From Cafeteria roenbergensis (lineage: Eukaryota; Sar; Bigyra; Bicosoecida; Cafeteriaceae): 64,000 bases of DNA. The stretch lies in NCBI GenBank assembly GCA_008330645.1, contig VLTN01000057.1, positions 62,001 through 126,000 on the forward strand, in the 5' to 3' direction. The notes below the pieces were generated by a model. That model was not told where the DNA came from and did not search any database. It saw nothing but the letters and a program-made list of their open reading frames with translations. The position numbers and the translations under genes are program-made. This document shows, piece after piece, positions 1-64,000 of the stretch. Positions within the stretch are counted from its first letter, which is position 1. Each line of letters starts with the position of its first letter.

Positions 1-411
1 CTCCAGGACATCCGCACCACCTTCTCGGATGACGTGGCCGTCGTCTCCGCCGCCAACGGCGTCGAGGCCTCTCTCTCGACCTCCCTCATGGCAGTGGAGG
101 ACGCCGCCTCCTCCTTCGGCTGCCGCCAGGCGCGAGGCATGTGGGTCCCCATCGCTGACTCCTTCTGCAACAAGCTCGTGGCCCAGGGCCTCGTCGGCTA
201 CTGGACCATCCAGCTCGCAGTCGGCATCGTCCTCGTATTGTCCCTCTGCTGCAACATGCCCGTCTGCTTCAGGCACACGGCACAGGACTTCACCGCCCCG
301 GCCGACGACGCGGTGGCAGGCGACGACGTCGCAAACCCGCTCCCCGCCAACGTTGGCGCGGGCAGCGCGGGCAACTACTCCAAGCCCCTCACCAAGGCGC
401 CCCCCGCCTGA
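1..411 (+). CDS. C-terminal part of a membrane protein, prominin/tweety-like (partial)
   Basis: The reading frame is open from the first base of the window and ends at a TGA at 409-411, so only the last 136 residues are visible and the start lies upstream. The fragment has an extracellular-looking stretch with spaced cysteines (Cys-Arg-Gln, then Ser-Phe-Cys), one clear membrane segment at about residues 74-92 (IQLAVGIVLVLSLCC core), then a short Ala/Asp-rich tail. A cysteine-bearing ectodomain running directly into a last membrane helix and short cytoplasmic tail resembles prominin or tweety-type proteins, but no diagnostic motif is present. The membrane topology is reasonably sure; the family is a guess. 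Confidence 0.55.
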   Translation, partial: LQDIRTTFSDDVAVVSAANGVEASLSTSLMAVEDAASSFGCRQARGMWVPIADSFCNKLVAQGLVGYWTIQLAVGIVLVLSLCCNMPVCFRHTAQDFTAPADDAVAGDDVANPLPANVGAGSAGNYSKPLTKAPPA

Positions 412-1025
412 GCTCCACGCTATCGCGCCCCCTCCACGGCAAGCGCCGCTTCTCGACGCCGGGAGGCGGCGCCGGGACCCGCCTCCCCCCCCCGCGCTCA
501 GCCTGGCCGGCCGCGACCGGTAGCCGCCCGCACGGGGGCTCATGGCCCACGGGATCGCAAGGAGCTCCGCGCAGGGACGCCGCAAGGCCGCCCCTGGGCA
601 AGCGTGGGGGGCGAGCTGGTGCTTGCACGCGGATGCGCGCGCGCGTATGCCGTTGCGTGTACTGGCAGGGATCGTTGCATGTGCGCCATGGCGTTGCGCC
701 CACCCCGCCGGGCCGCGGCCACCGCGTGCGTGGCTCAGAGTTGAATCGTCGATAGCACCCACACGGCATTGTCTCCCCCCCTCCGCGCCATGTCCACCCA
801 GCTCCCCGAGCCCGCGTCTTCAGACCAAGCGCGATGGTTCAAATGAGCACGGCAAGCTCGCGTTGGCCTACGCACAGCTTGGCCCCGCCCGGCGCTGCGG
901 TTGCCCCTGCCGCGCGGCCGCGCCGCAAGCGCTCTGCCCCATCCGAGTGCGGCGGCAGCCCCGCGGGCTCCTCTGCTGCAGCGGAGCTTCGCACCCAGCC
1001 CCGCACTCGAGGGTGCAAGTCGCCA
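412..1025. other. Intergenic, no gene seen
   Basis: This 614-bp GC-rich spacer lies between the stop of the membrane protein and the chosen ATG of the CHID1-like gene. It holds C-runs and CG-rich stretches with open frames on both strands, but none has a recognisable product. It presumably contains the 3' UTR of one gene and the promoter of the next. Confidence 0.5.
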
Positions 1026-2774
1026 ATGAAATCGCTGCTTTGGTGTCTGGTGGCTGCGGCGGCTGTCGCCGGCCTGGGGGACAGCGCGGCCGCAATGCGT
1101 GGCGTGGACCGCTCGGCGCTGTCCCTGGTCTCCCAAAAGCTCAACTGGAAGACCTCTATCGTGAACGAGCATGACAAGCACAGTCATGACGTCGACGAGC
1201 GCCACTTTGGCGGCGAGGCCTTGGCCTTTGTGACCCCCTGGAACAACCACGGGTGAGCGAGGCACAGCCTGCCTGCGACGCGCACCAGCAAGACGCCCAG
1301 ATCTCGCCGGCGTTCAGCCACTCTTTGGCGAGCGCGTTCGCTTCGGGGCGGCTCGGCCGGTTTTGGAGGGTCGGCGCTTCGCGGCCATCTCGGTGTCGGG
1401 GAGCACCAGGCCTGAGCGGGGTTTGCTGAGAGCCGTGCCGGCTGCGTCGGGGCCTCAGCAACGCCTGTGGCGCTCGCGAAGCATGGGCTGGCGCTTGCGA
1501 CAGCACTGTTGTCCGCGGATCCCATGCTCATCCGCAGGTACGCGGTTGCCAAGCGCTTCGGCTCAAAGTTCTCGTGGGTCGCCCCGGTGTGGCTGCAGGC
1601 ACGAGTGTCGCCGGAGGGGCCCGTCACAGTGACGGGAACGCACGACATCGACGCTGCCTGGATGGCCGAGGTGCGGAAGGCGTGCGCCCGAGGGGGACCG
1701 GCCGCCCCCGCGCTGGCAGCCGCGCTCGACGGGGCGGAGGCGCAGAGAGCTGGTCGCGACCACGGCGCCGGCAAGCCAAACCCGCCGGCGGAACAGTCGC
1801 GCCGCATCCTCGGCTCGTCGGGGTGGCCAGCCGACCGGCCGCTCGCCCCGGCTTGTCCCAAATTCGTGCCGCGGCTTGCCTGGGAGGCAGCAGTGAGCCC
1901 GCAAGATATGCTTCGGTCAGTTCCCGTGATTGCCGACGTCATCGAAAATCGCAACTTTGACGGGCTCACGCTGGAGGTCCCCGTCAGTTCCGCGACACTG
2001 CCGTTCATCCGAAGCCTCACAGCGGAGCTGCACAAGCGAACGTCGGCGGCGGGCGAGCCGCTCGCGCTGGTGCAAGTGCTGCCGCCCGCGGGCACCGGCT
2101 CCGCAGCCATTGCCGCACTCGCAGCCGCAGGCGTTGACAGATTTGTCGTCATGACTTACGACTTTAGCTCCAGATCCGGCCGCGTGGGTGCCAACGCGCC
2201 CATCGCCTGGGTGCGCGACGTGGCGCAGCAGACCATCGCAGCAGTTGCCAATGGGATCGACGTCAACTCCACCAGCAGTGCGCTCGTCGAGGAAGCGCTG
2301 GTCTCGCCTGTTGCGGCCGTTCGGGATGCCGCACGGGCGGTGCGCGAGAGCTGGCGGGCCGAGCCGGACCGGCAGTCTGCGGCGGTGAGCGCCGATGGCG
2401 ACTCGTCGAGCGAGACGCCTCTGGCGCGGGAACACGCCGCGGTTCTTGCCCGCGCTCTTGCAGCTGGCCGCGTCCTCGTTGGCCTTGCAATGTACGGCCA
2501 CCACGACCCACAAGGCAACGGCGTCCCCGAGGCGCTCACGGGAAACACGTACGTCGCGCTGCTCAAGCAGCACAAGCCCAGGATGCTCTTCGACCGCAAG
2601 GCTGGCGAGCACCTGTTTCGGTATCCGGGCGCGCTTCCGGGCTCCAGGGCGCGGTGCTACTATCCGACGCTGTGGTCGGTCGCGCAAAGACTCGGTGTCG
2701 CAGCCGAGCAGGGGGCAGGCGTCGCGCTCTGGGAGATCGGTCAGGGTCTCGACTACTGGTACGACCTGTTCTGA
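1026..2774 (+). CDS. CHID1: Secreted chitinase domain-containing protein 1 (CHID1/SI-CLP-like, GH18 fold)
   Basis: Two exons, 1026-1252 and 1538-2774, give 487 residues. The 285-bp intron starts GTGAGC, ends CGCAG, is in phase 2, and rejoins a WNNHG-YAVAKRFGSKF block that matches animal CHID1. The ATG at 1026 starts a good signal peptide (about residues 1-23, hydrophobic Leu/Val/Ala core), so the product enters the secretory pathway. Family blocks in order are the VTPWNNHG start, SPVWLQ-like strand, a FDG..LEV segment near residues 216-223, MTYDFSS, a YGHHDPQGN segment, and the C-terminal WEIGQGLDYWYDL. Animal CHID1 binds glycans or endotoxin and has lost classical chitinase activity; the full GH18 acidic DxxDxDxE signature is also absent here. 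A roughly 50-residue Ala/Gly/Pro-rich insert near residues 132-184 and another near 270-320 make it longer than the 393-residue human protein. Confidence 0.9.
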
Positions 2775-3067
2775 TTGGCAACGCCGCCCATGGCGATGCG
2801 CGCGCGGAATTGAGTGTTGCAGAGAGGGCGTCGAAGCCTGCCTCGTTTCAGCGCGTTGCATCCCCTCCGCAAATGGCGCGGCACACGTGCAGTGGGGCAC
2901 GGCTTGCCAGGAGCTCCGCGCGTGCCGAGGCACGATGCAGCTGCCAGATGCGGGTTCACGCATGTCGATGGGCGGGACTCCTGTCTGCTGGCAGAGCCGC
3001 CCGCTGCGGCAGTTGTCGATGGCGCACAGCTGAGCGCCGGGCCCGGCGCCGCTGTGGACCAGCGGCG

Positions 3068-4999
3068 ATGCTCAGCCCTGATGAGATCGTGACGATCCAG
3101 ACAGTGTCTGTGTTTGTGTCCGTGCTGAGCATGCTCGGAAGGTGAGGCGAGCCGGGAAGCGGGCGGGCGGCGTCGCCTGCAGCACGCGCCCCACAGCACG
3201 CCGGGCTCCGTCTGGTCCGGTGGTGGCGCTGCTGCAGCGCCCAGAGGCGTTCTCGCGTGCGGCAGGGGTGGCCTGCGCTCAGATACATCCCGTGGGGTGC
3301 GGTCGGACCGCCCGGGCTGGTGCCCAGGCGCGGGGGGAACTGTCTCGGTCGGTGCCTTGCGCTCGGAAGCCTGCGCCTCGCGACACTCGCCGCGTTGGCC
3401 TCGCCCTCCCAACCCTGCCTGTCCCATCGCCGGCGCGCCATCCTGTCATCGTCATGCGCGCGCTCGCACCCTTCTTGCTCGCATTGCAGCGCGTTCATCG
3501 TGGCCGCTTACTTCCGGTACACCCACTTGCGCAAGTTTGCCTTCAAGCTCGTGAGCCGCGCCAGCTGCCGCGTGGCCGGTCCGCTGCGCCAGCGACGCGC
3601 CACTCGCTGCCCCAACGTGCCCCCATCGTGCCCGTGGCGCCGGAGCGCGCGCTGGCGAGCCGAGCCCGCGCGTGGCCGCCGGCGCCAGTCGCGCTGGCAA
3701 CGCCTCGCCCAGGAGCGTCAGAATCCCCCGGTCACACCCACTCACCCATGCGCCTCCCTCCGCGCGAAGCCAACCCCGTCCCCGCATCGCTGCTGTTCCC
3801 CGCCGCCTCCCGTGTCACCGCCCCATCAGGTGTGCATCCTGTCAGTGAACGACTTTCTCAACCAGATCGGAGACTTCCTGCTCCCCTCGTCCGAGGTCCT
3901 CGCCGACGTCTCGGATCCCTCCGGCGGCCCCCTGTGCCAGGCGCAGTCGTGGATGGAGTCCTTCTTCGAGATCAGCAGCCCCATGTGGACGACCGCCATC
4001 GCCGCCACCCTCTACATGAGCGTCATCCAGCGGCGCAGCAGCGACGCCATCGAGGGCTCCTTCAAGTACATGGTCCTCGTCTGCGTGGGCCTGCCCCTCC
4101 TCCTGACAGTCATCCCCGGCGCTCTAGGCTACTACGGGGTGGCCGGCGCCTGGTGCTGGATCGCCGAGGCCCACAGCGAGTGGCGGCTCTACCAGTTCTT
4201 CCTCCCGCTTCTGGCATGCATCCTCTTCAACGGTTTCGTGTACTTCAGGGTGGTCTGCGCCATCAGGGAGACCGTGCGCGCGACGGAGGAGGGCAGCGGC
4301 GGGGCGCGCGACCCCGCAGCGCAGCAGATGCGCCTCGTCGTCGGCCGCCTCCTGAGGTACCCGCTCATCCTCGTCATCGTCTGGTTCTTCGCCATGGTGA
4401 ACCGCGCCACCGAGGCGGCGTCCGGGCAGAGCATATTCTGGCTATACCTCCTCCAGAAGCTGTTCTCCTCCTCCCAGGGGTTCCTCAACGCGCTGGCATA
4501 CGGCTTCTCGGCGGGCGTGCAGGAGGCCGTGTCAGCTGACATCGCTCTGCTCTGCCCGTGCCTGGTGGGGGGCGGCGGGGCGGAGCCGCTGCCGTCACCG
4601 GCTGGTCCCCGCGGCTTCAGGGGCGGGGGGGGCGGAGCCGGCGCCGGCGCCGGGCAGAGCAGACTGGAGCGTGACCTGAGCAGGATGGACTCGGGACCGT
4701 CCATCGGCGGCGCCCACAGCGGGGGCGCCGGCGCGGGCGGGGGCGCCGGCGACCTGGACGCCTACGGCCGCGACGGAACAAGCAGCTCCGGCGACCTGGT
4801 CGGGGCGTACGGCGTGGAGATAGCGTACGACGACGAGTCCCAGCTGGAGCTCGGGGCGGCTGCCGTGAGCGGCGTCACCGTCAACCCGGTGGCGGGCATG
4901 CCGGCCGGCTCGGCGTCCGCGGGCGCGCGCAGGGACGGGACGACGGTGCCGTCCATGGAGGAGCGAGTGAGGGCGGCGTCCGGGGACAGCGGCGTTTGA
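3068..4999 (+). CDS. cAMP-receptor-like G-protein-coupled receptor (Dicty_CAR family)
   Basis: Three exons, 3068-3141, 3490-3550 and 3830-4999, encode 434 residues; introns are in phases 2 and 0 with GTGAGG and GTGAGC donors. Seven hydrophobic segments occupy about residues 7-320. TM1 is split by intron 1; the conserved pattern includes SVNDFLNQIGD in TM2, WTTAIA..LYMSV in TM3, LGYYGVAGAWCWI in the second extracellular loop, YPLILVIVWFFAMVNR in TM6 and FLNALAYGFS in TM7. This order and the CW pair before TM5 match Dictyostelium cAR receptors and their stramenopile relatives, so it should sit in the plasma membrane and signal through heterotrimeric G proteins; the ligand cannot be told. The last 110 residues are a Gly/Ala/Ser-rich, probably disordered cytoplasmic tail. 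The start is the only in-frame ATG before TM1. Confidence 0.88.
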
Positions 5000-5513
5000 T
5001 TGGCCGGTGATGGGAAGTTGAATGACCGGTGATGGGGAGCTGCGTGGCGAGGCGCTCGCCCCGCAGCCCCCTTCCCCCCCCCCGGCATGCCTGCAGGAAC
5101 CCGGTGCAGCGCCGGGGATGCTGCTGGTGCTGCTGATTATGCCAGGCGCTCCCGCCTCGGCCGGCCTTGGGCCTCGCCCGCGGGTTGCAGCTGCTTGTTA
5201 GCTTGCCAGGCAGCCCGGCGCCGGAGCCGTGGCGCAGCCTGACTCAGTGCATTGCGGGAGCGCACGCGCATCCCGTCTTGCGTGTGGTGCGTAGTGCGGC
5301 GCGAGCGAGCCGTCGGAGGCCTATTTGCGCGTGCGGCAAGTGTTTCGAGGGATTCGCGCGTCTGCCGCACCGTTCACGGCGGCGCCTTGCCGAGCAACAC
5401 GCTGCCGTTAAATGTGCCACGCAAAACCCAACCGTCTTGCGCTTGGCGGTTCATCAATGGCGGCGCACCAGATTTCTAGGGGAGGCCGTGCAGATATTGG
5501 TGGGGATGCACAT
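5000..5513. other. Intergenic, no gene seen
   Basis: The 514-bp spacer between the GPCR stop and the SDHAF3 start has a C-run at 5071-5081 and no supported coding region. An in-frame ATG at 5412 and another at 5457 would extend the SDHAF3 protein into this spacer but add no family-like sequence. Confidence 0.4.
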
Positions 5514-6184
5514 ATGTCCAACGCCGCTGCGAATTGCACCAGCAGACTTTGCACGCGCAGGCCTGCCTCCTCCCCACCCAGCAGCCCCGCATCGCCAGCC
5601 CTCGCTGTGGCGCGGGCTATGGGGGCCCAGAGCCGCGCGCTGTCGCTGTACCGGCGCATCTTCAGGCTGCACCGTCGCGTTCTTCCGCCCGAGCTGCGCA
5701 CGCTCGGTGACTCCTACGTCAAGTGAGCCTGTGCCGCCGAAGCGGGACTCGACGGGCCACGCAGCATGGGGGCCGGCAACGCTCTCGATCCGCTGCTGGC
5801 AGCTCGCTGGGAGCCTGCCCCGGCCGCACCTCTGATGCTCACCGCGGATTGCCGCAGCGATGACGCACGCTTCCGGCGCGCGACCGCCCCGCCACCGGCC
5901 AACCATCCGCTGCCTATGCTGTCCACGGCTGCCGCAGGGCCGAGTTCCAGCGGCACAAGGAGGCTGACGCCGAGTTCGTCGAGCCCTTCTTCGAGGAGTG
6001 GGAGCGGTACGTGGACCAGCTCGAGACGCAGGCCATGGGCATGGGGGGGCAGGGGTTCGGCGCCGACTTGGAGGCGGAAACCGCGCGGGCGCTGAGCGAG
6101 GAGCAGCAGGAGCAGCTGCTGAAGCTCAGGCAGGCGTCGCTCGAAGCGGCGGCGGCAGCGGCTGCCGGCAGCGACCGGTCGTGA
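5514..6184 (+). CDS. SDHAF3: Succinate dehydrogenase assembly factor 3 (LYR-motif, SDHAF3/ACN9)
   Basis: Two exons, 5514-5722 and 5938-6184, joined across a 215-bp phase-2 intron (GTGAGC...CGCAG), give 151 residues. Family blocks are SLYRRIFRLHRR with the LYR tripeptide, then LPPELRTLGDSYVK split by the intron immediately before AEFQRHKEA, then FFEEWERYVDQL. This is the SDHAF3 pattern; the protein is a mitochondrial matrix chaperone that helps install the iron-sulphur subunit of complex II. The ATG at 5514 supplies a basic, acid-free leader suitable for mitochondrial import; the next in-frame ATG at 5619 begins just before the LYR motif and would give 116 residues, close to the usual length. 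The C-terminal 35 residues are an extra Glu/Gln/Ala-rich helix. Confidence 0.9.
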
Positions 6185-6294
6185 GCGCGTCGACACGCGG
6201 GCGTGGCCCAAGTCATGAATGTTTCGGCTGTGGCGAAATGGCGGGGCTGCTGCTGTGGGCAGCAGTGTGCGAGGGGCGGAGGGTGCGTGAGCGC

Positions 6295-6360
6295 GCCGTC
6301 TTGCGCGCGTGTGCCGTCTTGCGCGCGTGTGCCGTCTTGCGCGCGTGTGCCGTCTTGCGC
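6295..6360. repeat. 18-bp tandem repeat, about 3.7 copies
   Basis: The unit GCCGTCTTGCGCGCGTGT is repeated head to tail without change until the last partial copy, 110 bp downstream of the SDHAF3 stop. The unit is a multiple of 3, so frames stay open through it, but no gene is supported. Confidence 0.9.
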
Positions 6361-6519
6361 TCTCGTACCCACGCAACGCGAAAGGCCCCACGGCGAGGCT
6401 CGAGCTGGAGGCTACACACACCAGTGCAACGCGCCCGAGGGCGTGCTGGTGGCTACCGCACGCACGCGGAGCTGGCACCGCGGGGCTCGGCCCGAGGGTC
6501 ACGCGAGAGGCCCAGAGCT

Positions 6520-6595
6520 CCCGCCTGCCTGAGAGGCAAGAGCCGCCTCCCGCCTGCCTGAGAGGCAAGAGCCGCCTCCCGCCTGCCTGAGAGGC
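6520..6595. repeat. 29-bp tandem repeat, 2.6 identical copies
   Basis: Each unit carries the imperfect hairpin GCCTGCCTGAGAGGC followed by AAGAGCCGCCTCC. The copies are identical, which suggests a recent expansion. It lies in the convergent spacer downstream of SDHAF3. Confidence 0.88.
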
Positions 6596-6996
6596 GGCCG
6601 GCAGCAGCGCACCGGGCTGAGCTAGCGGTCGGACTCGGCGCTGTCCCGGCGGGGCCCGCGGGAGTGGCGCGCCGGGGCCTCGTGATGGCGTCATTTGTGT
6701 CGGGTGCGAGCGCTGCTGCTGCGGGCTGTGTTTGTGGGTTTCGCGCCGTCGCGCATGGCGACGTGTAGCAATCGGCCCGATCGTGGATCGGGTGGGGTGT
6801 GTCTCGGTCCCATGTGCTCCGGTTGACCCGCTGAGTCCACGCGAGCCGGCGAGTGGCCGACGTTGGCCAGACGCCGCAAAAACACAAACTGACAGCACGA
6901 CGGGGTGGCATGCACCGGAGCGGGAGTGACAGACGCCAAAAAGGCATGGCGCGGCCCTGGGATGGTGGTTGGCATCCCCGGTTTCGCGGGCTCGAG

Positions 6997-7746
6997 TCAG
7001 AACACGAGAACCTCCACTGACGCATCGCCAGCCTCGTTGCCGCCGACGCTCCGGCTGGCGCCCGGCCGCACCAAATGGGCCCCCGGATCAGCACAGGCGC
7101 TCCTGGCGTCAGGAGGCGGCGCAGCCGGCGAGCCTCCGGCCGCGACGGGCCCCTTTGCGGCCGGTGCAGGCCGAGCATCGGCGAGCCGCAGGAACGCCGC
7201 GCGGGCGTCGAACACCTGTCGTTTGATGCCAGCGGGGTCCCGTGCGCAGTGAATGACAAGCTCCGGCGACGCCTCGGTGGGGCTTGACATTTTGGACTTG
7301 TAAACGAGCAGCTTCCAGGGGGATGCCGAGGCGTCCTCGAACCCGCAGCTGCACCGCAGGCACGAGCAGAGGCCCTGCTCGTCGCAACACCCTCTGGTCA
7401 GCTTGATGTCCGTTATCCTGTGCAGCGGGATGGCCAGAGACCTGGTCTGGTACCCGCAGCACCACCAGTCGTAGAGCATGTGCTTGAAGTACAGGGTGCT
7501 TGGCGTCATCAGCAGCTGCCACGATGACGCCTCGCGCCGCCTGGCCCAGCCGCAGCACAGCGCGTAGCACAGCGCAAACAAGGGCACGAAGGGCAGACCC
7601 AACGGCCCGCACCACAGCGGCTGCGCGGCGCACGTGCAAATCCGGAACCGGTGCCATGTCGGGGAAAGCTCCGCCCGCATGACCACGCGCTCGCCGCCCA
7701 CCTCGACGGGCACGCCAGACCCAAGGCCGTGGGAAGCGTTGGCCAT
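6997..7746 (-). CDS. Small membrane-anchored protein with a bacterial-type PH (bPH2-like) domain
   Basis: A single exon of 249 residues starts at an ATG at 7746. Residues about 35-67 are hydrophobic and Cys-rich (CGPLGLPFVPLFALCYALCC), probably one or two membrane helices. They are followed by a stretch with the layout of bPH domains: a strand reading LLMTPSTLYFKHM, the SLAIPLHRITDIKL strand in which an Ile-Pro-Leu-x-x-Ile turn is typical, then a cysteine-rich CLRCSCGF loop and WKLLVYKSK and ELVIHCARD strands. A helix (RQVFDARAAFLRLADA) closes the domain; the last 60 residues look disordered. bPH proteins of this kind bind membranes or act as scaffolds, but the specific role is unknown. Confidence 0.65.
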   Translation of the reverse strand: MANASHGLGSGVPVEVGGERVVMRAELSPTWHRFRICTCAAQPLWCGPLGLPFVPLFALCYALCCGWARRREASSWQLLMTPSTLYFKHMLYDWWCCGYQTRSLAIPLHRITDIKLTRGCCDEQGLCSCLRCSCGFEDASASPWKLLVYKSKMSSPTEASPELVIHCARDPAGIKRQVFDARAAFLRLADARPAPAAKGPVAAGGSPAAPPPDARSACADPGAHLVRPGASRSVGGNEAGDASVEVLVF

Positions 7747-8150
7747 GAGGCTCCCACTTCAGGTCCTGCCTGCGATGCTCAAGCCAGCCGGGGACGCCGA
7801 CTTGTCCGGTCGCTGACCCCAAAAAAATTCTCGGCTCACAGGCTGCAACAGGCTGCCCCCGCGCCAGCAGGGCTCTACGCGGGCAGACGGAGCGCAGAGG
7901 CACGCGCGCACAATCTGCCTCACGACTTTTTTTTTTTCTTTCTGGGGCGTCGAGGCGGCGGCTGGTGTGTGGAGCGGCTTGGCGCGCGGCGAGCCTGCCC
8001 TGTCCGAACCCCAACCCCGCGGCCGCAGCATGTTTGCCAGCGGTGCAACATTTGCAAGGTGCACCATTGCAACCGGCCTACAGCGTGCAGCGGCTGCGCA
8101 AAGCAACCAAATCGTGCCACACACCGATCATCAGCAACGCCGCGCGCCAG
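7747..8150. other. Intergenic between two minus-strand genes, with a poly-T tract
   Basis: The 404-bp spacer contains 11 consecutive T at 7927-7937, exceptional in this GC-rich DNA. Read on the minus strand it is an A-tract about 215 bp beyond the stop of the long disordered gene and about 180 bp upstream of the PH-like gene. It may be part of a 3' UTR or a nucleosome-depleted promoter element. Confidence 0.45.
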
Positions 8151-11100
8151 TCAGGCAAGGGTGTCGGCGACGCCCGCCTGGAGGTGCAGCTCCCGCGCTG
8201 CGGCCCGCTCGGCGGCACGTTCCGCCGCCTCGGCAACTGCTTCGGGGTCACTCATGTCCACGCCAGCAAAGTCATCGTCCTGTCTTTCGCCAGTCACTGA
8301 TGCATCAGCCGCGTGTCCGAACCTCGGCGACGACACGCTGTCCAGCCACGAAGACGTGTCTCCAGCAGCAGCACCCCAGCCAGCCACCGCCTCCGCCACT
8401 TCGGTGCCGCCCCTGCGCGCGAAACCGCCACGGCTCTGCCTGTGACGTCGGCGAGCGCCGCTCTTGGCCCGGGGTTTGCGGAGCTGCCGACGTCGGCTAA
8501 AACTCCGCACCCTCCGCCTCGGCATACCGCCGCAGCCGCCACCGCACCCGGCGCCGCGACGACAGCCACAGCAGCAGCCGGCATCGGCCGCTGCAGCAGC
8601 CGCTGATGCTGCATCGTGCCCCTGCCGATTGGCAGAGCCGGATCCGCCGCCGAACGCGGACCTGGCTCTGCCGCGATGCTGTGCCGATGAAACTCCAGCT
8701 CTACCACATCTCCTTGAGAGCGGTTTCGCGCCGACGGCAGCACCTGCAGCAGCAGCAGTAGCAGTTGCAGTTGCTGCTGACACGTTGCGGGGGCCAGAGT
8801 TGCAGTGCCGACAGCAAGCCGCCGATGCGGCTCTGCCGACGCCGGCGCACTTTCCTGTTCGGCTCTGCAAGCTCGCAGACACACCGTGGCCGGTTGGGCG
8901 CCACGGGCCCTTCGTGACCAGCCGCTGACCGGCCGGCGACTTTGCCATGACAGGTCGGCGACTGACGCGATGCGGGGACGTCGGTGTCTCCGACCCCTTT
9001 CCTCCACGGCTCTGCCGTGGCGGCGAAACCGCCCGGGTGGTGCCCCAGTTGCCCGGCAAGGCTGTGACTGGTTCCGATCCCCAAGTCCAGAGCGACGTGG
9101 GGGCCCTGCCCCCTGCAATGTAGGTCGATCGATGTGACAGGTCCCCCGCCGTTGACGTCGCTCCGTACACCAGCCTGCCAAGTCGTTTCGCCGTCGCTGC
9201 AGCGTCGGCGGCCGCCGCCTCCGCGGCAGCGACCCTCGCCGCTTCAGCCTCTGCCACTTCAGCCCTGACCAAGGCCTCTGCCCGCTGACGTCGCAGCGAC
9301 GCCTCTCGCGAAACCGCGGCATCAACCTCAGCGGCAGCCTCCTCCATGCGCCGCCGATACACAGCGGTTTCGCTGCTCTGCAGAGCCGCAGCGGTTTCAG
9401 CCCGCGTCGCTCGCGCCTCCGCCGCCTCTCTGCCACGCTTCGCCGAACGCAGCGCGAGAACCAGCCGATGCGACCTCTCGGCTGCCGCCGCAGCCGCAGC
9501 CGCAGCCGTCGCTGCTGCCGTTGCCGCAGGTGCCGTCGCTGCCGCCGCCGGTGCCGCCGCCTGTGCTGCGGCCGCGGCAGCGGAGGAGTCCTTGGCTCTT
9601 CCAGAAGTGCTTCTACCATTGTCAGCTCTGCAGGCAGAGCGCCTGGTTGCAGTGCCAGTCGTGGACGCAGTGGCAGACCCTGGCCTGGAGGGCGGTGGCT
9701 GCTTCGTCGATCGTCGCTTCGCGGTGCCTGCATGCGTCGCTGTGATGCGCTTGCGACGCGCGAGCGATGGACGGCTGCCACGAGCAGTTCCGCTGCCGCC
9801 GGTCTGCTGATTCCGGCCTGACATGCTTGTGATGCTCGCATGACTCGCGCTGCTGCTTCTCTTCCCGGAAACGCCTCGCGACGCGCTCGTGGAGCGACTC
9901 GTCGTCCCTCCAGCCATGGTCGACCGAGTCCGCTCAACTTCAGCTGCAACTGCAACTGCAACTGCATCTGACCCGCGAGGAGTCGATGTTCCCGCTCTTC
10001 CGGATCGCTCCGGCCTGGAGAGGCTCTGGGACGATCGCAACGTGGTCGCTGCAGTTGCAGTTGCAGTTGGTTTGCCAGCCGGCGAGATGTGGCTGGACCG
10101 AGTCTGATGGGAACGTGATGCCCTTGCAGAGCTGGTTTGGGTTGCAGAGCCACTTCCAGAGAGGCTCTGTTGACGTCGGTGGCGAGCGGCCGCAGCCAGC
10201 CTTCGGGCCGCGGCCTGGGGCCCTGTCACCGCTGCATCACGCGACGCCGGCGTGGAGGGTGATGGGGCGGTGATGGCGGCTGACCGAGTTGTTGCCGCTC
10301 CTGCCGCGGGCGACAGGTCGCCGACCCGCTCCCGACTGGTGCGTGACTGGCCAGAGACTGGCCGCGCCCGTGTCGCGCCAGGCTTGAGCGTGGAATCGGC
10401 TGGCGTCACAGCCGCAATGCGCTTCCCGCGAGCGGAGTCGCCAGACACGGAACTCCGCACCGTGCCTGCCCGCCGCGGTGGAGACTGCGTCGACGTCGAC
10501 GACGACGACGACGACGACGGCCCTTGCTTGGAAGCCCTCTCCTTGGTGAGTCGCGTGTCGGCAGAGCCCACGGTGGAACTATCCCCCGATCGCCGGCCTC
10601 CGCCCCTGGGCACTGCGCGACGACGCGTCGCAGCCGCCCGATTGGGGCTTGCTGGTGGTGCTGCTGGTGGTGCTGCTGGTGGTGCTGCTGGTGGTGCTGC
10701 TGGTGGTGCTGCTGGTGGTGCTGCTGGTGGTGCTGCTGCTGCTGGTGTGCCCGACCGCTGCCGGCCGCCGGCCGCACGGCGTGAAACCACAGTGGAAGGA
10801 CCGGTCCGCTGTTCGGAGCTGCCACTCTTGGAAGCTCGATCGGCCGCGACGCTGCGGTTTCGAGTGGTCGCGGCGGCCGTGTCGACGTCGGCACCAGCGT
10901 CGCCACCAGCATCAGCGTCAGCGTCGGCCGTGTCAACGTCGGCACCAGCGGCGGCACCAGCGGCGGCAGCGCTGGTGGAGGAGCTGCCTCCAGGCAGCGC
11001 TTGGAATCGGAGGGCTGCTGCTGGCACTGGCGACGTCGGCGCTGTCGGCGGCGCGCTGCTGTCGGGGGCGTAGCTGTCATGGGCACTTGCCTGAGTGGGC

Positions 11101-11154
11101 TGGTCAACCCGCAGCGCCGACGGCGACGCCTCGAGCTCCAGCTGCTCCCGTGGT

Positions 11155-11222
<68 letters not shown>

Positions 11223-12638
11223 GTGCTGGTGGTGCCGCATCTCGGCACGAACAGCCCGCTGCAGGAACGCGGGGGACAGTGGCGTCACGGCCGACACCGC
11301 AGCAGACGACTCGCCAGTTGATGCACTGCTGACGACGCGGTGATGTCCCGGTGATGTCCTCGAGCCATCCTGCGGATGGAGGTCATGGACCCCAGCCCGC
11401 GCCGCCGGTAGAGCTGCCAGTCTCGCGTGCTCCCCAGAGGCATCGCCACGGCTGGCAGAGCCGCTGGCGCAGCCGGCGCCAGCATCGCAAGCGTCGGCTC
11501 CGCCGCCAGTGCCGCCGCCGGCGTCGGCACCCGCCCCAGCACCGGCGGCGGTCGCATCGCCCCCATCGCAAGCATCGGCGCCACGGCGAGAGCGCTGCGC
11601 TGATGCTGGCCTGCGCAGCGGTTTCAGCGTCCCGAGGCGGCGCGCGGACGCGATGCGGGCTCTGTCCAGCAGCACGCTCGCAGCCGCGTTGGCTGGGGAC
11701 GGGGGGCTCGGCTGACTGGGAGATGACTGGCTCTGCTGGTCGGCAGAGCCGCCTTGGGAGACGATCGCCGAATCGGCAGGCGCGGTGGGTGCCGGACCGG
11801 AATCAGCCTCACTGGCGTGATTTCCTGGTGACTGGTCGGTGACTTTCCGTTGACGCCGTTGTGACTTGAGCTTCCGTCGCGGTTGCGTTTGTGGCGACTG
11901 GCTCGAAAGTTGCCTCCTGGCGGCGGAGCGACGCTCTGCTGATGTTGGTCCGACTGTCACTCCGGCCGCTGGACCCGTCTGACGCCGCCGCTCCGTCCGG
12001 CGGCCCTCTGAGCGAGCGGCGCCTGCTGGTGGCGCTGCCTCTGCTGGTGGCGGGGTCGAGGCCGCCGCCACCACTGCTGGCGCTGCCTCTGCTGGTGGCG
12101 GGGTCGAGGCCGCTGCTGGCGCTGGCGCCGCCGCTGGCGCCGCCGCCCTGTCCGCTGTGCGCCGCCCTGACGGGACGCGCCTGCCTGCGGAGGACGCGCG
12201 CCCGTCGCTCCCCGAGCTAGTGGTGGCGGCAAGGTGGTCGATGGCGTCCGCCACTGCGGCGAGACCCGCGGCGCGGTGGGCGCCCCAGCGGATGTCGCCG
12301 CTGCGCCGCCCCGTGGGACCTCCTCCCGCGCCAGACGCTGCGGGCGCGAGGCCACGTCTGCGCCGGGAAGTGCCCCGCGACCGCTGTGGGGACGTGCTGC
12401 TTGAGCGCGAGCCGAGCGGGCGAATGGCGTGGCCGACCAAGTCAGCGCGAGGGTCGTGGACCGCCCAAAACTCCGTGGCCAGCTGGGGGTGCGACGGCGC
12501 TGCCCGGACGGGAGACTCGGACGCGAGGATGCGCGCCAGCGCCAGGCGGGCCTCGTGCAAGGACCCGGTCACGTCCACCGGGGCGCGAGGCGGCACGGAG
12601 GAGGCGCGACCGCGGACCACTCGGCGCCGCTCGGCCAT
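8151..12638 (-). CDS. Long, mostly disordered Ala/Ser/Arg-rich protein with polyQ, AAPP repeats and a coiled coil
   Basis: One uninterrupted frame of 1,495 codons begins at the ATG at 12638; a GTG further up could extend the open frame to 12857 but leaves almost no promoter next to metH. No enzyme domain is seen. The N-terminal 150 residues (MAERRRVVRG start, then an acidic/hydrophobic helix reading LHEARLALARILASE) look structured. The middle is low complexity: about 25 glutamines near 11155-11220, an AAPP tetrapeptide repeated seven times near 10650-10745, and Ser/Thr/Arg runs. A long Ala/Glu/Arg coiled coil lies at about residues 1020-1150, and the C-terminus ends in another helix (PEAVAEAAERAAERAAARE). 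The uninterrupted frame and structured ends favour a real gene, possibly a nuclear or cytoskeletal scaffold. The DNA is dense in the short words described in the findings. Confidence 0.6.
10649..10746. repeat. 12-bp tandem repeat coding AAPP
   Basis: The unit GGTGGTGCTGCT is repeated about seven times without change, encoding Ala-Ala-Pro-Pro on the minus strand within the disordered gene. The lack of synonymous variation suggests recent slippage. Confidence 0.9.
11151..11234. repeat. Hexanucleotide repeat coding polyglutamine
   Basis: About eleven copies of TTGCTG (CAGCAA on the coding minus strand) encode about 25 glutamines flanked by histidines. The alternation of CAG and CAA codons is regular, so the 6-bp unit, not a CAG triplet, has expanded. 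Confidence 0.92.
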
Positions 12639-12872
12639 CGCGCGGCCTGCAGCCGGCGCGCAGTGCGGCCGGAAGTCGCCGCACGGGTTGTGCGCAGCCC
12701 CGGCAGCTGCGTGCGCGGGTGCCGGGCGCGCCAGGGCCGGCGCGATGCGCGCCGATGCTTGCCGGGCAAGCAAAACGGCTGCGCGGGCCGGTCCGGCCAG
12801 CACCCGGCCAGCAAGCGGCCAACGACGCGGCGGGCACGGCGGCTGCGCGTTCGACACTTTGGCCTGACAAAA
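12639..12872. promoter_or_regulatory. Divergent promoter region of the disordered gene and metH
   Basis: A 234-bp spacer separates the ATG at 12638 (minus) from the metH ATG at 12873 (plus). No TATA-like element or other motif stands out; an A-rich context (GACAAAAATGG) surrounds the metH start. The assignment rests only on the head-to-head gene arrangement. Confidence 0.4.
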
Positions 12873-15255
12873 ATGGCCGCTGCCGCCGAAGGCGCCGCCG
12901 CCGGCGCTCCGATGGAGTTCGTTCGAGGTGAGGGCCGCAGCAGTCGCGCTGGCGGGCGCGGGAGGCCTGCTCTGACAAGGCTGGGCGCGTCCGGTCGGGA
13001 GGGCAAGTTGCGATGCGTCTGGCCGGCGAGTTGGCCGCTGCCAGTTGGCTCGCGCCGCGCCCTTGCTCCCGCGACGCGCAGGGGAGACGGATCTGTTCGA
13101 CTACCTCAACCACATGCTGAAGAAGCGCATCATGATCATCGACGGGGCCATGGGCACCATGATCCAGGTGAGCCGTGCCGCCACCTCAGTCGTCCCTTCG
13201 AATACCGCGCGAATCGGCCCAAGCCGCGAACAGTCCCTTCGCGCGGCCGGCTCCAGTGCCGGCCGCCCTGGCACGCGCAGGCCCCGCTGCCTATGGTGAC
13301 CCCGTGGCCCTCCTGTGGTCGGCGCGCTCCGCTCCGGGGGCGCTCAGTCCCGCGGTGGCGGACTTGGCATGGCCCAGATGGCAGTGGCGTTGTTCAACCC
13401 GGTTGCCTGGCCGTCATGCGTCCACGGCCCCCTCGCTGTGCGCCCCCCCGTGGCACCCCATGGGCCTGCAACGCGAGCGGCCCCGCGACGGGACCATCTC
13501 TGGCGCTGCTCGCCCTGGCTATCCCCTCGCGGATCGTCCCCTGGCCACGCGTACGCCACCCCCTCGTGCAACCACAAACCCAAATTGATTCGCAGAAGCG
13601 CAAGTTTGACGAGGCCGCCTTCCGTGGCGAGCGCTTCGCAGACTACGACCGCGACATCCAGGGCAACAACGACGTCCTTTCCCTGACGCAGCCCGATGCC
13701 ATCCGCGAGATCCACACGTGAGCCGGCGCCAAGCGGCCGCAACTGGCGTTGCGAGGGCACCTCTCCGCCGCCCGTTGCAGCGTCGAGTCTCCCCCCCTGC
13801 CCGCCCCTCTTACACACACAAACACGCCGCTCGCTCCCTCTCGCGCATGCGCACGCGCGCCTGCCGCCGCCACTTCCCGGGCCGCCTTCCCCGTGCCCCC
13901 GCCCCCGCAGCCAGTACCTCGAGGCCGGCGCCGACTTCGTGGAGACCAACACCTTCAGCGGGACCACCATCGCCCAGGCCGACTACGGCATGGAGGACCT
14001 CGTGCACGAGCTCAACGTGGCGTCCGCCCGCCTGGCCCGGGAGGCCTGCGACGCAGTGGAGGCCCGCGACCGGTCCCGCCCGCGCTTCGTGCTCGGCGCC
14101 GTGGGCCCCACCAACCGCACGCTGTCCATCAGCCCCAACGTGGAGGACCCCGGGTTCCGCAACGTCACCTTTGACGAGCTCGTCGTCGCCTACCGCCAGC
14201 AGGTGGAGGCCCTCATGGAGGGCGGCGTCGACGTCATCCTGGTCGAGACCATCTTCGACACGCTCAACGCCAAGGCCGCCCTCTTTGCCGTGGACGAGGC
14301 CTTTGAGGCGGCAGGCCGCAAGCTCCCCGTGTTCGTGTCGGGCACCATCGTCGACCAGTCCGGCCGCACCCTCTCCGGCCAGACCGGCGAGGCCTTCTTC
14401 ACCTCCATCCGCCACGCCAAGCCCTTCGCGGTCGGCCTCAACTGCGCCCTCGGCGCCAAGCAAATGAAGCCCTTCGTGGAGCGCCTCAGCAAGTTCGCAG
14501 ACTGCTGGTTCTTCACCTACCCCAACGCCGGCCTGCCCAACGCCATGGGCGGCTACGACGACACCCCCGCGCAGATGGGCGAGGACATCAAGGCATTCGC
14601 CACGGAGCGCTTCCTCAACCTCGCCGGCGGCTGCTGCGGCTCCACGCCCGACCACATCGCGGCCGTGGCCGCCGCAATGGAGGGCATGCCCCCCCGCGAG
14701 TGGAAGCCCTGGGAGCCCCGTATGATGCTCAGCGGCCTCGAGCACCTCTGCGTCGACTTCGCGACCATCGGCTTTGTCAATATTGGCGAGCGGTGCAATA
14801 TCGCGGGAAGCCGCAAGTTCAAGCGCCTCATCCTCAACGGCGACTACGCCGCCGCGATGGACGTGGCCCGTGCCCAGGTGGAGGACGGCGCGCAGGTGAT
14901 CGACATCAACCTCGACGACGGCATGCTGGACGGCTTCAAGGCGATGGGCAAGTTCCTCCGCATCGCCTCCACGGAGCCGGACATTGCCCGGGTCCCGTTC
15001 ATGGTGGACTCGTCCAAGTTTGAAATCGTCGAGTACGGCCTGAAGAACACCCAGGGCAAGTGCATCGTCAACAGCATCAGCCTCAAGGTGGGCGAGGAGG
15101 AGTTCATCCGCCAGGCGCGCGTGGTGAAGCGCTTCGGCGCCGCGGTGGTGCTCATGGCCTTCGACGAGGACGGGCAGGCCGCCTCGGAGGAGGACAAGAT
15201 CCGCATCTGCAAGCGCTCCTACGACCTCATCACCGGCCCCAAGGTCGGCTTCCCC

Positions 15256-15291
<36 letters not shown>

Positions 15292-16035
15292 ATCGCCACG
15301 GGCATGGACGAGCACAACCGCTACGCCCTGGACTTTATCAACTCAATCCCGCGCATCAAGGAGGTGTGCCCCCACGCCAAGATCAGCGGCGGCGTCTCGA
15401 ACCTCTCCTTCGGCTTCCGCGGCCTCGACGTCATCCGCGAGTCAATGCACTCCGTCTTCCTCTTCCACGCGCTCAAGGCAGGCATGGACATGGGCATCGT
15501 CAACGCGGGCATGCTCCAGGTGTACGACGACATCCCCGCCGACCTCCTCGAGCTGGTCGAGGACACCGTCTTCTGCAGGAGGGAGGACGCCACCGAGCGC
15601 CTGCTGGAGCGGGCAGAGCTGGAGCGCGCCGCCGTCGACGCCCGCAAGGCCGCCGGCACGGGCAAGGCCGCCCCCGCGGCCAGCAAGCTCGCCTGGCGCG
15701 AGAAGTGCGTCGAGGAGCGCCTCTCCTACGCCCTCATCAAGGGCTTCCCCGAGTTCGTGCAGCTCGACGCGGAGGAGGCGCGCCTCAAGTTCGGGCGGCC
15801 TCTCAGCGTGATCGAGGGCCCCCTCATGGACGGCATGAACACCGTGGGGGACCTCTTCGGCTCCGGCAAGATGTTCCTGCCCCAGGTGATCAAGTCCGCC
15901 CGCGTCATGAAGCGCGCCGTCGCCTACCTCATCCCCTTCATGGAGCAGGAGAAGCGCGAGAACCTCCTCGCCCAGGGCCTCGACCCGGACACCGACGACG
16001 ACAGCATGTTCGCGGGCAAGGTGCTCCTCGCAACC

Positions 16036-16073
<38 letters not shown>

Positions 16074-17604
16074 GGGGGTGGTGCTGGGCTGCAACAACTA
16101 CAAGGTGGTGGACCTCGGCGTCATGGTCCCGTGGGAGAAGCTTCACGAGGCCATCGTGCGCGAGAAGCCCGACATCGTCGGCCTCTCCGGACTCATCACC
16201 CCGTCGCTCGACGAGATGGTCAGCGTCGCCAAGAACATGCGCAAGGCAGGCGTGAAGCAGCCCCTCCTCATCGGCGGCGCCACCACCAGCCGCATGCACA
16301 CCGCCGTAAAGGTGGCCCCCCAGTTCTTCAGCGAGGAGCACCCCGTCATCCACGTCCTGGATGCATCGCGCTCCGTCGTCGTCGTCTCCTCCCTCCTCGA
16401 CCAGACCTCCAAGCGCGCCGACTACATCGCCGACGTCCGCGAGACCTACGAGGACATGCGCGAGGAGCACTACGCCGGACTCGAGGACCGCGTGTACATC
16501 CCCCTCGAGAAGGCCCGCCTCCGCCGCGCGCCCATCGACTGGGCCGCCCGCGCCGCCGACCCCGTCCCCGCGCCCCGCACCCTCGGCGTGACCACCGTCA
16601 AGCTCAGCTCTGCCGAGCTCCGCACGCTGATGCCCTATGTGGACTGGAACCCATTCTTCCAGGCCTGGGAGCTGCGCGGCAAGTACCCCAACCGCGGCTA
16701 CCCCGGCATCTTCAAGGACGCCACCGTGGGCGCCGAGGCGAAGAAACTCTTCGACGAGGCCACGGAGATGCTCGAGCGCGCCTTTACCGAGGGCTGGCTC
16801 ACCGCAGCCGGCGTCGTGGGCATGTTCCCGGCAAACTCGGACGGGGACGACATCCTCGTCTTCCCCGACGAGGCCGCCCGCGAGGCCGGCGCCGCCGCCG
16901 ACAGGCTCTGCGGCCTCCGCCAGCAGGCCGAGAAGGAGACGGAGGACCCCTACCTCTGCCAGAGCGACTTCGTGGCGCCCGTCGGGTCCGGCGTCAAGGA
17001 CCACGTCGGCGGTTTCGCCGTCGCAATCTTCGGCGCAGAGGCCAAGTGCGAGGGGTTCCTCGCCGACCACGACGACTACTCCCGCATCCTCCTGCAGGCC
17101 CTGGCCGACCGCCTCGCGGAGGCCTTTGCCGAGAAGCTCCACCAGGACATGCGCCGCGAGACGTGGGGCTACGCCCCGGCGGAGGACCTGTCCCCGGACG
17201 ACCTCCTCAAGTGCAAGTACCAGGGCATCCGCCCGGCCCCGGGGTACCCCACCCAGCCGGACCACACGGAGAAGCGCACCCTGTGGAAGCTGCTCGGCGC
17301 CGAGGAGCGCGCCGGCATCAAGCTGACCGAGTCCCTCGCCATGTGGCCGCCGGCCGCCGTCAGCGCCCTCGTGTTCGCCGACCCGGACTCGCAGTACTTT
17401 GCCGTGGGCAACATCGACCGCGACCAGGTCAAGGACTATGCGGCCCGCAAGGGCATGTCGGTTCCCGAGGCGGAGAAGTGGCTCGGGCCCATCCTCAGCT
17501 ACGAGACGGACGCCGACGCGGCAGACGCAGCGGACGCCGCCGCGGCCAACCCCGACGGCGCTGCTGCGGCCGCCGCCGCCTCTGCTGCTGCCGGAAGCGC
17601 GTGA
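12873..17604 (+). CDS. metH: Cobalamin-dependent methionine synthase
   Basis: Four exons, 12873-12927, 13082-13167, 13596-13717 and 13911-17604, encode 1,318 residues. The three introns (phases 1, 0, 2) all fall in the first 88 codons and splice to [30 protein letters not shown] and [14 protein letters not shown], the standard N-terminal order. The enzyme moves a methyl group from methyltetrahydrofolate via B12 to homocysteine in the cytosol. The homocysteine module has zinc ligands Cys266, Cys329 and Cys330 (GLNCALG and [10 protein letters not shown]). A pterin-binding module follows ([15 protein letters not shown]), then the B12 domain with the axial histidine motif [11 protein letters not shown] (His802). 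The C-terminal reactivation domain has the AdoMet-binding RPAPGYP. All four modules are complete; an Ala/Asp tail of about 35 residues is extra. This organism therefore needs B12 from bacteria or diet, unless it also has metE elsewhere. Confidence 0.98.
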
Positions 17605-18653
17605 GCGCTGGGCCCGCTCCGGCGGGCTTTGGCCAGCCGGCCAGTCAGCCTGCCTCCTCTTCCCCGCCCCCCACCGTGCGCAACATGGCGTCCCTTTCAA
17701 CAAACCAGTGGCGCGTTTGCGCCGCGCTGGGATCCCTTGTCGCCAGGGGCCAGTCTTTGGCATATGGCCGCTTGCGGCGAGCGTGCTGGCCTCCCCGAAC
17801 AGCGACCCAGGCGCCTGTTGCCGACCGAGACGGCCACCAGCAAGCATGCATGACGATGCTTTGCGCCGTCGACGAACCAGCATCCGCGCCACGTGCCGCG
17901 AGCTGTGCTGGTGGAATGGTGTCTGAGGCCTTCCGCACCTGGCGCCTCGAGGGCTTGCGTGTCAGACCTTCCGCGCCAGCCTCCCTCAGAAGAACAAACT
18001 GCCTTCAGAATAGCTCCACGCGGTTGCACGCGCTGCCTCTGGCTGAGTGCCTCGCTGTCACCCCAAAGGAGAGCAGACGGAACCAACCAAAGTACCAAAG
18101 CCGCGCGCAATCCCTGCATGCCTGAACGACGGGTTTGCTTCTGTTTGTTTTGTGCGTTGCATTGCTGCGGGGCCACCGCCGGCGTCGCCGACGTGAAGCT
18201 TGAACACCACACGCCTACAGGGCGATGACATTCACCTTGACTGGTGCCACAGATGCAGGTGCCACGCAATTGCTTTTTGAAACCCAATGCTCGACCGCCA
18301 TCCACACACAACGACTTCATGACCTCACTTTGCTAATAGTCGGACAAGAGCGCAGGGCAGCCGTTGTGATGACACCAGCTGCAGCACATCTGCCTGTGAT
18401 TCCATTGTGAGGCTCGTGGCGTGCGTGATTTGCTGTTGAGGAATCGGGCCAGCTTTCGGAATCTCACCGGCGCACGTTTGTGAGTTGCGCCTGGCACCTC
18501 CAGCTGTGCCTCGTTTGCCCTCAGGAGGCCGCACCCTCATAACAAGCGTGCTGAGCGGTTCCATGCATGGTTTGATAGAGGTCGGGGCACGCAGCAGAGC
18601 ACTCGTCCACGCAAACACGCAATCAGCCGCCCCGCGGGTCAAACGGCTGGCGC
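17605..18653. other. Intergenic, convergent, no gene seen
   Basis: This 1,049-bp spacer lies tail-to-tail between metH and the minus-strand coiled-coil gene. It is less GC-rich than the genes from about 17950 to 18500. Open frames crossing it are continuations of shadow frames from metH; none has a domain. Two poly-T/poly-A-like patches near 18135-18150 and 18270 could serve in 3' ends. Confidence 0.45.
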
Positions 18654-20257
18654 TCAGCCGCGCTTGCTGACCGAGGAGGATGAGGAAGAGGCTGCCTTTT
18701 GCGGGGCCGCAGCGGCCCCCTCCGCCTCGTCCTCCACCGGCTCGGTCACCACCTCGCCAACGAAGTGCGTCAGGAGCCGCACGAGGAACCGCGGGCCGTC
18801 CTCCGCCCCAAACGAAAAGGTCTCCTGCATGGACGGCGGCAGCAGGTGCTGGCCCGACACGGGCCGGACGCACACCTCGCGGATGGCGTCCTCGTCCTCC
18901 TCGTCGTCCTCGTCGTCCGCCTCGGAGTCGGCGCCGGACACCAGCTCCACCTCCAGCTCGACCGCCTCGTCCTCCACTGGCAGTACCACGGACCACCACC
19001 TGCCGTCGTCGTCCGTCCGCTCCACCTCCATCCCGAGCAGCACCGACAGGAAGGACTCCGCGTCGCTCGCGCGCGCCTCCGCCGCCTCAAGCTCCGCCGA
19101 AACCGCGGCAACGGCCGCCGCGGAGGCGTCTCCTCCCGCCCCGGCCGCCCCCGCCGCCTTGCCTCGCCGCCTGCTCCCCGTGGACGTCGCCGCAGCGAGC
19201 AGGGCCTTCTTCGCCAGCTCTGCCGACTTGAGGCGGCGCTCCGAGCTCTCGAGGCGGCGCTCAGCCCGCTCCCGCGCATCGGCCTCGGCGACGAACAGAG
19301 GGTGTCGCTCAACTGCGGCGTCGCTCGGCGGTGGCGGCGACGTGCGGAGCTTGTGGAGGGCCTTCTCCGCATCCTTGAGGCGCCGGCGTGTCTCCTCCAG
19401 CTCCTCCCGAAGGGCAGCGGCGCCGTCGTCAGCGGCGGCGTCGCGGGCTGCGGCTGCGGCCTTCTGCTCTGCCAGCGCCTGCTCTGCAGTCGACGTCCTG
19501 AGGGTTCGGAGCTCGGCTACCTTTTCGTTGAGACGGTCCATCATTGCGCCGGCCGACAGCTCCGCGTCGCTCGTTTGAGCGAGTGACTCCAGGACAGCCA
19601 GGGCCCGAGATGCGTCGAAGATGGCCTCGCCGGCTCCGAACACGCCAGCCGCCGCGGGAGCGTGAGCGGCAGCAGCGTATGTTGACGAAGAGGCGGCAGA
19701 GGAGGCTGTGGGAGCCGACGCGCTTGCCGGGGCACCGGAGTATCGCGGCTGCGCTTCGATGACGTGACCACCGGTGCCGAAGGCGCCACCAGCGGATGCG
19801 GCAGACACCGACGCGCGCGACGCGTTGATGACGTGGCCCCCGGTTCTGAGAACGCCAGCGGTGCGCGCAACTGTGGCCTGCGCAAGCTTGATCATGTCCG
19901 GGGAGCCGACCCCGTGGCCGTTCTCCTCTGACGGGGCCAGCACTGTTTCGTCCAGCAGATGCTGGGACACGCGCTGGGCGGGCGGGTGGCGGCTGGAGCC
20001 GCGGCGCAAGCCTTGGCGGGCCTGCGGGTGAGAACGGGCAGTTGCACGAGCAGCCAGTGCTGGGTGGGCTGCGGCACGGCCCGCGCGAGGCAGCTCTGGG
20101 CAGCAGTCGCAAGCAGGAAGGCGATCATTTGCTGGCTGGGGGGCGCGGGCGGGCCTCTTGCGCTGCCCGGGGGCTGGCGAGCGCGGGCAGGCCGCTTCAG
20201 CAACGGCGGCAGCGACGGCAACGGGTGCCAACTCGACCTCACGGGAATCGAGGACAT
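18654..20257 (-). CDS. Coiled-coil protein with C-terminal Csm1/Pcs1-like (RWD-type) domain, possible kinetochore or monopolin component
   Basis: The proposed model has a five-codon first exon (20243-20257, MSSIP), a 221-bp phase-0 intron (GTGAGG...CCGCAG), and a second exon 18654-20021, giving 460 residues. Residues about 25-140 are Ala/Ser/Gly-rich with a repeated TGGHVI element. Residues 150-310 are a long coiled coil (ELRTLRTSTAEQALAEQKAA, REELEETRRRLKDAEKALHK). The last 135 residues fold-match the small globular end of Csm1/Pcs1: FLSVLLGMEVE, then WWSVVLPV, an acidic loop, VCVRPVSG, LLPPSMQETFSF and FLVRLLTHF. Csm1 dimers crosslink kinetochore microtubule sites or organise rDNA. Spc24/Spc25, with a similar coil plus RWD layout, are the main alternatives. 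The first exon is inferred from splice signals only. Confidence 0.5.
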
Positions 20258-20820
20258 TGGAGCGCTGCGCGGCAAAGACCCCTCCTGGCAAAGAAGGTAA
20301 GGCGTGCCTTCCTTCGACGGCTGCGCAAAGGTGAGGGCACTGCCGCCTCTGGCGCGCGCGGCACCCGGGAGAGTCCGTCCCCTTGCCGACGGTTGGCGGA
20401 GCGGCTCTGCCACGACGGCGAAAATCGCGCGGTGCAGGCCCGACGTGCCGGACCACACGGCGCTGCGGCGTGGTGTGCTGCCCCTGTAAGGCGCAGGCGC
20501 GAGCCACTTGTGCGGCATGCGGCAGTGCCCGCGACCCGAAGCCTCGGGCGCACGCTGGGAACTGCCTGACAAGCCGGCCGCCTCGGGCTCCGCATGGGCG
20601 CGGTTGCTAGGGGCTCAGTGGGCCGCTCTGACGAAGCTATAGCAAGCGCCTGCGAGTGGGCCCCAGCCGGGAGGCGCGCGGCGCTGGGAGGCGGCAGTCG
20701 GAACGGTGGAGGGTGGCGCAGAACGCACTGGCTTGCCCACGCATCGACGGCTTGTTTCACACACACACACGCACGCCCAAGCAGTTGCGACTGGATGCGA
20801 CGCCCCGAGCGGTAAATGGC
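20258..20820. other. Intergenic between minus-strand genes, no gene seen
   Basis: The 563-bp spacer holds the probable promoter of the coiled-coil gene and the 3' end of the Rab-like gene. It includes a short CA run at 20759-20770 and otherwise no recognisable element. Confidence 0.4.
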
Positions 20821-21583
20821 CTAGCTGCAGCAGCAAGTGCCCCCGCCAGGCTTGGCGCCCTTCTCGACCGGCTCCGCGGGCGCCGGGGGTTCGTCGCTTG
20901 CCCGCGCGCGCCGGCGGCGCAAGACATCCTCCGCGAGCCTCACGAAGGCTTCGCGAACGTTGGCACCAGTGAGGGCAGACACCTCGAAGTACCCGGCGCC
21001 TATTTCGTCGTCGTACGCGATGGCGAGGTCCGACTCCACCTCCCGCTTCCCCGGGTCCTCCTCGACCAGGTCGCACTTGTTCCCGCACACCACCATCGCC
21101 ACGCCGTCCCTGCCAGTGGCGCCCAGCTCCTTGGCCCTGAGCTTCATCGCATCGAAGCTCTTGGCGGATGTGAGGTCAAACACGAGCACCGCACCGTCTG
21201 CGCGGGTGAAGCACAGTTTAACGACAGGCATATAACGTTCAGCTCCGGACGTGTCCCAGATCTCGAGATTCATGAACGGCGAGCCGTCCTTCTCCAGCGG
21301 GTAGTTCTCGAACCCCCCCCCTGCTCTGGCGAAGTTCAATGGCGGGCATGGGGAGCGGGCGGGTCATGCATGCGCGGCGAGAACTCGCGCAGCTTGGAAA
21401 GAATGCCGCGGCCCCAAGGCAGGCAAATCGGCCTCACCCGGTGGTTGCAGTGAAGGCGACCTTGGGAGCCGTGCCCTTCACGAGGTGATCTATGACCCAG
21501 GTCTTGCCCACTGCGCCTGTTCCAATGAGAAATAGCTTGGCGACGGGAACCGTCGTGGTTGCTGCTGGAGCAGCGGCGGCCAT
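20821..21583 (-). CDS. Rab-like small GTPase
   Basis: Two exons, 21438-21583 and 20821-21325, give 216 residues; the 112-bp intron (GTGAGG donor) is in phase 2. GTPase boxes are complete: P-loop GTGAVGKT at residues 21-28, G3 as WDTSGAERY, G4 as GNKCDL and G5 as VSAL. The C-terminus ends in Cys-Cys-Cys-Ser, a prenylation signal, so the protein should cycle onto membranes and act in vesicle traffic. Sequence around switch I is odd: Ala-Thr-Thr is followed by a glycine run and FENYPLE instead of a usual Rab effector loop, and the G3 Gln is Ala-Glu-Arg shifted. The acceptor lies inside CCAGAGCAG followed by nine G; only use of the first AG keeps the frame. The family within Ras-like GTPases is unclear. 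Confidence 0.85.
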
Positions 21584-21833
21584 GGCTGGAGACAAGCGAG
21601 GACGAGGGGGGACGAAAGCAGTGCGCTGGGCGCGGAAGGCGACACTGTGGTGCACTGCAAGAGTCGGCCGCTCGCCACGATCCCCCGAGCGCCAGTGCCG
21701 GAGCCGATTCGAGCCAAGCTCCACAGTGTTGCGGCAGCAGATCCGGGCCGCGTGAGCATATTTGCGCATGTGCCCAAATATTTGGCCGGACGCGGAATGT
21801 GGGGCATTTGCACGCGGCCGCTTGCCAATCGCC
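21584..21833. promoter_or_regulatory. Divergent promoter region of Rab-like gene and DNA ligase, with palindrome CCAAATATTTGG
   Basis: The two genes start head to head about 250 bp apart. At 21774-21785 there is a perfect 12-bp palindrome CCAAATATTTGG, AT-rich in a GC-rich setting and about 49 bp before the chosen ligase start. It resembles an extended CArG/MADS-box-type site, but binding is inference. An in-frame ATG at 21762 would place it inside the coding region instead. Confidence 0.35.
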
Positions 21834-24682
21834 ATGCGGACTGCATCCCGGGGGCGCATCCTCCCCATGCTCGGTGGGGCGTTTTGCTCCAACCTGGGCC
21901 GCGTCGGGTTGCTGTGCGCGCGGCCCTACAGCCTGGACAGCTTCGCCAAAGGCATCGCCGCCGTCGAGGTGAGGCTTGGCCAGTGCGCAGGCCCGCTGCG
22001 CCGCGTCCTCGGAGACTGTCTCGCCAGCGTTGGCGTGCCTTCATGCTGTCAATGTGGCGCATGCTCACCCGGGAGCGGTGTCTCAGCGCAGACCTGACGC
22101 CAATTGCGCGGCCTGCGCACCTGCGCGGCCGCAGTCGCGCCGGGCTCCTTGCACGCCCCACCCTTCCCCCCGCCGTTCGCCCGCTCCTCGGTTCCCGCCC
22201 AATCTCATTCCCCTGGTCGCGCGCCGCTTCCCTGTGCTGTCCATGCGCCCCGTCCCTGCCTCTGCAGGCCGCTCCAGCCCCCGACAAGCTGTCCGCGATG
22301 ACCGCCCTGCTGGCCGACTGCCTCGCCGCCGACGGGCCCCAGGAGGCGTGCAGAGCCGCCATGCTGGCCAGGGGAAGGGTCGCCCCTGCCCACGAGTCCC
22401 GGCCCACGGGTATGGGCGCGGCAGCGCTGGCGGGCTCCATCGCTCAGGCGTTCGGCTCTGACGTGCGGACCGTCCAGGCCGAGGCTTCGTCTGCCGGGGG
22501 CCTCGCGGCTGCAGCGGCGGCCCTGTGGCGAGCGCCTGCGGCACCCAGCGGCGGCTCTGCAGAGTCCCCCGCCGTCAGCACCGCAGAGCTGGCCTTGCTG
22601 GCAGAGCGACTCGGGGCGGTTTCGGGCACAGGAGCGACGCAGAGCCGCGTCGACATGGTGTCTGAGCTCCTCTCCCGTTGCGGCTCTGCCGAGGCGGCGT
22701 CGGTTGTGGTTCGCGTGGCGCACGGGCCGGGAGCGATGCGCACCGGAGTGGGCGACGTCGCCGTCGTGACGGCGCTGGCGCTGGCGGCCAGGAGGCACAG
22801 TCTGGCAAACGCGCAAGGCTTGGAAGGATCGGCCCCGTCAAGCGGTTTCGTAGACCGCACGGCGGGAGCTCCATCGCCGGAGCAGTCCGCCGCGCGCGAC
22901 ACGCAGGCTGGAAGCGCAGGGGGCAACGCTCTTGGCCCCGGTGCCGGGGACTGTTGCGACGAGGCACCGGCAGCGGCTAGTCTTCAGGACATCGCGCGCC
23001 ACTTCGCGGTAGAGCCTGACCTGCGCTACATCGTGGACGCGGCGCTAGCGGCCGCCCGGGCGGGCCGCTCGGCGGGGTCCGAGCGGGAGCGGAAGGATTT
23101 GCGGCCTGAGGACCGTTGGAGGGGCGTTGGCGTGCCGGTCGGGGCGATGCTGGGCGTGGCGGCTCGAAGCGCGGACGATGCGGCGGCGAGGGTGCAGGGC
23201 TGGTCAGAGGCGTCGGGGGGCTGGGTGGCGGCAGACTGGAAGGCCGACGGAGAGCGCGTGCAGGTCCACGTGTCGGCCGAGGGGGGGAGGGTGTTCAGCC
23301 GCAACGGAGAGGACTCGACTGCCAAGTTTGGCGCGCTGGCGGAGTCGCTCTGGGCAGCTGCTGACGCTGCCGCGCGGGCGCACGGGAAGGCTGTGACTCC
23401 CTTTGTGGTCGATGGCGAGGCGGTGCTGCTTGAGGAGGCGCGAGAGGGGGATGCTGGGCAGGGGGCTGTGTGGCCGCGCGCGATTGCGGCAGACAGGGGG
23501 GCCTTTCGGCTCATGCCGTTTCGAGAAGTGGCTCGCCTGGCGCGAAAGGGCACATCGCAACACGACCAGAGGGGCACTGACGACGATGGCGGCGAGGTGG
23601 CCAGCGGCACCGGCAGCAGTGGCGGCAGCGCGGGGCCCGCGCGCAAGCTTGGGGTTGTCGTGTTTGACCTTCTATTCAGCGAAGGGGCCGGGCTGCTATC
23701 GCTTCCGCTGAGGAAGAGGCGAGAGCGCCTCGGCGGCCTGTTTGCGGGCAACACGGGGTTCGCGACGGGCGTTGCCCTGGCGCCCGGGGTGGATGTCGAG
23801 GCGTCGGCAGACGGGGTGAGGCTGTCTCGGCGATCGGCGAACGGGTCGGGCGGAGCGAGAAGAACGGGCGGAGCTGAGTCCAGCGAAAGCCTGGCTGCGG
23901 CGCTGCGAAACGAGGCGCTGCTGGCCGCGGCCCACGGCGGGGAGGGGCTCATGTTGAAGCCGCTGGACAAGGGGTCGGCAGCTCGCAAGGGGGCAGCCTC
24001 CGGCGCGGCAGACCCTGCCGAGTACCGCCCGGCGACGCGCAGCACGTCATGGGTCAAGCTCAAGGTCGACGCGCAAGGCGTGCGCAGCAAGGCCCCTGCG
24101 GCAGACGCCGCCGTCGGCGGGGACACGCTGGACTTGATAGTCGTGGGCGCCTTCCGCGGCAAGGGGAGGCGGGCCAAGGGCCCCGGTGCCTTTCTGGTTG
24201 GCTGTTTGGCCGACGAGCGGGGTGGTGAGACTGGACGCGGCGGGAGCCGCACCACGCCGGAGGCGCGCCCCCTGGAGGTGGTCCCGGTGGCGAGGATCGG
24301 GACGGGGCTGTCAGACGCCGACTTGGAGCGCTTCGGCGAGCGTGTTCGCGCCGCAGAGGCTGCAGGAGAGGCGGGGCCAGAGCCGCCCGGATGGGTGCGA
24401 CTTCCCAAGCGGCTGTCAAAGGCGCGCGCCCCGCATGTGTGGCTCCACGACGCCATGACCTTCCCACCGTGGGAAGTCAAGGCCACAGAAGCCACGCCGT
24501 CCGCCGAGTACGAGGCCGGAAGCTTTGCTCGCCAGGCCCAGGACGGGGCAGGATTCTCGCTGAGATTCCCCAGGTTGGTGCGCGAAAGGCCCGACAAGCC
24601 CCACGAGCGTGCCAGCACCGAGGCCGACGTGGTGGCGCTCTCCGAGCAGGACCGCTGCGATGGCCAGGCCCGTCGCGCGTAG
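21834..24682 (+). CDS. LIG1: ATP-dependent DNA ligase I
   Basis: Two exons, 21834-21968 and 22268-24682 (phase-0 intron of 299 bp, GTGAGG...TGCAG), encode 849 residues. The DNA-binding domain begins at once after the leader (SLDSFAKGIAAVEAA). The nucleotidyl-transfer core has motif I WKADGER with catalytic Lys about 370, motif III VDGEAV, motif IIIa VVVFDLLF, motif IV GGEGLMLK and motif V SWVKLK. The OB-fold follows with LDLIVVGAFRGKG, VARIGTGLSD, WEVKATE and SLRFPR, as in eukaryotic LIG1. It seals Okazaki fragments and repair nicks. Differences from human LIG1: no long N-terminal regulatory region with a PCNA box, and low-complexity Gly/Ser inserts between motifs. The first 34 residues are basic with no acidic residue, so a mitochondrial form is possible. 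ATGs at 21762 and 21867 are alternative starts. Confidence 0.93.
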
Positions 24683-25142
24683 CGCGGGGCCGCGCCGATC
24701 CTCCCGCTGTCTTGATGGTCTCGTCGCGTGCTCGCACGCCTCGAGGCAGTCACGGCGGCATCAACATGGAGCCGGCCTGGCAACTGGAGCACGCGCTGCA
24801 AAGGCAACAATAGCCCCTGGCGGCCGAGAGAGCTGCGCTTCCCTGCCCAGGGACGGCCAGGTGTGCGTGGCTAGGCAGGGGAACAGCTCTGTGGCGACTC
24901 TGATGCGTGTCTGGCAGCCACAGCAGATGCACTTCCGAGCCGAACCTTAGTTGAACACAGGCGCCAGGGCAGCTGCCGCCTGTGACACTCCGGCCCCCGC
25001 ATTTCGCCGTAGGGGCGCGCAGCGGCGCAGGTGCGGAAGCAGCGCGCCAGGGGCCCCGAGCGGCCGCTGAGCCCGCCTGCTGCGTGGGTCGTCCCGGGCG
25101 CTGCGATCGACTTGGAAGTGCTGAACCTGGACAGCAAAAAAT
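24683..25142. other. Intergenic, no gene seen
   Basis: The 460-bp spacer between DNA ligase I and the TmcB-like gene has no supported gene. The sequence around 25120-25145 becomes locally A-rich (ACAGCAAAAAATATGC) just before the first candidate ATG of the next gene, which may mark its promoter or start context. Confidence 0.4.
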
Positions 25143-28100
25143 ATGCTGTGTCGGGAGCTCGGCGACCTCACTCCGGCTCCGGCCAGCCCCTCCCCGGCGG
25201 GGCGGTCTGCGCCCCACGCCCCTATGCGCCTCAATGGGCCGGCGCCGGCCGGCACGGAGCCTCCTTGGGAGGCCAAGGGCGGGAGCGCCGACACGTCACG
25301 CGCGGTGGCTCTGGCACCGGCTTGCGGGTGTTCCCCCGCCGCCGCGCGACCGGCAGCCGCGCGCAGCCCCGGGACGTGGTCCTGCGCGCAGGGCATCAAG
25401 CTGCGGGCGGTTCGGGTGAGGCCGGGTGGGCGCCTTGGCGTCCCCGGCGGCGTCACGGCACGCGCCCCTCGCTTCGCAAGCCGCTCCCCGCAACACGAGG
25501 GCGTTTCCGACCGTGTCGAGGCCGTCGGCGGGTGGCTCAGCGGCGCCGTGTCGCCCCATCTCCGGCCCGGTCGCCCAGCCGCGCCGCAACCTGGTGCGCG
25601 CGCTGTGTGACAGAGCGTTTGCGCCACTGGTCTGGGCCCGCGCACGCTCTGCGACTGCCGCTGGTCCGCTCCCGGAGATGTTGTTGGTTCCCCGCAGGCC
25701 GCTGTGGGCCTCGACCGGCTGTCTGCGTTCGCCGCCTCGGCTCCCCAAGTGGCCTTGGCCAACGGGGCAGTGGTGGCGTGCCTCGTGTTCGACTGGGTCC
25801 AGCTCTTCGGCATCGTTGCGTCCGAGCAGGGCGGCTACAGGCTCGAGTGAGACCGGAATGCATTGCGAGTCCGCCTTGTGCCTTCGAGCTGAGTCGCGCA
25901 GGAAGCCCCCCGCCCCCCGCCCCTGCCGTTGCGCGCACCCCCGCCCGCGCTCCGCCGCACGGCCCTTGCCCGATCGCCGTGGACCCCCGGCCGCCCTCCT
26001 GAAATCAGGAGGCCTGCTTCCTCGGCGGCCGAGCACGGCGCCTCGTCTCGCGCTCTCGGGATCCACCGATCGTGTTTTCCGCCAAGCGCTGCCCAACGCG
26101 CAGGTGGCCGCTCATCGACTGGCTGCGCGACGGGTCCGTTTCCGCGCGCGTGCCCGGCCCTTCGCCGACGCTGGGGAGCTACCTCGCCGTGTGGGCGATT
26201 TCGGTGGCTGTCATGGCCGCCACGGTGGCGTTGGTCGTTTGCTTGGGCGCGTGTGGGGCGCCAGGCGGGCGCTCGCTGGCAGTAGCCCTCCGTGTCAGCC
26301 TTGCGGTCGTTGCCGCCGCTTCCTTTGTGCCGCTGGCCAGGGCGGCCACGGAGCCGCTCAGCTGCGCCCGGCTGCAGGCCTGGTCGTCGCCGAGCGAGCT
26401 TGCGTGCTGGGGCGCGCTGCACTGGGCTATGCTGGGGTCGGGGTTGACGGTCTGGGCTGCCTTCGTCGGAGCAGTGCTGCTCGCTCAGGCGTCGTGTTTT
26501 CCGACCGGGCTTCGCTCCGCCTCCGTTCTGGCCCTGCCGCGGGCCTGGCCCCTGGTTGCCGACACCGTCACACGAGCTGTCGTGGTGCTCGCTGCTGCCG
26601 TGCTGTGGGACAGCAAGCCGAAAGTCGTGGCCACCGTGTCGGCCGTGCTCTTCGCGGGCATGGCTGCCGCTGTGGGGCTGCGCCTGCCCTACTCGCACCC
26701 GCCGATGTCGCAGCTGAGGACTGCGATGTACGCAACGCTTGCATGGGCGGCCCTGGGCGGGGGCATCTCCACGGCCGCGACGAAGCACTCCGGGGCGACT
26801 GCGAATTCGGTCGCAACTTTTCAGCTGTGGTGGCTCACGGCAATGTTGCCCCTGGCCGCAGCCGCAGCCGGGCTGGTCATGTGCCGCCAGGCCTGGCTCA
26901 CCCGCAAGGCAGTGACGGTGGCCAAGTCGCTGCTTTCCAAGCACGCTGCCGCAGCAGCGGCCAGCCTCACGGCATGCAGCACTGTCGCGACAACGGCAAC
27001 GACGGCGGCGCAGTCGGGCGCCCTCGTGGCGCCCTCCCATGGAGCCCTTGCGGCCCGCACGTCGGATGCTAGCTGCGGGCGGCAAGGCGCTGCGTCGCGC
27101 CGCAGGAGCTCGCTCCCGCAAGGGGCCACCGTCCCAGCCCCGGACGCGCGGGCTGCCGCCGGCCCAGAGGCAGCCGGCATCGCTGCCTCCGCCAGCGCGC
27201 CTGAAGCGAGGGCCAGCAATGCAGGACGCAGCAGCACAACTGGCGCCCCTCTGGCGCGGCCAGTCGAGGCCACGCCCGCTGATCCGGGCGCACCGGCAGA
27301 GGGTCGCAGCCCGACCGCAGCGGCGGCCGGACGGCTCCGCGGCCACGGACCCCTCCACAACTTAGAGCCCGTGGCAGTCACAAGCGCATCGTCCCCGCTG
27401 CGAAGCGGCGCGCCCGTGTCGCCGCCGCGCCCACCTGCCGCCGCCGGCGCAGCCACTGCAGTTGCCGCCGCCGGCACGGCCGCCGCTCGTGGGAGGTCAG
27501 AGCTTGTCGCGGCACCAGCTGCTGACAGCGCCCGCCAGCGTCGCGTCGCTCACGTCGCGGTGCCGCCCCTCAGGGGGGCGTCGCTCCGATCCGCTTGCCA
27601 CGCCATCGACCTGCCCTCCCCAACGGCATCATCCATCAGATCCGCATCTGCGTCAGCTGCAGGTGCAACCGTCGCCGGGCCGGCCGCAGCGCCGTCCGTC
27701 CGGGACGGGGCTTGGGGCCTATCAAGGCCCGCATCGGGCTCTGCCATCGGCTCTACTGCCATCGGCTCTACTGTCATCGGCTCTACTGTCATCGGCTCTA
27801 CTGTCATCGGCTCTACTGTCATCGGCTCTACCGCCAGGCGTATCTCGCCCGGCCGAGTGCATGGCCCATCCGGCGCCTTCGCGTTTAGCTGGGACGCTGG
27901 CTCTGACGCGGGCGGCGCCGGCGCAGCGGACGCCGTCCCAGACGCTGACCGCTCGCCCTTCGTCTTCTCGCGCCGATCACCTGCAGCGGCAGCCGTGGGC
28001 GGGACTGGCGCGGCGGCCGCGGCCGCCGCTGCTGGCGTTGGGGCGCCGTGGGGGGGCGCGGCTCGGCCGCTGGTGCGCGCGGAGTCGCTTGCGGTTGCCG

Positions 28101-31100
28101 TCGCCTCCACCCCGGGAAGGTCTCGTCCTGAGAGGTGGGGACTGCCCCGGGCTGTGTCGGCCGGTTCTGGCGCAGCAGGCCTGGTGGGGCAGCCGAATCC
28201 GTGGGCACGTAGCGCCGGCTACGGGGCCGCGACGCCTGAGCGACTCCTGGCGAGCGACGCTTCGGCTTCTGTGGACGTGACGGAGGGCCCTGGGGAGCCG
28301 CTTCGCCCAACGAAGCGCCGGCCGATCGCGCAACCGTCGGGGTATCGTTTCGCCGGACCCACGCCCCGCGGAGGCCCCTCCTTCGCCGTCGGCGGAGCGG
28401 CTGACGGCCAGCGAGCGCTCCCCAGGAGCACCAGCGCGGCCGCGCTTGGTGCCGGCCGGCCGGCGGCAGAGCCGTTTGGGCTGCACTCTGTCACGTTTCA
28501 TGGCTCTGCCGGTGTCGCTCGCGACTTCACCGCAGCTCTGCCGTGGGAAACCGTTGAGCCCGCGATGGCGAGCGGCCATCGGGGCGAGGCACATGGCACG
28601 ACGTGGGGACGGGCGGCGATGCCGACGTCGGCTGTCGATTCTAGGTTGCAGTTTCGGTTGCGGTTGACCAAGGGGCGTCGTGCGTCTTGCTTTGCGAGCC
28701 CGGGAGCGCACTCTGGCGCTGCCTTTGCCCGGTCACTGGGCGGTCAGCGGGACATCACAGATGACCTCACCCATGAGGTGTACGCTCTGCCAGTGCCCAG
28801 CTCGTTGGAGCGACGCGGAGTCGTTGGGAGGTCGGCGGATGGCGGCGCCAGACGTCGCCGCAACACGGTGCAGGCGTCGTCCACGCTGATTGGCAGGCGA
28901 CGGGCGCTGGACCCGGCACCGACTGCTCGGAGCGGCGGAGGAGACGCAGACCAACGCAACGCCGCAGCGCACGACAGCGGTTTCCCGTTCAACACGGGGG
29001 GCAGAGCTCCCCGGCCACGAAGAGCCAGCCTTGCCGGCATCAGCGATGTTGGTCGCCGGCCGAAGCAGTTCGCTGCCATGGAGACCTTTGGCCACGGGCA
29101 CGTGTCGCTCGGAGCTGAGAGACACTCCGGGTCCATATCCGGCTCGCGGCGGGCATCCCACTGCGCGGTTTCACGGCCGGTGAGCGAAACCGCCGAGAGC
29201 AACAAGCCCACATCGCGAAGGGAATCGCAAGCCAGTCGCCCTCTAGTCACCAGCTCTGCCGCCAGCCACGACGGCGCGTCCTGCAGAGGCACGGGCCAGG
29301 TGTCCGTTGGGAAGGGCCCCCGCTCGGGCCCCAGCCAGCGGAGCAGCAGCGCCCAGAGGCGCCGCCGCTTGCTGCTGCTGGACTCCGATGACCCGCGCGT
29401 GATTGAGCACCGCTCTGCCGGGTCACTTCCGATGGACCCGATGCTCGATCGACCGTCCAACAGGCAGGGCTCTGCCGTGCCGGGTCCCGGCCAGGCAGAG
29501 CCATTCAACCAAGGTGGCGCCCATCCTGACCGGAGGCGAAGGCTGGAGGTGGCAGCTGGTGCCGGCGCTGCCGGCGCTGTCGGCGCTGTCGGCGCTGCTG
29601 GCGTTGCCGCCGGTCTGGCCAGGCTGCGGCTTCGCCACGGCCACGGGGTCGACATCGGCTGGCACTTGACTGACGAAGGCGACACGGAGGGATCCGGCTC
29701 TGCAGGCGTCCCTCCCTCCATGCAGACGGGGTCACTTCACGCGCTGGACACGAGCTGGACGTCGGGCGACGGTGACAGCTTCCGGATTGACCCGCTCATG
29801 ACGGGCTCTGCAGGGAACGGACGTGCGTTGAGCGGGGACGCATCGGCGGCCTTGACGGTGCACGCCCGCCATACGGGGTCCCCTGTCGCGCAGAACGACA
29901 CCACCAGCGGTTTCACGAGCGGTTTCTCCAGCGCTGGCGGCGGGCGGCGCCGCCGAAGGCAGCAGAGGCTGCTGCTGTCAGCGAGGGGTTGCTCTGCAGA
30001 TGATGGGGGCTTGATGCCGTTTGAGGGACTGCCAGGGTCAGACTCGGTGGTGGGTCACTCGAGGGGCCTGGGTCACTCCTCGGCGTATCAGCAGACGCCG
30101 AACCTGCTCGGGTTGGAGCGGCACGCCGCGTCTCTCATCTCAAGTGAACGGGAGGCGGAGTCCCTCGTAAGGGCAGCGGTTTCGGTGCCCTCATCGTGTC
30201 GAATCGCATATGGCAGAGCCATAGCCAGCGAAGCGGTGTCGCTGTTTCCCAACTCCGCACGTGCGCTGTCTCTGTTGGCGGCAGTGTTGGTCGCCTGGCC
30301 TCAGCTCCCTGACGACGTGGCAGAGGCAGAAACCCTCCTCAAGAGAGCCGGTGCAATGTCAGGACCGCCTTCGTGCTCGGCGCCCCCGGGCCAGGCTGCT
30401 GGTGCAACCCCAGCAACCTCCACCACCGCCGCCGCTGCTACAACTGCTACAGCCGCAACCTCCGCCACGGCCACGGCCACGGCCACCTCCGCCACCGCTG
30501 CTACAGCTGCCACGGCCACCGCCACGGCCGCCACCGCCAACGTCTCTTCCAACCTCACCGCTGCCACCGCCAGCGCCGCCACTGCCACTGCCGCTGCTCC
30601 GGCAAACGACCTGGCGAGGATAGACGTCGACAGCGCCATGGCCAGGCTCGCGGACGCCACGGCGTCGCTCATCAGACAGGTGAACCTGGAAGGATCGTGC
30701 GATGGCTCTGCCGGACCGCACTGGACGCGGGGAAGCCCCCTCGGCGCTCCTGCGATGGTCCCGCCGCCGGGCAGGAGGGGTTCGGGCGGTCGCTGTGGAG
30801 CCGGTGGCCGGTTGTGCTGCTTGGGAAGGATCGGAAGGATCGGAAGGATCTGCTGCAGGAGCGACGCAGCGGGCCGGCGGGCCGTGGCAGCAGCTCCCAT
30901 CGCGAGCCGAGCGGCAGAGCCCAAGGGCGCGCCGCGCTCGAGCGGTGCGTTGAGCAGCGCGCCGGCTAGCCGGCCCAGGGTGGCCGAAGCACGGACCGAC
31001 GCCCCGGCAGAGCCGTCAGCTGGACAGCGGGCGGCCACGGCGGCAGCAGCTCTGCAGCGCCACCTCGAGGCCGCCTCCCTGCAGCGCGACCTGTGGGCAG

Positions 31101-34100
31101 AGCTCGCCGCTGGCCGCGCTCCCGAAGCGGCCGCCGCCTTTGCCGACTACGAGCTGGCGGTTTCGCGGGCCGACCGGCTCTACCGGTCGGGTCTGCTTCG
31201 CTGGCCGGGATGGAGCGGTCTGAAGCGAGCCTTCGGCGTGTTTGTCGCCGGCGTGGCGGGCGACCGGCGAACCGGGGCGGCGTATCTATGGGCCGGGGGC
31301 GGCGAGCCGGAGGCGGCTTCAATCAGCAGAGCTGCTCTGCCGCCGTCTTCGTTCGGAAGGGTCATGGGCTCTGCTTGCGAAAGCTCAGTCGTTGAAACCG
31401 CTGCCACGTCGCGGAGTGCTGCTGTCGGTCGTACGGGGTCAGACCCGCTCCCTGTCACTGACGCGCAACTGCTGGCTGTGGCTGCGGTTTCGCCGGATGC
31501 TCTTGCGGACTGCAACACATTGTCGGCAAAACGTTCCGCCGTGCCGCAGCAGGAGCGTGCCCCGCCGGCCCAGCGTCGGCTCTCTGGCTCAGAGGGCTCG
31601 AACCAACGCACGCTTCGCCTCGACCGGTTTCGGCAGAGCCGCTCACCGCTCTGGCCTGGCAGAGCCGCGTGCTGCACCGACCACGATGCGATCCTTCCAG
31701 CGTGGGCGCTGAGGCTGCGGATGTGGCTCTACCTTGGCGTGCTTGCGTTGGCCGGGGCGCTGTTCGTCTCTGAGGCCATGTCCGTGTCAGCCATCGTGGA
31801 GCTTAGGCAGGCGGCTGACGCTGCGGAGGCAGCGGGGTCCTGGCGGTTTCACGCCAGCACCGCGCTTCACCGCGGCAGGCAGCTTCGCCTGGCGGTCAAC
31901 GAAGCCAACACGACCGGTGCGGCCAGCAATACGACTGACGGGGATGTGATGGAGCTGCGACAGTCCCTTGACGCTTCTGCGGTGGCGATGCATGCAGCAG
32001 TTTCGCGAGCCCAGGCATTTGCTTGCGGGCGAAGTGGCCTGACCGAGCTGTGGGCATCACCAGCTGAGCTCCCTGCGCTATCAACTTCCAGTCAGGACTG
32101 GGTCAACCGGGTGTCGGCATCGGGCCCGCTGAGCCTGACCACGCTCGTGTCGTTGCATCGCTCGGCTGTGGCCGCAGTCGCATCGAGCGACCCCGCGTTG
32201 CTCGCCGGGACATGGATGACAGTCGCTCAATCCAACGCAACATCGCCAGCCAACGGGACGACACTTCCAGCCCAAGGCTCGGCTACAACCACCCCAGTGC
32301 GGTTCCATTTCACGGGCGACGACGACGACGACGCCAGCGCTAGGTCTGACGGTGGCTCAGCCGACCCGTTTGTGGCCGTGCCGCCATACGCGTTCATGGT
32401 GCAGAGCTACGCTTCAATGTTGGAAGGATCGGCGACTGTCGGCTCTGCCATTGTCGACAATGCATTCGAAGTGGCAGAGCTCGCTACCACGACGTCAACC
32501 GTGTTCTGGCTGGGCCGCCTCCTCCTCCTCGGCGCCCTCGCTCTGTGGGCGGCTTCGTCGGTGAGCTGCATCGCCGGAAGGCAGGCACTGGCTCTCCGGT
32601 CCGTCCTGATGACCGCATCGCAGCGCAGGGCGTCACGACTGGCATCGAGGGCGGGGAAACAATTGGCCGCGCTGAGGGGCCTGCAACGGTCAGGGTTGAC
32701 GATTGACCAGCTGCCCCCCGGCTCTGCCGCCTTCGCCTCGGTTCTGTGGCACGCGAAACTGCTGCGCCGAGGCCAGGCCAGGAGAACGGCCCCGCTAACG
32801 ACCACCGTTGCCGGCGATGGGCGCCGCGCACCGCCATCGCACGAACAAGGACCGCCATCGACGGCCGTTGCCGCAGCGGGTGCGGCGCCATCGACGGCCG
32901 CGGCACTCGCGACCGAGGCCCCGACGGCGGCCATCGCAGCAGGAGGCGCCGGTCGCGGAGGCTTGCGATCGACCAACGACACCAGTGACTCCGACTGGCA
33001 GAGCCCCACTGTGTGCGCGGTCGTTGGGACGTCGGCCGCGGGGGCGAGGGCCTCGGGGTCCCTCGCCGAGCTGATGCTCGGGGGATACCTGCGTGACGTC
33101 CGCGTGACTGCCCTGCCTGACCACGCCCAGCAGCAGCAGCAGCAGCAGCTGCTGCTGCAGCCAGCCTTTGCGGGCAGAGCCACTTCAGGCGGCTCGTCCA
33201 GCAGGGTGGCGCCCGCTGGCATGTCGCCGCTGCTCAGCGCTGTTCAGCGCAGCCCCGGAGCGGCATCGCCCGTGCCGTCCCCCCATGGCTTGTCGAGGCT
33301 CTCCACCCCGCTGGGGACCCCTCGGCCAGTCATCTGTCAGTCAGGAGTGGGTTCGCTCGTCAGCCCGGCAGCTGCGGCCCGTCGCGTGGTCAGCCCGGCA
33401 TCGTCCGCCCATCACACCATCAGGATCCACTCGCCCCGCCCTGACTCCGTTGGCAGGCCGGCGGGAGCGCAGCTGTCCATCGGAGCAGCGGTTTCACGTT
33501 CGCCGCTTGCGTCGTTGCCCAGCCGGTCGTGGCACCACTCCGCGTCTCTCAGCAATCAGGCTGACGTCGGTGGAAGTAGGCGGAGCTCTGCCACTTCGTC
33601 TACAAGCAGAGCTGCGGAGGGTGGCAAGCCCGTCAACGCCAGCGCCGCCGACGTCCCGCCTCGCTTCAGGGAAGGCCTCTCAGGGGGTCCTCTGTCGGCT
33701 GGGCTTGCTGCCGCTCGCGGCAGAGCCGACCACGCCGGCAGAGCTGGCCACGCCGGCAGAGCTGGCCACGCCGGCAGCCATGGTGATCTCAGGGGCATTG
33801 CGCAATCCCGCTCCAGGCAGGATCGCGGCTCTGCCGGTGAGCTGTTGCTCGGCAGCCCATCGCTGCCCGCCAAGGCTGCCGAGCCGACGACACCAGCGAG
33901 CCAGTCGGCGTTGGGACGGCAGCTTCCTGGCGCCAGTCTCCCGTCGGTCAGTGCCAATCAAACGACAGTCGGCGGCCAGTCAACGTCGGTGTTCATGCTT
34001 GCATCGTATGCGGGCGATGACTCGCAAAGCGGCTCTGCCCGCACGGCGTCGACGTCCGTTGCTGCCGAGATGTCGGCCCGAGCTTCGCCGATGGGGCCGT

Positions 34101-35905
34101 CAGCTGCCCCGGGCAGCGCCAGGTCAGCGCGACGGTGCGGCCTCTCGCGTTCGGAGCAGCCCTCCACCGGCCGAACGATCCCCCGCAGGGGGTCAGACGA
34201 CACCACGTTCGACCTCACCGCCGGCCCAGTCCTCTCATCCCGCGCGGAGAGCGTGACTCGGGCGACGAACCCCGTCACGGGCGAGGCCAGGGCGCAACAG
34301 CATGCTCGCTTGGCTCTCCAACCGTCCCAAGGCCCGCTTGCGGTTTCGCGCCACAGCTCAACGCCAACTGGGTCGGGCCGATTGCTGGCGGCTAGGGCGC
34401 TCGGCGCGTCGGTGGAGGGATCGGCAGGATCGATGAGCGTCCACGTCGGCGTCTCAACGCCGCCGACGTCCTCCCGCGCAGCAAGCGTGGCGTCAGCTGA
34501 CATCAGCGTCCCGCCCAACGCATTCGGCTCCCATCCATCGGCAGAGCTGGCGAGTCTGCGCATCGGCACCGTTGCGTCTCCCCAGCAGCTGGCCGCAGCG
34601 GCTGGCGACGAGGCCGCCCCCGGGGTGGCCCGCCTCGTCGGGCGACACCGCGGCAGAGCTCTACCACGCCATACTGCGGCAGAGCCAGGAAGCTGTGCCC
34701 TCCGACCAGGTGCCGCTGCCGTCGCGACGGACCGCCGCCAAGACGACGACCATCATCGTCGCGCTCGGCAGAGCCGGGACACGACCGGGTCGTCGTCCGT
34801 GCCGCAGGCGGGGACCGCTCTGGAGGCCGGAGCACAGCAGGCAGAGCCACTTCGCAGAGCGCCGGCCGCTTCAACGGGATTCCAGACTCTCACTTCGCTG
34901 CTCTGCCCCTGCTGCAGCACGTATCGCCGGCAGAGCCAGCGCGCCAGGCCGCGGCCGCGGTGCCCTTGCATGCGTGGTGGCAGGGCTCGCGACCAGTCGC
35001 CCGGTCAATCCGCGGCTCGCTGCCGGTCCGAACTGGAAGGATCGGGCAGAGCTCGCAATCGACGTTGCGTGCTTGGACCGGCATGCGGCTCGGGGATCTT
35101 CCTCTCCGTCGCTGTCCTGTCTCTGGCCAGTCTCATGGCCGTCACGCAGATGTCGACGGTGGAGGCGTCGCAGCAGCTTGCCGCAGGAGTGGCCCGCATC
35201 CACGCGGCGGCTGTCGGCAGAGCCCTGGCGGCGTCAGGCGTCAACGCAGCTCGCGAGCTGGTCATTGCGGACGGGCAGGTGGCGGCGCGGCTGGAGCTGC
35301 TGGAGGAGGCGCGTCGGCTCGAGGCGCTGCAGCGGCAGCTGCTGCGCGGGCTTCAGTTCGGAGACGCGTCGCTGGGTCTGACGCCGCTCGCGGAGGGCAC
35401 GGCTGCCGTCGGGGCTTTCTTCAATGGATCCCCGGGCGCGTCGACGTCGCCTTGCGACGGCGGCAACGGCAGTTGCAGCGGTAGCGGCAGCGGCAGCGGC
35501 GTTGATGAAGGTCAGCCCTGCCTGAGCGACGCTGCGCCGATCGGGTCCCTGCTCGACGAGTTCTGGACCAACATCGGCGACGTCGCAGGGGTGAATTGGG
35601 GCAACGCGTCCAGCAGCGTCGCGCGGACGCTGAGCAGTGTGAGGGACGTCACGTCGCTCAGGAGGGCGTGGGACTTGCAAGAGGGGCTGCTCGGCGAGCG
35701 GCTTCGGCGCGGGCAGGAGGCCGTTGTGGCCGCCGAGGCATCGCTCGCCCTGGAGCTGGGGCGGCGAGCTGCTGCGGCCAGGGTGGCGGAGGGCATCGTC
35801 CTGCTGGTGCTGGCTGCAGTCGGTCTCTGGTGCCTCGAGGAGCGGGCGACGGCCCACCAGCGCCGGATGAGGGCGGCCAAGCGGCTTGTGAAGCAGGCCG
35901 TGTGA
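25143..35905 (+). CDS. Giant multi-pass membrane protein, TmcB/TmcC-like (tiny macrocysts family)
   Basis: Supported exons are 25698-25846 and 26104-35905, joined by a 257-bp phase-2 intron; 25143-25415 is a plausible first exon (phase 0) but its start is uncertain. The product is about 3,407 residues. Residues 100-410 hold the N-terminal membrane block typical of TmcB proteins (VVACLVFDWVQLFG, LGSYLAVWAISVAVM, further helices to MLPLAAAAAGLVM). Helical half-TPR units occur near residue 1520 (SEAVSLFPNSARALSLLAA) and 1797 (LYRSGLLRWPGWSGLKRA), as in the family. Membrane helices follow near residues 2011, 2272, 3139 and 3370, ending in a short basic tail. Between 420 and 1480, and again 2290-3100, the chain is disordered and packed with Ser/Ala/Gly and repeats, which explains the unusual length. 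Family members act in signalling at the cell surface of amoebae and protists; some carry PAS domains, none seen here. Confidence 0.75.
27736..27834. repeat. 15-bp tandem repeat in the TmcB-like gene
   Basis: About six copies of ATCGGCTCTACTGTC encode Ile-Gly-Ser-Thr-Val, the first copies reading ATCGGCTCTACTGCC. The array is preceded by GGGCTCTGCCATC, so the unit looks like an expansion of the dispersed word GGCTCTGCC. The four central copies are identical. Confidence 0.92.
30412..30600. repeat. Degenerate GCC/ACC-ACG repeat coding Ala-Thr run
   Basis: A stretch of about 190 bp with a loose 6-bp period (GCCACG, GCAACC, GCCACC) encodes some 60 residues of alternating alanine and threonine in the TmcB-like protein, just after the first TPR-like unit. 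The degeneration suggests an old slippage-derived linker. Confidence 0.8.
33130..33162. repeat. CAG/CTG inverted trinucleotide repeat
   Basis: Seven CAG units run directly into CTGCTGCTGCAG, forming a potential perfect hairpin stem with almost no loop. It encodes a Gln run followed by Leu in the TmcB-like protein. Confidence 0.85.
33728..33782. repeat. 18-bp repeat CACGCCGGCAGAGCTGGC
   Basis: Three tandem copies encode Gly-His-Ala-Gly-Arg-Ala in the TmcB-like protein. Each unit contains GGCAGAGC, the dispersed word core, and a further GGCAGAGCC lies directly upstream at 33719-33727. Confidence 0.85.
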
Positions 35906-36534
35906 CGGCGGCTCAGGTGCGGTCCCGGGGCGATGAGGGGCATCGCGAGGCGGGGTTTAAAGGGATGGGAGTGAACAACAAGAGCTGGGATCGAATTTGT
36001 CAAAGATTTGTTGCAACGGCGCTGGTCGCAGCACCCAACCCTTGTGAACGGCACGCCGTTCGGGAGCAGGTGTTGCGGCCGGCGCAATGGCAGACTTGCG
36101 GCGGCTTTCGCGTGTCTTGCTCGATTGGAGACAGTTGTGTGATGGTCGATTCTATGATGACCGTCTTGAGTTGCGAGCGGCGATTCATGTGCGCACCAGT
36201 GTGTGACGCGGAAGAGTTGCATTCCAATTATTGACGATGACCGTCTGCCAGTCGCAACGCACGTCGCCACGTCTCACGCATGGTAGTGCCCCACGCACGA
36301 CTTGCTCTCTGCTAGCGCAACGCCGCGATTGCCTCGGCAGGAGAGACAAAGGCAGGCTGCGCGCGGTGCCCAAGCTCGCGTTGCGTGGCTTGCTCTGCCG
36401 GTCGACTGGCCAACAGCCAGCAGCGACACCGCCACCGCGAGGGCCTGCACAGCAACGCGCAGGGGGGAAACACTCGCCGCATTGGTTCCTGGAGCTGTCA
36501 TTCTGGGGCCACCTCTTCGCCAGGCGGCCAGGTG
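35906..36534. other. Intergenic, no gene seen
   Basis: The 629-bp spacer between the TmcB-like gene and the SANT/PHD gene is less GC-rich than either gene (35950-36250 includes TTTAAAGGGATGG and several AT-rich stretches). It probably holds the 3' UTR of one and the promoter of the other. No motif is secure. Confidence 0.45.
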
Positions 36535-37650
36535 ATGTCCCGGCGGCGAACCTGGACCGGAGAGGAGGACGCAAAATTGTGTGATGCGTTCAGCCGCCTC
36601 GGGCCGCGCTGCAAGTCGGAGATGCGCCGCGTGACGGGTGCGGGGCCCAACAGCGCGTTCTCGAGGTTTCTCGAGCTGTACTTAACCAACGTCCCACGAG
36701 CGCTGGCAGCGGTGGCAGCGTGGAATGAAAAGTCGCCCAGCGATCGGATGACGGCCACGCTCGCTGAGCTGGCTGTGCAGGGAATGCACAGGGGCGACGG
36801 GACGGCGCCGCTCTTGCTGGCAATTGCCAAGATGCAGGGCGTGAACGACGCGGGCGCAATGGGCCGGATTGCCGACGGCAAGCCGACGGCCAAAGCTGCG
36901 GCTGCCAAGGCCGCCGCGCTCGCGAGCAAGGCAGGGCGTGCAGCGGGAAAGGGAAAGGCAGCAGGCTCGAAAAGCAGCGCTGCGCAGCGGCGGCCGGGGC
37001 CTAAAGGGTCGGCTGCGGACTCTGGAGGCGCTGCTGCTGCCTCGGGCGCCGCAACGCTGGGGTCGCGAGCGGCAAAGCGTCCTCGAGCCGAAGCCGCGGT
37101 GCTGCCGGAGCCCGTGGCCACCTCGCTGTCGAAACCGCTGCTGACGGGAGACCGCAACGCGCTCGGGGAGACGGTGTGCCACCGGTGCAAGAGCAACTTG
37201 GACGAGGGCGATATCCTGCTCTGTGACGGTTGCGAGCTCGAATTTCACAGAAAGTGCCTCAGAGTGCCGCTGGCGAGTGTGCCTGCGTGCGACTGGCTGT
37301 GTGACGTGTGCCTGGCGGCGGCGGTCTTCGAGGGTGGAGCCGTGGCGACGCTGTTCAAGGGGACAGACGACAGCGACTCCTGCAAGAGTGCAGGTGACGC
37401 TGGGCGATCAGCGGCGGTCCGTGCAGGCGTCGGGGCGAGCGGTGTCGCCGTCGTGGCCGAAGCACTGGCTACTAGCGAGCCTGCAACGCGGGCTGGCTCT
37501 CAATCCGTCAGGTCTGACGGCCACTCGAGCCGCAGTGGCGCGGCGGAGCTGCAGGGCTCGCTGCTGAGAGGGACGGTGCTCGCGCGGCTGCTGAGGGACG
37601 CGGCACGGGGTGCGGTGCCCCGCCCCGATCTGAGGGCGCCCCTCCTGTGA
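36535..37650 (+). CDS. SANT/Myb-like and PHD-finger chromatin protein
   Basis: A single exon of 371 residues starts with MSRRRTWTGEEDAKL, whose RxWTxEED opening is that of SANT/Myb helices (about residues 4-50). An Ala/Lys-rich linker (AAAAKAAALASKAGRAAGKG) with basic nuclear-localisation-type stretches follows, including KRPRAE. Residues about 214-260 form a canonical C4HC3 PHD finger: CHRCKSN, GDILLCDGCELEFHRKCL and DWLCDVC contain all eight zinc ligands. PHD fingers usually read histone H3 tails and SANT domains bind histones or DNA, so it should act on nuclear chromatin. The aromatic-cage residues are not all obvious, so methyl-lysine specificity is open. The last 100 residues look disordered. 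The ATG was chosen because upstream in-frame codons add nothing family-like. Confidence 0.85.
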   Translation: MSRRRTWTGEEDAKLCDAFSRLGPRCKSEMRRVTGAGPNSAFSRFLELYLTNVPRALAAVAAWNEKSPSDRMTATLAELAVQGMHRGDGTAPLLLAIAKMQGVNDAGAMGRIADGKPTAKAAAAKAAALASKAGRAAGKGKAAGSKSSAAQRRPGPKGSAADSGGAAAASGAATLGSRAAKRPRAEAAVLPEPVATSLSKPLLTGDRNALGETVCHRCKSNLDEGDILLCDGCELEFHRKCLRVPLASVPACDWLCDVCLAAAVFEGGAVATLFKGTDDSDSCKSAGDAGRSAAVRAGVGASGVAVVAEALATSEPATRAGSQSVRSDGHSSRSGAAELQGSLLRGTVLARLLRDAARGAVPRPDLRAPLL

Positions 37651-38090
37651 CGGCGCGGCCCGCTGTGTGGCTCTGCTGGGGCGTTATGTGTGAGCGGCGT
37701 GGTTTTCCAGCCGGCTCCAGTTGTGAGGGTTGCGACCGTTGCAGCACAGGAATACAAGCGCGGGGTCTTGCCAGAGTTGATGAGCACGCCTGTCACACCC
37801 ATTGTGGAGTTATGGAAGAGGAGCGGGGCTGGCTGGGCGGGGCTGGCTGGGCGGGGCTGGCTGGGCGGGGCTGGGCGTGAGGCGCAGCACGGAGCGTGAG
37901 GCGCAGCACGGAGCGCGAGGCGTCGTCGCGCTGTTGATGGGGCAAAAGCGCTTGGGCAGCGCCACGCCACACGCAGGGATGCAGCAGATAGCCACATGCA
38001 AAGGTGAAGGTCGGGGAGGTGGCCGGAGGCGGCCGGGAGTGCGAGGCGGCCGGGGGTCCGAGGGCGGGGCGGGCACAAGTGGACTTGGGC
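37651..38090. other. Convergent intergenic region with short G-rich repeats
   Basis: This is the spacer between the SANT/PHD gene and DNAI2, up to the minisatellite. At 37826-37876 the unit GGGGCTGGCTGGGC repeats about 3.5 times. At 37878-37917 a 19-bp unit (TGAGGCGCAGCACGGAGCG) occurs twice. No gene is supported. Confidence 0.6.
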
Positions 38091-38290
38091 CGGCCGCTGC
38101 CACGGGCTGAAGGCCGCTGCCTCGGGCTGAAGGCCGCTGCCTCGGGCTGAAGGCCGCTGCCTCGGGCTGGAGGCCGCTGCCTCGGGCTGGAGGCCGCTGC
38201 CTCGGGCTGAAGGCCGCTGCCTCGGGCTGAAGGCCGCTGCCTCGGGCTGGAGGCCGCTGCCTCGGGCTGAAGGCCGCTGCCACGGGCTCT
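38091..38290. repeat. 20-bp minisatellite, ten units, reaching the DNAI2 stop codon
   Basis: Units read AGGCCGCTGCCTCGGGCTGA with G/A variants at the last position and CACGGG in the first and last units. The 20-bp period is not a multiple of three. The last unit overlaps the TAG stop of the minus-strand DNAI2 gene at 38289-38291, so the array begins exactly at the end of that coding region. Confidence 0.93.
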
Positions 38291-40573
38291 AGGGCGCTCC
38301 CGCAGCCGCTGCGGCCGCGGCGCCTCCTCGGGACTCCTCCTCGTAGTCGTCGGCGTATGCCTCGTCGTCGTCCTGCTCGGCGTCCTTGATGAGGCGGAGG
38401 AACTCGGTGTCGACGGAGCGGAGCACCTCCGCCATCTCGTCCTCCTTCCCCTCCCCCGCGGAGGCGGCGGCCTTGGACGCTGACCGCTCGGCTGCCTTGG
38501 CCGCCTTGGCCAGCTGGGCTGCCCGCTGCTCCAGGGCCTTCTCCCGCACCGCCTCTCGCTCCAGCATGTTCCCCACGTTGGTCTTCTCGTTGTGCTGGGC
38601 CGTGCTGAGCGACTCCGACACCTCGAGGAGCGACACCGTGCCGCTCGCGTCGCCCACCGCGACCAGCCGGCCGCCGCCGTCCTGCGGGCTGCCCTGCACG
38701 GCCAGGCTCGAGAGCGGGTGGTCCGACACCTTGTGGCTGTAAGCCACCGCCGACTGCCTGTGGTAGTAGTCCCAGACGTCCGTCACGCCGTCCGCGCGCG
38801 CGGTGAAGAACACGCCGGCGCGGGTGGGGCTCCAGCAGCCGGCAGTGACGGACGCCTTGGAGAAGCGCGTGGACATGATGGGCGTGTGATTGTCCTCGGA
38901 CCACACCTTGGCGGTCCAGTCCCCAACGGACATGAAGAACTTTGTGTGGAAGGGGTTCCGCTGCACCTGGTAAACGGGGCCGTGGTGCTTGGAGGCGCCC
39001 GTGTCGAAGACGCGCACGGTGTCCTTGCCGCCCTTCTTCTTGGTGTTGACGAGGGCCATGCCGCCCTGCTCGGTGCCCACGAGGAACTTGCCGTTGGCCT
39101 CGGGGTTGTACTCGAGGCAGGAGCCGCCGAGGAGCCGGCCGGATGAGTCCTTGAGCTCGTAGACGTCGTCCAGCGGGCGCGCGAGGTTGCGCATGTCCCA
39201 GAGCATCAGCTGGCCGTCGGTTGAGACGGAGGCGAAGGTGGAGTTGCTCTTGGACTGGACCCAGAAGGCGTCGTAGACGGGGTCGTGGTGGGAGGTCTCC
39301 ACCTCGGAGGTGCGCTCGGCGGTGAGCACGGCGGCGCCGGCGGCGCGGGCGTCGAAGACGCAGACGAGGCCGTTGTAGCAGCCCCCCACCAGCACGTCGG
39401 TGAGCTTGTGGTGGTACCGGAGGCACATGAGGGGGCTCTGCGGGATGAGGGTGCGCTCGGGGGCGTTGGGGTTGGCCAGCGACCAGATGTAGCTCTTCAT
39501 GGGGAGGCGGCCGCCCATCATGCGCGGGTCCTGGAACTGCAGCACGCTGTACGCCACGGCCAGGCGGGTGCCCTCGGGGTGCCAGTGGATCTTGCAGGCG
39601 GCGCGCTTGGTGGCGTTAGGGTCCCGGAACACAGCTAGCCCGCGGGCCGAGGGCGGCTCTGCCGAGAGGTCCACCTCCTCGTCCTTGAAGTACTCCTCGT
39701 AAATGTCCACGGTGTTGTTCTGCTTCAGGCAGGTGTCAACTACGAACCCTAGTTGGACCATAGTTGACTTGATCTTCGCGTCCTTGCCCGCCTTCTTGAG
39801 GTAGCGCTCCACCTGCTCCGCCTCGGAGCCGTCCACGTTCTCGGGCCAGCCGCCCTCGGCGTGCTTGAGCCCCTGCGACCTGTGCACGACGCTGTCGGTG
39901 TTGACCTCGTGCTCCGCCATGACGGGCGCGGCCTCGAGGCGGCTGATGGTCGGCTGGCGCACAACGAACTTGTCGTCGTCGTCGTGCCTGCGGGGGAGGC
40001 GGCACGGCGGCGCAGTCGGGGTGACGGGGGACGAGGTCTCGGGGGCGTGGGCGGCATTGCGTGATCGCAGGCGCGCGGCTGCAGGCGTGGCAGGGGCAGC
40101 GGCGGCGCCGGCGCCCCTGGCGGCGGCGAGGCTGGCGGCCAGGCGCGCCTCGCGAAATCCACCGCTCGCCCCGTGCGCAGGGGGGGGGCAGTGCAGACGG
40201 CGCAGCTGTGCTTGTTTCCCGGGGGCGACCCTGCCGCGAAGCCAGCCAGGGCGCTGGAGGCGCAGCCTCGAGGCGGAAAGCACTCGCCGTTGCAACAGGC
40301 GTGGGCGCCGAGGCTTCGGACCACTGCCTGCAGCCGCCCGCCCGCCCCGGTCGTAACCGCCATTCGCGCTTCCATGCGCGCCCGATAAGGGGGGGGGAAG
40401 GGTTATCGCCGCGGCCGCTGCAAGGCCGCAGGGACCGCAATCTCCTGCAAGCACTGCTGCACGCAAGCTCACGAGCACATGGTGGACTCCAGCATCTGCG
40501 CGGGCCCATCGGAGAACTCGCAGTGCTCTCCGAACTCCCTGCGCTTCTTCGAGTACTGCAGCAGCACCTCCAT
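38289..40573 (-). CDS. DNAI2: Axonemal outer-arm dynein intermediate chain 2 (DNAI2/IC2/ODA6), WD40
   Basis: Two exons, 40473-40573 and 38289-39987, across a 485-bp phase-2 intron (GTGAGC...CCGCAG), give 599 residues. Exon 1 encodes MEVLLQYSKKRREFGEHC, matching the DNAI2 start, and exon 2 continues with the MAEHEVNTDSV, GGWPENVD, KQNNTVDIYEEYFKDEE and FRDPN blocks. Seven WD-type repeats span about residues 150-500, with the family's CYNGLVCVFDAR, HHDPVYDAFWVQSKSN, VGDWTAKVWSEDN and WSPTRAGVFFTAR. The C-terminus is a charged coiled coil (NEKTNVGNMLEREAVREKAL) and an acidic tail. The protein anchors outer dynein arms to ciliary doublets, so the organism has a motile flagellum. Length and domain order are normal for the family. 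Confidence 0.97.
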
Positions 40574-40922
40574 GGCTGCCTGCAGCCCCGGACGGCAACG
40601 TGGTCCGCACAGGCGCAACGGGTTTGGCTCAGCGACACTCGCAAAACTATGGCTCTGCCGCTGACTACCGACGCCGAATATGGATAAGAGTTCGCAGACT
40701 TTGAGGCCCGATTTCTGCGGAGCCGTGTGCTGCCGTGTGTGAAAGGCATGTGAGGGGCGGGCCCCCGCCGCCGCGAGAGCCCAAAGCAAACAAGTCCCTT
40801 CTCCACTGGCAAGCCCGTTGGCACGCGCGCGCATACCCATAACGCGCGCCAGTACGGGCGCCAGGAAGAGAGATTTTTCTCGGCCCTGCCATCGACCCGA
40901 AATTACCGCTGCTGCGGTGCCG
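40574..40922. other. Promoter-side spacer upstream of DNAI2
   Basis: The 349-bp gap between the DNAI2 start and the stop of the LRR gene (both minus) should contain the DNAI2 promoter. No shared element could be recognised; a short AT-rich stretch occurs at 40868-40880 (AGAGATTTTTCTC, a near-palindrome). Confidence 0.4.
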
Positions 40923-43900
40923 TCACACAGCGCCCAGCCCCACGTCAGCCACGCCCCCGCTCAGCCACTCGTTCATGCGAGACACCTCAGCCGCGCGCGC
41001 CCTCTCCAGCCGCCACAGTCCTGGCTCTGCCACCACGGCGCGCAGGCCGCTGACAACCCGACCCGAACGGCTCGACCCGAAACCGCCGCCAAATCTGCGC
41101 CCACCCGATCGGCGCGCCGCTGTCGATCCTTCCTCCTGCAACTCCTCGCCGTGCGCTTCCGCGCGTGGACGAAGCTCTGCCACTTCCAGCTGAAGGGCGC
41201 ACGGGGCCAGTGTCCCGGCCACAGACACCACCACCCGCTCCCAAGGCCACACCAGCAGCGACCCGGCGTCAGACGCCGCAGTCTCTCCCGGCGCAACGAA
41301 CTGCCGGCCAGGGAGCGGAATCGGGATCCACGACCGCGGCCCTGACGCCGCCTCCCGGGGCCCGATAAGGGGCTCTGCCACTTCACGGAGCAAACCAGCG
41401 TCGCTCTCGGTCGTGAGCACGTCGCCCCCGATCCCGGCGGGCGATCGACGAGCCGGTCCGCGGCGCGCAGTCACCGCGGCATCACCACCCGCAGCCGCCA
41501 CCGCCGCCGCCGCCGCCGCCGCCGAATCTGCACCTCCCCCCATCGCCACAGTGCTGCTTCCCCCATCGCTGGCGATTGACGAAGAAGCACGCGAGCCTGC
41601 CGCAACTGCAACTGCCACAGGACCGGAAAGCACCACGGCCCCGCGGCCAAGGACGCCCACTGCCAGCACCGACCCGCCGGCGCTGCAGGGCGCTTCGGCG
41701 CCAGAGGCCGGGAACACTTGGCGTAACCGCCAAGCGACAGCGGCCCTGCCCCCCTCTCCCGCGCAGCTGCTTCCGGCGGTGGGGGCGCGAGCGGCTGTGA
41801 GCGTGAAGCCCACGGCCCAGGAGGCGGCTCTGCTGGCATCCCGAGCGGGATCTGACGCCGCAGCGGCGTCCAGGGAGAGATCGTCCTTGGTGGCTAGCAA
41901 CCACCGAGGGAGCTCTGCAGCGGCCCACTCGACGTCGGCTCTGCTGGACAGCTCCGTCGCTGCGTCCATCCACCATCGCGAGGGCAGCGTCGTTGGCAGG
42001 GTGACGTCGTCCGTGAAACCCCGCGCCTCCACGAATGCAGGGGGCGGGCAGAGCAGCTCTGCCGATTGTTCTGACGCGTCCCTGCAGGCTGCAGAGCCGC
42101 TCCCACTTGGCACAGACAACGCCACTGGCCGAAGCGGGGGCACGACGCTCCACCGGGGGGTGGCAGACTGTGACGACGAGCCCTGCCCCGGCAGAGCCGA
42201 CCGCCGGCAGAGCGACGCCGCGAGCTCTGCATCCGCTGAGGTCGGCAGAGGCCATGCCGCCCACCAGTGCTTCGGAGGGGCGAAGGGGGCCTGCGATCCC
42301 AACACCGGCACCGCGCCGGGGGCGGCGCCAGCGGCAGAGCCGGAGGCACTCGACGCCGTCGCGTCGGCGTGGCTGGCCGACGGATGCCAGGGGGCAGCGC
42401 CACCACCCCATACCCATGCGGCAGCTGACACGGTTCTACGCAACACGAGCTCGCACCGCGCCCTGGTCAACGCATACAATTCTGCAGAGCCGGTTTGCTC
42501 TGCTGCTCGAAGCGTCCCGGCCACACTTCGGACCCCGCACAGCGCCCGGCAGAGCCTCCTCTTTGCGACGTCAACTCGCAGCTCTGCCACTTCCGAAGAG
42601 TGGCACCCGTCGTTCGCCAGCGACGTCGGCCAGCCAGTGGCCGGTGCTTCTGAGGGGCCTGCACTGCGAGCCGCTTCCAGAGAGGGCCCTCCGGGTGCTC
42701 CGCGCTCTCCGTTGGTTGTTGCAATGATGGTCCAAGCAGCCGCCTCCAGCGCCTGCCACTCTTTGGCGTCGCCGTCCTCCTCCCCGGCGGCGTCCTCCTC
42801 CGCCGCGTCTGCCCCAGTCTCCGCGGGCGCCGCAGCTGCTGCGACTGGAGATGCGCCCACTTCGACCCCGCGGCGGCTCTGCGGCGCCCCAGCGCGCCCA
42901 TCGCCCCCGGCAGAAGGTTGCTCCCACCAGCCAAGCCACCTCCTCGGCAGAGCCCACCGGTCATCGAGAGCGTCGCTCGAAGTGACCAGAGCGCGCTCTA
43001 CCGCGGACCGCACTTCCCACACGGACGCTGCAGACCTGCTGACGTCGTCCACAGCCATGAGCCCTGCGGATTCGCCGCCGACGTCCCCGCAGAGCCCGAC
43101 AAGCGTCGACTCGCTCCGCGGCCCGACCGCGAAGGCCGCCTCGTCGCTCAGATCCCTCCAGTCAGACGCAGTGAGCTTGTTGGCGCTGAGGTCCAGCATC
43201 GTGAAACCGCACCCTGACGAAGATGCAGGCACTGGAATGGTTGCAGTTGCAGTTGGGGAGCGCGCAACCGAAGCGCCTGCTGCTGACGACTCCACAGCGG
43301 AGGCGATGAGGGCAGCAGCACCGGCACGGGTGACGTCGTTGCCGGAGAGTGACACGCGCACGATGCGCGGGTGGATGGCGATCGCGTCCGCGAGGGCTGG
43401 CACCCGCGATGACGAACTGATCCGCTGAGAGACGCCTGCGTCGCTCAACCCGCAACGGCGCATGGAGAGCTCCTCCAAAAACGGCAGAGCCGAGCAGCTC
43501 TGCCGGCAGCGCAGCAGCCACCAGCGACCGTGCAGAGCCAGCCGGAGGAGGTCGACCCGGCTCAATGATGTGCCGAACGGAGGCCCAGAGTCTCCGCTGG
43601 AACCCTGCCGTTCAGCAGAGCCACTTCGTCGAAACAGCTGGCAGAGTGCATCAGCGTCGCCATCGTCCCCCGTGACCAGCCAGCTGACCGCAGCGCCAGT
43701 CAACGCAGAGGCCACTCGGAGCTCTGCCGCTGAGAGCCTGGTGCGCTCTTTGGAAGGATCGACTCTGCCGCTGCGTCTCGCACTGCTGCTGGCAGAGCCA
43801 CACCACCCAGACGGGGAGGGCATGCCCTGGCCAGGCGCTGGCCGCCTCCCCGGTGACCGGGAGAGCGGCACTGCAAGCAGCTCTGCCACGTCCACCGCCC

Positions 43901-46153
43901 CCCGTGCTCCGAGGGTGACGTCATCCAGGCACAGCCGCACCAGCAGCCCCGCCCCGCGCGGCCGGCCTGCCCGCGGAAAGGCCGTGGCCAGCGATGCAGA
44001 GCCGAGCGAACCCCCTGTTGCTCCCGCGGAGGCGGAGGCGGCGGCCGCCCTCCTGGTCGGTTGTGCCTTCCGGGCGGACGAGGACGACGCGCGGCCGCCG
44101 CGGGCCCGAGCCGCGTCGGCCGACCGACCGGCAGCCGCTGCAGCGCGGTTTCGCGAGCCGGCTCTCCCACCTGCCGCCGGAGTTTGCCGGCCCGACCGGC
44201 GTGCAGTTGTAGCTGTAGCTACAGTTGCAGTTGCGGTTGAAGCTGTGGGTCGCTTGCGGCCTGTTCTGACCCCCGCAGCCGCTCTGGAGCCGGCGCGCGG
44301 CTTGCGGGGCGGCGGTGACGTCACCTGCTGCGGATTTGAAGAGTGTTGAGCCCTCCAGAGCGAAACCGCCCGCTGAGCGTCGGCATCCTGGGGCTCGTCC
44401 CAGACGGCGCGAGCTTGGCCGGATGATGACAATCCAGGGAGCTCTGACGATGCAGCCGGTGCGGGATGACCGCGAGCCCCAACGGAGCCTGCCGTGGTGG
44501 CGTCAGCTGCAGCGCCAGCACCACCAGCGCCAGCGCCATCACCAGTGCCAGTGCCAGCGCCAGCAGCGCCAGTGCCAGTGCCAGTGCCAACTCTGGGCCT
44601 TGCTGTATGGCGACCAAGGGTCACTGCTGGCGGCATCAGGACGGCGGCGAGTGCCCCTGAGGTGAGCACTGACCCCCTCAGGCTGAGCGATCTGAGCGAC
44701 TCTGAGTTGCTCACCAGAAGCCCGAGATGGCGGGCAGATCCGATGATTGGGTCAAGATCGCCATCTGACTCGCTCCCCTCTCGCTGCCTTTGAGCATCCG
44801 AAGTCAACACTGCACTGCTGCGCTTGGTCGATCGCGAACTTGACGAGGGCCTTCCGGTCGTCGATCGCTTGGGCCGTCCGGACGAAGTGGGCCGCCGGGC
44901 CGAGCGTGTTGTTCGAGCCGAATCAGATGTGGCCGGCGCCTGATGGACTAGTGACACCGCCACAGCTGGCTGCCTGCCTCTGGAGTCGCGTCCCAGACCC
45001 AAGGCGGCCACTCTTGCCCCCGCGTCCTCGGTGAGAGACACCCCAAAGTGAGCGACTCCCTCCCCCAACAGATTTGATGGCAGTCCGCTTTCGGGTGCTG
45101 CAGGGTCGAGGGGAGAATCGTGCTCTGCCAGCGCGGCATCCATGACCAGAGCCCGACCCAAGGGGCCGCCTAGCCCGCACAGGGCAACGTCGATGGCGTT
45201 GAACCGGGCGGAGGAGGGCGGGCGGAGTCGGGCAGCTGATACCGCTGCCGCAATGGCGCGAGCTCCCGGCAAGCCGATGCGCGTGTTGCCCGTGAGAACA
45301 AGGCCGGCGAGCGCAGGCGCTGCGGCGGCCAGCGACGTGGCTGCGTGGGGGGCGGCAGTGCGAGAAGAGAGGGCGGGGCTTTAGCGGTCAGATCGTTGCT
45401 CAGGCCGGGCCCGCGACTCCGAGCAACGCTGGAGCCGCGATGCAGCGGCCCCCAGCACCGCAGGGGCGGCGCGCACACGGGACGGTATGCAACGTGGATT
45501 GCAGACTGGCACACGCCGCGGAGGGGGGGTACCATGCGGGCGGGCATGTGCCAGTCGGGCCGGCGACACATCGCCTGTGTGTGGGGGCTGTCGAAAGCTC
45601 TGCTCTGGGCGACAGCCTCACCGAGGACGACCGCCTGATCGTCGTTCAGATCGTAGAAGGAGAGGTCGATGACGCGAGCCTGCCGAAGGGAGCGCTGCTG
45701 CAGGCGTATGGAGCGCTGCATGGCCCAGTCGCCTGCAAATGTTGGCAACCGTGTGGACAGACTCTGCAACGCAAGCGATGCACCGGCTGCGCCTGCGTCC
45801 CCGCGAGCGCAGCCATCTTCGACATCTTGGCCAGCCTGCAAGAGCATCACAGGCCGGAGCAGCCCCGGTGACGGCGGCAGCAAGTCAGCCGCTTGCAGTG
45901 ACTGCAGAGCGGCACCGGACCCTGCGGCGAGCAGCGCCGCAGCGCCGCGCTCCACCTCCGCCTCTAGCGATGCAACACGCGAGCGCAGGGCCGCTATTTC
46001 TGCATCTGTCCTAGCGGCCCGCTCGGCGCGCAGCTCCGAGTGTTTGAGGGCAAGCCGGTCCACGCTCTGCCGGAGCGCGTGGGACGCTGCCGAAGGACCC
46101 GACTCGCGAGGTGACGCCGGTGATCCCCGAGGTGGTCCGCTGAACTCGCTCAT
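40923..46153 (-). CDS. Large leucine-rich-repeat protein with N-terminal coiled coil and long disordered regions
   Basis: Two exons, 45622-46153 and 40923-45340, joined by a 281-bp phase-1 intron (GTGAGG donor, CCCCACGCAG acceptor), encode 1,649 residues. Residues about 25-75 are a coiled coil (QSVDRLALKHSELRAERAAR). RI-type LRR segments follow: VIDLSFYDLNDDQAVVL runs across the intron into ALAGLVLTGNTRIGLPGARA, then CGLGGPLG; later units lie near residues 648 (LVRLCLDDVTLGARG), 800 (FLEELSMRRCGLSDAGV) and 900 (FTMLDLSANKLTASDW). The LRRs are separated by Ser/Arg/Ala-rich disordered insertions that carry the short DNA words at high density. The C-terminal 450 residues contain a probable beta-rich domain (WPWERVVVSVAGTLAPCALQ). 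LRRs of this class bind proteins; the partner is unknown. The splice is supported by matched phase and continuity of an LRR unit. Confidence 0.72.
44494..44600. repeat. Degenerate 6-bp repeat coding Gly-Ala/Thr run
   Basis: Loose GCCAGC/GCCAGT/ACCAGC hexamers encode a Gly-Ala-Gly-Thr stretch of about 30 residues in the LRR protein. Confidence 0.75.
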
Positions 46154-46304
46154 CGCGCAGCCGCGGTGCGACCGCCGCTTGCGACGCGAGCAGGTGCTGC
46201 AAGCACGGGGCGCCAACGGCTGCTGGCAGAGCCGCGGTTTGCGTGGTAGCAAGTGCGCGAGCTTGCACGGAGGAGTCGCCAGTCAGGGCGACCGCGCGAG
46301 GTCC
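46154..46304. promoter_or_regulatory. Divergent promoter region of LRR gene and orphan gene
   Basis: The 151-bp gap separates two head-to-head ATGs. No motif stands out. The role is inferred from gene orientation alone. Confidence 0.3.
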
Positions 46305-47240
46305 ATGCGGCCGGTGGCCGGCGCAGGAGGCACCAGTCCTCAGACTAGTCGGGATGGTGCCACGCCACCGGCCGTCCATCCCCGCAAGCAGCCGCGCGTT
46401 TCTGCTTTGCAGGCTTTTGTGGTGGCGTCCAGTCGCGCCGACGCCACCTCTGTCGAGCAGGGGCGAGCGGATGCGGCCACGAGCGAGGACAGCAAGGCAG
46501 TATGCCTTGCTTTCGCCATCCAAGGAGCTGTTGACGGCTTCTGGTGGGCGGAGAGCCACGCCAACGCAGGCGCTGTGATAGCAGTGGGCGGCAGCGGCGG
46601 GCGGGCTGGACCCGGCGTCCCATTGAACTTTTGTGGGCGGGGAGTGGCCCACCAACTTCCCCTGCGCGCGCTGTCTGGGGATGAGGCATGGGCGCTGATC
46701 GGGCTGGGGCGGCTGCAGCTCCGCGGTGGGGGGGCACTTGCCGCTGCAAGGGCAGCACTCGGTCAACTTGACGCTCGTTGCTCTTCAGACCATGCGGGAG
46801 TGGACGGGGCGCAAGAACAGAGCCACTGCCCGCCCAGACAGTGTGTGACGCTGCTCGGACTGATGCCGGCTCCGTGGCCGGCGCTTGCGTCAGCTGCCGC
46901 GCTCGCAGAGCTTCTCCGACGCGGCTGCGACGCCAGAAGCTCCGTGTGGCACAACGGCCTCTCAACTGCTGGAGCAGCCACCACCAGAGCCCCTGGTCAC
47001 GTGTGGTTGTTCAAGCAGCGCCCGAAGGCAGTCAGAGCGTCATCAGCAACCGGTGCAGATTCGGAGTCAGCGTGCCTCGCGGACCGGCCAAGTTCCATCA
47101 TTTTTGCTTGTGAAGATGCGGGTGCCCGCGCCTGCATGACAGTGGCCTCGGATGTCGCTGCCTCCGGGGTGGATCCCTCTGTGGTGGTGGCAGTGTTCTG
47201 TCTTGGTTCGTTGGCTTTGACTGTTGTTTCACGGATTTGA
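46305..47240 (+). CDS. Hypothetical protein, orphan
   Basis: The frame from the ATG at 46305 is open for 311 codons and lies head to head with the LRR gene. Nothing was recognised. The N-terminal 40 residues are Gly/Pro/Arg-rich. From about residue 30 the sequence looks protein-like: ALQAFVVASSRADATS, then SKAVCLAFAIQGAVDGFWWAE, then AHQLPLRALSGDEAWALIGL and ALASAAALAELLRRGCD, suggesting helices and a small alpha/beta domain. The last 20 residues (SVVVAVFCLGSLALTVVSRI) are hydrophobic enough to be a tail anchor. The codon choice is less extreme than in neighbours. It could be an unannotated family or a chance open frame in GC-rich DNA. Confidence 0.4.
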   Translation: MRPVAGAGGTSPQTSRDGATPPAVHPRKQPRVSALQAFVVASSRADATSVEQGRADAATSEDSKAVCLAFAIQGAVDGFWWAESHANAGAVIAVGGSGGRAGPGVPLNFCGRGVAHQLPLRALSGDEAWALIGLGRLQLRGGGALAAARAALGQLDARCSSDHAGVDGAQEQSHCPPRQCVTLLGLMPAPWPALASAAALAELLRRGCDARSSVWHNGLSTAGAATTRAPGHVWLFKQRPKAVRASSATGADSESACLADRPSSIIFACEDAGARACMTVASDVAASGVDPSVVVAVFCLGSLALTVVSRI

Positions 47241-47629
47241 CTTGCCTCCTTGCAGCCGTCATGCCCGGAGCGTTCGCCATTCCCTGTGAGCGATTAGTTT
47301 ACCACTTCAAGCTTATGAGTGCGGCGCAGTGCACCAGTTGCGGTCGCGCGTTTTGATTCAACAGCGTTTCGACGAGGTCGCAGGAACAAGCGCGCCACTT
47401 GGTCGTCGCTGATGCGCCTAACGCGCGCACCCCAGTAGAAGCTGCCAGTGCCGGGATGATGAACTGCGTGCATCGATCGAGGTCGACATGGATCTGAACG
47501 CCGCAGGGAGCCGTGCCACCGAACCTGTCGGGCGCGCCACACTTGGGGTTTGGGCGCCTGGGGTCCCAGGACCCTGTCGCTTGCAGGTCCCTCCCAGGCC
47601 GCAATTCGGCGCCTGGCGACGGGTGCTCT
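47241..47629. other. Intergenic, no gene seen
   Basis: About 390 bp between the orphan gene and the outer edge of the left arm of the inverted duplication. No gene or motif was recognised, and it has no counterpart beyond the outer end of the right arm. Confidence 0.4.
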
Positions 47630-47737
47630 TGCCGTCAGGAGGTTGCAAACGCAGGTGGCTTGCTCGGAATCGCGCCTCGTTGGCTGACAATTCCAATCGA
47701 GGAAATGGGCACTTTTCGCGCCCCCGCGCCTCGCTGG

Positions 47738-50700
47738 ATGCCCGTCTCGCGAGCATGGTGAGTATCACGGACTTGCGTCCTGCCAGCCTCGGCAGCATCC
47801 AATGGCGCGGGCGGAGCTGGCGGAGCGCAGGGGTCGAGCTGCCCGTCCAAGCGAGCCCAATCGGCGCCGAGTCAGCTTCCTGCGCTCTGATCACAGCCCG
47901 ATTGGCCAGCCCTGGGGAACGATAGACGCACCATCCGGGCCCCAAAACCCACCTCATGAGCTTTCTCTCTTGCTCACTCGCTTCGGCCGCGCCTCGCAGC
48001 GGCCATGCCATGCCAGCGGCACTTGTGGCACTCGCGCTCTCTCTCTTCTTCTCGGCCGTGTCAGCTTGACAAACGTCGTGGCAGAATTGCCCAAGCTAGT
48101 TGCTGACATCAACAAGATTTCGGGTTACACTTCTTCCATTTCTGGAATGGCCGTTCTTGGCGACAAGCTGTACATGGGCGCCACCCTTCACACACGTTTC
48201 GGCACCGAGCTCGTTTCGCTAAATGCCAATGGAGAGCACGAGCTGGCGGCAGATATCTACAAGGGAGACAGCAGCTCGAGTCCTAAGATCTCTGTGCATG
48301 CAACGGGAAGCTGTACTTCAGTGCTCTTCGTCCAGACGATGGCTCGAGCCTCTTGGTCTTCGACCCCGCCACGAATGAGACGCGCATGCTGCCGAGCCAG
48401 TACTCCGGAGGGAGATTTTACTGTTTCGGGCATGACCGAGCTCGATGGAGAAATGATTTTTTCCGCAAATGACCCAGCTGATTACAAAGGAAAGCACTGG
48501 GCGATGGACGTGTCTGAGGCCACGCGTCTCGTGCACGACTTTCCTGACTCCATAGGTTCCCCCTTCGGAGGAGGCCCGAAAGACTTCGCGGTGCTCCACG
48601 ACACGCTCTTCTTTAATGCCATGACAGACGTCCCGAGACTATGTCCTCCATTCGTACAACAGAACGCACGGCGTGCGCGAGATCCCAGCCGTGGAATGCA
48701 CTCAACCCGGTCCGCTGACGGTGTATTCCGACAAAGTCTTCTTTGGATGCACCGGCCAAAACAATGACAACGTACTCTGGGCCTACGATGGTGTCAACGC
48801 CCCGTTTCTCGCGGTCAACATCGATCCAGACGGCTCTTCGAGACCAAAGGCCTTGGGCGCGTTCAATGGCACACTCTTCATTCAGACCGGCGATGACTGG
48901 TCCAAAGGCACCATTGTTGCATACAACGGGACCAGTGTAGAGACGCTTGAGAGTTTGGACTATTTCAAAGCTAGTAGTCTCCGTGGCGCCTTTGCCGTGT
49001 TTCAAGGCAAGCCGTGTTTTTCACTTCAGCTGGGATCCGCTGTGGAGCTCTATACTCTGTCAAGTTCTGGTGCAGTCATGATGGCGCCCCCTGTGAGCGT
49101 GGGCACTTGCGATGCTGAGATTCGGCTTCCAACGGTCCACGACGGCCAAGTCTTTTTCCCAGCTTACGATGGCATCCATGGCACCGAGCTGTGGAAGTAC
49201 AACTCGACCCACGGGGTCTCCATGGTGGCCGATCACATGCCGGATGACGACGGGCTGCAGCCCGAGTACATGGTCTCGCACAACGGCAAGCTCTACTTCA
49301 CTGGCTACTTCCCGAACCGCGGCTGGGAGCTCGGCAGCTACAGCGAGTCCGAGGGGATTCAGTGGGTGACGGACATCACTCCGTGGGAGAGAAACTCGGA
49401 TATTGCTTACCTGTGCTCGTTCGGGTCCAGGCTCTTCTTCGCGGCCGGGGCAACATATGACAATGTCGAGCTCTGGGTGCTTGAGGAGAGCGGCTTCTCA
49501 TACATGGTCGCGGACATCAATGATGGAATCGACAGCAGCGAGCCCATGTTTCTCTCAGTAGCGAACAATACGATGTTCTTCCTGGCATGGACCGCGTCAG
49601 AGAACTTGGTGCTTTTCAGCTATTCGGAAGATGACACCATGGAGCAGGTCCTGGCGCTCCCCGGGGAAGACGCATATGTGAACTACATGGTGGCTCTCAA
49701 TGACCAGCTCTACATGTGGTGGGTGGACGACGGCGTTGAAGTGATCGAGCTTGCGCGCGTCAATGTGGCCGCAGGGACGATCGAGTCGATGTCGCACCTG
49801 CTCCCAGAGAGCATCACCGAATACTACGAAGACGAGCTCTTGGTCGTCGGGTCGAACCTGATGTTCTTCGCCACGACGGACGAGCACGGCGAGGAGATGT
49901 GGTTGTATTCCCCCGAGTCTGGCAACTTCACGGTCTTCGACCTGCTCCCTGGGCCGGACAGCTCCGGGCCGTGGTACATGCAGCAGTACGACGGTCAACT
50001 GGTGATCAGCGCAGACGCGCTCGATCCTGTTGGCAACGAGCTGTATAGCCTGGAGTGGGACGACGCCCCAACCCCATCGCCCTCAGCTTCGCCAAGCCCA
50101 AGCACAACCGCCTCTGCTTCGCCGAGCCCCAGCGCAACGCACTCCCCATCAGCGAGCCCTAGTGCCAGCTCCAGCACGTCATCATCTTCCAGCCCCAGTG
50201 CCAGCCCCAGCGCGTCGTCGTCGTCCAGCCCCAGTGCCAGCCCCAGCGCGTCATCATCTTCCAGCCCCAGTGCCAGCCCCAGCGCGTCATCATCGTCCAG
50301 CCCCAGTGCCAGCCCCAGCGCGTCATCATCGTCCAGCCCCAGTGCCAGCCCCAGCGCGACGCAGTCCCCCTCCACCACCGTCAGCGCCAGCCCCACCCCC
50401 TCCACCACCGTCAGCGCCAGCCCCACCCCCTCCACCACCGTCAGCGCCAACCCGACCTCCACCCCCACCCCGACCGCGTCCTCGGTCGGCAGTGCCGGCG
50501 GCAACTCGGCAACGGGCCTTAGCGGCGCCGGCTCCCTGGGCGCCTCCGACATTTCGGCTGGCGCCATCGTGGCCATCTGCGTGTCAGCAATGGCCGTGCT
50601 GGCCATGATGCTGGCAGCGTCATACTCGTGCGGCAAGCGGGCAGCCACCAACGCGAGCCGCAGACACGACTTCGCGGCAGGGCAGGCCGCAGGCGGCGCT

Positions 50701-50778
50701 CCAGACGCCCTCCAGCCCAGGTCGGCTGCGCCCACCCCGGCCCACGCCGATGTCCCGGACGCGAGTACGCGAGTGTGA
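47738..50778 (+). pseudogene. Broken copy of the ELW-repeat surface-protein gene
   Basis: The layout is exon 1 at 47738-47757 (MPVSRA), a 242-bp phase-2 intron (GTGAGT...CTCGCAG), and a second exon from 48000. Compared with the intact copy at 53915-56984, the first 650 bp of exon 2 has about four 1-2-bp shifts: one just after the signal peptide (near 48066), two roughly compensating ones near 48290 and 48400, and one near 48635. From about 48640 the frame is intact for some 700 residues to the stop at 50778. It includes ELWKYNSTHG-type repeats, the Ser/Pro/Thr stalk, the membrane helix and the cytoplasmic tail. Sequencing errors could mimic one shift but hardly four clustered in the half that is also strongly diverged. 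No ATG restores a secreted product, so it is probably a pseudogene. Confidence 0.75.
50170..50460. repeat. 36-bp and 30-bp repeats coding the Ser/Pro/Thr stalk (left copy)
   Basis: Five units encode SSSSSPSASPSA, followed by three units encoding TPSTTVSASP. The right copy has five and four units, so copy number already differs in this otherwise nearly identical region. Confidence 0.85.
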
Positions 50779-51670
50779 GGTCCCAACCAACCAGTGACAG
50801 ACGCACTGCTGTGCGTGTGATGAGGTACTGACTGGCGTCAAACTTGCTCCAAGCACGGTGCGTGTCTTGGCAGCCGCAGCGCGCAGCCACACGCCCAGCG
50901 ACGCAGTGCGTGCCGCTGTGGTGCCCACAAGCTCAGCGTCAGGCAGCCTGCACGCCTGTGAAGCAGCGGGCTGTCATCGTTGGAGCTGCCAGCACTGGCT
51001 CACCTCGCACCAAAACCAATACGCTGCCCTCGCACGCAACGCAGCGCGGTCACTCGCCCGTGGCAGCCACAAGAATTCGCCCCGCCACTGGCGTCGGCCA
51101 CTTGCTCGAGCCCAATGCATTGCAGACGTAGCTGGTTTTGCAGAACGGGAGCTGCCCAAAGCAGCCGCACAAAATCGGTCCCATGCCCCTCGCAGCGCGA
51201 AGGCTGCCTGCCCTTGGCTTGCAGCAAAGCGAACTGGGCCTGGGAGCCCGCCGCGTAGACGGCGCGGCTGGTGGGGTTGCCTTCGTCTGCCAACTCGCTC
51301 GCTAGCCACCGGCCACGCTCGGAGCGACGTCATGCTCCTTCACCAGCACCACCAGACGAAGAAGGAGGCCCCTTCTCCCAACAATATCAAGGACCAGGAG
51401 ACGACGAGGCGGTCAGGCCGAAGCCGAGTCTCGACACCATGCCTGCCACAGGTCCCTGATCCAATGCCCAAGCGATTCGACGCCGCTTCGGAGCTGTGGC
51501 CGCAAGGCCCACTGACGTTTCATCCGTGCCACGGGCGCAACTCGTCCGGATCAGGAGCTGTGTCTGCCATATGAGCAAGACGGGCTGGTTTGCCCTTCCG
51601 AGTCGTGTCGGCGCAGGGCGCAAGGGCACGGGGCACTCTGTACTGGGCAACTCCAGCACGCCGCTGGGCG

Positions 51671-53429
51671 GGCTCACTTCCCGCGAAGGCAGCAGTCGCT
51701 TGGCATGCGGCTGGTTGAGTTGACCGCAAGAGGAAGGACGTGCGCCACATGGACCGGTTCGACGAGGCCCTTTGATACGCAACCAGTGGTGGTCACGAGG
51801 GCGCCACGTGTCGTTGCTTGCGGGCAGGAAGCCCATAACCTGGGTCGAGCCTGGCTGGAAATGCACGCTTTCCGGAGTGCGGCTGCGAGCAGAAGTTCAT
51901 TCGCCGATTCGGCATTCTCCCGTTCAGCCTTGCTGGCTGGCGGCTGGGCTGCATGGCACCCGAAGGCCCGAACGGATGCCGACATTGATTCCTCAGCGAA
52001 TCTTGGGGGAGGGGCGGAACCTTGTGTCGCCACACCACACGCTCAGACCACAGCCTCATCACCACCACTTCAGCGCTTCGGCCCGCAAGGTTTCAGTGCA
52101 AGCCAACTGCCGATCACAATCCAAAGCAAAGGTCTCAGTGGCGATTCCAGACCCCGTCCAAGACTTTCGATGCCTCCTTTTCGACGCTATTGCTTCATCA
52201 ACCTACATGGGGGCTGGGGTGCGAGAAAAGCTCAGAAGCGGGGCATCCGATCTGCTTGCGAGCTCGCCCTGGTAGTCGAGCACGCTGGCGTCACTGCTCC
52301 GTTCCGATCCACGCCTCGTGAAACCTTTGCCACGTTGTTGAACCTTCCCGCACCCGCTCTCCCACCGACCAAACAGTTCCTGCTGTCCGCTTACGAGCGA
52401 AGAAGGTTGTTTGGTCGTCTAGGTTCCTCAGCGAGTGGCCTGCAAGCCCCGGCAGGTTCTCCAGGCCTCGGCCCGGTGTGTGGACTGAGGCAACGCGCCA
52501 TTTGGCTGGCCATGCGAGGCGTGTCTGAAGCCGGACGATCACGAAGAAGGAGAAACGAAGAGACTCGTGCTGTCCATGCTGCTGGCGTGGGTGAGCAGCC
52601 CGATGGCACCAGTGAGTTGCTTCAGCCGTTGTGGACACTGTCCTGTCGAAGAGCTAAAGATAACCTTGTTCGGCTACGCCATGATTGTATGACACACGGT
52701 TCCGGGTATCGTGGCCTGCTCCAAGAGGGCGCGTTTTGCGAGCGCCGTGTTCCAGTTAGCAAGTGCAGGGGAGATCGGCAATTTTCTCGCAACCTTCGGT
52801 AGGTCCGCACCCAGGATTGACTTCGCTGAACCTTCATGTATTGTTTTGCGTCATATTCACCGCTTCCAATACCACCAATCACCACATTGTCGGCACGCCT
52901 TTCTAAGCACGCCATTGGCACACTCTGTGCGCCAGCTGATCGCAGGCACTGCTGAAGCGACCTTTTGAAAAGCTCATGGTACCCAGTACCGACCGCACGA
53001 ATGCATTAACCTGCACGAGACAATCAGGTCATGCCCGGTTTGAGACGTTGCCACCCAACATAGCCTCCTGAAGCTGCGTGCGCAAAGGTGACAACTACAC
53101 AGGTTCGTTGTTCCTAGAAAATGATTCTGCTTCATGTGGACTGATAACAGTGTGTTGGTTTTGCAAGAAACGTGACGTGGTGCGCATGTTCTCCCTGGGC
53201 AGCACCTGGAGGTTTTAGTGAGGGCTAGACATAAATGACTTGCTGCCAGCCAACGAAAACCCAGCCTTGGCTCCAAATTCATCACACACAAAAAGTGTGG
53301 CTTCGCACGAAGTCATCAGAAACTTCACTTGTCGCTGGATTCACATCACTGACCTGCAACACTCGGTCCATGTCTCCATACGAAAGGCGCATCTGGTGGC
53401 TATCCTGACAAGTCGCATACCAAGTGTCC
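51671..53429. other. Spacer at the centre of the inverted duplication
   Basis: About 1.76 kb lies between the two inverted arms. It is lower in GC than the rest of the window, particularly 52640-53400. The longest open frame (51705-52802, plus) has no domain, no convincing codon pattern and no splice context, so it is not called. No transposon ends, terminal repeats or polymerase-like sequence were seen that would explain how the inversion arose. Confidence 0.55.
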
Positions 53430-53914
53430 GCAGCTTTCAAGGGAGGCGTGCCAACGCGGCTTCACGCGTCAGTTGCCGAGCACGAAGAGCCCCTTGCACC
53501 TGTGCGACTTGAAAGGACAACCCAACCGGTATCGCAGACATGTCAGACGCAGCTCCTGCTCCGGAAGACTTGCGCACTCGGCGCGAAGGAAGCTTCGGTG
53601 GACCTCGTGGCCGATTTTCCCCAGTAGGTGCCACAGGCGAGCCACCGCTCCGCGATGCGTGCAATAGCGGCTACGAGCCCCCTCCTGCTGCGATACGAGC
53701 CAGAGCAGAGAGTGCCAGCGGGGACGGCCCATGCTTTCATGGGCGCGCAGACTGGCTGGCGCCGAGCTCGTGGGCACCACAGCGGCACGCTCCGCGTTCT
53801 TGGGCGTGTGGCTAAGCAGTGCGGCTGCCAAGCCACTTGGAGCAGGCTTGTCGCCAGCCAATGCCTGAACACGCGCACGCACTGCGGTGCATCCAACGCT
53901 GGTCGCATGGGACC

Positions 53915-56900
53915 TCACACACGCGTACTCGCGTCCGGGACATCGGCGTGGGCCGGGGTGGACGCAGCCGACCTGGGCTGGAGGGCGTCTGGAGCGCCGC
54001 CGGTGGACTGCCCTGCCGCGAAGTCGTGCCTGCGGCTCGCGTTGGTGGCTGCCCGCTTGCCGCACGAGTATGATGCTGCCAGCATCATGGCCAGTACGGC
54101 CATTGCTGACACGCAGATGGCCACGATGGCGCCAGCCGAAATGTCGGAGGCGCCCAGGGAGCCGGCGCCGCTAAGGCCCGTTGCCGAGTTGCCGCCGGCG
54201 CTGCCGACCGAGGACGCGGTCGGGGTGGGGGTGGAGGTCGGGCTGGCGCTGACTGTGGTGGAGGGGGTGGGGCTGGCGCTGACGGTGGTGGAGGGGGTGG
54301 GGCTGGCGCTGACGGTGGTGGAGGGGGTGGGGCTGGCGCTGACGGTGGTGGAGGGGGACTGCGTCGCGCTGGGGCTGGCACTGGGGCTGGAAGATGATGA
54401 CGCGCTGGGGCTGGCACTGGGGCTGGACGATGATGACGCGCTGGGGCTGGCACTGGGGCTGGAAGATGATGACGCGCTGGGGCTGGCACTGGGGCTGGAC
54501 GATGATGACGCGCTGGGGCTGGCACTGGGGCTGGAAGATGATGACGCGCTGGGGCTGGCACTTGGGCTCGCCGATGGGGAGTGCGTTGCGCTGGGGCTCG
54601 GCGAAGCAGAGGCGGTTGTGCTTGGGCTTGGCGAAGCAGAGGGCGATGGGGTTGGGGCGTCGTCCCACTCCAGGCTATACAGCTCGTTGCCAACAGGATC
54701 GAGCGCGTCTGCGCTGATCACCAGTTGACCGTCGTACTGCTGCATGTACCACGGTCCGGAGCTGTCCGGCCCAGGGAGCAGGTCGAAGACCGTGAAGTTT
54801 CCAGACTCGGGGGAATACAACCACATCTTCTCGCCGTGCTCGTCCGTCGTGGCGAAGAACATCAGGTTCGACCCGACGACCAAGAGCTCGCCGTCGTAGT
54901 ATTCGGTGATGCTCTCTGGGAGCAGGTGCGACATCGACTCGATCGTCCCTGCGGCCACATTGACGCGCGCAAGCTCGATCACTTCAACGCCGTCGTCCAC
55001 CCACCACATGTAGAGCTGGTCATTGAGAGCCACCATGTAGTTCACATATGCGTCTTCCCCGGGGAGTGTCAGGACCTGCTCCATGGTGTCATCTTCCGAA
55101 TAGCTGAAAAGCACCAAGTTCTCTGACGCGGTCCATGCCAGGAAGAACATCGTATTGTTCGCTACTGAGAGAAACATGGGCTCGCTGCTGTCGATTCCAT
55201 CATTGATGTCCGCGACCATGTATGAGAAGCCGCTCTCCTCAAGCACCCAGAGCTCGACATTGTCTCCGTTTGCCCCGGCCGCGAAGAAGAGCCTGGACCC
55301 GAACGAGCACGGGTAAGCAATCTCCGAGTTTCTCTCCCACGGAGTGATGTCCGTCTCCCACTGAATCCCCTCGGACTCGCTGTAGCTGCCGAGCTCCCAG
55401 CCGCGGTTCGGGAACAAGCCAGTGAAGTAGAGCTTGCCGTTGTGCGAGACCATGTACTCGGGCTGCAGCCCGTCGTCATCCGGCATGTGATCGGCCACCA
55501 TGGAGACCCCGTGGGTCGAGTTGTACTTCCACAGCTCGGTGCCGTGGATGCCATCGTAAGCTGGGAAAAAGACTTGGCCGTCGTGGACCGTTGGGAATAC
55601 AATTTCAGCGTCCTTTGTCATCGGGTTCACGGGAGGAGGCATCATGACAGCGCCAGTGTCAGACAACGTGAACAGCTCCCCTTCATCATCCGGCACAAGA
55701 GAGAAAAACGGCTTGCCTTGAAACACCGCGAACCGGCCTGGCTCACAGCTATAGCCGAATGAGTCCACACTCTCCAGCGCCTCAGCACTTGTGCCATTGA
55801 ACTTGAAAATTTTGTAGCTACCGGACCCTTGCCTTGCATGAATGAGGAGTGATCCGTTGAATTCGCCCAAGATGCATGGCGACGAGGAACCGTCCGGATT
55901 GATGTCAACTGCCAGAACCGGGGCGTTGACCCCATCGTAAACCCAGAGTTCTTTGTCGTATTCGTTGTCTTTGCACTGGAAGTAGAGCTTGTCGGAATAC
56001 ACCGTGAGCGAATCGGGGCTGGAGCAGTCGTGAGGGACCTCACGAACGCCATGGGTCCTGTTGAATGAATGAAGCGCACGGGATCCGGTCTCAGTCGTGG
56101 CAACAAAGAAGAGCTCGTCCTGAAACGCAGTGAGGAACCTCGGATCGCCTCCAGAATATTCCGATACTGAGGAGAAGTTAAACACCATCCGCATCTCCTC
56201 CGCCGTGTTCATCGCCCAGAGATCGTATCTGCGGCTGTCTGTGATTCTTGCGCCGAAAAAGAGTTCGCCATCGTAGACGGCCAAGTACTTGACAGCAAAG
56301 GAACTGCTGGTGCTGATCGGCTTGGGCAACGCGCGAGTCTCGTTCGTGGAGGGGTCGAAAACCGACATATATGATTCAGAGGCTGGAGGATAGGCAACAA
56401 AGTACAGCTTTCCGTTGAACACACAAAGGTGATCGGGCTCCGAGTCCGCCGCACCTTCGCGGATGTCGGCTACGAGCTCGTACTCGCCGCTGACACTGCG
56501 CGACACGAGCTCGGCGCCAAGTTTCACATTCAGCATTGCGCCCATGTACAGCTTGTCGCCCAGCACAGCCAGGTCAGTGACCAATGAGGTGAGCGATGAC
56601 TCCTTGTTGATGTCGGCAACGAGCTTGGGAATCCGAGCCACGACGTTTGTGGCGGCTGACACGGCCGAGAACGCTTGGGAGAGCGCAAGCAAGCCAAGCG
56701 CCACTGGCACGACACGGCCGCTGCGAGGCACGGCCGAAGCGAAGGGACGAGCGAGACCACGGTGGAAGCGAGACGCAGGGACTGGGGGGGGGGGGGCTGG
56801 CCATTGCCGCGAGCGGCCCATCGGGCAGCCTTTGAAGCGCAGGGAGCTGACTCGGCGCCGACTCGGCTCGCTTTGGCGGTCTGCTCGACCCCTGCGCACA

Positions 56901-56984
56901 GCGAGGTCCGCCCACCTCGGCAGCATACGCAGGTGCGGGCGGCGCGCAAGCCCGAAGCTCTTACCATGCTCGCGAGACGGGCAT
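53915..56984 (-). CDS. Type I surface protein with ELW-type propeller repeats and a Ser/Pro/Thr stalk (intact copy)
   Basis: Exon 1 (56965-56984, 20 nt, MPVSRA) joins exon 2 (53915-56720) across a 244-bp phase-2 intron (GTAAGA...CTCGCAG), giving 941 residues. The junction creates a clean signal peptide, CGRVVPVALGLLALSQAFSA. About 650 residues follow of repeats of the type KLVADIN...GDKLYMGA...ELVS and DGVNAPVLAVDINPDGSS...ELWKYNSTHG, which resemble the bacterial and eukaryotic ELWxxDGT...DINPG repeat thought to form beta-propellers. Many N-glycosylation sequons are present. A mucin-like stalk of SSSSSPSASPSA and TPSTTVSASP repeats, one membrane helix (GAIVAICVSAMAVLAMMLAA) and a 45-residue cytoplasmic tail complete it. 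It should be a cell-surface adhesin or receptor; the ligand is unknown. A single-exon reading with an in-frame ATG at 56821 is possible but lacks the good signal peptide. Confidence 0.82.
54240..54560. repeat. Stalk-coding repeats (right copy)
   Basis: The region encodes four TPSTTVSASP-type units and five SSSSSPSASPSA units on the minus strand. It corresponds to the repeat at 50170-50460, with one extra TTVSASP unit. Confidence 0.85.
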
Positions 56985-57085
56985 CCTCTGAGGCGCCCGG
57001 AGCGCGAAAAGTGCCATTTTCCTCGACAGGCGAAGTTCGTTCGTCTGGCAAGGCGTGCCGATGCTCTGCAACCCCGCAGGGACCG

Positions 57086-57850
57086 GCCAAATGATTTGCC
57101 GGGTCCAGACACGACCAGCCCTGCCGTGGCGCCAAGTGCGAGAGCGCGAGGCAGGGGGCCGAGCGCGCCAGAGGTCCTCTCGAACACGTCGTGGGACGCC
57201 GCTTGCAGCGGGCGGTTCGGCGAGAGGCGCGCCGAAGCGGCCAGCTGTTCCTGCATGTCACCGCGACTCATCCACCGCGTGCAGTTCGCAGTCCCTGCGC
57301 ATGGGGCGTGCGCCCCCCCTCGGAATCCTGTCGCTCGGCGCCAATCAATGTGCCTGGTTGACAGATGCGCTCTCGGGCAGCGGTCTCGAATCCCAATTCG
57401 AGGTGCTTCGAAGGCAGCCGTTTTGTAACCTGCCCCCGTCAGGGCTTTTCTTGGGTCGAGTGTGTGTTGCGCGGAGCATGATGCGGGTATAGACCCCAAG
57501 GACTCAACTACCAAACCACGATCCACACATGCAGTGCAGCGCTCCCAGCAGCGCTCCCAGCAGCGAGCCAGCTCAGGCACATCCGCGGACCCAAATGCCA
57601 GCGCTGATTTGTTGAATTGCCACACCATTGCCGGCGCTACCAAGGTTGCTTCTCCATTGCCAACAAGAGCGCAGCCTCCGGCGCACATTCGCGTTTTGTG
57701 ACACAACGGGCTGGGGAGGCGCGTGGCCGAGGCAGAGGCTCTGCCGGAGTGACATGGCTTGCGGGCTGAAGGCCCACGTTTCCGCGCAGCGTCCCGGCTG
57801 GTTCCCTCGCGCACCGCCGGCCCTCCTGCGGAGTGCGAAGTCGCATCGTG
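57086..57850. other. Intergenic between divergent genes, no gene seen
   Basis: About 765 bp between the outer end of the right arm and the ABCB10 start. The open frames here are extensions of the surface-protein frame beyond its likely start, with no family-like sequence. The region must hold the promoters of both divergent genes. Confidence 0.45.
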
Positions 57851-60106
57851 ATGCTCAGCGCAGCGCGGTCGGGCTTGTCCCGCAGCCGGGCTCGTCGCTT
57901 CGCCCCGCGGCCGCTGTCGTGGCGGGGCTTTTCCGCTTCCGCAGTGCTCACGAGTGCTGACGGGCCGCAGCACGACGAGGGGGGCCTTCCAGTCGCTGCG
58001 GAGAAGCACGGCTGGCGCCGCATTCTCCGTGATGCCCTCCGCGAGGGCACCCGCTCAGTGGCTCGGCCGGCGGGTGCCGCACCAGGCCACGGGGGCCAGT
58101 CTCTGGCTGACGGGCCGTCGTCCGCAGACCCGGCTGCAGCTCAGCAGGCCGACGGTGCCGACCGCGCGAGCCTTCGCAGGTTCTTATCGTTGCTGTATCC
58201 AGAGCGGCACCTTGTGGCGGCGGCGGTGTCGACTATCGCGGTCACGAGCCCCGTGATGCTGCTGCTGCCGCGGGCAATCGGCGGCGTGCTCGACAGCGCG
58301 CTCGCGACTGAGCCCGGCGCCGCCGCCGGAATGAGCCCCAGCGTCGTTGTTGCGGGCCTCGCAGGCCTCTTCGCCGTCCAGGCGGGCCTCATTGGCTTCC
58401 GGTCGGGCGCGCTCGCCATCGCCGGCGAGCGCATCGCGACCCGCCTGCGCATCGACGCGTTTCGCTCCCTGCTTCGCCAGGACGTGGCGTGGTTCGACGA
58501 GCAGTCGACCGGCGACCTCGTGAACCGCCTGTCGTCCGACGCGACCGTGGTCCAGAAGGCCCTCACCACGCAGGTGGCCGCGGGGCTGCGCAACGGCGCC
58601 ATGGCCGTGGGCAGCACGGGCCTTCTCGTCTGGCTCTCGCCGTCCCTCGCCGCGGTGTCGCTCTGCGCGATCCCCCCGCTCGCCATCATGGCCCGCGGCT
58701 TCGGCAGGTACATGCGCGGCCGGCAGGAGCGGGTGCAGCGCGGGCTGGGCGACACGCTCAAGGTGGCCGAGGGGCTCGTGGCGGGGGTGCGCACCGTCAG
58801 GGCGTTCGGGGCCGAGAGACGCGAGCTCGCTCGGTTCGAGACCGCCGTGGGGGGCGCGCTGGAACAGGCCAGGCGGGTGTCCGTTGCGCAGGCGGGCTTC
58901 GACGCGGCTCTGCACTGGTCGACGAACCTGGCTCTGCTGGCCGTGCTCGGCTACGGGGGCTTCCTGGTGGAGTCCGGCGCCATGACGGCGGGCGACCTCA
59001 CGTCCTTCCTGATGTACTCGTTGTACGCGGGGTTTAATTTCGCCGGCCTGGGCAGCGTGTGGGCGGAGTGGCAGCGCGGCGTGGGGGCCTCGAGGCGTGT
59101 CTTCGCGGTGCTGGACGCGCAGCCCTCCATGCCCTCCGTGGTCGCACCGGCCTCCCTCGCCCGCGCCGACGCGGCGGCGGCGGCAGAGGCGGCGGCGGCA
59201 GAGGCGGCGGCAGAGGTGGCCAGTGGCGGCAGCGCGCTGTTCAACCCCGCCGCCGCGGAGGTGGAGGGCGTGGTGGCCTTCGATGACGTCACGTTCGCCT
59301 ACCCGACGCGGAGCGACGCGCCCGTGCTGCGCGGTTTCACGCTTGCCCTGGAGCCCGGCAAGACGACGGCGCTGGTGGGCGCGAGCGGGTCCGGCAAGTC
59401 GACGGCGGCGGCGCTGCTGCTGCGGCTGTACGACCCGCAGGGCGGCAGCGTGAGCCTGGACGGGCGCAACCTGCGCGAGTGGGCGGCCGGCGCACTTCGC
59501 GGCTCTGCCGTCGGACTGGTAGAGCAGCAGCCGCGCCTGGTGGCCGCAACGGTGCGGGACAACATCGCATACGGGCGGCCCGGCGCGAGCGACGAGGAGG
59601 TGTGGGCGGCGGCGCGGGACGCCAACTGCGCTGACTTCATCGCCGGCTTTCCCCAGGGGCTCGACACTCCTGTGGGGGAGGGGGGGCAGCAGCTGTCGGG
59701 CGGGCAGCGCGCCCGCGTCGCTCTGGCGCGCGTGCTGCTGGCGGCGCCGCCGGTGGTGGTGCTGGACGAGGCCTCGGCAGCGCTCGACGCCCGGAGCGAG
59801 GCCGCCGTCACGGAGGCGGTCAGGAGGGTCACTCGCGGCCGCACCGTGCTCACCATCGCCCACCGCCTCAGCACCATGCGCGCGGCCGATACCGTCGCGG
59901 TGCTGGAGGCGGGCCGCGTGGTCGAGCTGGGTCCCTTCAGCGCGCTGGCTGGCCGGCCGGACAGCAAGCTGTCGGCACTCCTCGCCGGCCAGCTGATCAG
60001 GAACGATGACGGGCGCGACGATGGAAGCGACGCTGGTGGTGACCACGGGAGCGACGGCAGCAGCGATGAGAGCGACGCAAGCGATGAGAGCGATCGGGAG
60101 AGATGA
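57851..60106 (+). CDS. ABCB10: Mitochondrial ABC half-transporter, ABCB10-like
   Basis: A single exon of 751 residues starts at the ATG at 57851. Residues 1-40 (MLSAARSGLSRSRARRFAPR onward) are basic and free of acidic residues, a typical mitochondrial presequence. The six-helix membrane domain covers about residues 90-400, with the coupling stretches RLRIDAFRSLLRQDVAWFDE and GDLVNRLSSDATVVQ typical of ABCB8/ABCB10. After an Ala/Glu-rich linker the nucleotide-binding domain has Walker A GASGSGKST from residue 510, Q-loop VEQQPRLV, signature LSGGQRA at 615, Walker B VVVLDEAS and switch His in AHRLS. Half-transporters work as homodimers in the inner membrane; ABCB10 is linked to haem and biliverdin metabolism. 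The C-terminal 35 residues are an acidic Asp/Ser tail encoded partly by a tandem repeat. Confidence 0.93.
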   Translation: MLSAARSGLSRSRARRFAPRPLSWRGFSASAVLTSADGPQHDEGGLPVAAEKHGWRRILRDALREGTRSVARPAGAAPGHGGQSLADGPSSADPAAAQQADGADRASLRRFLSLLYPERHLVAAAVSTIAVTSPVMLLLPRAIGGVLDSALATEPGAAAGMSPSVVVAGLAGLFAVQAGLIGFRSGALAIAGERIATRLRIDAFRSLLRQDVAWFDEQSTGDLVNRLSSDATVVQKALTTQVAAGLRNGAMAVGSTGLLVWLSPSLAAVSLCAIPPLAIMARGFGRYMRGRQERVQRGLGDTLKVAEGLVAGVRTVRAFGAERRELARFETAVGGALEQARRVSVAQAGFDAALHWSTNLALLAVLGYGGFLVESGAMTAGDLTSFLMYSLYAGFNFAGLGSVWAEWQRGVGASRRVFAVLDAQPSMPSVVAPASLARADAAAAAEAAAAEAAAEVASGGSALFNPAAAEVEGVVAFDDVTFAYPTRSDAPVLRGFTLALEPGKTTALVGASGSGKSTAAALLLRLYDPQGGSVSLDGRNLREWAAGALRGSAVGLVEQQPRLVAATVRDNIAYGRPGASDEEVWAAARDANCADFIAGFPQGLDTPVGEGGQQLSGGQRARVALARVLLAAPPVVVLDEASAALDARSEAAVTEAVRRVTRGRTVLTIAHRLSTMRAADTVAVLEAGRVVELGPFSALAGRPDSKLSALLAGQLIRNDDGRDDGSDAGGDHGSDGSSDESDASDESDRER

Positions 60107-60229
60107 GTGCGATCGGGAGAGATGAGTGCGATCGGGAGAGATGAGAGCGATCGGGAGAGATGAGTGCGATCGGGAGAGATGAGTGCGATCGGGAGAGATG
60201 AGTGCGATCGGGAGAGATGAGTGCGATGG
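60084..60229. repeat. 19-bp tandem repeat across the ABCB10 stop codon
   Basis: About seven copies of GATGAGTGCGATCGGGAGA, some with AGAGCG for AGTGCG, start inside the last codons of ABCB10 and run beyond its TGA at 60104-60106. The stop codon itself is part of a unit. Every unit contains CGATCG. Confidence 0.93.
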
Positions 60230-60821
60230 GGGCGCTGCCGCCGGCGCCGGCTGGGGTGCCGAGGCGGCGTTGGAGCAGGCTTGAGTGCCCTGTCCGAGCG
60301 CCGGAGGTGCTTCCGTGCGCGGCACCGCTGCCGTGTGCCGGCTCCGACTGCCCAGCTCTGCCAGCCAGCCGCGCATATGCTATTGTCCAATGCGAACCAA
60401 CTGTGTCGCGAGGCCTCAGGCGCTGCACTCTCGCGAACGCGCCCGTGTGCCGCCAGGGTGGTCTGCCGCTGCAGCGAGTGCCCGAGTGTGAGCGACGCGT
60501 CGCCCGCCCGGTGAGGTGTGCAAGCCACGCGGGAGCGAGATTAGGCGCCGCGACTGGGGGGCGTCACTCTCGCGACCACGGATGACGAGGGCACAACGAT
60601 ACACGCAGGAGGGCGATTGGGGGGACGATGGGAGAGGGCCAGGCTGGTGCGCGACGACCACGGGCAGGCGGAGGGGGTGGCCTGGTGCGCAGCACGCTGC
60701 GCCCGTTCACGTGCGGGGTGACGCAAAAGGAGCCGCGGCAGCATGCAATAGCGGCGGCGCCGGCGGGCGTGGCGGGATTGCACGTCAGCGCAGGAGCAGC
60801 CCGGCTCGGACGATCCGCCGC
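60230..60821. other. Convergent intergenic, no gene seen
   Basis: About 590 bp separates the repeat after ABCB10 from the NDUFA13 stop. No gene or regulatory motif could be supported. Confidence 0.45.
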
Positions 60822-61412
60822 CTAACGGGAGCCGGCGCCGTCGAAGAGGCGCGGGTCCATCTCGTCGAACGCGGGCGCCTTGGGCCGGGCGGTCATGTAC
60901 GGGCTCTGGTTCACGACCCACTTGGGGTCGGATGCCATGAGCTCGCGCTCGGTGTCGATGAGCGCCTTGTTGCGGCGAGGGGCCGTCACGTCCTCGACCG
61001 CCTGCAGCACGTACGCGCGCTCGAAGCGCTCGTTGATCTTGGCGAGCTCGATGTAGCGGCGCTCGTCCGTGGTGCGCACGTAGTAGAGCAGTCCGCCGAT
61101 GCTGATGGCGGCGGTGCCGGCGAGGAGCGCCCAGCTGGGCGGGCCGCGCACGGTGCGCTTCAGCTGCACGCTGCGGGCGAAGGGGTCAACAACAGCAGCA
61201 GCGCCAGGCGCGGGAGCGCGGCGCGGGGGCCGGGGAGCACGCGGTGGCGGCGGGGCGGCCGAGAGGCTGCCGAGCGAGGGTGGGCAAGGGCGGCGCAACA
61301 ACCCAAAGCAGCGCGCGCTCGCGCCGCGGGCCGCTCACTTGAGGGCGGGGAAGCCGCCCTTGCGCGGCATCTCCTGGATGATCTGGCGCCGGGTCGGGGG
61401 CACGGTCGCCAT
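60822..61412 (-). CDS. NDUFA13: NADH:ubiquinone oxidoreductase subunit A13 (GRIM-19)
   Basis: Exons 61339-61412 and 60822-61170 join across a 168-bp phase-2 intron (GTGAGC...CCGCAG) to give 140 residues, near the usual 144. The start MATVPPTRRQIIQEMPRKGG parallels the family's QDMPPPGG region. A single membrane helix (WALLAGTAAISIGGLLYYV) follows, then the conserved ERRYIELAKINERFERAYVLQAVED, ELMASDPKWVVNQSPYMT and a short C-terminus. GRIM-19 is an accessory subunit of mitochondrial complex I at the base of the membrane arm, inserted through its own uncleaved helix. The gene is head to head with RPS29. Confidence 0.92.
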
Positions 61413-61637
61413 GGCTGCCTGCTCGCGCGAGGAGCGTGCAGCCGGGCGGCCCGGCTTTTCGCGGTCGGCTCTGGCAGCGTCCAACAGGTCTTGGCCGCGA
61501 TCGCAAACATCGGCGGCCGGCTTCGCGGCGACGGCGGCTCTGCCCTTGGTGAATCGACGAACCGTGACGGCCGCCCGCACCCTCGAGGAACCCGGTCCCG
61601 TAGCCCCCGCACGGACACCCGACCCGCCCCGGACGTC
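61413..61637. promoter_or_regulatory. Divergent promoter of NDUFA13 and RPS29
   Basis: A 225-bp region separates the start codons of the two genes. It contains GGCTCTGCC at about 61536 and CGGCTCTGG at about 61475, copies or near copies of the dispersed word. No TATA-like element is seen. Shared control of a complex I subunit and a ribosomal protein gene is plausible but untested. Confidence 0.45.
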
Positions 61638-62254
61638 ATGGCCCACCTCATGAACACCCACCCCCGCAAGTACGGCAAGGGCTCCCGCCAGTGGTGAGTC
61701 CGTGGCGACGCCAGGAGCATTCAACGCAGCGGCCTTTGTCCTTGCCGGCAGCCAGGCGCCGCGCGCTCTCCCAGGGATCCGGAGCGGGCAGCGGCAGACA
61801 CCGGTGGAAGCGAGGGTGCCGTTCTATTGGGTCGCCCTGGAGACTGGGTCGCCGGGGCCTGGGTCTTGGCCTCCGGGCGGGCTCGCGAGGCAGGGCCGCT
61901 TGCCTGCAAGCTTCGGCCAGCCCTGCCGAGGTCCAGAGGTGGCTCGCAGCCGCTGTGGGGGCGCCACGGTGGGCCGGGACGATTGCGCCGACCAGCGAGG
62001 CGCGATTCGGACGCCGTGGCGGGCTTCGCCGGCGGGGAAGCGCCCTCGGTGGGCAGATGCGCGAGCCCTTGCTCGAGGCCAGTTTGCAACCCCGGGTTTG
62101 CCCTTGTTTTGTGCCTTTCCTCCCCTCCGCCTGTCGCTCTCGCAGCCGTGTGTGCACCGCCCGCAGCGGCCTCATCCGCAAGTACCACCTCTTCGTGTGC
62201 CGCCGGTGCTTCCGCGAGCGCGCCGCCCAGATCGGCTTCCTCAAGCTCAACTGA
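61638..62254 (+). CDS. RPS29: Small ribosomal subunit protein uS14 (RPS29)
   Basis: Two exons, 61638-61693 and 62146-62254, give 54 residues (usual length 56) across a 452-bp phase-2 intron with GTGAGT donor and TCTCGCAG acceptor. The product reads [19 protein letters not shown], then [20 protein letters not shown], then [15 protein letters not shown]. The zinc ligands are two Cys-x-x-Cys pairs, the first completed by the splice, and the [10 protein letters not shown] and GLIRKY blocks are diagnostic. It is a zinc-binding protein of the cytosolic 40S head. The intron is longer than the coding sequence. Confidence 0.96.
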
Positions 62255-62484
62255 GCTGCTGATGGGACGAAGCAAGCCTCCGTCTCTGCGCGCGCCCCCG
62301 GTCTCCGTGGAGGGGTGCGCGCGCGGGGAGCGAGTGCGTGTGCGCGACTTTGTGTGTGCGCACGCGCGCGCGTCGGGCAGGTGCTGACGAAACAACGGGT
62401 TCTCGGGGACGAGCCTCCTGGCAGCGCGCTGCGCACACGTTCCGCACTTGTCCGGCTGGCGGCAGGCAAACGGTCCGTAGCGCA

Positions 62485-63261
62485 TTACTTGAGCAGGCGG
62501 AAGCCCTTGCACAGCACCCGGGCCACGGTCCGCGGGTAGGGCTTGAGGGCAATTGCCGTGTGGATGCCCTCGGGCTGCTCGACCCAGGCGTGGAATCGCG
62601 CTCCCCGCTCGCGCAGCTTGGTCGCAGCGTTTTGCAGCGCTGTCTCGCTCTTGGCCTCGTAGACCACCTTGTGCATGCCAAGCAAATTGTCGGCGTGCAA
62701 GTATGCCGTCGTGGCCTCGTCGTGCCGGTTCTCCTCCACCGCGGCCATGCTCGCTGCAGGATGCGCGCAGCACAGGCGCCAAAGCGCTCGCACAATGGAA
62801 GCTGCAGGGCGGCGCCAGCCGCATCGCGCAGGCGCGCGTGCGCCTCGAGCGGCCTGCCACACGTGACTCCGAGGGGAGAAGCGACCGCGCTGGAGCCACT
62901 GCACACGCCGATTGCGCTGGCGCGAGAAGACTCACCGTGACACGCCTGCGCCATCAGGGCGCCCAGCGGCCATTCCAAATCCTGCGAACCACGCGGGGCG
63001 CGGCACAGACGAGCGAGGCGGCCAGGTATCGCATGTGGACCGCCCGGAGACGACAACAATCACGCTGGGAGCTTTGTTGCGGACCAGACAGTGGGAGCAG
63101 CCCCGCCTTGCACGGCCACGCACCTTGCGAACGATGATACACTGCACAATGGGGTCTTCCTCTGTCTCGGGCGTCGGCGCTGTGGCGGGGGCATCTGTGT
63201 GCGCACCCTCGCAAGCCTTGGGTGCTGCAATCGATGAGTCCGGGGGCGCGGCTGCCGCCAT
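62485..63261 (-). CDS. PTRHD1: PTRHD1-like peptidyl-tRNA hydrolase domain protein
   Basis: Three exons, 63124-63261, 62936-62981 and 62485-62753, give 150 residues; introns are 142 bp (phase 0, unusual GTGCGT donor) and 182 bp (phase 1, GTGAGT). The joined product reads IVQCIIVRK, then DLEWPLGALMAQACHA, then NLLGMHKVVYEAKSETALQN, then WVEQPEGIHTAIALKPYPR and the C-terminal KGFRLLK, matching PTRHD1 throughout. This family has the archaeal/eukaryotic Pth2 fold, but hydrolase activity of PTRHD1 has been questioned. The N-terminal 30 residues are a short disordered leader. It lies tail to tail with RPS29, 230 bp apart. Confidence 0.92.
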
Positions 63262-63559
63262 ATTAGCCACTGGTGGACCGGAGGCGAAACGACGCACTCG
63301 TCCTTTGATCGGCTTGGCTGGTGGTGGGCCGGACCGCGCGGCTGACGAGTGCCGCGTGCAACCGGCCTGCTCACTGTTTTGGCGCTCAGACTTGGAGGCC
63401 TGAATCTGCAAATGACAAAAACAGTTGTTGACTTGGAGTTGGCGGTCCGATATTCGACAGTCGTGTGCAAAGACGAGCACAGCACTGTCAGCTGAGAGCG
63501 CACACACCGCACAGACCCTCGCGCCGTAGCACGCAGCCACGCCGGCCACAGAACATGCC
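63262..63559. other. Intergenic between minus-strand genes
   Basis: Just under 300 bp, moderately AT-rich around 63400-63480 (AAATGACAAAAACAGTTG). It probably carries the PTRHD1 promoter; no defined motif. Confidence 0.4.
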
Positions 63560-64000
63560 TCATGCCGTGGCGCCGCCCATCTGCGCCACCCGCCGCCGCG
63601 CGAGCCGGCCCCTCGCTGCCGCCTGGATGCGAACGGCGCTCTGCCGCTCCGCGTCGCTCGCATCGCTCTCAGCCGCCCGCCCCTGCCGGGCCGCCCCTGC
63701 CGCCGGCCCTCCCGAGGGGACCCCGCCGCGCCGAGTGGCTCTGCCACGTGTCAGCGCCTGGATCTTCGTGGCTGCCGACACCTCCTCAGCGGACGGCGTT
63801 GCGCCTCGGCCCGCCTCGCCGGAGGCCTTGCCGCCGGCTGCCGTGGCAGCCGCTGCAGCGGCACGGGTCACCAGCCCATCAGCTGCCCGTCTCGCGCGGT
63901 CCTCCCCGCTGGCGTCGGCGTCCATACCTGCCAGCACAGCGGCTCTGCCAGACAGCGGCCGCGCCCTGGCGGCGGCGTCTCCCCGCCTCGCGGCCCTGCC
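63560..64000 (-). CDS. C-terminal part of an IQ-motif protein (partial)
   Basis: The minus-strand frame is open from the window edge to a stop at 63560, giving at least 146 residues; the N-terminal part lies outside. Two IQ motifs are visible: ATKIQALTRGRATRRG and AVRIQAAARGRLARRR, with the spaced IQxxxRGxxxRR pattern that binds calmodulin or centrin-like light chains. Ala/Gly/Glu-rich linkers separate them. The remainder is low complexity. Proteins of this kind are common in flagellar and cytoskeletal complexes, but no specific identity can be given. Confidence 0.65.
   Translation of the reverse strand, partial: GRAARRGDAAARARPLSGRAAVLAGMDADASGEDRARRAADGLVTRAAAAAATAAGGKASGEAGRGATPSAEEVSAATKIQALTRGRATRRGGVPSGGPAAGAARQGRAAESDASDAERQSAVRIQAAARGRLARRRVAQMGGATA

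Follow-up and report, generated by a model that had tools for sequence, protein, structure and literature searches.

A 9-bp DNA word enriched in long open reading frames of Cafeteria roenbergensis on both strands and in all frames

Word-rich open reading frames in the window

The window analyzed here, a 64-kb stretch of a C. roenbergensis contig, carries many exact copies of a 9-bp word, W1, which reads GGCAGAGCC (plus) or, in its complement-strand form, GGCTCTGCC, with AGA/TCT at its center. Two companion words, W2 (GCGGTTTC or GAAACCGC) and W3 (GATCCTTCC or GGAAGGATC), are also in excess. Three word-rich ORFs and a contrasting one are as follows:

8154..13100, minus strand, word-rich ORF of 1,649 codons (8 W1, 8 W2)
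13687..17601, plus strand, contrast ORF metH, B12-dependent methionine synthase, of 1,305 codons (GC3 0.94, no W1)
26003..35902, plus strand, word-rich stop-to-stop ORF of 3,300 codons (23 W1, 12 W2, 47 core 7-mers)
40926..45380, minus strand, word-rich ORF of 1,485 codons (8 W1, 4 W2, 29 core 7-mers)

Exact string matching identified 50 W1 (27 GGCAGAGCC and 23 GGCTCTGCC), listed below in window coordinates. All 18 positions that an earlier note on this DNA had given for the word hold exact W1, and the observation is thus confirmed as real and larger than first stated.

2990..2998, plus, W1
8432..8440, minus, W1
8631..8639, plus, W1
8664..8672, minus, W1
8829..8837, minus, W1
9008..9016, minus, W1
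10560..10568, plus, W1
11454..11462, plus, W1
11742..11750, plus, W1
20403..20411, minus, W1
22682..22690, minus, W1 (ligase ORF)
27737..27745, minus, W1
28465..28473, plus, W1
28502..28510, minus, W1
29468..29476, minus, W1
29494..29502, plus, W1
30212..30220, plus, W1
30704..30712, minus, W1
30913..30921, plus, W1
31006..31014, plus, W1
31632..31640, plus, W1
31658..31666, plus, W1
32441..32449, minus, W1
32720..32728, minus, W1
32997..33005, plus, W1
33173..33181, plus, W1
33719..33727, plus, W1 (first unit of an 18-bp tandem array)
33827..33835, minus, W1
34031..34039, minus, W1
34678..34686, plus, W1
34767..34775, plus, W1
34840..34848, plus, W1
34929..34937, plus, W1
35216..35224, plus, W1
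39655..39663, minus, W1 (WD40-like ORF)
40651..40659, minus, W1 (outside ORFs retained in the ORF/gap analysis)
41023..41031, minus, W1
41371..41379, minus, W1
42190..42198, plus, W1
42333..42341, plus, W1
42548..42556, plus, W1
42946..42954, plus, W1
43483..43491, plus, W1
43791..43799, plus, W1
46225..46233, plus, W1
57737..57745, minus, W1
59501..59509, minus, W1 (ABC transporter ORF)
61536..61544, minus, W1
63737..63745, minus, W1
63941..63949, minus, W1

The window also holds 31 W2 and 10 W3, with the following clusters (given without strand):

8421..11625, 8 W2 (8421, 8720, 9025, 9310, 9364, 9391, 10854, 11618)
28977..34347, 12 W2 (28977, 29165, 29186, 29907, 29919, 30176, 31157, 31394, 31484, 31843, 33488, 34340)
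30688..35043, 7 W3 (30688, 30824, 30833, 30842, 31690, 32422, 35035)
41079..44369, 4 W2 (41079, 43203, 44145, 44362)

Some tandem repeats contain the words: the consensus of the 18-bp array at 33718-33777 holds the W1 variant GGCAGAGCT, and the W3 at 30824, 30833, and 30842 are tandem copies.

The three word-rich ORFs make up 30% of the window and hold 39 of its 50 W1, and metH, as the earlier note stated, has next to none, in fact no exact copy. The ligase ORF, described there as dense, has one exact W1 (22682) in 1,048 codons, and single copies lie in the WD40-like ORF (DNAI2 of the earlier note) and in ORF 18657-20606. Nor does the word-rich range end at 45300, as had been proposed, since sequence immediately beyond the window is just as dense (per 10 kb, L022 has 18 copies, L023 has 19, and L027 has 18, compared with 19 in the window's richest 10-kb block). 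Pfam searches confirmed the metH and ligase identities. No Pfam match was obtained for window ORFs 8151-12857, 18654-20507, 26072-35905, and 40923-45272, and ORF 38289-40610 gave WD40-type matches alone, below curated cutoffs; GPCR, TmcB-like, LRR, and DNAI2 are therefore kept as the earlier note's names.

Abundance and distribution in the genome

Markov models trained on the window itself predicted 3.0 (order 2) or 7.5 (order 4) W1, against the 50 observed. The whole genome (70% GC, 28% repeats) contains 10,998 W1 (5,553 + 5,445). The reversed word, in comparison, has 994 copies (509 + 485), and GGCAAGGCC, a same-composition control with the same arms and another center, has 2,063. The reversed word understates the background because the arm pair GGC...GCC already outnumbers its reversal (89,455 versus 65,358 sites); GGCAAGGCC likewise exceeds its own reversal (2,063 versus 584). 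W1 occurs once per 3.3 kb overall (genome mean, 0.30 per kb), and the densest 10-kb blocks have one per 0.5 kb. Among 20 blocks of 10 kb sampled from 17 contigs, 18 had at least one copy. On contig C1, the one contig examined in this respect, copies form domain clusters: the first 100 copies on the plus strand gave a dispersion of 4.98, whereas simulations reached 2.36 at most. W2 covaries with W1 across 36 ten-kb blocks (Spearman 0.71), and the two are common to the same genes (Spearman 0.58 over 82 ORFs). The earlier note had overlooked the companion words and the uneven contig distribution, as well as the gene-body preference and the 5′ depletion in word-rich ORFs described below.

Codon choice, strand, and reading frame

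Shuffles that preserve protein sequence and codon usage predicted 16.6 W1 in 82 ORFs, where 162 were observed; the maximum in 200 shuffles was 26. For the 12 window ORFs of at least 500 codons, 300 shuffles averaged 3.65 copies and never exceeded 10, against 45 observed. Enrichment thus persists over a codon-aware background, and selection on protein sequence fails to explain it, as had been argued. The excess was found in all six frame/strand settings of the 82 ORFs (weakest in L-C, 4 versus 1.4), and with 78 sense and 84 antisense copies W1 acts at the DNA level on both strands. Neither outcome that the earlier note had named as refuting, loss of the excess against such a background or its confinement to one codon frame, was seen in these 82 ORFs. 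Synonymous choice is skewed in the word context: Ser is TCT at 49/80 GSA sites versus 655/7,646 Ser codons overall, Arg is AGA at 32/51 positions in word context versus 315/7,823, and Ala is GCA at 28/40 AEP sites (2,226/16,239 overall) and GCT at 31/49 ALP sites (2,291/16,239 overall).

Core sequence and near-copies

GCAGAGC forms the core of W1, with the outer G and C preferred and relaxed; palindromic arms flank an asymmetric center (GGC-AGA-GCC), and the word is no perfect palindrome. Between word-rich and word-poor DNA, exact W1 rises 15-fold (97 versus 6.3 scaled), variants at the two outer bases 4.6-fold (93 versus 20.2 scaled), and variants at the seven inner bases 1.9-fold (77 versus 39.8). 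The one-base variants noted earlier are thus raised more at the outer positions than inside. At GGCNNNGCC sites in ten word-rich ORFs, the AGA/TCT center was present 95 times and the runner-up 13 times. The core is imperfectly sharp, since the inner variant GTAGAGCC is itself raised (15 versus 1.1 in 7 loci).

Gene bodies, intergenic gaps, and ORF starts

W1 prefers ORFs over intergenic gaps. In 124 kb of continuous contig sequence, ORFs of at least 280 codons cover 86% of the sequence and hold 109 of 114 W1 (binomial P = 0.0012) and 72 of 72 W2 (P = 2.8e−5). Across 364 kb, 162 of 187 W1 lie in ORFs of at least 500 codons (0.65 per kb inside versus 0.22 outside). Intergenic gaps carry 0.27 W1 per kb (5 copies), near the genome mean and well above the reversed word. 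The words track ORFs and extend close to the 3′ end.

In 15 ORFs picked for having at least three W1, with the first ATG assumed as the start, density rose from 0.22 per kb over the initial 300 bp to 0.67 over the following 300 and to 1.3 to 2.8 beyond 600 bp, where W1 occupied 97 of 205 eligible peptide sites in these word-selected ORFs. This post hoc pattern suggests that the first ∼600 bp of word-rich ORFs are W1 poor. No such depletion of W1 was seen in the 21 ORFs where it occurs once or twice (0.48, 0.32, 0.48, and 0.63 per kb in the first four 300-bp bins and 0 to 0.43 beyond).

Origin of the copies

Flanks of 187 W1 showed no excess sharing from 5 bases outward; a one-sided excess at 3 to 4 bases from the word reflects a preferred C. 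VPS53 and ALG12 were aligned with three outside relatives. Of their 18 words, 11 fall in columns where no more than a single gap character occurs within 4 residues (7 of these with none), and 7 lie in linkers gapped in relatives. Exact copies in these two genes are all GGCTCTGCC in the sense direction, so an individual gene can carry one orientation alone. Within the S-x-LPHKE motif of ALG12, the word demands Ala where relatives have Ile or Val. The word-encoded peptides of VPS53 are found again in strain FNF27, as well as in a Cafeteria sequence deposited under the name Symbiodinium. Most copies thus look unlike insertions, and many sites have changed by substitution. The short insertion product suggested in the earlier note is therefore not supported as the principal source of copies. 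A slippage signature, also suggested there, does not fit the near-random spacing of W1 in word-rich blocks (89 gaps; coefficient of variation, 1.18). No W1-W2 spacing or orientation preference was evident in the small counts available, and no preferred inverted pairing was found among copies, few of which lie between genes.

Alternative explanations

A real possibility, though well short of an even chance, is that the words are weakly selected binding sites for a gene-body chromatin or elongation factor, kept without molecular drive; such sites may suppress cryptic transcription or label long, weakly expressed genes as self. The near-symmetric site with relaxed outer bases, the gene-body preference, the 5′ depletion in word-rich ORFs, and the sharing of genes by W1 and W2 are consistent with this, and large populations can maintain weak selection. 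However, the irregular spacing of W1 and the lack of an evident W1-W2 arrangement in those small counts argue against it, and for a weak signal the burden on the proteins seems large.

An RNA-level element, either a small-RNA target or a protein-binding site in mRNA, would fit words that track ORFs almost to the 3′ end, but is improbable given the balance of sense and antisense copies. It is very unlikely that W1 is a DNA uptake or transfer signal like those of Neisseria and Haemophilus, spreading because word-bearing DNA is taken up preferentially: we know of no natural competence in C. roenbergensis, and intergenic gaps, probably less constrained, are poorer in words than ORFs, even if the graded excess of near-copies resembles that described for uptake sequences in Bakkali 2007 (PMC1939737). 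Insertion of a 9-bp product or mobile micro-repeat would keep reading frames open, 9 being a multiple of three, and could account for the words in gapped linkers; the (nearly) ungapped majority, the unrelated flanks, and the strong skew of synonymous choice alone make it highly unlikely, and it is disfavored. Finally, an artifact of composition, codon usage, peptide repeats, or sequencing error, for which the tandem repeats, the GC-rich, repeat-bearing genome, and the common arms might speak, is scarcely credible in view of the codon-aware shuffles, the GGCAAGGCC control, the excess in all six frames, and the recurrence of the VPS53 peptides in other Cafeteria sequences.

Comparison with known systems

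HIP1 of cyanobacteria, which to our knowledge has long been without an agreed function, remains the closest analogue, as the earlier note proposed: both are exact short words in huge excess, and in both the deviations fall mainly at the terminal bases. HIP1 is GCGATCGC, and Elhai 2015 (PMC4390886), which describes this pattern of deviations, gives a frequency of about one HIP site per 1,000 nt and proposes a model for HIP1. W1, in contrast, belongs to a eukaryote, is merely quasi-palindromic (central AGA/TCT), has at least two companion words, and is strongly uneven between genes. Its genome also gave no match, in a search ignoring introns, to the C5 (PF00145) or N6/N4 (PF01555) DNA-methylase families, searches that did match in control genomes; within these two families, HIP1-style methylation-directed repair thus has no obvious enzyme here. 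For MT-A70, the control itself gave no match. The genome has two TP6A_N (Spo11 or Topo VI A) matches.

Uptake sequences often form intergenic inverted pairs acting as terminators, whereas in Cafeteria gaps are poorer in words and pairing is not preferred. They share with W1 a non-palindromic word and a graded excess of near-copies, interpreted in Bakkali 2007 (PMC1939737) as molecular drive, with uptake bias plus mutation argued there to be enough for accumulation in weakly constrained DNA. Over-represented eukaryotic oligonucleotides are already in print: Table 7 of that paper lists GCAGCGCCC on Caenorhabditis elegans chromosome V (1,022 versus 13 expected, of unknown function), the Alu-associated human CCAGCCTGG, and Drosophila AAATATTT. 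These too are exact words in large excess with graded near-copies; the section with that table reports no codon, frame, gene-body, or flank test, and human CCAGCCTGG is part of a dispersed repeat, whereas W1 flanks are unrelated.

The periodic A/T clusters of C. elegans, an A/T periodicity in introns, are likewise a strand-free DNA signature of particular gene bodies clustered by domain, but W1 is an exact GC-rich word in open reading frames. PRDM9 and Chi motifs are short recognized motifs tied to recombination, with conversion as a possible drive; conversion erodes PRDM9 motifs rather than accumulating them. W1 may itself be a recombination, modification, or repair site. No title in the literature searched concerned a eukaryotic HIP1 counterpart or W1.

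Proposed mechanism and implications

The reading we tentatively favor, at a little less than even confidence, is a eukaryotic HIP1-like lexicon in which gene bodies are the target of a putative sequence-specific factor that would bias point changes toward the words. GGCAGAGCC, GCGGTTTCRC, and GATCCTTCC would be the recognition words of putative factors that bind or process DNA along gene bodies. Where this process operates, one-base mutations completing a word would be kept, or sites repaired toward it, so that words would build up site by site, mostly by point substitution and irrespective of strand or frame. In word-rich ORFs the endpoint would be W1 at about half of the capable peptide positions, with strongly codon-biased genes, the 5′ few hundred bases of word-rich ORFs, and intergenic gaps as poorer zones. 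We infer that the factor exists, that it is connected with a chromatin mark on gene bodies, and that the drive comes from biased repair or conversion. A bolder version, which we consider rather doubtful, is a candidate gene-body DNA code, its words read by factors traveling with transcription or with a chromatin mark of gene bodies and written again and again by a repair or conversion bias tied to that reading; such writing may override codon choice and even residues of conserved motifs.

If this bolder version is correct, it would be, within the literature searched, the first strand- and frame-free multiword gene-body lexicon in a eukaryotic nuclear genome. Such words could mislead gene prediction and codon-based analyses. 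A eukaryotic gene-body case would also offer new handles on word invasion through chromatin maps, RNA sequencing, and four sequenced strains. On the bolder version, the words would tell, from sequence alone, which genes and domains carry a gene-body state. The case also shows proteins reshaped by a DNA-level process, as in the word-selected ORFs with W1 at 97 of 205 eligible sites and in ALG12, where the word calls for Ala and relatives have Ile or Val.

Abundance of W1 in the window and the genome

An exact-word scan of the window identified 50 copies of the 9-mer W1 (GGCAGAGCC / GGCTCTGCC), split 27 to 23 between the two strands, and every one of the 18 positions listed for it in the earlier note was correct. 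The proposed excess over a Markov background was borne out, as models trained on the window itself predicted 3.0 (order 2) or 7.5 (order 4) copies. Across the 36.3-Mb assembly of 167 contigs, in which the window corresponds to bases 62001-126000 of the 238,012-base contig C57, W1 occurred 5,553 + 5,445 times and the reversed word (W1 read backwards) 509 + 485 times; this control underestimates the background because the arms of W1 are common. The arms pattern GGCNNNGCC occurred at 89,455 genome sites versus 65,358 when reversed, and 10,998 of the 89,455 carried an AGA or TCT centre (12.3%; 2 of 64 centres would give 3.1%). A control with the same arms and composition, GGCAAGGCC, had 2,063 copies versus 584 of GGCAAGGCC reversed. 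One-mismatch near-copies of W1 numbered 46,404 over 27 variants (∼1,719 per variant); exact W1 was 6.4-fold its mean one-mismatch neighbour, the corresponding ratio for the reversed word being 1.0. GC content was ruled out as the driver of W1 density, given the lack of correlation between the two (Spearman −0.17; p, 0.31; 36 blocks).

Loci L001 to L020 (200 kb), chosen at round coordinates and not by word content when the list of W1 sites was already known, held 39 copies. Loci L021 to L023 and L026 to L028 adjoin the window and L024, L025, L029, and L030 were chosen near listed words, and the 187 copies found in the 364 kb of the whole sample therefore do not represent a genome average. ORFs were stop-to-stop frames rather than curated genes, with UTRs and introns unmapped. 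The set of 82 ORFs used below comprised all those of at least 500 codons, minus any overlapped for 30% or more by a longer one.

Independence from codon, frame, and peptide

In shuffles that held each protein and its codon usage constant, W1 exceeded the codon-aware background both in the 12 long ORFs of the window (45 copies versus 3.65 expected; maximum of 10 in 300 shuffles) and in the 82 ORFs (162 versus 16.6 expected; maximum of 26 in 200 synonymous shuffles). The excess was not confined to one frame, as all frame and strand settings were enriched, and the 82 ORFs carried 78 sense and 84 antisense copies. The use of otherwise rare codons, as claimed in the earlier note, was also seen: within the word context, rare codons became the usual ones.

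Peptides encoded by W1 in the 82 ORFs, with the codon used at the corresponding peptide sites
G-S-A: 49 observed, 3.7 expected; Ser TCT at 49 of 80 GSA sites versus 9% of all Ser
A-L-P: 31 observed, 3.3 expected; Ala GCT at 31 of 49 ALP sites versus 14% of all Ala
G-R-A: 32 observed, 1.5 expected; Arg AGA at 32 of 51 GRA sites versus 4% of all Arg
A-E-P: 28 observed, 3.9 expected; Ala GCA at 28 of 40 AEP sites versus 14% of all Ala
Q-S: 18 observed, 2.7 expected
L-C: 4 observed, 1.4 expected

The pressure towards W1 seems to extend to protein sequence. In 18 word-rich ORFs, GRA, GSA, ALP, and AEP were 1.6 to 2.0 times as frequent as in order-shuffled sequence; in 37 word-free ORFs the corresponding range was 0.76 to 1.15. 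This contrast is partly built in, since word count was the basis for sorting ORFs into sets, a selection that inflates the peptide and density figures of the word-rich sets. In the same 18 ORFs the reversed peptides GAR, ASG, and PLA stood at 0.34 to 0.78 times shuffled sequence; in word-rich ORFs Q-S was barely raised (1.1) and L-C reached 1.5 times. More than 600 bp into word-rich ORFs, W1 was carried by 97 of the 205 eligible GSA, GRA, ALP, and AEP sites, compared with 0 of 73 in word-free ORFs.

Shape of the site and companion words

The 7-mer core of W1, GCAGAGC, occurred 205 times in ten word-rich ORFs, preceded by G (151), T (25), A (22), or C (7) and followed by C (128), T (50), A (18), or G (9). 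The outer G and C of W1 are thus favoured yet replaceable. Beyond the 9-mer, in the same ORFs, the preceding base was C (67), T (15), A (7), or G (6) and the following base G (48), A (28), C (15), or T (4), the two sides being roughly mirror images. Relative to word-poor DNA, exact W1 rose 15-fold, outer-base variants 4.6-fold, and inner-base variants 1.9-fold, with one inner variant, GTAGAGCC, clearly raised (15 versus 1.1 in 7 loci). Given the mirrored outer bases and the graded variant excess, the site looks two-fold symmetric except for its AGA/TCT centre, with a halo of near-copies that is graded rather than absent. A 15-bp array at window positions 27741-27831, whose unit yields GGCAGTAGAGCC (W1 plus three extra bases), adjoins an exact W1 at 27737.

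Two companion words were identified: W2 (GCGGTTTC, mostly extended by (G/A)C), with 5,003 genome copies versus 2,390 reversed, and W3 (GATCCTTCC), with 925 versus 44 reversed. W2 was enriched in all six settings of the codon-aware test (91 versus 10.9 expected; 82 ORFs); this null covers W1 and W2, the excess of W3 being that over its own reversal. W1 and W2 densities were correlated (Spearman 0.71 over 36 ten-kb blocks and 0.58 over the 82 ORFs). A greedy search of word-rich ORFs gave the weaker candidates TGAGCGAC (9 loci), TGAGAGACGC (7), and GATGACGTCA (6).

Position relative to genes

The words W1, W2, and W3 favour gene bodies. Within 124 contiguous kb of C57, 86% was covered by ORFs with 280 or more codons, and these contained 109 of 114 W1 (binomial p, 0.0012), 72 of 72 W2 (2.8e−5), and 19 of 19 W3 (0.063). 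The gaps between ORFs held 5 W1 in 18.7 kb; at 0.27 per kb this is ∼1/4 of the local ORF density, exceeding the reversed word and close to the genome-wide mean (0.30). The gaps are thus poorer but not word-free. Over the 364 kb, W1 density was 0.65 per kb within ORFs of at least 500 codons versus 0.22 elsewhere.

Among word-rich ORFs, the 15 with an intact 5′ end had 0.22 W1 per kb over the 300 bp that follow the first ATG, 0.67 over the 300 bp after that, and 1.3 to 2.8 farther in, with 13 of 118 copies lying within 900 bp (26.3 expected; p, 0.001 with a post hoc cut-off). No W2 was found in the first 300 bp of any of the 68 ORFs, from the 82, that were not truncated 5′. Where an ORF had just one or two W1 (21 ORFs), no 5′ depletion of W1 was evident, the first four 300-bp bins having 0.48, 0.32, 0.48, and 0.63 copies per kb. 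Towards the 3′ end, word-rich ORFs looked poorer only over their final 200 bp (2 copies, then 6, 6, and 5 per bin).

Conserved housekeeping genes were among the word-rich ones, namely, VPS53 (9 W1), an ALG12-like mannosyltransferase (9), and an XRN exonuclease (6); metH and the DNA topoisomerase I gene had no W1. W1 density correlated negatively with GC3 (Spearman −0.31) and with GC3 minus GC2 (−0.38), and this lower density in codon-biased genes would fit weaker expression of the word-rich ones. Domain clustering was mapped on contig C1 alone, where the first 100 listed plus-strand W1 were strongly clustered (dispersion, 4.98; simulated maximum, 2.36), with 11, 10, 14, and 11 W1 per 50 kb at its start, whereas each 50 kb between positions 300 and 700 kb had 0 to 3.

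A 9.9-kb word-rich ORF was rejected as one of several paralogues or haplotype copies, as only short matches besides itself were found among the 40 of 64 candidates that were scored; no significant homologue was identified among 2,407 candidates scored. Separately, window positions 48924-50817 and 53876-55799 form an inverted duplication of ∼1.9 kb (93 to 94% complementary) that contains 36-bp and 30-bp tandem arrays, its copies being without exact W1, W2, or W3. Locus L023 carries 44 tandem copies of a 23-bp unit at 998-2016, and one protein encoded in this locus matches the hypothetical protein FNF29_06908 of Cafeteria roenbergensis at 100%.

How copies arise

A slippage signature, one of the origins considered in the earlier note, is disfavoured by the near-random spacing of W1 in word-rich blocks (89 gaps; coefficient of variation, 1.18). 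A very short insertion product is also disfavoured as the main route. The flanks of the 187 sampled copies had no surplus sharing from 5 bases outward, and a surplus in the left flank at 3 and 4 bases comes from the preferred C. In VPS53 and ALG12, compared with three outside relatives, 11 of 18 W1 fell where the alignment columns within four residues had no more than one gap character (zero in 7 of the 11). These included the ALP of an (S/R)ALP segment and of an S-x-LPHKE motif in ALG12 and an invariant Cys-Leu in VPS53; in S-x-LPHKE, W1 requires Ala where relatives have Ile or Val and a homologue of solved structure has Phe. Such aligned, almost ungapped columns argue that W1 arose by substitution at many sites. 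The remaining 7 of 18 copies lie in linkers gapped in relatives and may be of insertion origin. A hairpin-pair or terminator function was rejected, with no clear preference in pair orientations or spacings.

In the VPS53 alignment, a Symbiodinium sp. KB8 entry (P0122) was near-identical to Cafeteria VPS53 besides gaps that look like gene-model gaps; the KB8 assembly therefore appears to contain Cafeteria sequence. The ALG12 models P0002 and P0003 (L023:2055-4670) leave out an in-frame stretch kept in the DNA and in relatives, which looks like a false intron.

Comparison with known words and possible mechanisms

Exact words that occur in excess are already known from bacteria (HIP1 and uptake sequences). 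W1 works like HIP1 and shares two of its features, but lacks its palindromy. Graded halos of near-copies, the pattern seen for W1, are described in the text available from Bakkali (PMC1939737) for uptake sequences, Chi, a HIP palindrome of cyanobacteria, and certain eukaryotic words, and are interpreted there as molecular drive. That text also tabulates single over-represented eukaryotic words of unknown function, such as GCAGCGCCC on Caenorhabditis elegans chromosome V. As far as the searches reach, no multi-word eukaryotic lexicon linked to gene bodies and independent of strand, frame, and codon has been described. In the literature searched, four of the word strings had no occurrence as whole words; the main text of the Cafeteria genome paper (PMC6972860) does not use the term "motif." According to that paper, the organism is a diploid marine flagellate whose genome has 70% GC and 1.67 to 1.89 introns per gene, and it has no known sexual cycle. 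Its genome gave TP6A_N (Spo11 or Topo VI A) matches at two places, C4:654665-654850 and C12:451826-451996, which show a Spo11- or Topo VI-like gene.

For HIP1, the accessible text of Elhai (PMC4390886) models a ratchet through postulated methylation-directed mismatch repair. For W1, such repair drew no support from intron-blind searches for the C5 and N6/N4 DNA-methylase families (PF00145 and PF01555), which gave no match in the genome; for MT-A70, the control genomes themselves gave no match.

Two explanations are live. Conversion or repair drive towards the words is slightly preferred over a bound site under weak selection, on account of the random spacing, the graded near-copies, and the protein cost that is accepted. 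Against it, the gaps between genes are poorer, so drive must be tied to genes or transcription. By analogy, the body-rich profile of W1, with its 5′ depletion if real, would resemble that of elongation-linked chromatin marks such as H3K36me3. In the simplest account, a sequence-specific factor acting on gene bodies would make mutations that complete a word likelier to persist.
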